Positions 1-31,761 of a stretch of 31,761 bases of DNA are shown piece by piece. The notes beneath the pieces were generated by a model. It saw only the letters and a list, made by a program, of their open reading frames with translations, ran no database searches and had not been told where the DNA came from. Numbering within the stretch: position 1 is the stretch's first letter; every line of letters begins with the position of its first letter. The position numbers were made by a program, and so were the translations under genes. Source of the DNA: a virus; IMG/VR virus record IMGVR_UViG_3300043777_000070, positions 1 through 31,761 of that record, one strand, 5' to 3'.

Positions 1-6
1 GTTCAT

Positions 7-333
7 CTAGGGCCACTCTGGAATGGTGACTTCAGGAATTTCTCGCTTAACTTGAGTCGCCATGATGCCCATGCGGTACTTAACATCGACCAGTTCCATC
101 CCGGTGCGGCGGACGTGATCGTTGAATCTTTCCTCAAGAGATGTGTGCTTAAGCCCTTGTTCAGCTCTCGCAACTTCCGCCAGCTTGATATCGCGGCGAA
201 CAAACCAACCAATGACGCCGGTAACAGTAGCCACTCCGCCAATGAAAGCCAGGAATGCAAGGTGGATAGCCTCTCCACGAAGCTGATCGAGAGCGTCATT
301 CCCACCGAGTAGCAGGAGAGCAAATTCATGCAC
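7..333 (-). CDS. Small membrane protein with coiled-coil tail (lysis-cassette candidate)
   Basis: 108 aa from a GTG start. The sequence shows a hydrophobic segment at about residues 24-45 (AFLAFIGGVATVTGVIGWFV) followed by a charged, heptad-like C-terminal half. This is the layout of small phage membrane proteins such as i-spanins or holin partners, but I recognise no named family. It is the last gene of a run of five small genes (7-1276), four of which have a membrane segment, so a role in lysis is inferred from context. The start has only a weak Shine-Dalgarno. A competing frame from 341 gives a less protein-like product. The stop lies seven bases from the window edge. Confidence 0.65.
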   Translation of the reverse strand: MHEFALLLLGGNDALDQLRGEAIHLAFLAFIGGVATVTGVIGWFVRRDIKLAEVARAEQGLKHTSLEERFNDHVRRTGMELVDVKYRMGIMATQVKREIPEVTIPEWP

Positions 334-377
334 AGCGCCACTCTGACATTAAATTGTTAAGTTTTAACATGCAAGCC

Positions 378-521
378 TTACTTTTCGCATTTCCCGAACT
401 TCTCCAACTGCCTCTTAAGTTCTGCGATCCGGTTGTTGATGATGGCACGCACCTGAGAATCAGTCGCCTCCTCCCGCTGACGCTCCAACCGGGCCAGTTC
501 CTGCTGTGGCGTCTCGCTCAT
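378..521 (-). CDS. 47-aa charged coiled-coil protein
   Basis: Short ORF beginning MSETPQQELARLERQREEA and ending KFGKCEK. It is almost entirely charged and helix-forming, with a heptad-like spacing of Leu and Ile that suggests a coiled coil. Its ATG overlaps the stop of the upstream gene as ATGA, the coupling used elsewhere in this block, which supports it as real despite its size. It has no membrane segment or signal peptide. It may work with the two flanking coiled-coil membrane proteins, but no function is recognised. Confidence 0.65.
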   Translation of the reverse strand: MSETPQQELARLERQREEATDSQVRAIINNRIAELKRQLEKFGKCEK

Positions 522-841
522 TTCCAGTACCGCATAACAATCGCTGCGACGATCCCCACAAATGCCGCGATTGAGGCGTAAGCTGCGGATTTACCTGTCT
601 GCTCTCCGCGAGCGATTTCCAGTACCTTGATGCGCTCTGCTAGCAATTCGTGCTCTGTTCGTGGGACGTACTCGCTTCTCTCTTTCTCAAGCTGCGCCCG
701 AAACTGGTTCATTTCGCTGAGGCGACGGCTGATATCCTCAGACGCTAGACGCAGGGCCTCTCTTTCGGCTACATGAACTTCGGCGTGCGAAGCCTGCCAT
801 TGTTCACGTAGCTCCCTTTCATGCTGGATGCTCTCGGCCAT
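518..841 (-). CDS. Coiled-coil protein with C-terminal membrane anchor
   Basis: 107 aa. Residues 1-80 are highly charged, rich in Glu, Arg, Ala and Leu, and predicted by eye to be a long coiled coil. Residues about 86-104 (AYASIAAFVGIVAAIVMRY) form one hydrophobic segment ending in WK at the C terminus. Proteins of this layout sit next to holins and endolysins in many phages and could be a spanin- or holin-like factor. This resemblance comes from family knowledge and is not proven. The gene follows a two-membrane-segment protein after a 7-base gap, and its stop overlaps the next start as ATGA. Confidence 0.75.
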   Translation of the reverse strand: MAESIQHERELREQWQASHAEVHVAEREALRLASEDISRRLSEMNQFRAQLEKERSEYVPRTEHELLAERIKVLEIARGEQTGKSAAYASIAAFVGIVAAIVMRYWK

Positions 842-848
842 CGTTCAA

Positions 849-1016
849 TTAGACTGTCACGATTTCACTTAGCGCCCAGCAGAATAATCCCCAGGCGATC
901 AATCTTCCTCGATAGGGCCACTCATTAGGCGCAGTGCCCCATGGCCCCGCGAGTCCGGCAGCGAGAAACAGCAGAATAGCCGCGCAAATCAGCAGTAGAT
1001 GAAAAGGTGCTTTCAT
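849..1016 (-). CDS. 55-aa small membrane protein, possible holin
   Basis: Begins MKAPFHLLLICAAILLF. There are two hydrophobic stretches: residues about 5-24, and about 38-54 (RLIAWGLFCWALSEIV), separated by a short Trp/Pro-containing loop. The Shine-Dalgarno AAAGGAG lies upstream of the ATG, and the ATG overlaps the previous stop as ATGA. Two short membrane segments in under 60 residues, within a group of small membrane proteins, suit a holin or antiholin. Small unrelated phage membrane proteins look the same, so the role is inferred. Confidence 0.7.
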   Translation of the reverse strand: MKAPFHLLLICAAILLFLAAGLAGPWGTAPNEWPYRGRLIAWGLFCWALSEIVTV

Positions 1017-1276
1017 GGCTTTGTCTCCTTTGGGGGTTCTAGTACCACACTTTGAACAGGGGGGCCGCTGGTGAGAGCCTGCCCCATCTTTGACGATGGA
1101 AGCTGGGTTGCCACGAGCCGTGCAATGCTGGCATTCAGGATGCTCAGGGAGCTGAAAATCCAGCGGTATGCCACGCTCGCGCTGTCGCCAGGTGTAGGCA
1201 TTCCGCCACTGAACGCAGCAAATACGTAGTAGATGACCAAAACTTCAATTCCGTGCGATTCTACCCATGCGATCAT
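1013..1276 (-). CDS. Small membrane protein, holin-like
   Basis: 87 aa from MIAWVESHGIEVL. The start was chosen because AAAGGGGGT precedes it at good spacing; the longer frame to 1312 adds 12 residues with no such site. Residues about 9-25 are hydrophobic (EVLVIYYVFAAFSGGMP). Next comes a Tyr-Arg-Trp-Ile-Phe motif and a second, weaker helix, then a polar Pro-rich tail. I recognise the general pattern (a Trp/His N terminus, a YxVF helix, a short loop with Pro, then YRWxF) from small phage membrane proteins beside lysis genes. The exact function is unknown. It is coupled to the next gene by ATGA. Confidence 0.75.
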   Translation of the reverse strand: MIAWVESHGIEVLVIYYVFAAFSGGMPTPGDSASVAYRWIFSSLSILNASIARLVATQLPSSKMGQALTSGPPVQSVVLEPPKETKP

Positions 1277-1292
1277 TGATACCCCCTTTATC

Positions 1293-3035
1293 TCAATTGA
1301 AACATGCCCCACAAGCCCCAGTCAGAGTATTGCTTATTCCGCCCTGCCCTAATGCCCCGATATTTGGTGCACTCCCGGTCAAAACTTGTGTGCCATCGGA
1401 CTTACTGTACAGCCAGATGTGATCCCCAACGGAACGAGAAAAACCGCTCGCCATGGTCAGCGTGTTCGTCGAGTAATTCACTGCGGAGATGCAAATGTGA
1501 TTGCTGACCGTTGTGACCGAGATGCAGTCGGCTTGAACTCCAGCAGAAGTTAACCCGAGGCCATCCTGAAAAAATCCGGCATCCGTGACGACTAGCGAGG
1601 TTCCTGATCCGGAATCGCCGGAGGCCACAGTGGTCAAATACGTACCAGCGTTGAGGGCCGCTGACCCGGAAGCAAGGTTGTAATTGCCACCCGAATAGTT
1701 CGCCAGCGGGTCACTGGTGTCTAAAATATTCGCGACGATCACCGGCGTATCGGCGGCGAACAGATAGGACGTTCCGCCGCGCTGCGTCTGAATTCCGCAC
1801 GGAGTCGCGGAGCAGTAGGCTAAATTCGCGCCCGCCGTGAAACCTGTGGCCGATCCTGACGGGACAGGGTAGGCGTACCATCCCCATGACTGCGGAACAG
1901 ACTGCGGATAATAGAACAGGTTGTTGATCTCGGCCCCGCCGGTGCCGGAATCCCGATAATCCGTCGAGGCGGGAGAGGCCAGCGCTCCATTGTTTGGATC
2001 AACCCAGGTGTTGTTGTAATACTTGACGTTCAAAAATCCGCTGGTTTGCGCGGCGGTCGCCGAACCGAAGTGGGAGAACACGTTGTAGCGCCCGATGACA
2101 TTGAAGCAACTTGTTCCGCAGCCGCTGGGATTGTCCGCAGCAGTCCACAGGCCTTTGCCGTCCACGCCTACAACGTTGGTTGCAACGTTGTTTTCCCATA
2201 ATTGGTACTGGACCACATAGTTTGCCGCTGTATTGCTGCGCTCCGCATAGAGCATATCCATGTGGCAGTTGCCGGACGCTGAACCGCATTCGGATTCGTA
2301 TATGTCATGGAAAAAGTTGTTTCGTGCGACTTCGTACTGGCCGTACATTTCAACCACGATGCCAAAGTGAGAAAAGTCGTTATTCTGCTCGAAAATATGG
2401 TTCCCACTGTTGCTAATCGCCACGCAGTTGTTGGGAGCAGATGAAGTCCCGCATCCATAACTAAAAGTGTTTCCTGTGATGTAGACGTAGCTCGATCCGT
2501 TCGTAGAACCCATTGTGACTTCTACGTCATTGCCCAAGCCGCATTGAGACATGACGTTGTTCGTGAGGTAAACATCCGTAGAGCCATCGACAATGGTGAC
2601 ACACCCCCCGCTCTGAGAGGGCTGGGTTATGCTGAATCCACATGAAGCTACCGCTGGCCTGCTCGTTGCGGTAGGAGTCGGGCAATTGCCGACCAACTTG
2701 GTGTGAGAGTTTAGCGTAAACCCGCCACTCACGTTTACCACGTCTGTGCCATTCACGGTTATGGTCTTGTAATTTCCAGCAGTTCCCGCTGGCACGGATG
2801 GAGATTCGTTATATGTCGCGGCATAGACGGTACAGGTATCGCCGGCAGCCATCGCCGTCGCGCAGGCTTGGATGGTGGTGTAGTTCTTGCCACTCGGCCC
2901 CACGGTGTAGTTCGTCGCCCACGCGGTTGGCGCAAGCGCTATAATGCCCCCGAGGAGAATGAGCCATGAAGCGCATCGCAGTTGTGGCAGTGATCGCATT
3001 GAGTTTCTTTGCTGGCCGATGGTCGAATCCGACAT
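1293..3035 (-). CDS. Exported right-handed beta-helix protein (tailspike/depolymerase-like)
   Basis: 580 aa. A signal peptide is visible: a basic N terminus, the core WLILLGGIIALAP and cleavage after AWA at about residue 40. From about residue 150 to 350 there are recurring Asn-rich turns (NNVMSQ, GNTFSY, NNFFHD, YNNTWV, INNLFY) spaced about 20-30 residues apart, as in right-handed parallel beta-helices of pectate-lyase-like proteins and phage tailspikes. It carries about 18 cysteines outside the signal region, unusual for a cytoplasmically assembled virion protein but expected for an exported one. The start may be 3035 (AGGGAAC upstream) or ATG 2999; both keep the signal peptide. No catalytic residues could be assigned, so the lyase role is inference. 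Confidence 0.8.
   Translation of the reverse strand: MSDSTIGQQRNSMRSLPQLRCASWLILLGGIIALAPTAWATNYTVGPSGKNYTTIQACATAMAAGDTCTVYAATYNESPSVPAGTAGNYKTITVNGTDVVNVSGGFTLNSHTKLVGNCPTPTATSRPAVASCGFSITQPSQSGGCVTIVDGSTDVYLTNNVMSQCGLGNDVEVTMGSTNGSSYVYITGNTFSYGCGTSSAPNNCVAISNSGNHIFEQNNDFSHFGIVVEMYGQYEVARNNFFHDIYESECGSASGNCHMDMLYAERSNTAANYVVQYQLWENNVATNVVGVDGKGLWTAADNPSGCGTSCFNVIGRYNVFSHFGSATAAQTSGFLNVKYYNNTWVDPNNGALASPASTDYRDSGTGGAEINNLFYYPQSVPQSWGWYAYPVPSGSATGFTAGANLAYCSATPCGIQTQRGGTSYLFAADTPVIVANILDTSDPLANYSGGNYNLASGSAALNAGTYLTTVASGDSGSGTSLVVTDAGFFQDGLGLTSAGVQADCISVTTVSNHICISAVNYSTNTLTMASGFSRSVGDHIWLYSKSDGTQVLTGSAPNIGALGQGGISNTLTGACGACFN
2940..2957 (+). promoter_or_regulatory. TATAAT box plus Shine-Dalgarno before the plus-strand small ORF
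   Basis: A perfect TATAAT lies at 2940-2945, and GAGGAG at 2952-2957 precedes the ATG at 2966. No good -35 is seen 16-18 bases upstream, and a start site 7 bases after the box would leave almost no leader before the Shine-Dalgarno. The box could be chance within the signal-peptide codons of the opposite gene. Confidence 0.25.
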
Positions 3036-3127
3036 TAAAGTTCCCTACCCCGACTGGCAATCCCCCTGTAAAACTGGATCGTATGTGCTACGGCGACTAT
3101 TACAAGACTCATCCCTGCCCAGATTAG
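2966..3127 (+). CDS. Candidate 53-aa secreted protein, antisense to its neighbours
   Basis: Plus-strand ORF starting MKRIAVVAVIALSFFAG, a compact signal peptide or anchor, followed by a Pro/Thr-rich segment and a C terminus containing DRMCYGDYYKTHPCPD. A strong Shine-Dalgarno GAGGAG (2952-2957) lies 8 bases before the ATG. The stop TAG (3125-3127) interlocks with the stop TAA of the minus-strand gene 3124-5181, a 4-base convergent overlap. Positions 3036-3123 have no convincing minus-strand gene, while 2966-3035 is shared with the start of the beta-helix gene. Composition is protein-like with two Cys. The function is unknown; a small secreted or lysis-related protein is possible. The main doubt is that every complete neighbour runs the other way. 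Confidence 0.45.
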   Translation: MKRIAVVAVIALSFFAGRWSNPTLKFPTPTGNPPVKLDRMCYGDYYKTHPCPD

Positions 3128-5181
3128 TTCGGCGCAAATGCCCCCCACGTCCCGAACCGATCCCAATACGGAGACCCCCACCATTGGCTGGAAGTGACGC
3201 CGCAGCTTCCGCCCGCGTTCTTGCCGAACTCAAACACCCCCGTGGCGGTCAGGTTCCAGAACGCCACGCCTGCATTGGTTAGAGCTGTGTTGGCGGGGCT
3301 TGAAAGTGTGACCGTGATCGGCCCTGAGCCTGAAGCTGCCGAAACTACCGTGCCTTGAATGATTCCCGTCGCGCCTACCGCGTACCCGGCGGTGATCGTG
3401 CCAACGCCGGGGGCCACGCAGCTCATCGAGGTCGAGCCGGAAGAGACGGTGCAGTTGGTTGCCACTTTTAGGTTCGCTGGAACGGTATAGAAATTAACCG
3501 TCGTGCCGCTTACCCCGCACGTCGTAGGCTGCGAGAGAGTGATGCTGGTCGTCCCTCCGCCAGCCTCGATCAGCGTAGGCCATGGGAGGCAATTTCCAGT
3601 CGGATCGAGGAGAAGTTGGCCATTCACCGTGGAAGTGCCAGACGATAGGGTCATGCTGGTCGCGCCCGAGGAGACGGTGCCTGTTGGAGACACGACGGGC
3701 GTTGGAAGCGTGCAGGTCGCATTCGCTCCGTTCGTGCAGGTGTGGTCGAGGTTTATCGTGCCCAGCAGACTCCATGTGGGCGACGTATGGCAGTTTGCCG
3801 TGCCGCACGAATAGATAAGCAGTTGGTGATATCTTTCATTCGCTCCGGCAATGTGCTCCTGAATGAAGTAGTCCTGATCCATGTTCATCGTCGGACTGGC
3901 CGAAGCCGGGGAACCTGCATTCTCGACCGTCTCCATCTTCATCGTGTAGGTAGTCCCGGTAGCCGCCACGTCCATCTGTCCGATAATCTGGCCGTCGATT
4001 CCCCCTCCTGCTATCGAGAAGTTGTCGCAGGCAACACTGTTGGTCGCTCCAGAGGATGCCATCCTGAAAAAGAAGCCTGCCCAGAAGGGCGCTCCTGTGC
4101 TTGACCAGTCATCCTGCACCGAGAAGAACCCGGTGGCCGTGCCGCCTGCGACCAGCATACTGACCCCGGCATCACCGAAGGTGTGCGCCACTTGATTGAC
4201 CATGATGTTTCGCGTGCCAGTCGCGTTCACGGTGCTGTCGTAGGTGGGAGCCGTGCCGTTAAGTGTCCAGTAAGGGGAAGCGGCATTGAAGTGAATGTTT
4301 GCCAGCGTGCTCCCTGCCGCGCCCAACAGGGTCGTGGACATGGTTCCAGTCGGCGCACTTCCCGGCGCACCGAAAGGCACGAACATCCCGGTCATCGAAC
4401 GGGTTCCCCCGGTCGTGCCCAACGGTAAAAGCGCAATTTGGGAATCTATTGTGGCGATGCTTGTGCTGTTCCCCGTGAACGGGCCATTGACCGCGGTAGC
4501 GGTGGTCTGGATTTGATACTCCGCGGCCTGCCGAACCTGTGAGGAGCCGACCAGTGTTAGCGTTCCAGAGGGCAGCCAGCTTCCACCACCGGAACTCGGC
4601 GCGGTGGCGGAGTTCCGCGACATCCATGCTGCGACCGCTTCATTGTTGCTTAACGGAGCAGTGGACGTGCCAGAGGTTGGATTCGTGACCGTGGCGCTGG
4701 TGGTTTGCTCCGCGCCGCCTGCGTCTAACACGTTCGACGCCGCTGTTCCTTTGAAGGCATAACAGAGTAGATTGGCCTGCGCGTTGGGGACGGCGCTGTA
4801 ATAAATCTGTGGAGTAATGGACCCGCTGGCCGAATTCTGCTTTACCGCGATGACGAGCCAGCTTAGGGTGCTATTGGGATGGGCCGCACCGTAAACGTTC
4901 TCATAGAACCCATTCACGGAATCCATGACCGCGCCGGTCTCGTTGTTTCCGCCACTCTGCCCATAAGACCCGCAAGCGATCGTGCTTCCTGCCGATAGAG
5001 TCATCGCGGAGGAGCAGGAAATGTAGTTGGTCGAACCGCTGCCGGAGCAGGGAGAACCGCCGTTGTCTAGGGTAATCGCTTGCACCCCTGACTGGACATT
5101 CATCACCCCCTGCAAGATGCCTTGTGCGTGGGCGAATCCGCAGAGCAGAATCAGAACGCTAGTTGTTCGTCCAAGTCCCAT
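3124..5181 (-). CDS. Exported tail-fibre/adhesin-like protein
   Basis: 685 aa. The N terminus MGLGRTTSVLILLCGFAHAQ is a clear signal peptide with cleavage after AHA. The rest is rich in Ser, Thr, Gly and Ala with many predicted beta strands. Residues about 270-460 contain aromatic and hydrophobic beta-strand stretches (FGDAGVSMLV, GFFSVQDDW, PFWAGFFFRMAS) that look like a jelly-roll or lectin-type fold. A low-complexity segment with repeated TLSSGT/SGTTSI-like pieces follows. No family is recognised with certainty. It overlaps the upstream fibre gene by 23 bases. Position among three similar giants suggests receptor binding or surface attachment; the signal peptide makes a secreted role equally possible. 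Confidence 0.75.
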   Translation of the reverse strand: MGLGRTTSVLILLCGFAHAQGILQGVMNVQSGVQAITLDNGGSPCSGSGSTNYISCSSAMTLSAGSTIACGSYGQSGGNNETGAVMDSVNGFYENVYGAAHPNSTLSWLVIAVKQNSASGSITPQIYYSAVPNAQANLLCYAFKGTAASNVLDAGGAEQTTSATVTNPTSGTSTAPLSNNEAVAAWMSRNSATAPSSGGGSWLPSGTLTLVGSSQVRQAAEYQIQTTATAVNGPFTGNSTSIATIDSQIALLPLGTTGGTRSMTGMFVPFGAPGSAPTGTMSTTLLGAAGSTLANIHFNAASPYWTLNGTAPTYDSTVNATGTRNIMVNQVAHTFGDAGVSMLVAGGTATGFFSVQDDWSSTGAPFWAGFFFRMASSGATNSVACDNFSIAGGGIDGQIIGQMDVAATGTTYTMKMETVENAGSPASASPTMNMDQDYFIQEHIAGANERYHQLLIYSCGTANCHTSPTWSLLGTINLDHTCTNGANATCTLPTPVVSPTGTVSSGATSMTLSSGTSTVNGQLLLDPTGNCLPWPTLIEAGGGTTSITLSQPTTCGVSGTTVNFYTVPANLKVATNCTVSSGSTSMSCVAPGVGTITAGYAVGATGIIQGTVVSAASGSGPITVTLSSPANTALTNAGVAFWNLTATGVFEFGKNAGGSCGVTSSQWWGSPYWDRFGTWGAFAPN

Positions 5182-8100
5182 AGCCCACGCCTGTCACCAT
5201 GTAGTGCGTCGTGTCCACACCTTCCATGCAGACAAAATCCCCTGCTGCACCGCCTGATACGAGCGTTCCGGTCGTCACCGTCCCATTGGCCCCTTTGTAA
5301 ACGATGTACACCGATGTCGTGCTCTTGACGGTGATGACTCCAGTCTGCCCTGAGTAGTTGCCAAAGCAATACTGCTTCCCCGCAACCGGGGAATCGAGCT
5401 GGAAAGTATAAGCGCCGCTGGCATCGTTCCAGTAATAACCCGTCAGCCCCAGCAAGGTGTATGGCGAGCCGCTGGTCTGAACTAAGTTGTAAACCGTGTT
5501 CGTGTAGGCGGTGGTAGCTACCTTAGTGGAATTGTCCCCCGCTGTTTGCGTGGTGGCCGTCGCTGATCCTAAGCAAGTTGCGGCAGTGCAGGTGATACTC
5601 GTATTGGCAGTGATCGTTGTTCCTGTGATCGCTGCCGGGGTAGTGCCGCCAATCGCACCGGGGCTAGGGAAGGAAGATGTTGAGCCGCCAAGAGACACCG
5701 TGGTGCCTGCGATGGTGATGGAGCCATTGACTGCGCCGTTCCCCACTACCTGCCACTGACTCGCCGTGGAGTTGTAGCACATCGGAATTGGTGTATTGGC
5801 AGGGATCGAATGCGGCGAGGTTGTCAGTGTCGTCGTGTAACCGCTGGAGCCGGGTACGGCCACGGAAACAGCGCTGGAGCTATCTACGTTGATCGTTAAT
5901 CCCGTGCCGCTGTTAGCTGTGGTGGTGCTATATAACATGCACAAATTGTTAACGGGGGCAAATGTTCCCGCCAGAGTGCAACTTTGCGCTGTTCCTGAAC
6001 CAGAAGTGTCATAACAAGGGTTGATTACGCCTTCAACCTCGATTGCGCCAATAGTTCCAGCGGTCCCTGAGCCGCTCGCGGTTCCTCCGACTCCAGGCTG
6101 AAGTATGACCGCTCCCCCGTTCCCGCCGGAATCGTTGCCAGCTTGCCCAGCCCCTCCGGGACCGCCTTCTATGATGGCAGCTCCGCCTCTGCCGCCTACG
6201 GTCGCCGTTGTGCCCGCTCCGGTTGCCGCTCCACCCGTACCGCCAATGATCTGAGGAGAACTGCCCGCTCCTCCGGTTGCTGTACCCGTGGAAGAGGTCG
6301 CGCCGCCCGTGCCCCCCTGTACTACAAATACATATCCCGCAGTAGCGCCAGTCCCTGCACTTGAGGCTGGAGCTGCTTGGGTAAGCGTAATGCCCGTGAC
6401 GGAAGTGTTTGGCAAGGTGAATGTGGCATCCGCTGTGGGATTCAACAAGCCTGTCGCTGTCTTATCGAAGGTCGGATTGATATAGCACAGCGAGCCGCAA
6501 GTCATTCCGGTGAGTGGAGTGTTGATTCTGACTTCCCAGATTCCACTCGCCCCTTGATTTGCAGTAAACCAGGCATTATTTGGAATGCTCGCAGTCGTCT
6601 GACTGGCCCCTTGAGTCCCTAGACCGCCAGAGACGGTAAACGTGTCCGTGGAAGTTGCATTCAGCGTCAGGCTTGAGCCTGTGAGGTTAAAGCCCGTGAA
6701 TACCAGATTGGAGCAGCCTGAACCCGTGGACAGAGGAATGATGACGGGATTTCCGCCCGTCGTGAAGCGAATGGCTTTGGTGCGGTCCTGCATGGTGGTT
6801 CCGCTATCGCATTCAATCGTGTAAGAGGCCGATGCCAGACTTACAGGAGAGGTCGCGCTATCTGACATTCCGGGAGACAACATCAGAGGCGGTCCTGCCG
6901 TGCCATCTGAAACCCAAGTCTGCCCAATGATTCCCGGCCCTCCACCTACGGCGGTATTCGCTGGATTGAAGTAAGCCGTCTGATATTGAGTGCCCGTCCC
7001 ACCTCCAACAGGGCAGGTAATCGAGAATGTAGACCCGGACAACGCTGAAGAAGTGCAGCCAGATACGAAGTTGAGAATCGGTGTGCCTGTCGCCGTGCCT
7101 TGGCTGGAACCATTATTGTCAACCGTCAGCCCTGCCAGCCCTCCACCGCAGGTTCCATCGACATAGTATGTGCCATTTCCGCAGAGGGTATGGCCGCTCG
7201 GAGCCGCGCCGCCCACCTGGAATCCGGTCGTGGCATTGAAGATTCCCGCCTTGATCGTTCCGACGTAGGTTCCGCCCGAGCCGCAGGAGTTCGCTGCATT
7301 CTGGGCCGTGCCGAACCAGCCATTGTTATAGAGATGGTCATACCGTGAAATCGTCGAATCGCCCGTGGCGCTGGTGATAGAGCAGCCGCGCGCGTTATCC
7401 ACGATCACGTTGGTCCAGCTGGCGGTGATGTTTTCGGTTTCAATCTGGGTTGCGGCATTGGAACCAATGTTGATGGCGGTCTGACCTGTTCCGGTTACAG
7501 CAAAGTCGTGGAGATGTGCGCCTGCCGCAACATTGACAGGCTGAGGACAATAAACCGGGCAGGCCGTCATGGGAACGCCGCCCGTGTTCTCGCCCACATC
7601 CACGAAGATGTTGGTGCTGGTGTTGTTTCCCTCGAAGTGAATCCCCGGCCCGAAGTCTCCGCCTTCCTCAAAGTCCACCGCTACTTCTCCTGCCCCAGAA
7701 GTGCAGCCATCGAAATTGACTGTCGTGTTTTCAATGGGGTGAAGCGAGCCGGGAATTCTTGTGATGATAGCCCGTGTTGCCGAAGTGCAACTTGAACTCG
7801 CATTCATCACCATCCGGTCATAGGGGCCGCTATTAACTGCGTTGATTCCCTCAATGTCCAGATAGGTGTCGATTACGTTGTTGATGACGACGTGTGTGAC
7901 GCCGGAGTTTTCCTGCTGCGAAAAGTTCGTGAATGCCGTGCATCCCGGCTCGTTATTGCAACTGATCGTTCCGCCTGTCCATGTGGCCGAAGCCCCGCCT
8001 GAGTCTCCACCATCGGCACCCATGGCCCCTAACCAGATCAACGGGGCTTTGATGACGTAGTTCACGGCACTGCTGTTCGCTGCGCCTGAATTAGCATTGG

Positions 8101-9589
8101 CAGTTGCGACGATCAGGTGGGTGTTGTCCGTGACCGCTATCACCATGCCGTAGGTGAGTTGTGCTTGACCGCCAACTGGCGCGTTAGACCCGCAAGCCGT
8201 CGCGCAAGTCGTCGTGCCATTACCCCCGCAGGCCGGCCCGTTCGCGCCGGGATAGGTCGTGCCTTGGCAGACACCGAATTCCTCTCCTACAAACACATTG
8301 CCAACAAACGAACACCCGGAGGAGCATGTAACCGTGAACTGATACTGCCCGGAGGAAATGGTTGATGGCGCACCCGTGGTGACCGTCCCTGCGGTATAGA
8401 TTCCCGGCCAAGTGCTTGAGGCGGTGATGGTTGCATTTTGTCCGAAGGCGCTGATTACTTCCACGTCCCAACACCGGGGCACGGCGATTGGAGTACTGGT
8501 TGTGATCTTCGTCCCGGCATTGATTCGGAATTTGCCGCAAGTCACCGGAGACGTAATGTTTGTCGTGCCATTTGATAAGATTCCAGCCCACGGGCTTGCC
8601 GTCCAGACTTGATTCCCAGTCACGGCCGAGTCGTCAATAATGGCATACCCGCCGCCTGAACCCGGAGTTCCCGGAACCGCTGCAATGGCATTGGCGATGC
8701 AGATATTGTCATTGGTTCCCGGTGTACACGTTCCTGCGCTGCCAGAATGAAAGCCTGTCTGCGAAACGTCGAGATAAAGCAGGGAAGTGGCATAGGTCGT
8801 AGACCCAGCAACGTTTGACAGAGGCTGGCCCGTATTGCCGCTGGGAGTTCCGCTTCCTCCAGAACAGGGTACATACGTTCCCGCCCCACTCAAGCAGTTT
8901 GAGGGAGAACCAGTGCCAGGTAGATAAGCACTAACATTCGGCCCGACAACCTGAAAATTGACATTTACGCCATTTGTAGGCGCTGCCGGAGTGGTATTGT
9001 TTAAGTTCGCTGGGGCCGTAGCAGCAGAATTGACCTGAACCGATTGAACTGCCGTGTAGCACGGATTTGGAGACAGCGCCGTGGTGAGTTGAAGGTATTG
9101 CCCGTTTGTCGGCGTGAAACCCGTGCAGAATTTGACGGTATCTAAACCCTTCACAGTCTGACTGGTCGGACTCCCTACCAGGTCACCCCCAGCCGAGAAG
9201 TTCCCGCTCCCACCAACACCCGGAGGGTATTGATCTGGCAAACATCCGCCATTCGCTAATGTTGGAACCGCTAAAGCCGAACCATAAAAGCAGTAAGTGT
9301 AAGGAGCTGCCCCCTGATTAATGTAGAAGAAGTAATTACCCAGCCCATTAGCTTGAACCGGAAACGACCCCGTATTGCAATTGACATCAGTCAGCGAGGC
9401 GCAGAGGGGGGCAAGCGGGGAACAGTAAGGGGCTGTAGTGGTGATCGTAGCTGGTTGAGCGCAAGCAGCGACATAAGCCCCAGCCGCGGGATTGTTATAG
9501 CGCGACGAGATCACGCCATCGACTCTGGAGTTTTGGGCAACGGCAATTGTACAAATGCTGAGGAAAAGCAGGGTGAGTAGTTTTCTCAT
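5159..9589 (-). CDS. Giant exported tail-fibre-like protein with glycine-rich domain
   Basis: 1476 aa. Residues 1-18 form a signal peptide (MRKLLTLLFLSICTIAVA, then Q). The following region (NSRVDGVISSRYNNPAAGAYV) looks like an extracellular beta domain with paired Cys. Residues about 550-830 carry beta-helix-like stretches with Asn turns. Residues about 1085-1180 form a glycine-rich block with repeated GGxGGA motifs, resembling polyglycine-type adhesin tips. Near residue 1310 are the tail-fibre motifs IGGTTPAAITGT and then TQTAGDNSTKVATTAY, both familiar from phage fibres. The C terminus is a compact beta region ending GYGTWTNN. The fibre motifs support a virion adhesin, while the signal peptide and Cys content argue for export. 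A 60-base gap precedes it, with no clear promoter. Confidence 0.85.
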   Translation of the reverse strand: MRKLLTLLFLSICTIAVAQNSRVDGVISSRYNNPAAGAYVAACAQPATITTTAPYCSPLAPLCASLTDVNCNTGSFPVQANGLGNYFFYINQGAAPYTYCFYGSALAVPTLANGGCLPDQYPPGVGGSGNFSAGGDLVGSPTSQTVKGLDTVKFCTGFTPTNGQYLQLTTALSPNPCYTAVQSVQVNSAATAPANLNNTTPAAPTNGVNVNFQVVGPNVSAYLPGTGSPSNCLSGAGTYVPCSGGSGTPSGNTGQPLSNVAGSTTYATSLLYLDVSQTGFHSGSAGTCTPGTNDNICIANAIAAVPGTPGSGGGYAIIDDSAVTGNQVWTASPWAGILSNGTTNITSPVTCGKFRINAGTKITTSTPIAVPRCWDVEVISAFGQNATITASSTWPGIYTAGTVTTGAPSTISSGQYQFTVTCSSGCSFVGNVFVGEEFGVCQGTTYPGANGPACGGNGTTTCATACGSNAPVGGQAQLTYGMVIAVTDNTHLIVATANANSGAANSSAVNYVIKAPLIWLGAMGADGGDSGGASATWTGGTISCNNEPGCTAFTNFSQQENSGVTHVVINNVIDTYLDIEGINAVNSGPYDRMVMNASSSCTSATRAIITRIPGSLHPIENTTVNFDGCTSGAGEVAVDFEEGGDFGPGIHFEGNNTSTNIFVDVGENTGGVPMTACPVYCPQPVNVAAGAHLHDFAVTGTGQTAINIGSNAATQIETENITASWTNVIVDNARGCSITSATGDSTISRYDHLYNNGWFGTAQNAANSCGSGGTYVGTIKAGIFNATTGFQVGGAAPSGHTLCGNGTYYVDGTCGGGLAGLTVDNNGSSQGTATGTPILNFVSGCTSSALSGSTFSITCPVGGGTGTQYQTAYFNPANTAVGGGPGIIGQTWVSDGTAGPPLMLSPGMSDSATSPVSLASASYTIECDSGTTMQDRTKAIRFTTGGNPVIIPLSTGSGCSNLVFTGFNLTGSSLTLNATSTDTFTVSGGLGTQGASQTTASIPNNAWFTANQGASGIWEVRINTPLTGMTCGSLCYINPTFDKTATGLLNPTADATFTLPNTSVTGITLTQAAPASSAGTGATAGYVFVVQGGTGGATSSTGTATGGAGSSPQIIGGTGGAATGAGTTATVGGRGGAAIIEGGPGGAGQAGNDSGGNGGAVILQPGVGGTASGSGTAGTIGAIEVEGVINPCYDTSGSGTAQSCTLAGTFAPVNNLCMLYSTTTANSGTGLTINVDSSSAVSVAVPGSSGYTTTLTTSPHSIPANTPIPMCYNSTASQWQVVGNGAVNGSITIAGTTVSLGGSTSSFPSPGAIGGTTPAAITGTTITANTSITCTAATCLGSATATTQTAGDNSTKVATTAYTNTVYNLVQTSGSPYTLLGLTGYYWNDASGAYTFQLDSPVAGKQYCFGNYSGQTGVITVKSTTSVYIVYKGANGTVTTGTLVSGGAAGDFVCMEGVDTTHYMVTGVGYGTWTNN

Positions 9590-9649
9590 GGTGTTATACT
9601 TTGGCCGTGAAACGCGATTGGACTGACTATGCTCCGTGGGGCGGAATTT

Positions 9650-10549
9650 TCAGTCTCCCGCCTTCTTCGCTTTCAGCGCCCGAATCCGATCAAGCTCCGC
9701 TTGCCACTGAGGAGTTAAATCGTTGGTTACTGGCGGTTGATCCGATCTCCCCGAAGCCCCAGTAGGGCGAACCGCGCGCGTCAGATCGCCTTTGGTTACC
9801 CCCGTGGAACTGCCTGCGATTGCACGCCTGCGAGCTTCAGATTCCGCTCTTTGGCCTTGAGTTTCAAGCCATTGGGACTGTTCTTGTTGAATGGCCCGGT
9901 CATCCATCCTGTCGGCACGAGTTCCCGGTGAAGGAATTCCTGCATAGCCTTCGGTTTTCTGACGAATCTGGTTGGTGGACGGGACATAGTTAGTCTCTGG
10001 TGTCATAACAGGAGGCTCACTGGCAGAGGTTTGCGGAATCGGGGCTTCTTCAGGCGGAGTTGCGACTTCGGGTGTCCCGCCGCGAAGGAAGGGCAGAAAC
10101 TCAGAGTACGGCGGGATAAATTTGCCAACGTAAGGTATCTTCCGCGCTTCCCCGATTGCCATGCTTGTAAGGAAAGGATGCCGTGCTGCCACACGCGCAA
10201 CAGGGGGGGCTACGGCGCTGATAACTGGGGATGCTGCCCCAATTGCCGCCGCGCCCGCGATACCCTCTCCTAGCTCATCTGGAGCGTGAACGATAGACTG
10301 TGGGACTTTACTTCCCGCCCCTTGCGTATCAGTCGGTCCACCTTCCAGAGTTCCAAGATAAGAACCCTTCATCTCTGGCTGGGTGCTGGGCGCTCCCGGA
10401 ATAGGCGTAGCAGGTCGCGCCATGTCCTCGTACTGCGGGTGTTTGGCGAGGACTGCTTTTGTAAGTGCAGCGTCGTCCATGTCGTCATAGACGCCGGGGT
10501 ACTTACCTCGGATTGCGCCTACGAGCGGATTCAGCGCCGGAGTGCTCAT
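9650..10549 (-). CDS. Internal-virion/ejection-type protein with KYPGVYDD motif
   Basis: 299 aa. The N terminus contains IRGKYPGVYDDMDDAALTK followed by AKHPQY, a short helical motif often seen at the start of phage internal virion or tail-tip proteins. Residues about 90-135 are Ala/Gly/Val-rich and could be a membrane-active segment (IAGAAAIGAASPVISAVAPP). The C-terminal half is Pro-, Gln- and Arg-rich and likely disordered, ending in a basic helix (DRIRALKAKKAGD). The gene is joined to its upstream neighbour by ATGA and is the last of three genes between the nozzle-like gene and the fibres that look like ejection proteins. The role is inferred from composition and position. Confidence 0.65.
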   Translation of the reverse strand: MSTPALNPLVGAIRGKYPGVYDDMDDAALTKAVLAKHPQYEDMARPATPIPGAPSTQPEMKGSYLGTLEGGPTDTQGAGSKVPQSIVHAPDELGEGIAGAAAIGAASPVISAVAPPVARVAARHPFLTSMAIGEARKIPYVGKFIPPYSEFLPFLRGGTPEVATPPEEAPIPQTSASEPPVMTPETNYVPSTNQIRQKTEGYAGIPSPGTRADRMDDRAIQQEQSQWLETQGQRAESEARRRAIAGSSTGVTKGDLTRAVRPTGASGRSDQPPVTNDLTPQWQAELDRIRALKAKKAGD

Positions 10550-11778
10550 TTAGGCCTGATTCCCAGAGGATCAGTGGCTCCGCCCGGAGCCTGTGGCGCT
10601 CCGGCCGACTGCCCACTCATCGCGCCCATGTTCGCCTGCGTCCACTGGTCAATATGCTGCAACACTGCGACAAGATTAGTGGCAGTCTGTTTCGGAGCGT
10701 TGATGGCGTTGTCGAACTCTTCGCGCAAGTTTTCAGGCAGCCGCCCACGGGCGTGCATGAGAGCCACAGCGGAAGACATCATTAGCAAATCGGTACGCAG
10801 CCCGGCGAATTTAGGATTGTCCAAACCGATCTTACCTTGCATGAACTCATTCCAGCGACCTTCGAGTGGACCGAGTTCGTCTTTCATCTGTTGAATTTCG
10901 GAGATTACTGTGGGCATCTGCTCGTGGACTAAAGCGGCCTGCGCTCCAACATTCCGCATCTGCATCGTGGGCTTGGGCGGGATCACACCTCCCGGAGCTG
11001 CAGCATTCGCGCCCTTAATGTCCTCCACTGAGACATAATGCCGGGATTTGGGGTCGATCCATCCCTTTGTGGCCCCTGTCGCATCATTTACCGGAAGGTA
11101 GTTGCCAGCTTCCGTCTTGCCGCGTTCGGCAATGGCCCCACGTGCTTTTTCTCGATTCGCTGGCGTGTCTTCGAGTTTATTGGCCTGCAAGTAATCCTGA
11201 ACGTCCTCATCCTTGGCATTTTCCTTCGTTGGCGCTCCGCCTGCCTTGATGTCATATCGCTTCGTCTCGGGATTCCATTGCATCACCCCTTGATCGGTGG
11301 TGATTGTTTTGCCAGATTCCTCTTCCTTTGGCTGCGGATGGCGCAATGCCTCCGCTTGTGCCCTGTCCCGTTCCGCCGCCGACTCATGCTCCTCTGTGCT
11401 AGCTTCTTTTTCACCTTCGTTGATCGGCGCTTCGTACTCTTCGGTCGCAGTCTTGTATTTTTGTTCGGCCTGCTGCTCCGGGCGCTGATTGAAATAGGCG
11501 TTAAAGGGGCCGCCAACCAACCCAGCGATAGTGTGGCCGACTTTGGCCCACCCTTTCGGCTCGGCTGGAGCATATTGCGCCCACGTGGGACGTGCTGGGA
11601 CACTCGGCGGCGGGGCGACATGCGATTGCAGGCCGCGTGTTTCCAAATCGCCCACGGAGCCTGCTAGAGCTGGAGCGGCGGGAGAAGGGGCGGCGGGCAC
11701 AGCCGGAGCATAGCCATGGCGCAGCCGCTCTTCCTCGTCCTCGTCGTACATTACGGGAGCGTAATCCGTGCCTACCAT
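10546..11778 (-). CDS. Putative internal virion protein
   Basis: 410 aa. Residues 1-75 are acidic then Pro/Ala-rich and probably disordered. A short Gly-rich hydrophobic segment lies near residues 80-95 (VGHTIAGLVGGPFNAYF). Residues about 105-230 are strongly charged and helical. The C-terminal third (from about LGPLEGRWNEFM through LRTDLLMMSSAVAL to NLVAVLQHIDQW) looks like a conserved helical domain that I associate with internal or structural proteins of soil and gut podovirus-like phages, without a firm family name. It starts with a TAATG junction and ends with ATGA, so it is translationally coupled on both sides. Function as an ejection protein is inference. Confidence 0.65.
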   Translation of the reverse strand: MVGTDYAPVMYDEDEEERLRHGYAPAVPAAPSPAAPALAGSVGDLETRGLQSHVAPPPSVPARPTWAQYAPAEPKGWAKVGHTIAGLVGGPFNAYFNQRPEQQAEQKYKTATEEYEAPINEGEKEASTEEHESAAERDRAQAEALRHPQPKEEESGKTITTDQGVMQWNPETKRYDIKAGGAPTKENAKDEDVQDYLQANKLEDTPANREKARGAIAERGKTEAGNYLPVNDATGATKGWIDPKSRHYVSVEDIKGANAAAPGGVIPPKPTMQMRNVGAQAALVHEQMPTVISEIQQMKDELGPLEGRWNEFMQGKIGLDNPKFAGLRTDLLMMSSAVALMHARGRLPENLREEFDNAINAPKQTATNLVAVLQHIDQWTQANMGAMSGQSAGAPQAPGGATDPLGIRPK

Positions 11779-12308
11779 TAGATGTGTCCACCTCCGGCAC
11801 TGGTCGGCATGAAGGCATTAATGTAGCCGAGCGCGGTTTGATCTCCGCCCGGCCCTGCTGCCCTCGCACTGAGAGTTCCCGGCCCAAGGCCATACATCCG
11901 CTCCATTGCTTCTAAATCTCCAGACTCAAGCCCTTCAAGGCCTGCCATGCCACCAACCTGGCCCTTCATTTTTTGGTTCTGTAGGGTGGCCGCAGCACTA
12001 CCGCTACGACTGCCTTCTTCTAGCGCCAGAGCGTCTTCGCCTGATTGAACTCCCGCAGGGTTTCTCGTAGCCGCAGCGCGATTGGAGGTGTCAAACTTCG
12101 CAGATTCAAACGGTGCCGTTGCCGCACCCATTTCCGAAGTTGTCGCCGCACCTTCTTCGGCGGGATTCAGGTAGCCGGTATTCATCAGCGACTCGTATCC
12201 CGGAATCAGTTTGCTTTCTAGTCCTGAAGCCTCCGCGCCCTCCTGCCCGGCAATATTATTAGTGAGACCAAGTTGAGCGCCCGCCGCTTGCGATTGTCCG
12301 CGTGCCAC
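11778..12308 (-). CDS. Ala/Gly-rich structural protein, possibly an ejection protein
   Basis: 176 aa from GTG at 12308 (VARGQSQAAGAQLG). This start was chosen because TAG of the upstream gene and the GTG share a base (TAGTG), and AAAGGTAGG sits just upstream. The longer frame to 12341 lies inside the GNAT-like gene. The protein is helical, rich in Ala, Gly, Gln and Glu, with a central motif (IPGYESLMNTGYLNPAEE) followed by TSEMGAATAPFESAKF and NRAAATRNPAG. This repetitive helical pattern recurs in virion proteins of podovirus-like soil phages. There are no cysteines, signal peptide or membrane segment. Position between the nozzle-like gene and two internal-virion-type genes supports a virion role. 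Confidence 0.65.
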   Translation of the reverse strand: MARGQSQAAGAQLGLTNNIAGQEGAEASGLESKLIPGYESLMNTGYLNPAEEGAATTSEMGAATAPFESAKFDTSNRAAATRNPAGVQSGEDALALEEGSRSGSAAATLQNQKMKGQVGGMAGLEGLESGDLEAMERMYGLGPGTLSARAAGPGGDQTALGYINAFMPTSAGGGHI

Positions 12309-12703
12309 TACGCACCTACCTTTCGGCTGTAGCAGACCCACAACGGCTTGAACCAGCCAATCCGCAGCAAAGTCTTGTGAAGTTTGCTGTCCATTATCAG
12401 AGGCGGTAAAAACGCATGAATATCCTCAAACCCCGCGCGCGCCGCTGGCCCCATCATTTCCTTGTTGAGAATCAGCATTCGGCCGACACGCTCTTTATGC
12501 GACAATCCGGGATCGAAGCACCAATATGCCTCTGAAGTCTTCCGCAGAAAGACCGCATCCGTCACCCGCCCCTTATCCTCAATCACAGCCCGAACCAGCA
12601 TGGAGGATGCCTCAAGGTCGGGGAGTTCGTAATCGAACCCCTGCGCGGCATGAAGCGCTTTCACTTCCGGCAAATCCTCCTGCGTGTAAGGTCTTACGAG
12701 CAT
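12308..12703 (-). CDS. GNAT-fold acetyltransferase-like protein
   Basis: 131 aa. It begins MLVRPYTQEDLPEVKALHAA, the typical first strand and helix of GNAT acetyltransferases, followed by FDYELPDLEA. A central strand (AVIEDKGRVTDAVFLRKT) matches the beta2-beta3-beta4 sheet, and the C terminus has HKTLLRIGWFKPLWVCYSR, like the last helix and strand. The usual acetyl-CoA motif Q/RxxGxG/A is not obvious; the corresponding stretch reads HKERVGRMLILN. It could therefore be an active enzyme with a divergent loop or a non-catalytic GNAT-fold protein. Its start shares TGATG with the upstream 53-aa gene. GNAT-like genes inside phage structural operons are known, but their substrate is not. Confidence 0.7.
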   Translation of the reverse strand: MLVRPYTQEDLPEVKALHAAQGFDYELPDLEASSMLVRAVIEDKGRVTDAVFLRKTSEAYWCFDPGLSHKERVGRMLILNKEMMGPAARAGFEDIHAFLPPLIMDSKLHKTLLRIGWFKPLWVCYSRKVGA

Positions 12704-12864
12704 CAGCCGCGCACCTGGCTGGGATTCGTTGGCGGAACAGGAATCTTATTCCCCGCTGTGACCGTGGTGTTCAGCGTGACATAGTTCTTGATCTTCTGGA
12801 GAGCCTCACCCAGCTTCGGGTCAGCCTTCTGAATCTTATCGAGATTGGGGATTGAAAGCGCCAT
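12703..12864 (-). CDS. 53-aa conserved-looking phage protein
   Basis: Begins MALSIPNLDKIQKADPKLGE and ends VPPTNPSQVRG. TAGGAG lies 9 bases before the ATG, and its stop shares TGATG with the GNAT-like gene, so it is well supported despite its length. A short amphipathic helix (DPKLGEALQKIKNYV) precedes an extended Thr/Pro-rich tail. This LDKIQ...DPKLGEAL pattern with a Pro-Asn-Pro end is familiar to me from tail-associated small proteins of soil phages, though without a function. In some relatives such a segment is fused to a larger fibre-like protein; here it stands alone. Confidence 0.7.
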   Translation of the reverse strand: MALSIPNLDKIQKADPKLGEALQKIKNYVTLNTTVTAGNKIPVPPTNPSQVRG

Positions 12865-13063
12865 CGGGAACCGCTCCTACGAAGTTGAATCTCAGGTCAA
12901 TCTTCGGGACAATGTGTTCTGCCATTTCCTGCATGATATTTTTGTGCTCGCCGCAGAGAATTGCCAGCGTTTTGAAATAGACGATCTCACCCTTTTCGTT
13001 GCGTTCCGGGCTGCTCACCTTCCACTGCGCCCAGCGATTGCAGCTTTCCGTGCAGGTCATCAT
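12836..13063 (-). CDS. 75-aa hypothetical protein with Cys and His
   Basis: Begins MMTCTESCNRWAQWKV and ends GAVPDGAFNPQSR. The first ATG overlaps the stop of the nozzle-like gene as ATGA; the longer frame to 13135 lies inside that gene and was rejected. Residues CTESC near the start and CGEHKN near residue 37 could bind a metal or form a small beta-hairpin zinc site, which is inference. The C terminus (HIVPKIDLRFNFVGAV) is strand-like. It overlaps the next gene by 29 bases. No family is recognised. Confidence 0.65.
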   Translation of the reverse strand: MMTCTESCNRWAQWKVSSPERNEKGEIVYFKTLAILCGEHKNIMQEMAEHIVPKIDLRFNFVGAVPDGAFNPQSR

Positions 13064-16000
13064 GAGCTGAGACCACGTACAAGAGCCACGGCGTCCTTCT
13101 TTACGCAAGCGATAGCCTTTTCCAATTGCGCCCACGCCCCAAGCCCAGTCCCGTAGAATGTGAGGAAAAATCTTTCCGCGTGAATGTTCACCGGCCGCTC
13201 GCCGTCTCCTAGGGGGTTAGGAGACAAGGAATAAGGCCGTAGAATGGTTGATCTCGTTGCTGTCGTAATCCCAACTCCCATGGTATAGCCAGAAGGCCCG
13301 ATTGCCCTCCACTTCATGTATCCCAACAGTTTCCTGTGCGCGCGAAGCTGCATCTGCTGTTCTTCCATCGCAGAGGGCAGGGCATAGGTCTGGTATTGCC
13401 AGTTGATGACTGCGCCATCGTCATTCGGTTGGATTGCCACGTCCTGCTGCCAATAAATCTTGCCGTTGCCGATTCCGTTTCCAAAAAAGGGCTGGGCGCT
13501 GCCATCGGCGCGTTCCGCGTAAGTGAAGGAGTTAGACGTGATATTCCATATCGCCCACCTTCGACCTTTGCCGTGGGCCAGCATCTTGCCCGTGAAAGCG
13601 GAATAAGTGACCATCGGCGACATGGCGATTTCTTCCGCCGTGTCCAGCCAGCGGTAGTCGAGCATGAACACCACGTTTGGAGTCACTGCCCCGTTAATCG
13701 GCGCGCCTATAAGGATTTTGCGGTTGATCTTGTCGATTCTTACCCAAATCGTGTAAGCTGCCGTCCAGTTGATCGAAGCCCACGACGTTCTCCCTGAGAA
13801 AGTGGCGTCTGACTGGATTTCCGGGGTGATCTTTACCGGATCGGACCCCCAGCAGATGTAAAGGCCGCTACGCTCGGCAAAAACAGCCCACTCCTCATTC
13901 CAGTCAACAGCGTTCGACCCACAGATGCCGATGGTTGCCGATACCTCCGTAAACGTCCACGAAGAAGGCTCATTGACTCCATCATCCGTGATGTAGCCGA
14001 GGTAGTGATCTTTCGCCAAATAGAGCGAATTTCTGAGAGGGAAGCCAGCCCGTAGGTTCTGTCCATCTCCGGGGCGAATTTGCACTTGCCCGGTTACCGC
14101 ATCAAAACCTTCGGGGTTGAAAGCATAAGAGAGCCTCGCCGTTGAGGAATTGAATGGTGTTAACAGCGGAAATGGCTCGATAGAATCAATAAGCACCGTG
14201 GTTCCATTGGTGAGTGTTCCAGCCGCCTCTACCACTATTTGCAAATTCGGTGGAACGCTGGCGAACGGCGCATCTGTAAAAGTAGCGATAAATTCCTGAT
14301 AGGCAGTAGTCAGAGAGGTCGCATTCACCTGTAGGCCGGCAGTCAACGTGAATCCGCTTTGCAGGCGGATACTTACGATACCCTGGGTCGGAGCAACTCC
14401 GGTATAAGCTAGGCGGGCACGCACGGAATAACTTGTAAGAGGTTGAAGAATAGAGACTTGCAGGTAATCTTGATACGCGGACTGGGTGATGATACCGCGA
14501 TTTGCTGTGACCCCATCCCCCGTGATAGCGTAGGCGTCTCCCCAATCCGCCGGAAATCCACTAGCTAAAGCTGACCCACCACCTCCGCCGGCCCCTCCGG
14601 TCCAGCCATTCGGCAAACTCCCGGTGAATCCGCCATCAAACCCCATGTTGAGGAAGTTTGGAACTCTGGCACGTTCCCCTAACCATACCGTCCTTGCGTT
14701 GTAGGGCAGCATGGCGGCACATTCCCCAAGTTCCAATTCATTGAACAGGTATTCGGCCTGAAAGCCAGAAATCAGGATCGCATCCTCAAAATCCACGATT
14801 GCCGTAGTGGTCACATTGTCTTGAATCAGCATGGCCGTGGGCGTCGATAAAGCTGTGGTCCCGGTTGGCAGGGAATACCACGTTCCTGTGACGGCCGGAG
14901 GGCTAATGACTGGAGTGAAAAGTAACAGCCTTTGGGCGATATTCGGGGGGCCAGTGGGTATGCCCGCTATTGCAGCCTGAAAGCCTCCCCCGGCGTACCA
15001 CGTTGACCACGGGGCACCCTTGCTGATGTAGCCTTGGCGGTTGATGTAAGCCACGGAGACATTGTGGAGGCCTTGGGATATATTCCCCGCAGGCCCAGCC
15101 ACGCCAGTAACCGCAGGATTTGAAGCGGGGAGTGAAGCCGAAGCCGTTCCGCCATATCCTATAGAACCAGGAACGGATGTTCCCGTCACAAGATAGACGA
15201 CAGTCATTCCTTGAACTGTCAGCGGACCTGGAGGCAAGCCTGCCGTACCCGGAGGAACAAAGAGTGGCGCAATCTGGCTAGAAATAGGCCATGTAGCGTT
15301 CCATCCACTTACTGAGTTCCCGGCGACGACGATACTGCCGCCAAGAACAAAGCCGCTTACGTTGCCGACCAACTGAATGCCGGGAGTATTCACGGGGGCT
15401 GTGCCGTAGGCTTGTGGGGCCGCACTGTAGACCGGTGCTTTTACGTTCTGGACATAGAGGAACCCGCCAGCTGATACGGAATTAGCTCCAGTCTGAGGCC
15501 ATGTTACCTGATTGCCAGAGAGCGTAGCAGTGGTGAACTCTCCGTCATAACTGGAGTCTGATACTCCGCTGACAATGACTGTCGTGCTCGGCGGGACACT
15601 AACGGTTTGCTCTAGAGTGGCCGTGACTGTTCCCCCAGCTCTCTGTACGGCGGAAATCTGATAAGCCCCAAATGCTCCCCAAAGGGTGAGGGTCCATGTA
15701 CCAACAGAGTACACAGCCGAGAAGATTGGGAATTGACCTGTGAGCGTCGGATCGGCGGTCACGCCCGTAATGTTGCACAACCCACCTGCGGCGAAGTTCG
15801 TAGTCGAGGGCGCGACAACCGTTAGTGTGATAACTCCAGTGCTCGAAGCGCGGGAGATTGTGACCAATGCGAAACTGATGTCAGAAGCAGTCGGAGCGAT
15901 TCCCGGCCCAGAATGACTTACGCGGTCCCAGTTCGTATCGTCATATTGGCGTGGAATATCAAATCCCCCAAGGGAGTTGAAAAACGCCTGATACTCGCGC

Positions 16001-16635
16001 CCGAAAAGCGTTTGCGACTGGTAGAACAGGTTCTGGTAGGGCCGCGAATTTATCAGGGTTAAGGTTCCCTGGGGATCTTCCTTGAACATATCGCCTAGGG
16101 AATCCCAGATCATCAGATCCTTGCTCCCGGCAGGCGTCAGGTAGGTCTTGAGGCCGTTAATCGAAGCGCTCGAAGGAATCTGTCCCGTGCTCGAGATCAT
16201 GCCAGTCTCGGTGGAACTGTAGGTCGGATTCACGAATGAGAAATTGAGGTAGACCACTCCGGGGAAAAACGGGTAGTGCGGCGGGCTGATTTGCACCGAC
16301 GTGCACTCCAATTCCTCTTCGTTCAGGAAGGTCGCATCGGGGTAGTCCTCAAAGGCAAACGTCACCCCGACCAGAAAATAGGGGTTGGGTATGTAGCCGA
16401 TGCCGACCTGGAGGACATTCGAGACAATGCTGACGCCATTCGTCGGAATCCCCTCGACCGGGCCGCCGAATATGACACCAGAACCCAAGCCGCCCCGCGT
16501 CCTCACCCCAGCTTGGGGAAAGAACACATCTTGCGCGATGTTTGCAGACCCTGGCGGGAGATTTTCGGGAACGATGGCGGGCGTATAGCCGCCAAAAACC
16601 TCCACCGGCAAATCGACAAGCGTTTCATCTATCAT
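13060..16635 (-). CDS. Tail nozzle/hub-like giant protein (P22 gp10-like position)
   Basis: 1191 aa. The N terminus (LPPGSANIAQDVFFPQAGV then RTRGGLG) matches the pattern seen in tail hub or nozzle proteins of podoviruses, where an opening strand is followed by 'Leu-Pro-x-Gly-Ala...Gln-Asp-Val...Arg-x-Arg-x-Gly'. Residues about 270-480 are Ig/fibronectin-like beta repeats rich in Val, Thr and Gly. Residues about 690-830 form a carbohydrate-binding-like beta domain (LTSYSVRARLAYTG, IVVEAAGTL). The C-terminal 330 residues (GDGQNLRAGFPLRNSLYLAK, WAVFAERSGLYICWG) again look like nozzle propeller blades. It follows a 136-aa structural gene by three bases and has no strong Shine-Dalgarno, so coupling is likely. 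Assignment rests on pattern and position. Confidence 0.7.
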   Translation of the reverse strand: MIDETLVDLPVEVFGGYTPAIVPENLPPGSANIAQDVFFPQAGVRTRGGLGSGVIFGGPVEGIPTNGVSIVSNVLQVGIGYIPNPYFLVGVTFAFEDYPDATFLNEEELECTSVQISPPHYPFFPGVVYLNFSFVNPTYSSTETGMISSTGQIPSSASINGLKTYLTPAGSKDLMIWDSLGDMFKEDPQGTLTLINSRPYQNLFYQSQTLFGREYQAFFNSLGGFDIPRQYDDTNWDRVSHSGPGIAPTASDISFALVTISRASSTGVITLTVVAPSTTNFAAGGLCNITGVTADPTLTGQFPIFSAVYSVGTWTLTLWGAFGAYQISAVQRAGGTVTATLEQTVSVPPSTTVIVSGVSDSSYDGEFTTATLSGNQVTWPQTGANSVSAGGFLYVQNVKAPVYSAAPQAYGTAPVNTPGIQLVGNVSGFVLGGSIVVAGNSVSGWNATWPISSQIAPLFVPPGTAGLPPGPLTVQGMTVVYLVTGTSVPGSIGYGGTASASLPASNPAVTGVAGPAGNISQGLHNVSVAYINRQGYISKGAPWSTWYAGGGFQAAIAGIPTGPPNIAQRLLLFTPVISPPAVTGTWYSLPTGTTALSTPTAMLIQDNVTTTAIVDFEDAILISGFQAEYLFNELELGECAAMLPYNARTVWLGERARVPNFLNMGFDGGFTGSLPNGWTGGAGGGGGSALASGFPADWGDAYAITGDGVTANRGIITQSAYQDYLQVSILQPLTSYSVRARLAYTGVAPTQGIVSIRLQSGFTLTAGLQVNATSLTTAYQEFIATFTDAPFASVPPNLQIVVEAAGTLTNGTTVLIDSIEPFPLLTPFNSSTARLSYAFNPEGFDAVTGQVQIRPGDGQNLRAGFPLRNSLYLAKDHYLGYITDDGVNEPSSWTFTEVSATIGICGSNAVDWNEEWAVFAERSGLYICWGSDPVKITPEIQSDATFSGRTSWASINWTAAYTIWVRIDKINRKILIGAPINGAVTPNVVFMLDYRWLDTAEEIAMSPMVTYSAFTGKMLAHGKGRRWAIWNITSNSFTYAERADGSAQPFFGNGIGNGKIYWQQDVAIQPNDDGAVINWQYQTYALPSAMEEQQMQLRAHRKLLGYMKWRAIGPSGYTMGVGITTATRSTILRPYSLSPNPLGDGERPVNIHAERFFLTFYGTGLGAWAQLEKAIACVKKDAVALVRGLSS

Positions 16636-16638
16636 GAG

Positions 16639-17049
16639 CTACAGGTTCTTGGTGAAGACCGCCATGAAAGCAATGGTGTCGCCCGTGTACTGCGACTCGT
16701 AGGCTCCCGCAGAATGTTCGGTTCCAGGCGTTGCCAGAGCTGCGCACTTCAGTTTTGCCCCGGTGCTCGGGCTGATAATCGGCGGCGTGCCGGCTTTCGT
16801 GCAGTTCACGTCGTAATCGGTATAGTTCGCCCCGATCTGACTTCCCGCCATCGACCACACATCCATATTCAACAGTCCTGAGCTTTCTACTGCTGGAAGT
16901 GGACCGACATAGGTTGGGTCTGCGGTGGCGAGTGCAAAATTCAACGGATCGCCGTTGGTTGTGTAGCTACCCGAAAGAACGATGAAGCCGGTGACGTAAA
17001 TACATCCCCCGCTGCCATCGACGCTGTTGATCTGAATCAATGCTGCCAT
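16639..17049 (-). CDS. Putative decoration or minor structural protein
   Basis: 136 aa beginning MAALIQINSVDGSGGCIYVTG, all-beta in appearance with Gly, Ser, Thr and Tyr. AAGGAG sits about 7 bases before the ATG. The last third (STGAKLKCAALATPGTEHSAG...DTIAFMAVFTKNL) resembles a compact beta sandwich. It lies between the adaptor gene and the nozzle-like gene, where podoviruses carry small head or tail completion proteins. Four cysteines are present, none in a clear pattern. No family name can be given with confidence. Confidence 0.65.
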   Translation of the reverse strand: MAALIQINSVDGSGGCIYVTGFIVLSGSYTTNGDPLNFALATADPTYVGPLPAVESSGLLNMDVWSMAGSQIGANYTDYDVNCTKAGTPPIISPSTGAKLKCAALATPGTEHSAGAYESQYTGDTIAFMAVFTKNL

Positions 17050-17060
17050 TGAATTGCTCC

Positions 17061-17837
17061 TTAGAGATAGGGATAACTTCTGCCACCGCGACCTGAATAA
17101 GGCCTCCGGCGTACCTGCTTCCTTTGTCTTCGCCGTGATGAAATCTGAAGGCGAAGGAAAATCTCTTCTTCGGCGTGTTGCTGGTACTGAGGCGAAATCA
17201 TCCCGCCGCGGGACTCCGCAAAGATCAAAGCCGCATAGTAAGCCGCAGCGTTCAAAACCCCCCTAATGGGAACAGGATCGGTCGGATTCACCAGCAATGG
17301 GAGTTCGTAGGTTCCGACGATCTTCACATCTTCTGACTGCGTAGCCCCGCGAAACCTGAGACCATCGGTTTTCCATTCCCAGTCGATCAGGCAGTCTTGC
17401 TGTTCCAGTGAACAAATGCCCCCGTTGGGCTGTTTCATCCTTGCGGCGAAGTTTGTTGTTCCTGACTGCCGCTCGTAAAGTTCCAGTGGAGTATTCAGGT
17501 TCGTTGGCAACTGTGGCGTCATCGAGAACACATCGCCAATGCCGTCCGGGTAAAGAATGTTGCACCCGGTATCATCCACTACCATCCGCGCCTCCGGGTC
17601 AATCGTTGGCATCGAAGGCAGTCCGATCAACCACCATTCCTCCGTGAACGTCTCAACTCCCGCCTTGGCAAGCTCCAACTGGACCCGCTCGTAACCGCCA
17701 TTCAGGATGGTGAAGGTAAATGGGGCGGAGTCAGTCAGAATGTCTCCGCCCGCTACCTCAGAATCATTGATGATCGCCCGAACGCGGTTTAACACATCTT
17801 CTGCCGTGTTGTACGCACTACTAGCGAGCGTCGGCAT
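17061..17837 (-). CDS. Head-to-tail adaptor, P22 gp4-like
   Basis: 258 aa. The N terminus (NTAEDVLNRVRAIINDSE) followed by TFTILNGGYERVQLELAKAGVE is the helix pair typical of P22 gp4-type adaptors that bind under the portal. A central beta region (TYELPLLVNPTDPVPIRGV) and a helix (LNAAAYYAALIFAESRGG) follow. The C terminus is extremely basic (RRRQRKQVRRRPYSGRGGR), suiting contact with DNA or portal. The start shares TAATG with the previous gene. The family call is from motif memory; a profile search would settle it. Confidence 0.7.
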   Translation of the reverse strand: MPTLASSAYNTAEDVLNRVRAIINDSEVAGGDILTDSAPFTFTILNGGYERVQLELAKAGVETFTEEWWLIGLPSMPTIDPEARMVVDDTGCNILYPDGIGDVFSMTPQLPTNLNTPLELYERQSGTTNFAARMKQPNGGICSLEQQDCLIDWEWKTDGLRFRGATQSEDVKIVGTYELPLLVNPTDPVPIRGVLNAAAYYAALIFAESRGGMISPQYQQHAEEEIFLRLQISSRRRQRKQVRRRPYSGRGGRSYPYL

Positions 17838-18688
17838 TAGCTGGCCGTTTCAACCACGTCGGGATACATCGCCACTTTCCGCTGTTTGGGCGGCATGGCG
17901 CGCAGTTCTTCAATCCCTTCATCCAGCCAACCGTGACACTGTGGACAGGACAAAATGTTCTCGCTGATCTTCGCCCCACATCCGGGACAGTCCACAAGCT
18001 GCTTGGGGATGTAGCACCAAGGCCGCTCCTGGCCGAGCCGAGCACAAGCCTTTTTGTGGAGTTCGGAGATGTTTCGCTTCGACTGCTCGTTCCCGGCGTG
18101 CATGGTATCGCCTTCCGATACGAGCCGCTGATCCTCGACTTGCAGGTTCCGCATGGCCCTGGTAACTTCCGCTTTCGTCACCAGTTTGCGGCAGTCATCC
18201 TCAAACCGCTTTCGCAGTTTCGTGATCTTGGACGCCATCTTCTCTTTTTTGTCGGCATTCTCTGGCGTATCAATGCTCAGAATCATCATCATTTTCGTGT
18301 TGCGGTTGCGGCGCTGCTTGATTTCGGGCGGGAATTCTTGCAGGAATAAACGCTCCTCTTCAAGCGCAGCCAATAAGTCTTTGGGGATGTCTGGATTTGC
18401 CTCACAAAGCAGCAATCCCCACTTCTCGGCACCAGCGGGCTGTCCAGCGGTGTGCGCTGCCGCGTCTGAATTCTTTCCCATCACATCCAGCGCAATCGAG
18501 GTTGCCGAAGGCCAGTGAGTCGTCTTGATCTGGTTGCCAACGTCCTGAATCTCTCTGACGTTGTAAATGGGCAGAATGCCGAATTCCTCGCCCGGCTTCT
18601 TCGCAGGGACAATAAACGTCCCGGCTGCGCCGTTTGAGTGGATGTACTCCTGATCGCTTACGTTGATGATGAATCGGGCGTCTAACAT
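17837..18688 (-). CDS. Phage protein with coiled coil and C-terminal zinc ribbon
   Basis: 283 aa. AAAGGAG lies 6 bases from the ATG. The N-terminal 75 residues look like a beta domain (FIINVSDQEYIHSNG, FIVPAKKPGEEFG). Residues about 100-215 form a long charged helical region. A CPGC...CPQC zinc ribbon occupies residues 234-251 (Cys 234, 237, 248, 251). The last 30 residues are basic and end DVVETAS. It lies between the capsid group and the adaptor, so it is probably a virion or assembly protein. I do not recognise a named family; the zinc ribbon is inferred from Cys spacing. Confidence 0.65.
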   Translation of the reverse strand: MLDARFIINVSDQEYIHSNGAAGTFIVPAKKPGEEFGILPIYNVREIQDVGNQIKTTHWPSATSIALDVMGKNSDAAAHTAGQPAGAEKWGLLLCEANPDIPKDLLAALEEERLFLQEFPPEIKQRRNRNTKMMMILSIDTPENADKKEKMASKITKLRKRFEDDCRKLVTKAEVTRAMRNLQVEDQRLVSEGDTMHAGNEQSKRNISELHKKACARLGQERPWCYIPKQLVDCPGCGAKISENILSCPQCHGWLDEGIEELRAMPPKQRKVAMYPDVVETAS

Positions 18689-18698
18689 GGTTTCTCCT

Positions 18699-19376
18699 TT
18701 AATTCACTGAGTCGGGCACGATTACAAACGCCTCGCCAGCATACGGGCGCATCCCGTCCTTCATAATGTCTATTGCTTTTCTGGTGAATCCCTGCTCCTC
18801 GCGCTTCAGCCGCTGCTCAATCGCCGCACGACGTTGCATGAGGCTATAACGCTCCGTTCCCACCTTCACCATTCGGGCCAGTTCCCCGACTAGGGTTGAT
18901 GAAAGCGGCAAAGGTTTTCCGTCATAGGTGAAGTCAGTCGTGAGGGGCATAACCAGTTCATATTCTCCCCGCGAAGGGAATTCCCCCGCCGTATCAACCG
19001 TTAGCCCCTGCACGACCTCCTCCCCCTGCTTCCTCCATACTTCCGGCGAACCGTACTCTTCTGGCGGACACCACTTCTCCAAATGCCAGCAGTTTGCCGG
19101 AAGATATTTTGGCTCAAAGCGCGTCTCAATAACGGACCTGACCAGTCGAATCACAGGCCGGGACTGGGAAAATCCCGTCAGTTTATCGACCAAAGCAGCA
19201 GTGGAATGTTCCCACTCCTGCCACTCCCCGCTCATGGGCACAATCCGGTTGAATCCCCAAATCACGCGGAACATTGGCTCGCCGAATCTGTTCAAGCCTC
19301 CGGCGAGCTTCAGTTCCTCAGTGACTTCGGGCGGAGTGTCGCGCCGTTCTACCGCTTCGTTCGCGTTCTGGCGCAT
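18699..19376 (-). CDS. Conserved phage protein of unknown function
   Basis: 225 aa. The first third includes ELKLAGGLNRFGEPMFRVIW and GFNRIVPMSGEW, followed by ANCWHLEKWCPPEEYGSPEVW. The Trp/Pro-rich signature is one I associate with a structural-region protein in many soil phages, with no assigned role. The C-terminal half has a helical charged segment (LMQRRAAIEQRLKREEQGF) that may be a coiled coil. It starts with TAATG coupling to the Ig-like gene and is followed after 10 bases by the zinc-ribbon gene. A head-completion or assembly role is only a positional guess. Confidence 0.6.
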   Translation of the reverse strand: MRQNANEAVERRDTPPEVTEELKLAGGLNRFGEPMFRVIWGFNRIVPMSGEWQEWEHSTAALVDKLTGFSQSRPVIRLVRSVIETRFEPKYLPANCWHLEKWCPPEEYGSPEVWRKQGEEVVQGLTVDTAGEFPSRGEYELVMPLTTDFTYDGKPLPLSSTLVGELARMVKVGTERYSLMQRRAAIEQRLKREEQGFTRKAIDIMKDGMRPYAGEAFVIVPDSVN

Positions 19377-19693
19377 TAAGCTCCAGAGTCGGTAACGTCA
19401 AAGATCACCGTGCCAGTTCCCCCGGCGGTCGGAGTCCCTGTCACTGTGAAATTGCCCGAAGCATCCACCGCAGCCGTCAGGCCGGGAGGAAGCTGGCTCG
19501 GACTGGATGGGTCAATGGTTGGGGTCAGATAGGGAGGTGTCCCGCCGCTAACTTCAGCCAGCGGAGTGGAGGGCGCAGCCGTTCCCACGGTCAACGAATC
19601 TGTGACGGTAGAAGGGGTTGCGACCAGAGGAGGAGGCGGCGGCGCGCCTCCGGCAATGTTGAAGGTTACAGTGATCTGTACTGTCTGTGGCAT
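19376..19693 (-). CDS. Ig-like beta-sandwich protein
   Basis: 105 aa from MPQTVQITVTF. GAGGAG lies 10 bases before this ATG. A second possible start at 19753 (AGGAA upstream) would add 20 basic residues; the shorter form was preferred for the stronger site. A poly-Pro stretch (GGAPPPPPL) is followed by an Ig-like or putative-Ig (He_PIG type) repeat: SGGTPPYLTPTIDPSSP, LPPGLTAAVDASGNFTVTG and TPTAGGTGTVIFDVTDSG. Such domains decorate phage capsids and bind carbohydrates weakly. Position right after the capsid group supports a surface decoration role. Confidence 0.7.
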   Translation of the reverse strand: MPQTVQITVTFNIAGGAPPPPPLVATPSTVTDSLTVGTAAPSTPLAEVSGGTPPYLTPTIDPSSPSQLPPGLTAAVDASGNFTVTGTPTAGGTGTVIFDVTDSGA

Positions 19694-19762
19694 GGTAGTG
19701 TTCTCCTCGATGTAAAAGTTGAAAATGATTGGTTGGCAACGACGGCGACTCATTGCTTGTTC

Positions 19763-20095
19763 CTATGCTTTCCCCCACGCCGGGACTGATCGCCCCGATG
19801 CAGGAGGTAGCTTGGCAGCGGGCTTGCCCCAAGCTGCAGGCTTGCCAGCAACACCCGGAACTTTGGGCTTCTCTGGCTGCGGTTCGGTGACGGTGATTGC
19901 TGTCTTCAAAACGATCCCCCCGCCAGCCGTCCGGGTGCAACTTAGCACTTTCGCGCTCAGCGTACCCTTATCCGTAGCCAGTTCATATGGCCCATCGGCT
20001 TCAAGCGTTGACGTGAGCAGATGAGAACCCTTGGCTACCCCAAGTTCCTTTGCTGCCTTGTCGTCGCTTACTGTGTCTTTTTCGGTGATGTGCAT
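19763..20095 (-). CDS. Small post-capsid protein with AWGKP repeats
   Basis: 110 aa from MHITEKDTVSDDKAAKELG. The start was chosen because AGAGGAG lies about 6-7 bases upstream; the longer frame to 20167 has no Shine-Dalgarno and would read through the hairpin at 20120-20157. Residues 1-65 look like a small alpha/beta or beta domain (GVAKGSHLLTSTLEADGPYE). The C terminus is Pro/Ala/Lys-rich with a repeat (AAWGKPAAKLPP, VPAWGKA), likely disordered. It is the first gene after the capsid gene, so decoration or head completion is plausible. No family is recognised. Confidence 0.65.
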   Translation of the reverse strand: MHITEKDTVSDDKAAKELGVAKGSHLLTSTLEADGPYELATDKGTLSAKVLSCTRTAGGGIVLKTAITVTEPQPEKPKVPGVAGKPAAWGKPAAKLPPASGRSVPAWGKA

Positions 20096-20119
20096 CTTGA
20101 TTCTCCTCTTGTGTGCGGC

Positions 20120-20157
20120 CAGCCACGCTGAACCTTTCGGAGCATCCAGCGTGGCTG
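20120..20157 (-). promoter_or_regulatory. Hairpin downstream of the major capsid gene
   Basis: An 11-bp perfect inverted repeat on the minus strand (CAGCCACGCTG ... CAGCGTGGCTG) has a 16-base loop that itself contains CC-GAAA-GG, a possible GNRA-capped mini-stem. It begins 16 bases after the capsid stop and ends before the next Shine-Dalgarno. No T-tract follows, so it is not a classic intrinsic terminator. It may cap or stabilise the 3' end of a processed capsid mRNA, or partially attenuate transcription. Confidence 0.55.
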
Positions 20158-20172
20158 AGGCTCGCATGTTGG

Positions 20173-21426
20173 TTAGTAGCCGCCGACTGGTAGAGCAAGT
20201 CCATCGAAGAAGGCGCCGTATCTGGGTTGATCCATGAAAACGTTGAACACGGTGTCGAAATACTGGAGGTATCCAGCTTCCAGACCGCCCGACGCTCCAT
20301 AGACCTGATACGTGGTTTGGCCGCCCAATTCAAACATGTCGATCTCTTTGGTAATGCCCCGGCCCCAGTGCTTCAACAAGATGATGTCGATGCGCTGGAT
20401 TGTGGCATGGATCGAGGTTTTGATTGGAATGCCGCCAAAGGTCTTGGGGGCATGGCGCTTCAGCGGATCTTCGGAGGAATCGCCGGAGACTTGATTGAGA
20501 ATGATCGAACTGATGGTCAGCCCTGCATTCTCCCAAGCCGCCTCCTGGTCTACGTTCATGTAGGCCAGCATCGGTTCCTCGAAGTTCACTCCCAATACCC
20601 TGCGGAGCTTGTTTTCGCCCAAGCGCCGGAGGGCAGGAGTAATGGTCGCTCCGCCCGCGGCAACGTGAGGCGTCTTCAAGGCTTCGGGATAAGTCGAGCG
20701 CGCCAGGTTGTTCCACGACCCTGACTGCGAATCAACGTGGTTATAAAGCAATCCCTCAAGAGAGACAGGATTTGCTCCGCCGGCACCCTGCGAAATGTTG
20801 ATAACCAGAGCATCCGTTACCGAAGTCCCTGGAGGCAGAGCGTTGAAAGTGACGGTCTTGAGCAGCGGATCAACCGTTGTCACCGTCGCCAATCCGCGCG
20901 ATGCCGAAGCAAGGCCAGTGGGATAGAACTGAATGTCCTGGTTGAAGTAGAACAGGTTCGGGTTGGTGACCGTGCAAACCGTTCCACTGATGGCCGAGAT
21001 GGTATCGAGCTGTCCCGTCCCGTTGGTGTTGTAGACGCAATCGAGGGCGCGTTTGAACATCTTCAGCGCTTCTTCGACTTCCCTGACCGCTACATCTTCC
21101 ACAGCCTTATCATTCCCCTTGCTCGCATACTCGGCGAGTTTGGAGATTTCAAAGGCAAAGCGGAAATGCAGGGTTGAGAGCGTGCCTACATCCCAGGTGG
21201 ACCCGGAACCACGACCCATGTCATCGAAGTCGGCAGTTCCTTGGCTGAATTTCCCGCCCGGCCGGATGAGCTGAGGCAGGCGGATGTTGCGGGTGGATGC
21301 GTCGATGGCGTCACCCTTTTTGTCGATCATATCGAGCAGAATTACTTCCTGCTCGTAGGCGGTGGGCACCGTCTTACGCACTTTCTCCAGTTGCAATGCA
21401 ACGGAATTTAGATTTGTTGCTGGCAT
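20173..21426 (-). CDS. Major capsid protein (HK97-fold type)
   Basis: 417 aa, a normal length for an HK97-fold capsid protein. Residues about 25-75 give an N-arm-like region (EVILLDMIDKKGDAIDASTR, then RLPQLIRPGGKFSQG). Next is a long helix (FEISKLAEYASKGNDKAVED), then a beta-rich stretch with an Ig-like insertion near residues 145-225 (GTVCTVTNPNLFYFN, LATVTTVDPLLKTVTF). The C-terminal third (LAYMNVDQEAAWENAG, GGIPIKTSIHATIQRIDIIL) matches A-domain-type strands. CGGAG precedes the ATG. It directly follows the scaffold-like gene and is followed by a hairpin. The call rests on order, size and pattern; no HK97-type crosslink residues were assigned. Confidence 0.85.
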   Translation of the reverse strand: MPATNLNSVALQLEKVRKTVPTAYEQEVILLDMIDKKGDAIDASTRNIRLPQLIRPGGKFSQGTADFDDMGRGSGSTWDVGTLSTLHFRFAFEISKLAEYASKGNDKAVEDVAVREVEEALKMFKRALDCVYNTNGTGQLDTISAISGTVCTVTNPNLFYFNQDIQFYPTGLASASRGLATVTTVDPLLKTVTFNALPPGTSVTDALVINISQGAGGANPVSLEGLLYNHVDSQSGSWNNLARSTYPEALKTPHVAAGGATITPALRRLGENKLRRVLGVNFEEPMLAYMNVDQEAAWENAGLTISSIILNQVSGDSSEDPLKRHAPKTFGGIPIKTSIHATIQRIDIILLKHWGRGITKEIDMFELGGQTTYQVYGASGGLEAGYLQYFDTVFNVFMDQPRYGAFFDGLALPVGGY

Positions 21427-21520
21427 GGCGTGTTCTCCGAGATAATCGAGATTTTTACTGCCCGGAGACGCGCGGGACGGCGGAAACCCGGTTCAATCGC
21501 CGTTTTTGTCTGCGGTGAAG

Positions 21521-22927
21521 CTAAGAAGTCTTGAGATGCAGGCCGCGGAGTATCTCTGCGGTCGTGAAACGTGTTCCATCCTTCTTTTTCCACACTCCAC
21601 CCTCTTGATAAGGGCCAGTGCGTTCGGTTTGCCGTGTTTCTACACGATTTTCGGGCCGTCTTGGCACCTGCGTCGTGCCGCGGGTGCGCTCCCGGTTCTG
21701 GCGGACCAGATTTGGCGTCTCTTCGGCCAAAACTGACCGCACAAACTTGTTCAGCACCCAAGGATAAGACCATTGGGCGCGTTCAATCTTCAAAGCCTCC
21801 TGCAAATTCGCTCCGTTGTAGGCTTCCCGCAGTTTTGTCATGTAGGCGCGCGAGGTTCGCAGGTGCTCGGTGATCTTTTGCTGAATCTTACGGACAATTT
21901 CCGTCTTTTTCTCTTCAGAAATGGCCTTCGTAGTCAACATTTCCGCGACGGCCGGGTGTTTCCTCACAATGGAAGCCTGTTGCTTCTGGCTTTCCGAGAA
22001 GAATGTTCCCTTGAAGCGGGTAAAGTCCTGATTTTGCCGCTCTTGTGTCTCGCGGCGGAACTGTTCCCGTTGCCCTTGTAGTCTGCGTTCATCTTCGGAA
22101 GGCTCCGACTTGCGTTTGAGGAACCCTTGCGCCCAACGCAGCATCTTGTCGATTGAGGCAGACAGGCTATCCTGCTTGGCTTCCTTGGCCGAGTCCCGCA
22201 GTTCAGTCAGCCATTCAGGAATCTCGCTTCTCTGAAGGGTCGAGCCTACGATAGCGCCCATGACTTCGTTGTAACTGTCAGGATCAAGGCGTGCCCATTC
22301 TTTCGGCAAAGTACGAAACAGCGAAATCGCCGCATCCCGGTCATCGGAGAACAGATTCGCAATCATTTGGGAGTGTCCAGTGTAGTTTCCTTGGGCATCC
22401 CGGCCATAGAAGCTCTTGTCCAGTTCTTCGACTTCGGCAATCTCGGCGTAAATCTGTTCCACGTCCGCCATGCCGTTCGGGAACTGCTCGCGCATCGCGC
22501 GCGCTTCGGCAACCGTGGGATAAATCTCACGGAAAGCCATGTCGCGGCGGAAGGCTGCTTCGACTTGTTCTTGAACTTTGGGGTATTTCTGGAAAACCGA
22601 GGCTAGTTCCGGGGCTTCTTTCTTGAGCGCGAGGAGGCGCTTTGAGACGAGGCCTTTGAGGTCAGCAGTCTCTTTATCAACTTCGGGTTGCCGCTGTGCG
22701 GTTTGATCCTGTTCAGCAGATACTTCTCCAGAAGTGTCGCCTGCGGAGGCATCGTCAAGGCCTCCGCCAGTGTCGCCGCCAAGGTCGGCATCGCTTCCAG
22801 TTGCCGCGCCAGAATCTGCGCTGGAGTCAAATCCTACATCGCCACCGTCTCCGCCTCCGACTGTTACAGCACTCGTGGCGAACATTGTAAGCCCGAACAG
22901 AAACCACTGCACGAAATATTTAAGCAT
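21521..22927 (-). CDS. Scaffolding-like protein with hydrophobic N terminus
   Basis: 468 aa. Residues 1-22 are hydrophobic (MLKYFVQWFLFGLTMFATSA). Residues about 23-80 are acidic and Gly/Asp/Ser-rich, and the remainder is long, charged and helical (for example KRLLALKKEAPELASVFQKY and EKKTEIVRKIQQKITEHL), as in scaffolding proteins. The C terminus is basic. The start at 22927 has GTAGGAG at ideal spacing and an 8-base overlap with the portal stop. A shorter start at 22885 (MFATSAVTV) lacks a Shine-Dalgarno. The gene sits between portal and major capsid, the usual scaffold position. The hydrophobic N terminus is unusual for a scaffold. Confidence 0.75.
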   Translation of the reverse strand: MLKYFVQWFLFGLTMFATSAVTVGGGDGGDVGFDSSADSGAATGSDADLGGDTGGGLDDASAGDTSGEVSAEQDQTAQRQPEVDKETADLKGLVSKRLLALKKEAPELASVFQKYPKVQEQVEAAFRRDMAFREIYPTVAEARAMREQFPNGMADVEQIYAEIAEVEELDKSFYGRDAQGNYTGHSQMIANLFSDDRDAAISLFRTLPKEWARLDPDSYNEVMGAIVGSTLQRSEIPEWLTELRDSAKEAKQDSLSASIDKMLRWAQGFLKRKSEPSEDERRLQGQREQFRRETQERQNQDFTRFKGTFFSESQKQQASIVRKHPAVAEMLTTKAISEEKKTEIVRKIQQKITEHLRTSRAYMTKLREAYNGANLQEALKIERAQWSYPWVLNKFVRSVLAEETPNLVRQNRERTRGTTQVPRRPENRVETRQTERTGPYQEGGVWKKKDGTRFTTAEILRGLHLKTS

Positions 22928-25367
22928 TTGGGGCTCCTACGCCTGCGCCAGGGGCGGATGGTACGATCTTTGGCGCTTTGCTGGCCTTATCAAGAGCCAG
23001 TTTCTGCAAAAAGTCTTGAGCTGTTACGTTGATGCCGAGTTTGGCGAGAACCTGCGCCTGCGCTTCCGGGGGCATATCCTTGAATGCGACATTAAGCGAT
23101 TCAGATAGCGGCTTCTCGTCGGGTGGTGGTGCGGGAATTGCCGCCTCGTGCTGTGCAAGATGCTCCACCACCGCCTGAAAGCCCATGGGATTGTTGCGCT
23201 TCAGCTTCTGCCCACGAAGCGAATTCAGCCACCACTTGCAACAAGCCACATGAACCGGATGGTTCTGATACTTCTCGACTGACACTTCAGGGGCAATTCC
23301 AGCCAGCAACTGATCGCCTTGCGGAATTGTCGTCATGTCGGCAATCTCTCGAAGCTGGAACTCCCAATCTTCTACTCCTGGCACCTTTAGATCAGGAATG
23401 CCCGTCAACCGGGCAAACAGCTTCCGGTTTGACATGTCCTGCAACAATGCAGCGCCTTGCGGAGAATCCCCAAGCTGCATGGCCGTCGCTCTCTGCTGGT
23501 TCCAGAGTTCAGGGAAGTTTTCATCCCCTTCAGGATAGGCCGTTGCTTCGCCTTCGAGAGCCGTGATGTCGATAGACTCATTCTCAAAGTCCCCAGAATC
23601 CCCAAGAACAGGGATTTTCACGGTATCGCCGCAATGGGCCTCATAATCCCGGCAGGCTAATGTCATGATGTCGGCATGAGCCTGCTTCATGTTGACGTAA
23701 AACACGCCAGCGCGGCCCATTGCCTGATCCCGCCGCATAGACTCCTGACCTAAGGTCTCCGGCTGCTGATCCCCAGACCCAGTAAGGGCTTGATACGCCC
23801 CAGAAACTTCTTCGGCGATCGGCCCAAACAGGTCCATCATGTGCTTCTGCATGTCTGGGGAAACTGAATCGGCTCGTGTCTGCATGATGCGATTGTTGAT
23901 GATGTCTCCCGGCTTTAGGGCAACTTCCACCTCCAATCCCGGAGCGGCACGTTGGTCATCATCCGCCTCCGCTGAGAACGTGTCGGAGGCTCGGTATGTG
24001 ATCGGAATGCCATACTCGTAGGTTTCAGCCGAGATATTCGAGAAAGTGTTAAACCGATCTTGCACGGAAATCATCGACGTGCCGATGGCAGCCCGGTGCT
24101 GCCCTCTTCCCGGCATGACGTGGAATCCCACAATGCAATCGTCCATCGATTGCTTTTCGGACTTGTAGAACGTGTTCCCGGCAAACTGAATATGCACGCC
24201 ACGCGGGAAAATCTCTTTTGCCTTCTCCCTGATCCCGGTATCTTTCATCATCCAGTAGGAGGAGGGCCGGAACCAAACGTCGGCATGGGTTACAAGCGTG
24301 GACTGCTTGGCTCCGGTCTGGGTGGGTAGTTTGGCATTCTCGGCGACGGCGAGACGCGCGTTGCGTTCAAATGATTCATCCGGCCCGAAATTCATTCCTG
24401 GCCGAATCTTATCAGCAATCTCTTCTGTGGCAGCAGAAGCTCTCAGGATCGAATAGTGGATTTCCCGTTCGATGGCGAAATAATGCCATTCACTCTGGGA
24501 ATTCGTGTGCTGAGGACGTTTGCAGTTCAGCGCTCCAAAGACTTCGATAATCTGCCGTCCGCGCGGTACGTCGGTTTCGTCGCCGTCCACCGGAATCTGG
24601 ATAGGCTCCTCTTCGCTAACGTTGTCCTCGGTGAGTTGGGCTCCGCATTCCGGGCATGGGACTGGCGGACTCGCTTCGGCTGCGGGAGCGGACCAGCCAC
24701 ACTGAGGACACGTGATCGTTGAATCCACGTCAGATTCCTGAGTGTCGAGGCCAGGAACCTTATCAAAGCCCATTTTCTCGCCATCGGCGACATAGTGCGT
24801 CCAGAGGGCAATAAAACCGCCAGTGTAGGCATGATAAGTCTCTTGTTGCAGCATCAGTTGCGGCGGGTTCCAGCGTTCAATCAGCTCGGTGATCTTGGTG
24901 CGGCCTTCTGCTGTGTCTGTATCTTTCGGGTCGTCGGCATCCCTTGGGAAAAAACGGATTCTTGGCGGAGCACCAGCAACAGCGCCAATGATAGTAAGCC
25001 CCTTGGACTGGTAGATATTGGTGACAAACTCAAACCGCGGCATTTCGTCAAAGTCGAGGTCGCCAAGCGGACTAACTCCGACTCCCGGCGCAGGCTTCCA
25101 CGTTTCATCCCGATCCGACCAGTACCAGTATTGGCGTCCCGGCCAGTAGTTTTCCGCCTGTTTGACATCCTTAACCTCAATCAGCCTCGGATAGCGGTCC
25201 TCCGCCGTGCATTCGAGATACAGAGACAGAAACGCCCGCTGCAAATCTTCATGCTGGGCGAGCGGATCATCCCATTCCTGCTCATCGGGCTTGTCGCGCG
25301 CGTCATCGACTGAATCAGCCGGCGCGGTCGATGCGTTATCCGTGTTCTTGTAGAGTTCGTCAGCCAC
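22920..25367 (-). CDS. Portal protein with zinc-ribbon insertion
   Basis: 815 aa from GTG (VADELYKNTDNAS). This start was chosen because GGAAGA lies just upstream and it overlaps the previous stop by 8 bases, like its neighbours; the frame stays open to 25418. The size fits P22-type portals. A CPQC...CPEC zinc ribbon lies at about residues 218-240. A region near 440-560 (RFNTFSNISAETYEYGIPIT, SPDMQKHMMDLFGPIAEEVS, QALTGSGDQQPETLG, then MRRDQAMGRAGVFYVNM) is portal-like, with the helical segment before TGSG. The C-terminal 60 residues include FKDMPPEAQAQVLAKLGIN and a Pro/Ala-rich tail. It would form the dodecameric DNA gate. The zinc ribbon is inferred from Cys spacing. Confidence 0.85.
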   Translation of the reverse strand: MADELYKNTDNASTAPADSVDDARDKPDEQEWDDPLAQHEDLQRAFLSLYLECTAEDRYPRLIEVKDVKQAENYWPGRQYWYWSDRDETWKPAPGVGVSPLGDLDFDEMPRFEFVTNIYQSKGLTIIGAVAGAPPRIRFFPRDADDPKDTDTAEGRTKITELIERWNPPQLMLQQETYHAYTGGFIALWTHYVADGEKMGFDKVPGLDTQESDVDSTITCPQCGWSAPAAEASPPVPCPECGAQLTEDNVSEEEPIQIPVDGDETDVPRGRQIIEVFGALNCKRPQHTNSQSEWHYFAIEREIHYSILRASAATEEIADKIRPGMNFGPDESFERNARLAVAENAKLPTQTGAKQSTLVTHADVWFRPSSYWMMKDTGIREKAKEIFPRGVHIQFAGNTFYKSEKQSMDDCIVGFHVMPGRGQHRAAIGTSMISVQDRFNTFSNISAETYEYGIPITYRASDTFSAEADDDQRAAPGLEVEVALKPGDIINNRIMQTRADSVSPDMQKHMMDLFGPIAEEVSGAYQALTGSGDQQPETLGQESMRRDQAMGRAGVFYVNMKQAHADIMTLACRDYEAHCGDTVKIPVLGDSGDFENESIDITALEGEATAYPEGDENFPELWNQQRATAMQLGDSPQGAALLQDMSNRKLFARLTGIPDLKVPGVEDWEFQLREIADMTTIPQGDQLLAGIAPEVSVEKYQNHPVHVACCKWWLNSLRGQKLKRNNPMGFQAVVEHLAQHEAAIPAPPPDEKPLSESLNVAFKDMPPEAQAQVLAKLGINVTAQDFLQKLALDKASKAPKIVPSAPGAGVGAPNA

Positions 25368-25569
25368 GTTTCTTCCGTCGCGGTACAGCGTGCTTGTGCA
25401 AATCGCCGCCCTTGCCAAATCGCAGCCCTAAATTCCCCGCCGAGCGCAAAGAGGGATTGGAGGAATGCGAGGCCTCAACTTCGGCCTCATGGACGGATAC
25501 TCCCTTCCTTTCAGCGAGGCGGTGCATTCTGCCGGGATGCTTGATCGCAGCCTTGATGAACTTAGCCAT
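25360..25569 (-). CDS. Short basic protein ending HAVPRRKKRG
   Basis: 69 aa from MAKFIKAAIKHPGRMHRLAER. GGAGAGG precedes the ATG, which overlaps the upstream stop by 8 bases; the longer frame to 25629 was rejected. The N terminus (IKHPGRMHRLAERKGVSV then HEAEVEAS) is a small helical basic motif that I have seen in short phage proteins near portals. The C terminus (LHKHAVPRRKKRG) is highly basic and closely resembles the end of the 55-aa gene at 25752-25919. Nucleic-acid binding is possible but unproven. It couples to the portal by another 8-base overlap. Confidence 0.7.
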   Translation of the reverse strand: MAKFIKAAIKHPGRMHRLAERKGVSVHEAEVEASHSSNPSLRSAGNLGLRFGKGGDLHKHAVPRRKKRG

Positions 25570-25786
25570 GCTGCCTCTCCGGGATGATCTGGCCCTGATT
25601 CTCGATGACTTTCGCTGGCGCGTGGTCAACCTGGCGCATGTAGCGGTCGGTCATGATCTTCGCCGCTTCGTGCATCTGGGCTGGCCTCGCAAACATCCCA
25701 ATCCTGCGCGCGGCAACCTTCCACATGCGCTTTTGCATCTCGTGCCGAAACTTACGACGGCCTTTTTTTTCTTCGAGGGATGGCAT
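25562..25786 (-). CDS. 74-aa basic helical protein
   Basis: Begins MPSLEEKKGRRKFRHEMQKRM and is rich in Lys, Arg, Met and Gln, with a mid segment AARRIGMFARPAQMHEAAKI and an end IENQGQIIPERQHG. It overlaps the upstream 55-aa gene by 35 bases in the +1 frame, and the overlap contains an A8 run. The start has only a weak purine-rich upstream region (GAGAAGAAGAAAC), so translation may depend on the upstream gene. No family is recognised; basic composition suggests contact with DNA or RNA. Confidence 0.6.
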   Translation of the reverse strand: MPSLEEKKGRRKFRHEMQKRMWKVAARRIGMFARPAQMHEAAKIMTDRYMRQVDHAPAKVIENQGQIIPERQHG

Positions 25787-25919
25787 GTTTCTTCTTCTCA
25801 GGTAAAGAGCCTTTTGGGGTCGCAGCGTCCCATTCGGAAACGGCTGATTTGCCGCCGAGCGCTTTTAAGCCACTCGCGCTGTGACCCCAGCGGGCCTGTG
25901 CCTTCGACAACCAAGGCAT
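25752..25919 (-). CDS. 55-aa basic protein, MPWLSKAQARWGHS type
   Basis: Starts at ATG 25919, which shares TAATG with the previous gene; the longer frame to 26096 lies inside that gene and was rejected. MPWLSKAQARWGHSASGLKA followed by LGGKSAVSEWDAAT is a pattern I recognise from short phage proteins near portal genes, without a known role. The C terminus (PEKKKHAIPRRKKRPS) is very basic and is nearly the same as the tail of the 69-aa gene at 25360-25569. An A8 run (25763-25770) lies in its last codons. Confidence 0.7.
   Translation of the reverse strand: MPWLSKAQARWGHSASGLKALGGKSAVSEWDAATPKGSLPEKKKHAIPRRKKRPS
25763..25770 (-). other. A8 slippery run in a two-frame overlap
   Basis: Eight A residues on the minus strand, followed by GG, lie in the stretch shared by the 55-aa and 74-aa genes. 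The downstream frame is +1 relative to the upstream one, so loss of a single A during transcription would fuse them. This is a possibility only; ordinary initiation at 25786 also explains the layout. Confidence 0.35.
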
Positions 25920-26785
25920 TACTGCACCGACTGAACCTGTGAATATCCCCAAGCCTTGATATGCACCACGCCCGCCCCTGAAGCAGCGTTCGCAGTGATA
26001 ATCAAAGGCGTCAGGGCATACGACGTACCTGTAGCCGACTCCGTGGGCGCTACGTTCTTCGCCGAGCAGTTCAGGCCCGCCGTAAGAGACGCGCACGAGG
26101 TATAAAACAGCGTGGTCGAGCCGGCGATGCCGAGCGAATACGTCGCAGTCGTGGTAATCGTGGTCGTGACGTAAGTCGATGCCCCTGTTCCTACCGCATT
26201 AAGCGGAATCTGGCAGTTTGTCGTGGTTGTCGTCACGCCACCCGTATTCATGGTGACGCGGCCACAATCTGCCTCGAAGTTGACTTGCCCTCCGCCGTTC
26301 AACCCGGCATCGGTAATCGCCTCTTCAATTCCACCATCGCCTGAGACAACCAGTGCGCTCTGCCCGTGCGTATTGGCAAAGTTGCCCGTGATCGTCGCGC
26401 AGGCGTTGCCGCTGCCGCCCACTCCTAGATTCCCGGCAGGACAAGTCGAAACCGTAACGCCCGTAGGAGTCACAACTTCGGCGTTGGCGTCCTGCACGTA
26501 GATCGGAGTGCTGGTATTGAACACGGTTGAAAGTGGCAGGTTGGTGCCATCCTTCAGGCCAACGGTCTGCCCTGCAGCCGCCACGATGATCGACGTACCA
26601 GCTCCGGTCGTGGTGTTGCCGGAGATGATCGTTGCCTGCCAGGTCGAATAGGCAGGCGCGAAGAAGATGCTCCCAAACCGATGATAAGGCGGGGAGTTCT
26701 GTGAAAGAACGTTGCCATACTGTTGACCGAACGCGGCGAGACTCAAGGCGAGAATAACCGCGAAACTGCCTAATACTTTCCTCAT
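25919..26785 (-). CDS. Exported beta-rich protein between terminase and portal
   Basis: 288 aa from MRKVLGSFAVILALSLAAFG. AGGAGA lies 8 bases before this ATG; the frame is open to 26908, but those extra residues lack a Shine-Dalgarno and hide the signal peptide. Residues 1-20 are a signal peptide ending AFG then QQ. The rest is Thr/Ser/Gly/Asn-rich and all-beta (for example GTSIIVAAAGQTVGL, ALVVSGDGGIEEAI, TTTITTTATYSLGIAG), resembling the exported adhesin-like genes at the left of the block. It contains six cysteines, mostly in the C-terminal two thirds. A surface or virion adhesin is plausible, but placement between terminase and portal is unusual for one. Confidence 0.75.
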   Translation of the reverse strand: MRKVLGSFAVILALSLAAFGQQYGNVLSQNSPPYHRFGSIFFAPAYSTWQATIISGNTTTGAGTSIIVAAAGQTVGLKDGTNLPLSTVFNTSTPIYVQDANAEVVTPTGVTVSTCPAGNLGVGGSGNACATITGNFANTHGQSALVVSGDGGIEEAITDAGLNGGGQVNFEADCGRVTMNTGGVTTTTTNCQIPLNAVGTGASTYVTTTITTTATYSLGIAGSTTLFYTSCASLTAGLNCSAKNVAPTESATGTSYALTPLIITANAASGAGVVHIKAWGYSQVQSVQ

Positions 26786-26843
26786 TGTGGTTTCTCCTGA
26801 TTGATTCGCGGGTTTTGCCGCGTGGAACCTCGTGATACTGAAA

Positions 26844-27101
26844 TCATTCGCTAACCGACCCTTCCCCGGCACCTTCTTCGTGCATCTCGGCTTCGTTGTT
26901 TTCGCCAAGCAGCCCCTTGATGTGATCGCCTATGCTCTCGCCGTGATGCTCGTGCATCTCATGTGTTCCGTCCTTGTGGAAAACATGGATGGTATGGCCG
27001 CCGTGGATGAAAATGTCGGGCTTGTCGCCAGACTCTTCCGGGCGCTGCTCTCCGCCCTCAAGATGTCTGCCGCGCTGCGGATTCATATGATTACCGAACA
27101 T
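26844..27101 (-). CDS. His-rich acidic small protein
   Basis: 85 aa. AAGGAGG precedes the ATG, which shares TAATG with the previous gene. The N terminus MFGNHMNPQRGRHLEGGE echoes the start of the upstream protein (MGAFMNPQRAAHM). Residues about 30-60 hold a cluster of His (IFIHGGHTIHVF, GTHEMHEHHGESIGDHI) that could bind a metal. The last 25 residues are strongly acidic. Short His-rich phage proteins with a HVFHxDGxH pattern are known near portal genes, with no fixed role. Metal binding is inference. Confidence 0.7.
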   Translation of the reverse strand: MFGNHMNPQRGRHLEGGEQRPEESGDKPDIFIHGGHTIHVFHKDGTHEMHEHHGESIGDHIKGLLGENNEAEMHEEGAGEGSVSE

Positions 27102-27433
27102 TATTGGCCTCCTTCGCCTGCTGCTGGTATCGCTTCAGTTTCTTCGGTTTCATCGCCGCCTTGTCCTGCCGGGGAAAATAAGTCACAACAACCTTCTGCC
27201 TCGACTTGGCCGTTAACTTCTGGATCAGACTGGACTTGCGGATTGTTGCATTGATTTGGGGCTTGGAAGTGGATGCAGTTTTCACACTCAAACGGGCCGT
27301 TCTCCGGGCCTGCGTAACCGGACTGGGCTGAGCCAATCCCAGCGTTAGGGTCAGACTGCCCGGACATCGACGGGGCTGCGGGGTCTGGGGGGGCCATATG
27401 TGCGGCACGTTGTGGATTCATAAATGCGCCCAT
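27101..27433 (-). CDS. Cys-cluster small protein (CENCIHF type)
   Basis: 110 aa. GGAGAG lies upstream and the ATG shares TAATG with the previous gene. A flexible Ala/Pro/Gly-rich N terminus is followed by CENCIHFQAPNQCNNPQV and then VEAEGCCDLF (Cys 50, 53, 62, 82, 83). I recognise this C-x2-C-x8-C plus CC-x-[LYF]F pattern from small phage proteins; it looks like a compact metal- or iron-sulfur-binding module of the HiPIP-like kind, which is a family resemblance only. The C terminus is acidic. An overlapping frame (27091-27408) was judged a shadow. Confidence 0.75.
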   Translation of the reverse strand: MGAFMNPQRAAHMAPPDPAAPSMSGQSDPNAGIGSAQSGYAGPENGPFECENCIHFQAPNQCNNPQVQSDPEVNGQVEAEGCCDLFSPAGQGGDETEETEAIPAAGEGGQ

Positions 27434-27693
27434 TAGCTTGTACTCTCCATTCTCTCTCCCACGGGAGCGCGCCGGCCGCCATCCGTAGCTTCAAGGACCG
27501 CCCTGCGCTGCTGCCACGACAAACCCTTTTGCTTTGGAGTCTTCAGTTCCTTGCGCTTTTCCACAGGCACATCCGCTAAAGTCTCGGCAATTGCCCCTTC
27601 GCGGTCGTACTTCGTCACAAAATGCCGCTCCAGGTCTAAAAGCCTTTGCTCGACGCCGAGCCATCGCAGAATGAGACGCTTCAGCCAGTTCAT
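27433..27693 (-). CDS. 86-aa hypothetical helical protein
   Basis: Begins MNWLKRLILRWLGVEQRLLDL, an amphipathic or membrane-surface helix, followed by charged helices (ERHFVTKYDREGAIAETLAD, KGLSWQQRRAVLEATDGG). The start follows the previous stop by four bases with no clear Shine-Dalgarno, and the stop shares TAATG with the Cys-cluster gene. The WLKRLILRWLG pattern might associate with membranes. No family is recognised, and reading-frame continuity with its neighbours is the main support. Confidence 0.6.
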   Translation of the reverse strand: MNWLKRLILRWLGVEQRLLDLERHFVTKYDREGAIAETLADVPVEKRKELKTPKQKGLSWQQRRAVLEATDGGRRAPVGERMESTS

Positions 27694-27697
27694 AAAA

Positions 27698-28273
27698 TCA
27701 ATCGATGATCGTGTAATAAACGCAGGTTTGGCCCGTCGTCGAGGCTAGTGTGATCGTAAAACTCGTTCCTGCGGAAATCGCTGAAATTGTCGGCTCTTGC
27801 GTGATGGCCGGGGCTACGCAGGTCGGAGAACTCGGAAGGTCGGCCGCGAACGTAAGCCACGTAAGACCGATTCTGCTGTGCGCCGTGACCGCCGAGGTGT
27901 TTACTGTGTAGGTTCCAGTCGTGGTTGGGATAACTACCGCGCCTGCTGCCGCTGACCCGCAGACCGCCGGAGATACTGAATTCACCGCGCAGTTGCTGCC
28001 CGTTGATACTGTCGTGAACGTCCCTGCGGCTGGAGTCGTTCCGCCAATCGGCCCCGCTGAAGGAATACTTGTGGCTGTGATCGCGGCAAAGGTTTGGGTC
28101 TGGGTCCATGTATTCGCCGCGTTTGTGTTTGCCCCGAAGTTCTGCTGCTGGCCCATCAGGACTAAGGCAACGCCCAGCAGCAAACCTAACCACAAAAGTT
28201 TACTGATAAGTAATCTAAACCCGGCTTTTGACCCCATTTTGTCCTCTGAAGCCGATGCAGATTTATTACTCAT
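27698..28273 (-). CDS. Membrane-anchored or exported protein with fibre motif IGGTTPAAGTFT
   Basis: 191 aa. A hydrophobic segment occupies about residues 23-41 (ISKLLWLGLLLGVALVLMG), preceded by basic residues, which suits a signal anchor or signal peptide. Residues 42-100 include TNAANTWTQTQTFAAIT then SIPSAGPIGGTTPAAGTFTT, a motif common in phage tail fibres and shared with the giant protein at 5159-9589. Three or more Cys lie in the C-terminal half, which is beta-rich. ATG 28273 has AGGA within range; ATG 28237 (GAGGA just upstream) is an alternative start. A fibre-like extracellular protein is the best guess. Confidence 0.7.
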   Translation of the reverse strand: MSNKSASASEDKMGSKAGFRLLISKLLWLGLLLGVALVLMGQQQNFGANTNAANTWTQTQTFAAITATSIPSAGPIGGTTPAAGTFTTVSTGSNCAVNSVSPAVCGSAAAGAVVIPTTTGTYTVNTSAVTAHSRIGLTWLTFAADLPSSPTCVAPAITQEPTISAISAGTSFTITLASTTGQTCVYYTIID

Positions 28274-28279
28274 TGGTAA

Positions 28280-28753
28280 CTATCCTAACCTGCTGATCTT
28301 TGCGCTGATGTTTACTGCGTTCGTCAAGCTAGCCAGATACAGCCTCAAGAACCTTCCACCTGTAGGTGATAAATCAACTCGCGCCACGAAAGTTGTTCCA
28401 TTTACGGCAGTTATCGTGTAGGCAGCATTGGTCGGCGTGATGTAGAAGCCGTCTGCATCCGTGTCTGCTTCCTGAACCTGGAGGCTGAAAGCCCCCGGAG
28501 CTGCGGAGAATCTGATCTCAACCGATACCGAAGGCGCTGGGTCGCCATGAAACGGTTGAATATCCACAGCAATCGACGCAGCCGGAGCGACAACCGTTTC
28601 CTGTGCGTAATTGCTATCATTTACAGGCAGTTGCGTGGCCGTCGCTGCCAACTTGCCCCACACATAGACTTGATCGCCTTTTGAAAGCTGGATTGGCGAG
28701 GCGTTAGAGTTTACCTGCGTGAATGAGCCTGTTACCCCTGGGTACGCTGGCAT
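28280..28753 (-). CDS. Beta-rich structural protein after the terminase
   Basis: 157 aa, all-beta in appearance: MPAYPGVTGSFTQVNSNASP, QVYVWGKLAATATQLP, SIAVDIQPFHGDPAPSVSVE, AAYTITAVNGTTFVARVDL. The ATG shares TAATG with the terminase stop, so the two are coupled. There is no signal peptide, no Cys and no long helix. The size and fold suggest a jelly-roll or Ig-like domain such as a head decoration or fibre-base protein. No family is recognised. Confidence 0.65.
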   Translation of the reverse strand: MPAYPGVTGSFTQVNSNASPIQLSKGDQVYVWGKLAATATQLPVNDSNYAQETVVAPAASIAVDIQPFHGDPAPSVSVEIRFSAAPGAFSLQVQEADTDADGFYITPTNAAYTITAVNGTTFVARVDLSPTGGRFLRLYLASLTNAVNISAKISRLG

Positions 28754-30297
28754 TAGCTTCTCGGCCTCCAGATTCTTCCTAACCCGCCATGTCTCTTGTG
28801 TCTCAAATGCTTCTCCGCGACCATCGCGCGGCGATGTAACATGTGCAACGAATTCGGGTCTAAGTCCCCTGTTTCCATTCCTCTAGACTCCGCATACGCA
28901 GCCACCTTGCGATCTGCCATGATGTTGATCGGCACGACAGAGCTTCCGAACTCGTGCTGCAATCCCATCCTTGCTGAGTCTGCCGGGTCGTCGCCAATCG
29001 TGTCGCCCTCGGCAAAATCAACCTTGAGAACAGTTTCTGGATCGTCTTCATCTCGAATCAGGATTGGCAGGCATTCAATCAGCTTCGGACACGAGTCGGA
29101 AATGCCCCACATATCGGCATCCAGTAACTGCGACATCAACCGGAAGCCACTCATCCGCGAACCTGGCGAAGAGTCGGCAGGATGCGGGGCCGGAACGTTT
29201 GGCCCCAGCCCATCGGAAAGGAGCTGAATAATCGCCTTCGGATACTTCGGCTGGCTTCTGACACTTAACTTCCCAGCATCCCACGAGAACGGAAATGAGG
29301 TTAGCGGCCGGTGATTCGGCCATCTCTTCCTCCACTCCAACTCTCGTGATGTAACCCGTTCCGCCCATTCGCTTTCCCCTACTCGCCGATCCCACAATTC
29401 GTCATAAGTGACGATGTGATTATTCTCATCTTTGGCGTGCCAGTGGAAGCAGGCTGGATGTTCGTATCCCCAGTCTCCTGAAATCCATCGCGTGTGCCAT
29501 GGTTTGACCCAGTTTGCGGCCTCTGATGCCTTGCGCACGTGCCTGCCGTCAAACTGCGGGAAATACTGGCCTGTATACACATTCCAGTCACCGCGCGCAA
29601 CCATCCGCGCCATATCGGGAGGCAACGTTTCAAGGCGGTCATGATAGCCGACCGATAGATGTGGGTTGTCAGCAGCCCGCGCCCGCACCATGCAAAACTC
29701 TTCGCGCAGCGCTTCCATTTCGGCAGGGAATATCTTGTCGTGCCAGTATCGCTTGACCCAAGCGTGTCCAGGTCCGCCGGGATTTGTACCCGCACCAAAC
29801 TTTGGCTTAGGTATACCAGGCCAGCGCAATCTAAACCGTAAATCGTTGAAAACACTAAGCTGGTTTCTGGTAAGCTCATCCACTCCCATCGCCGCGAATT
29901 CCGAGGAGTAATACTTTGATGGGTCATCTAGATTGCGTAAGGCAATGACGCCGCCGCCGTAGCGTGAATGTAGAACGAAGTCGTCCTGATGAAGCTCGCC
30001 CAGCCAGTCCGGGAACTCCACGCGAATCTTGCAAATTTGCCGATCTTCGAGCGTTCTGTAAGTCTCACAAAATAAGCCCACTCTGACATTGCGTAAGCCA
30101 AGAACCTGAAAGCACTCAACCAGGAACAATGCCAGCCACCAGCGCAGGATGTAACTTTTGCCTCCGCCGGCCTCACCGCCATAAAGCACAAAATCTTTCG
30201 TCGCAATGGCTTTGAGGAATTCAAGCTGCCGCTCAGTTGGGTTTACGAGTTCCGCTAACGTCTTCGGTCGTGAGGAAATGACTGGGTAAGTTGCCAC
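28753..30297 (-). CDS. terL: Terminase large subunit
   Basis: 514 aa from GTG; the first 65 bases overlap the small-terminase gene. A Walker A motif GGEAGGGKS lies at about residues 40-48. A Walker B-like GVDE with acidic pair Asp140-Glu141 follows, and a coupling motif (GTNPGGPGHAWVKRY) lies near 170-184. The C-terminal nuclease half shows GDWGYEHP (Asp about 275), FSWD (Asp about 340) and GDDPADSARMG (Asp about 437/440), consistent with the RNase H-like metal-binding acids. It packages DNA into the procapsid together with the portal. This is the firmest identification in the window. Confidence 0.95.
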   Translation of the reverse strand: MATYPVISSRPKTLAELVNPTERQLEFLKAIATKDFVLYGGEAGGGKSYILRWWLALFLVECFQVLGLRNVRVGLFCETYRTLEDRQICKIRVEFPDWLGELHQDDFVLHSRYGGGVIALRNLDDPSKYYSSEFAAMGVDELTRNQLSVFNDLRFRLRWPGIPKPKFGAGTNPGGPGHAWVKRYWHDKIFPAEMEALREEFCMVRARAADNPHLSVGYHDRLETLPPDMARMVARGDWNVYTGQYFPQFDGRHVRKASEAANWVKPWHTRWISGDWGYEHPACFHWHAKDENNHIVTYDELWDRRVGESEWAERVTSRELEWRKRWPNHRPLTSFPFSWDAGKLSVRSQPKYPKAIIQLLSDGLGPNVPAPHPADSSPGSRMSGFRLMSQLLDADMWGISDSCPKLIECLPILIRDEDDPETVLKVDFAEGDTIGDDPADSARMGLQHEFGSSVVPINIMADRKVAAYAESRGMETGDLDPNSLHMLHRRAMVAEKHLRHKRHGGLGRIWRPRS

Positions 30298-30622
30298 GAT
30301 CTAATGGTGCCTCGCGTGTTACATCTGCCATGCCGCCGTAATTCTTGAGAAAGAAGATCAGCGAAGGGACTGACGCGGGTTTGTAACCAACAATCTCGCC
30401 ATCTTTCCCCATAATCGGAATATCAGTCATGCCGAGCGTGTAAAGCCTTCTGCGGGCTGACATTGGGCCTTGACCCCGCCATATCTTTAGGACAGCGCCG
30501 TAACGTCTTTCGAGCGTAGAGTAGGAAACGTGTAACGCTCCTGCGATCTCGTCTGACGTGCATTGCGCTAAACACAGTTCTTTCAGTAACTTGCGGTCAA
30601 TCCATTTGCGAGGCCGCGCCAT
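30233..30622 (-). CDS. terS: Terminase small subunit-like DNA-binding protein
   Basis: 129 aa. Residues about 8-45 read WIDRKLLKELCLAQCTSDEI then AGALHVSYSTLERRYG, a helix-turn-helix of the kind found in small terminase subunits ('ID...L...CT.DEIA..L.VS..TLERR'). A middle segment (RRRLYTLGMTDIPIMGKDG) and VPSLIFFLKNYGGMAD fit the oligomerising part. The ATG has only a weak upstream site. It overlaps the large subunit by 65 bases, as expected for a terminase pair. The small-subunit call rests on the helix-turn-helix pattern and position. Confidence 0.85.
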   Translation of the reverse strand: MARPRKWIDRKLLKELCLAQCTSDEIAGALHVSYSTLERRYGAVLKIWRGQGPMSARRRLYTLGMTDIPIMGKDGEIVGYKPASVPSLIFFLKNYGGMADVTREAPLDRGNLPSHFLTTEDVSGTRKPN

Positions 30623-30806
30623 CAGACTGTTCCCATGTTCGAGCTTGGATCGCCGAATGAGTTTTGCTTATGAGTCTTTCGCATTCTTCCTCGCCAAGTA
30701 AATCGTAATAAAGCTGTGAGACGCGAGCAGTTTCCTTCTGCCAGCGAATCTCTACTAGGCTCAGTCGCGGTGTTTCCACGGTGCGCGCCCGATATAACGC
30801 CGCCAC
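30597..30806 (-). CDS. 69-aa hypothetical protein before the small terminase
   Basis: GTG start; begins MAALYRARTVETPRLSLVEI and contains LYYDLLGEEECERLISKTHS. It is charged and helical, with no Cys pair or membrane segment. It overlaps the small terminase by 26 bases. A competing frame (30622-30825) yields a Cys- and Arg-rich, less protein-like product and was rejected. The GTG lacks a clear Shine-Dalgarno, so the start is uncertain. No family is recognised. Confidence 0.5.
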   Translation of the reverse strand: MAALYRARTVETPRLSLVEIRWQKETARVSQLYYDLLGEEECERLISKTHSAIQARTWEQSDGAASQMD

Positions 30807-30825
30807 AAAAGCATAAGCAATTCAA

Positions 30826-31197
30826 TCACTTAGCTGCATCCCTCGCATAATGCTGAATGCCCCAGATTGGAGCTTCTACGCTTAATGACTCTGAAAACAA
30901 ACGACTTGCGAGATAATCGAGGCTTGTTACTGCGGTGATTGCCGGCAGTTCTGAGGGGTAATTCTCTCTTGCTGCGTGAGTGAGATGATGATCGATCAGG
31001 AAAGTAACTAGCAATGCGCTGTGTAAGATAACGAATTTCTTGTTCAGTGTTTGCTTTGCAGTGCGGAGGGGAGGGGCTTGCCATTTACTGCGGAAAGTGA
31101 AGAATGTAACCTTTTGAGGCTGAGGGGTGTCTGGGACTTGAGCTAACGCCGGGATGCACAAAACCGTGCAAATCAGCAGTTTACTGAAATTCGACAT
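30826..31197 (-). CDS. Exported or membrane small protein
   Basis: 123 aa. Residues 1-19 form a signal peptide (MSNFSKLLICTVLCIPALA, then Q). A second hydrophobic segment lies near residues 56-70 (FVILHSALLVTFLIDHH). The C terminus (LPAITAVTSLDYLASRLFSE...IWGIQHYARDAAK) is mixed. It overlaps the upstream small gene by 17 bases and has no clear Shine-Dalgarno. It may be a small early membrane protein rather than a virion protein. No family is recognised. Confidence 0.6.
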   Translation of the reverse strand: MSNFSKLLICTVLCIPALAQVPDTPQPQKVTFFTFRSKWQAPPLRTAKQTLNKKFVILHSALLVTFLIDHHLTHAARENYPSELPAITAVTSLDYLASRLFSESLSVEAPIWGIQHYARDAAK

Positions 31198-31378
31198 TGG
31201 GAAATTGACAGCTCATACCGCGTAATGGGAATTGAGACTTCTTGAGGCGTATGTCATCGCAGCGATTACACCAGTTTGCATGGTTTTCTTCAATCAGAAG
31301 CCGCGCCTGGGATCGTTCAAGTGTGCCGATCGGAATGCGCGAGTTGGGGAGATAAACCTTGCAGACGTAGATATTCAC
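31181..31378 (-). CDS. 65-aa Cys-containing small protein
   Basis: GTG start; MNIYVCKVYLPNSRIPIGTL is followed by NHANWCNRCDDIRLKK and a terminal SCQFPNVEFQ. The CNRC pair could form half of a metal site with Cys 6 or the later Cys, which is inference. It is the first gene after the minus-strand promoter candidate at 31433-31460, so it may lead the late operon. The Shine-Dalgarno is weak, and a plus-strand ORF in the same place is also open, so confidence is limited. Confidence 0.4.
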   Translation of the reverse strand: MNIYVCKVYLPNSRIPIGTLERSQARLLIEENHANWCNRCDDIRLKKSQFPLRGMSCQFPNVEFQ

Positions 31379-31432
31379 AGCATTTACAAGGTGCGGACCT
31401 TTGGCCAGAGCCGCTAACTGGTGCTGGTCTGG

Positions 31433-31460
31433 ATTCTAGCATACGAAGTCAAGTGTGTAA
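31433..31460 (-). promoter_or_regulatory. Candidate promoter for the minus-strand operon
   Basis: On the minus strand, TTACAC (-35, 31455-31460) and TAGAAT (-10, 31433-31438) are 16 bases apart, with TGC directly before the -10, making an extended -10 box. It points toward the small genes and the terminase. The -35 matches the sigma-70 consensus at 4 of 6 positions and the -10 at 5 of 6. Confidence 0.45.
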
Positions 31461-31540
31461 TTTCAGACACAGAGAATAGCTTCTCAGAGGATGACGGACT
31501 CTTGCGGGGAATCTGCAATTTGATAAAGTCGCAAGTGTAA
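31446..31540. repeat. Near-direct repeat shared by the two divergent promoters
   Basis: AAGTCAAGTGTGTAA at 31446-31460 and AAGTCGCAAGTGTAA (starting at about 31527, ending at 31540-31541) are close variants. The first overlaps the -35 of the minus-strand promoter candidate and the second lies in the spacer of the plus-strand candidate. This placement suits a shared regulator site, which is inferred. Confidence 0.3.
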
Positions 31541-31547
31541 GTACAAA
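31520..31547 (+). promoter_or_regulatory. Candidate promoter for the plus-strand gene at 31584
   Basis: TTGATA at 31520-31525 and TACAAA at 31542-31547 are 16 bases apart and lie about 37 bases before the ATG. Five of six -35 positions and four of six -10 positions fit the sigma-70 consensus. It is a moderate match only. Confidence 0.3.
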
Positions 31548-31548
31548 T

Positions 31549-31563
31549 CGTGCGGTCAGCACG
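31549..31563. promoter_or_regulatory. Short inverted repeat after the plus-strand promoter
   Basis: CGTGC-GGTCA-GCACG is a perfect 5-bp inverted repeat with a 5-base loop, located just after the plus-strand -10 candidate and before the GAGGAG site. It could be an operator or a small leader hairpin. A 5-bp repeat can occur by chance. Confidence 0.25.
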
Positions 31564-31583
31564 TTAAAAACGAGGAGCAAATC

Positions 31584-31761
31584 ATGAGCTACAAACAAGA
31601 TATCGACCAGTTGTGGCGGGAGCTTCGCGCGGCGATCGACAAAACATACGCTTCGCGGCCTGACCCTGAGAACGACAACGATGCAGACTGCCTGCGGGAT
31701 TACGTTGAAAATCGCGGATGGTCTGATAGCCTCGCTGCCTTGTTAGGTCGAGAATCAGCCG
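31584..31761 (+). CDS. Plus-strand gene, 5' part only
   Basis: Begins MSYKQDIDQLWRELRAAIDK and stays open for 59 codons to the window edge. GAGGAG (31572-31577) sits 6 bases before the ATG. The visible part is acidic and helical (DPENDNDADCLRDYVENRGW), with no signal peptide or membrane segment. It is divergent from the structural operon and could start an early or regulatory gene block. The family is not recognisable from this fragment. Confidence 0.65.
   Translation, partial: MSYKQDIDQLWRELRAAIDKTYASRPDPENDNDADCLRDYVENRGWSDSLAALLGRESA

Follow-up and report, generated by a model that had tools for sequence, protein, structure and literature searches.

Sec signal peptides on fibre-like proteins of an uncultured phage lineage suggest a possible assembly of the virion in two cell compartments

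Why should the fibre-like proteins of a tailed phage begin with signal peptides? We know of no tailed phage that exports its fibres before they join the virion. Passage of virion proteins through the host membrane is a feature of filamentous phages and of others whose virion proteins are inserted into the membrane, but such phages assemble differently and are not tailed. In the open-access literature, a search for tailed-phage fibres with signal peptides turned up only exported lysis enzymes; phage proteins that use the host Sec pathway, such as Lys44 of fOg44 and the SAR endolysins (PMC6116005), are likewise lysis enzymes and not large fibres or virion parts. The question is raised by a 31.8-kb IMG/VR virus record (the window, meaning the whole stretch of DNA analysed), a fragment of a phage genome that comes with no host genome, in which the original prediction had placed five signal-bearing open reading frames (ORFs). 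All five are present, on the minus strand and with signal scores of 31.8-36.8, and a sixth, S123, had been overlooked. The features are the following, with all cleavage sites predicted:

1293-3035, minus strand: F580, fibre-like protein of 580 aa with 19 Cys; signal peptide 2916-3035 (..LILLGGIIALAPTAWA^TNYT), score 36.5
3124-5181, minus strand: F685, fibre-like protein of 685 aa with 15 Cys; signal peptide 5125-5181 (MGLGRTTSVLILLCGFAHA^Q), score 31.8
5159-9589, minus strand: F1476, the large fibre, 1476 aa with 45 Cys; signal peptide 9536-9589 (MRKLLTLLFLSICTIAVA^Q), score 36.8
9275-9535, minus strand: conserved N-terminal domain of F1476 with a Cys pair, running from the predicted cleavage site (alignment, PDB profile, AF2 and fold comparison)
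13060-16635, minus strand: large tail (nozzle-like) protein, without signal; in relatives it marks the place directly upstream of the fibre block
20173-21426, minus strand: major capsid protein (MCP), PHROG major head protein at E 2e-5; without signal; 2 Cys
25919-26785, minus strand: F288, 288 aa with 6 Cys; signal peptide 26726-26785 (MRKVLGSFAVILALSLAAFG^Q), score 34.1
26441-26443 and 26399-26401, minus strand: codons of the F288 Cys pair C115/C129
27698-28273, minus strand: F191, 191 aa with 4 Cys; signal peptide about 28151-28273, score 34.1
28753-30297, minus strand: TerL, PHROG 979 at E 6e-11; without signal
30826-31197, minus strand: S123, 123 aa; signal peptide 31141-31197 (..CIPALA^Q), score 37.9

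The claim that the fibres contain Cys (about 18 in the 580-aa protein) while the capsid protein has two is borne out by these counts. F191 had been described as signal-anchor-like; its hydrophobic start is there, but it need not be an anchor, as a plausible cleavage site (..LVLMG^QQQ) follows. Pfam and PHROGs gave almost no matches to the window fibres, and sequence comparison of F580, F1476 and F191 with solved structures gave no useful match. F580, beta-helix-like by eye, has no match in Pfam, PHROG or PDB, and the F191 C-terminus weakly resembles the K1-lyase C-terminal domain (PF24146, E 9e-6, 26.5 bits against a cut-off of 27). F685 overlaps the end of F1476 by 23 bases. S123 lies near the small terminase gene and is without known relatives.

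The lineage was delimited through the terminase and capsid genes. A TerL scan retrieved 38 related viral contigs, portal, MCP and tail homologues are syntenic in relatives, and a capsid-profile scan of bacterial genomes found MCP relatives exclusively in Acidobacteriota (41/41); because some of the contigs that carry them are several hundred kb long, these relatives are prophages of that phylum. The capsid-profile search found no relative in 50,697 cultured phage records, and the nozzle-like protein had no match among cultured phages. The window phage is an uncultured phage of soil Acidobacteriota, and it appears to share the exported-fibre pattern with dozens of relatives. TerL, portal, a putative HK97-type capsid and tail genes lie in one module, as in Caudoviricetes. 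A podovirus-like morphology is suggested by the order of the genes, which include one for a 1191-aa tail protein and others for alanine-rich proteins free of Cys.

Signals were scored with a home-made Sec/signal peptidase I scorer, which looks for a basic n-region, an uncharged hydrophobic core and small residues at -3/-1 and calls a score of at least 28 positive; decoys and homologues were counted with a slightly relaxed version. Known E. coli signal peptides scored 29-36, with PhoA missed, while 6 of 1687 internal-Met decoys (0.36%) reached 28, and so did none of the virion proteins of T7 and lambda, the outer-membrane protein Lom scoring 39. In the window every fibre-like ORF carries a signal, and by sequence these proteins have the basic n-region, hydrophobic core and A-x-A type of site of Sec and signal peptidase I substrates. 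Other structural proteins of the lineage hardly ever look like this: in sixteen other families, among them TerL, portal, MCP and the nozzle-like protein (0/35), a single homologue out of 352 reached 28. That count was kept apart from a scaffold-like 468-aa protein encoded before the capsid gene (21521-22927), the hydrophobic N-terminus of which is conserved in relatives (L011 and L012 have LPWLLPxFGMFFxAGAD, and L025 has a similar stretch) and signal-like by score in four of nine homologues; it may bring this protein to the membrane. Shine-Dalgarno-like sites precede 15/17 and 22/28 of the starts upstream of the signal, the best upstream start having been picked, as compared with 32/114 and 29/131 internal starts.

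Two unrelated families could be followed across relatives. When F1476 or F288 was used alone as a direct query only one relative each was found, because both proteins diverge fast, and profiles of the mature parts were used instead. The F1476 profile (the region after the signal), run over the TerL- and MCP-derived loci, located the large-fibre domain at 28 loci, in 27 proteins of 460-1720 aa and one 82-aa fragment. All 28 begin with a signal segment, 17 of them by score, two more by score and about nine by eye, the latter accepted where His or Gln interrupts the core or where the c-region is long. The Gln of the predicted cleavage site is exactly where the conserved sequence sets in (QGSRKDDIVFNSRGIPLAGATVRVC..PC.PLA.IYSD....), and the two Cys of the domain are near-invariant in the alignment (C25 invariant, C38 at least 90%), while the body that follows is variable; a conserved N-terminal domain joined to a variable body is the usual build of a fibre.

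An AF2 model of this domain (pLDDT about 80, residues 1-85) has as its closest solved structure the head-binding domain of the cyanopodophage Pan3 tailspike (9vyg_o, Z 7.6, rmsd 3.0 over 87 residues), with P22 and Sf6 tailspike domains near Z 6 and transthyretin-like folds scoring close by, and the sequence profile retrieved two podophage tailspike domains from the PDB (E 0.07 and 0.6). The two lines of comparison are weak but in agreement, a Z of 7.6 being too low to decide a fold; Pfam Head_binding was matched in only one of 23 (E 0.035). Like tailspikes of the P22, Sf6 and Pan3 type, the window-lineage fibres have an N-terminal domain, here putatively head-binding-like, and a long, variable, probably beta-structured body, and their genes follow those of the tail. 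Described tailspikes are not known to carry a signal peptide and fold in the cytoplasm, whereas these fibres have the signal, the Cys pair and many further Cys. The domain also matches Pfam CarboxypepD_reg (E 1e-7), which is common in secreted host proteins. The idea that it is a generic host adhesin was rejected, since only three of 297 sampled Acidobacteriota genomes carry it (at E 1e-10). As a separate observation, a 175-kb phage contig (L040) encodes at 8301-8774 a signal-bearing 157-aa protein that shares 68% identity with the F1476 end over its C-terminal 108 aa, which suggests a fibre tip module exchanged with a larger phage.

The F288 mature-domain profile yielded 22 ORFs (the window included, one truncated match omitted). 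In most loci the gene lies between TerL and portal, and this holds even for a capsid only about 31% identical. A signal segment is present in 18 of the ORFs (the window, 13 others by score and four by inspection), and the remaining four (L020, two paralogues in L022, and L027) begin with the domain itself. The C-terminal half of F288 has a predicted jelly-roll fold like that of phage tail-complex and capsid cement proteins, with matches to proteins of KHP30/KHP40, Pam1, GP4 and R4C at Z 7.2-10.5; the best is the siphophage R4C baseplate-tail protein (Z 10.5), followed by capsid proteins of KHP30 and Pam1 (Z 8.2 each) and GP4 (Z 7.9), the KHP matches being trimeric cement proteins. The F288 profile found no match in the PDB, and the likeness, which came from the fold search only, would make this half perhaps a phage cement protein. 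What sets F288 apart from those cement and tail proteins is a further N-terminal domain together with the Sec signal, and many of its relatives carry other domains in place of the C-terminal half. Foldseek matches to insect toxins and to insect or fish virus coats were set aside as generic jelly-roll likeness.

If the signals are real, an adaptation to an oxidising compartment would be expected together with the signal and should be absent from signal-less relatives. In the F288 family, the pair C115/C129 is intact in 17 of the 18 members with a signal and in none of the four without (Fisher p 0.0007, with phylogeny ignored and two of the four being the L022 paralogues). In the large-fibre family the sole signal-less orthologue belongs to L129, a prophage of the same lineage (with portal, MCP, g225, g258, nozzle and GNAT homologues), where a 171-aa protein (15622-16137) starts directly in the domain with MAITRIDRVV.. 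and lacks both Cys (QVYFLTQPANVETLTPLASVYSD, against TVRVCAxPAxGQPCxPLAxIYSD). The gene is followed by a separate Cys-rich ORF, ending at 19627, with a probable signal peptide, so that L129 may hold a split fibre, its head-binding-like domain made as a gene product of its own beside an exported fibre, as would be expected of a joint between two compartments. Signal and Cys thus seem to have been gained or lost together in two unrelated families, which argues that the signals are real and that the proteins fold in an oxidising compartment, as had been proposed. Signal-bearing proteins of at least 500 aa are also richer in Cys, with a median of 1.84 per 100 aa as compared with 0.97 (p 1e-11). 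The original prediction held that the same fibres occurring without the hydrophobic N-terminus would speak against it; a few such relatives exist, but they lose the Cys pair as well, which strengthens the export reading.

The export of fibre-like proteins into an oxidising compartment is well supported by these comparisons, from which we infer cleavage and disulfide bonds; virion incorporation and its timing at lysis are more weakly indicated. Taken together, the fibres are probably exported, folded and disulfide-bonded in the periplasm and joined to virions at lysis, and attachment outside the cytoplasm is the best of three explanations that had been offered unranked. It fits best because a domain like a virion anchor begins at the predicted cleavage site, because the genes belong to the tail module, and because the regions read showed no clear candidate for a fibre without a signal, though one might lie outside the window, which is a fragment of the genome. 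In such a scheme, the capsid, portal, nozzle and ejection-like proteins would be made and assembled in the cytoplasm, while fibre and decoration proteins would be made as Sec precursors, from which signal peptidase would remove the signal after A-x-A, in most cases ahead of a Gln. The mature fibres would fold with disulfide bonds in the periplasm, phage lysis proteins would break the inner membrane and so bring virions into contact with the fibres already there, and the large fibre would dock on the tail through its head-binding-like N-terminal domain, by then exposed. The full two-compartment assembly is a proposition for which we see an even chance: the capsid and tail core would be built in the cytoplasm, the periplasm would be the site of the disulfide-bonded fibres and perhaps of a capsid-decorating protein, and the two would be united only when the envelope breaks at lysis.

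In the chief alternative the exported proteins do not belong to the virion but are adhesins, depolymerases or decoys, secreted or surface-bound during infection or lysogeny, which could mask receptors, block superinfection or clear polysaccharide. Signal peptides would do exactly that, many relatives are prophages in Acidobacteriota genomes, and the CarboxypepD_reg likeness of the large-fibre N-terminal domain points the same way. The genes, however, occupy the tail module and the interval from TerL to portal and not moron positions, and no other clear candidate for the fibre turned up in the regions read. The F288 domain occurs without a signal in relatives too, its C-terminal half resembles virion cement and tail proteins, and in the cultured phage Tunturi_1 proteins of the comparable pattern are annotated as a tail spike (gp14) and a virion structural protein (gp17). 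Secreted decoys or depolymerases are a possible but distinctly less likely reading. The N-termini might instead have nothing to do with export, serving as uncleaved virion membrane or tail anchors, or being bypassed by translation from a downstream start. F191 and the scaffold-like protein have anchor-like segments and hydrophobic termini are known in some phage proteins, but the A-x-A-Q motifs with the conserved domain beginning at Gln, the Shine-Dalgarno-like sites upstream of the signal and the covariation of the Cys pairs make this improbable, and the retained membrane anchors of the original prediction fare poorly. Chance hydrophobic starts or mis-called host genes, conceivable with a simple predictor and a metagenomic window, are already refuted by the comparative data, namely the low decoy rate, signals that are conserved across dozens of contigs and in prophage loci of Acidobacteriota, and a gene order that fits phage modules.

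If periplasmic folding and joining at lysis hold true, they would break the working rule that tailed-phage fibres fold and are attached in the cytoplasm, explain how large Cys-rich receptor-binding proteins come to be stabilised by disulfides, and tie phage infectivity to the export and oxidation machinery of the host. Gene callers and fibre finders should then keep signal-bearing phage fibres instead of discarding them as host proteins.

Tunturi_1 and Tunturi_2 are cultured podoviruses of Acidobacteriota that infect Tunturiibacter, and the paper describing them does not mention signal peptides (PMC11924767). Tunturi_1 carries five signal-bearing proteins (gp12, gp13, gp14, gp16 and gp17, with 20, 10, 21, 2 and 32 Cys, respectively), all in the structural block, of which four are large and Cys-rich, and Tunturi_2 has a 100% match to gp12; no such signal-bearing fibres were found in Tunturi_3 and Tunturi_4, from the same host genus. 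Tunturi_1 shares with the window phage the host phylum and the signal-bearing structural-block proteins, but sequence comparison detected no relation to the proteins of the window, so the pattern may be an independent occurrence. The cultured pair of Tunturiibacter and Tunturi_1 makes the export model testable. A further trait concerns the tail module itself, inside which the window has a GNAT-like gene (12308-12703) that is kept in L063, L065, L067 and L129; an annotated acetyltransferase is also found among the tail genes of Tunturi_1 and Tunturi_3.

Follow-up and report, generated by a model that had tools for sequence, protein, structure and literature searches.

A candidate 53-residue membrane protein gene on the opposite strand of a phage tail-region gene block

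The locus and its setting

The window analysed here is the whole of an IMG/VR virus record of 31,761 bases, a phage fragment whose late genes lie on the minus strand. Related terminases are found in 38 contigs, and nine loci with relatives lie in bacterial genome contigs: Acidobacteria/Acidobacteriota MAGs account for four of them, Veillonella genomes for three, and a Betaproteobacteria MAG and a Devosia MAG for one each. Given these taxa, an acidobacterial host is plausible. The features that matter for the locus, in the coordinates of the window, are as follows.

28753-30297, minus strand: terminase large subunit of the late block (PHROG 979, E 5.8e-11)
20173-21426, minus strand: major-head-like protein of the late block (PHROG 14242, E 2e-5)
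3124-5181, minus strand: 685-aa exported protein, with stop codon TAA at 3124-3126
1293-3035, minus strand: 580-aa exported protein with signal peptide MRSLPQLRCASWLILLGGIIALAPTAWA (by eye), in 5'-5' overlap with the candidate
3036-3123: 88-nt gap between these last two genes, occupied by the C-terminal half of the candidate and by the sequence upstream of the 580-aa gene
2966-3127, plus strand: candidate small gene, 53 aa, MKRIAVVAVIALSFFAGRWSNPTLKFPTPTGNPPVKLDRMCYGDYYKTHPCPD, with ATG at 2966 and TAG at 3125-3127
2952-2957, plus strand: Shine-Dalgarno (SD)-like GAGGAG, 8 nt before the ATG
2940-2945, plus strand: TATAAT, 20 nt upstream, the single copy in the window (4.5 expected)
2944-3282, plus strand: second ORF across the gap, 112 aa
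3035-3184, minus strand: rival ORF across the gap, 49 aa, ending in TAATG at the start of the 580-aa gene

The original prediction placed a 53-aa plus-strand ORF at 2966-3127, and its coordinates, frame and sequence are all right. The product begins with MKRIAVVAVIALSFFAGRW and is laid out as MKR, a hydrophobic helix at about residues 4-17, and then some 35 residues that include Cys41 and Cys51. It had been described as a secreted protein with a signal-peptide start; the hydrophobic start is there, but by eye it has no canonical cleavage site, and residues 11-20 (ALSFFAGRWS) contain neither an AxA-like cleavage site nor a lipobox. As both a clear cleavage site and a lipobox are missing, the N-terminus, judged from its residues, is more likely a signal anchor than the start of a cleaved, secreted form, and the protein is better called membrane-anchored. 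A single-sequence AlphaFold2 model of the 53 residues is weak (mean pLDDT 59.5), with helices at 3-18 and 34-41.

The 580-aa gene has two possible starts, at 3035, with GGGGTAGGGA upstream, or at 2999, directly before the signal peptide. The candidate therefore overlaps it by 70 or 34 nt respectively, which places 43% (2966-3035) or 21% of the candidate antisense to the start of this gene; with the overlaps on both sides counted, 23-46% of the candidate is antisense to coding sequence. Divergent 5'-5' overlap of 34-70 nt is a rare arrangement, and we count it against the candidate gene: in E. coli, according to PMC4161906, divergent pairs make up 2 of 663 overlapping gene pairs. The claim that the candidate fills the only gap is correct as regards the gap, although two other ORFs, of 112 and 49 aa, also span it. 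Similarly, the TAG of the candidate does interlock with the TAA of the 685-aa gene in a 4-nt convergent overlap, but this is uninformative, because a TAA or TAG stop that follows C or T always makes a stop on the antisense strand; the same interlock is found at 12 of the 25 minus-strand genes.

Long plus-strand ORFs of 202-209 aa also lie inside or across minus-strand genes at 10286-10894, 11038-11667 and 25331-25942. They are probably by-products of codon composition, and none of the three ranks in the top 15 on the plus strand by coding score.

Start signals and chance expectation

The spacing of GAGGAG before the ATG, described as strong in the original prediction, stands up to counting: this is the sole GAGGAG-N8-ATG in the window, where 0.37 would be expected. 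The putative start of translation combines AGGAG, a spacing of 8 nt and an ATG. GAGGAG is, at the same time, the antisense of CTC CTC (Leu-Leu), and TATAAT that of ATT ATA (Ile-Ile), both among the signal-peptide codons of the 580-aa gene. In the main rival to the gene reading, the ORF is a product of chance: the gap would be an ordinary 88-nt spacer between two tail-region genes, containing the ribosome-binding region of the 580-aa gene, while the SD, the -10 and the hydrophobic start would be accidents of the strand opposite the first codons of this gene. We put this rival a little short of an even chance. The frequency of the interlock speaks in its favour, as does the fact that GAGGAG and TATAAT are the antisense of codons in the neighbour.

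How often such an ORF would arise by chance can be estimated from simulated junctions, in which the proteins of the neighbours were kept, their codons redrawn and the gap shuffled (20,000 junctions for each choice of the 580-aa start). ATG ORFs of at least 40 aa with at least 40% of their length in the gap occur in 4,702 and 6,307 of the 20,000 simulations (24-32%), so that the length of the candidate is ordinary, as expected of a chance ORF. The joint occurrence of an ATG, an SD of five bases and a signal-like start (charged, then hydrophobic) in such an ORF is, in contrast, rare, being found in 13 of 20,000 junctions if the 580-aa gene starts at 3035, or in 19 of 20,000 if it starts at 2999, which argues against chance, with the caveat that the tests were picked after the features had been seen, in a window selected by a reader seeking such features, a selection that itself favours the chance ORF. 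In fully randomised windows, there are 0.0175 SD plus signal-like ORFs per window with at least 40% of their length in gaps, and none of 400 had one at the junction; anywhere in the sequence, 12% of randomised windows have at least one, mostly inside genes.

The window itself has 66 plus-strand ATG start/stop pairs of at least 50 aa. Among the 100 such pairs of at least 40 aa, an SD of five or more bases precedes two, five have a signal-like start, and the candidate alone has both. When all 426 pairs with ATG, GTG or TTG are considered, two GTG starts of the ORF ending at 28421 also combine an SD with a signal-like start. Overall, the gene reading is supported in part: the SD and the hydrophobic start are real and jointly unlikely by chance at this junction, but there is nothing unusual in the interlock or in the length of the ORF.

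The perfect TATAAT noted upstream is present, but as a promoter it is weak, having by eye no -35 element. Inferred from the sequence, an mRNA from this site would begin at about 2952, at the SD itself, with a leader of about 14 nt; we count the absent -35 and the short leader against the candidate gene. No promoter or terminator sites are listed at the candidate locus. Taken together, GAGGAG, TATAAT and the interlock are weaker cues than the first reading implied.

The plus-strand feature might instead be an antisense RNA: a transcript from the TATAAT at 2940 would span the ribosome-binding region of the 580-aa gene together with its start and could dampen its translation. The site of the only TATAAT is compatible with this, as is the overlap with the 580-aa start, whether at 3035 or 2999, but besides the absence of a -35, the plus strand of 2940-3150 folds less stably than its shuffles (z 2.3; the minus-strand gap has z 0.5), there is no Rfam match at gathering thresholds, and an RNA would leave the SD and the codon periodicity described below unexplained. 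We therefore consider an antisense RNA very improbable. Stable folds, RNA families and tRNAs were looked for, and none was found.

Codon usage in the gap

In coding score over the gap, whose bases are free of the constraint of any called gene, the candidate frame is the best of six, at +0.037 to +0.039 nats/base, and the sole frame with a positive phage-codon score, the others standing at -0.011 or lower. Over 3035-3124, 42 of 2,680 open dinucleotide shuffles score as well (about 1.6%), and 59 of 3,000 shuffles do so when the best open frame of six is taken. Codon periodicity at this level is a point against the chance ORF. The whole candidate ORF scores +0.004 nats/base. Of 162 stretches of 54 codons taken from real genes, 89% score higher; of 153 plus-strand ORFs, counting the candidate, 8.5% reach or exceed its score. 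Under a pooled order-4 coding model the candidate obtains -1.6 nats, a negative value that favours chance, and our home-made gene caller leaves it out. The same caller also omits the small minus-strand ORFs at 518-841, 849-1016 and 1013-1312.

The late-strand ORF of 49 aa at 3035-3184 might instead be the gene that fills the gap. It is open across it and coupled to the 580-aa gene by the stop/start overlap TAATG; however, it has no SD (by eye), its coding score is -0.020 as a whole and -0.037 in the gap, the pooled model gives it -4.3 nats, and its local matches are at chance level only. This, too, we regard as highly unlikely.

Codons 14-24 of the 580-aa gene, which lie antisense to the hydrophobic start of the candidate, end in A in 6 of 9 cases against 1.9 expected (p 0.0035), and only 3 of 841 windows are as extreme. 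Such a bias is what dual coding would need. It is not independent evidence, however, as it restates the hydrophobic start as read on the opposite strand. Moreover, A-ending codons are enriched at gene starts generally (67 versus 46.4 expected over 25 genes), and the start of the gene at 20173-21426 is equally extreme.

Searches for homologues

No significant homologue of the 53 residues was found in any collection searched, including the 38 terminase-related contigs, none of which gave a match at E of 1 or below; this is again as a chance ORF would predict. Pfam, PHROGs, NCBIfam and PDB sequence searches gave no match. Peptide-pattern searches of viral and genome contig collections returned 24 and 275 stretches respectively, with no confirmed relative, and scans of the viral contigs for CYGDYYK and YYKTHPC returned three and five stretches, all in other, unrelated frames. 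With tblastn at E up to 10, 14 phage records (best E 0.5) and three plasmid records (best E 0.6) were retrieved. The best phage match, in Erwinia phage Kaldavass, has the start MKRIAVVA and little else in common with the candidate and belongs to a longer hypothetical protein, and was set aside as chance; a Paraburkholderia plasmid match was rejected for overlapping a gene annotated on the other strand.

In local tblastn against the fetched stretches of relatives, the best E is 0.017, over 30 residues of contig L072. Among the six relative-bearing genomes other than Veillonella, three have matches at E of 1 or below, the best at 0.085. In 396 genomes from the phylum of genome G042, three have matches at E of 0.01 or below (best 0.0036), about the chance expectation, and the best of these, L115, is an intergenic frame without an ATG.

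The candidate frame is absent from every related locus found. As the tail region differs between relatives, however, the missing homologues are weak evidence of absence. For the 580-aa and 685-aa neighbours themselves, peptide patterns gave no confirmed relatives, and among 297 genomes of the G042 phylum, three have partial matches to the 580-aa protein (best E 8e-10, 27% identity). Of the tail relatives found, contig L048 is the closest, with 72% over residues 7-133 of the 1,476-aa protein. There, different genes replace both neighbours, the sole resemblance being a match of 21% to the 685-aa protein, weak and located in another gene, and consequently no orthologous gap is available for comparison.

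Small and opposite-strand ORFs in related phages

Several related contigs have small ORFs with features in common with the candidate.

L047 7031-7153, minus strand: 40-aa ORF with GAGGA and a hydrophobic start, in 4-nt convergent overlap with a tail-region gene
L047 7286-7492, plus (late) strand: 68-aa small membrane or lipoprotein-like ORF near tail and lysis genes
L047 8018-8203, plus strand: small lipoprotein-like or membrane ORF in the lysis region
L052 8822-8956, minus (late) strand: 44-aa small membrane or lipoprotein-like ORF near tail and lysis genes

The 40-, 68- and 44-aa ORFs resemble the candidate in their hydrophobic N-terminus, short exported tail and genome neighbourhood, and the 40-aa ORF also in lying on the opposite strand with a convergent 4-nt overlap with a tail-region gene. 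They differ from it in sequence, with no similarity in local tblastn, and the 44- and 68-aa ORFs lie on the late strand. The ORFs of 44-68 aa around the lysis region of these relatives are unrelated, and tiny exported proteins may have a hot spot there.

Across 48 sequences totalling 734 kb, made up of the window and 47 pieces that partly overlap, there are four opposite-strand gap ORFs with an SD and a signal-like start. The mean over 40 randomisations is 0.3, and no randomisation reaches four. We do not rely on this excess: one of the four is the candidate itself, that of L052 lies, on our reading, on the late strand beside a doubtful gene call, and the 100-aa ORF of L098 overlaps a called gene.

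Two relatives, L048 (15468-15857, minus) and L050 (10259-10648, minus), have a well-conserved gene of 129 aa with CRRC and CPxC motifs, close to where the late block ends and on the strand opposite to it. Judging by this gene, convergent opposite-strand genes seem to occur in this phage group.

A possible lineage-restricted small gene

On the evidence above, we judge it an even call that 2966-3127 is a real, lineage-restricted small gene of this phage. Its expression, topology and role we infer from the anatomy and statistics of the ORF. A weak promoter at the TATAAT at 2940 would drive plus-strand transcription, counter to the late block, and translation from the GAGGAG and ATG would yield the 53-aa protein. 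The N-terminal helix, a signal anchor, would remain embedded in the inner membrane, and some 35 residues on the outer side would face the periplasm, where Cys41 and Cys51 could form a disulfide. The likeliest role would be that of a cargo ("moron"-like) gene in the variable tail-protein region, the role that best suits a gene without relatives lying on the plus strand amid tail genes of the minus strand; that it might be an envelope modifier or a superinfection-exclusion peptide is a guess from position and topology.

Phage morons carry their own promoter and terminator and are expressed from the prophage, and moron and superinfection-exclusion membrane proteins form separate transcription units. 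The candidate can be likened to such proteins, for example P22 SieA (PMC10883804), as a putative membrane protein that would form a separate unit. It differs from proteins of the SieA type in being just 53 aa long, and none of the phage records found resembles it significantly.

Antisense-overlapping small ORFs found so far in bacteria are typically young, according to the review PMC7457138. As in the cases described there, the putative gene is short and antisense to a known gene, and it is without homologues found; unlike them, only 23-46% of it is antisense to coding sequence. It could be a newly born gene, in which an antisense frame was extended from the signal-peptide codons of the tail-region protein into the adjacent spacer; we consider this unlikely. 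If that is what happened, both strands of some 34-70 nt would specify the beginnings of two exported proteins, in divergent orientation.

If real, the candidate is an orphan of a familiar kind, that of small phage membrane proteins, and not a new system. Its one notable feature is then the unusual divergent overlap, with the starts of two exported proteins sharing DNA on opposite strands, and it would serve as a test case for the study of orphan antisense genes among phages of uncultured bacteria. If it is not real, the locus illustrates how signal-peptide codons, read from the other strand, can come to resemble an SD, a -10 and a hydrophobic start.

A conserved late-block protein

One further protein of the late block has a predicted signal peptide (by eye) that ends at a conserved AQN-x-R-x-DG start. 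In the three tested, it gave no Pfam match at E 0.1, and the motif is conserved in all six contigs where the protein is recognised.

Window 5159-9589, minus strand: AQN-x-R-x-DG protein
L048 3007-7656, L050 2928-4889 and L047 5100-7034: AQN-x-R-x-DG protein
L051 3585-5915 and L052 11167-12555 (minus strand): AQN-x-R-x-DG protein, further contigs
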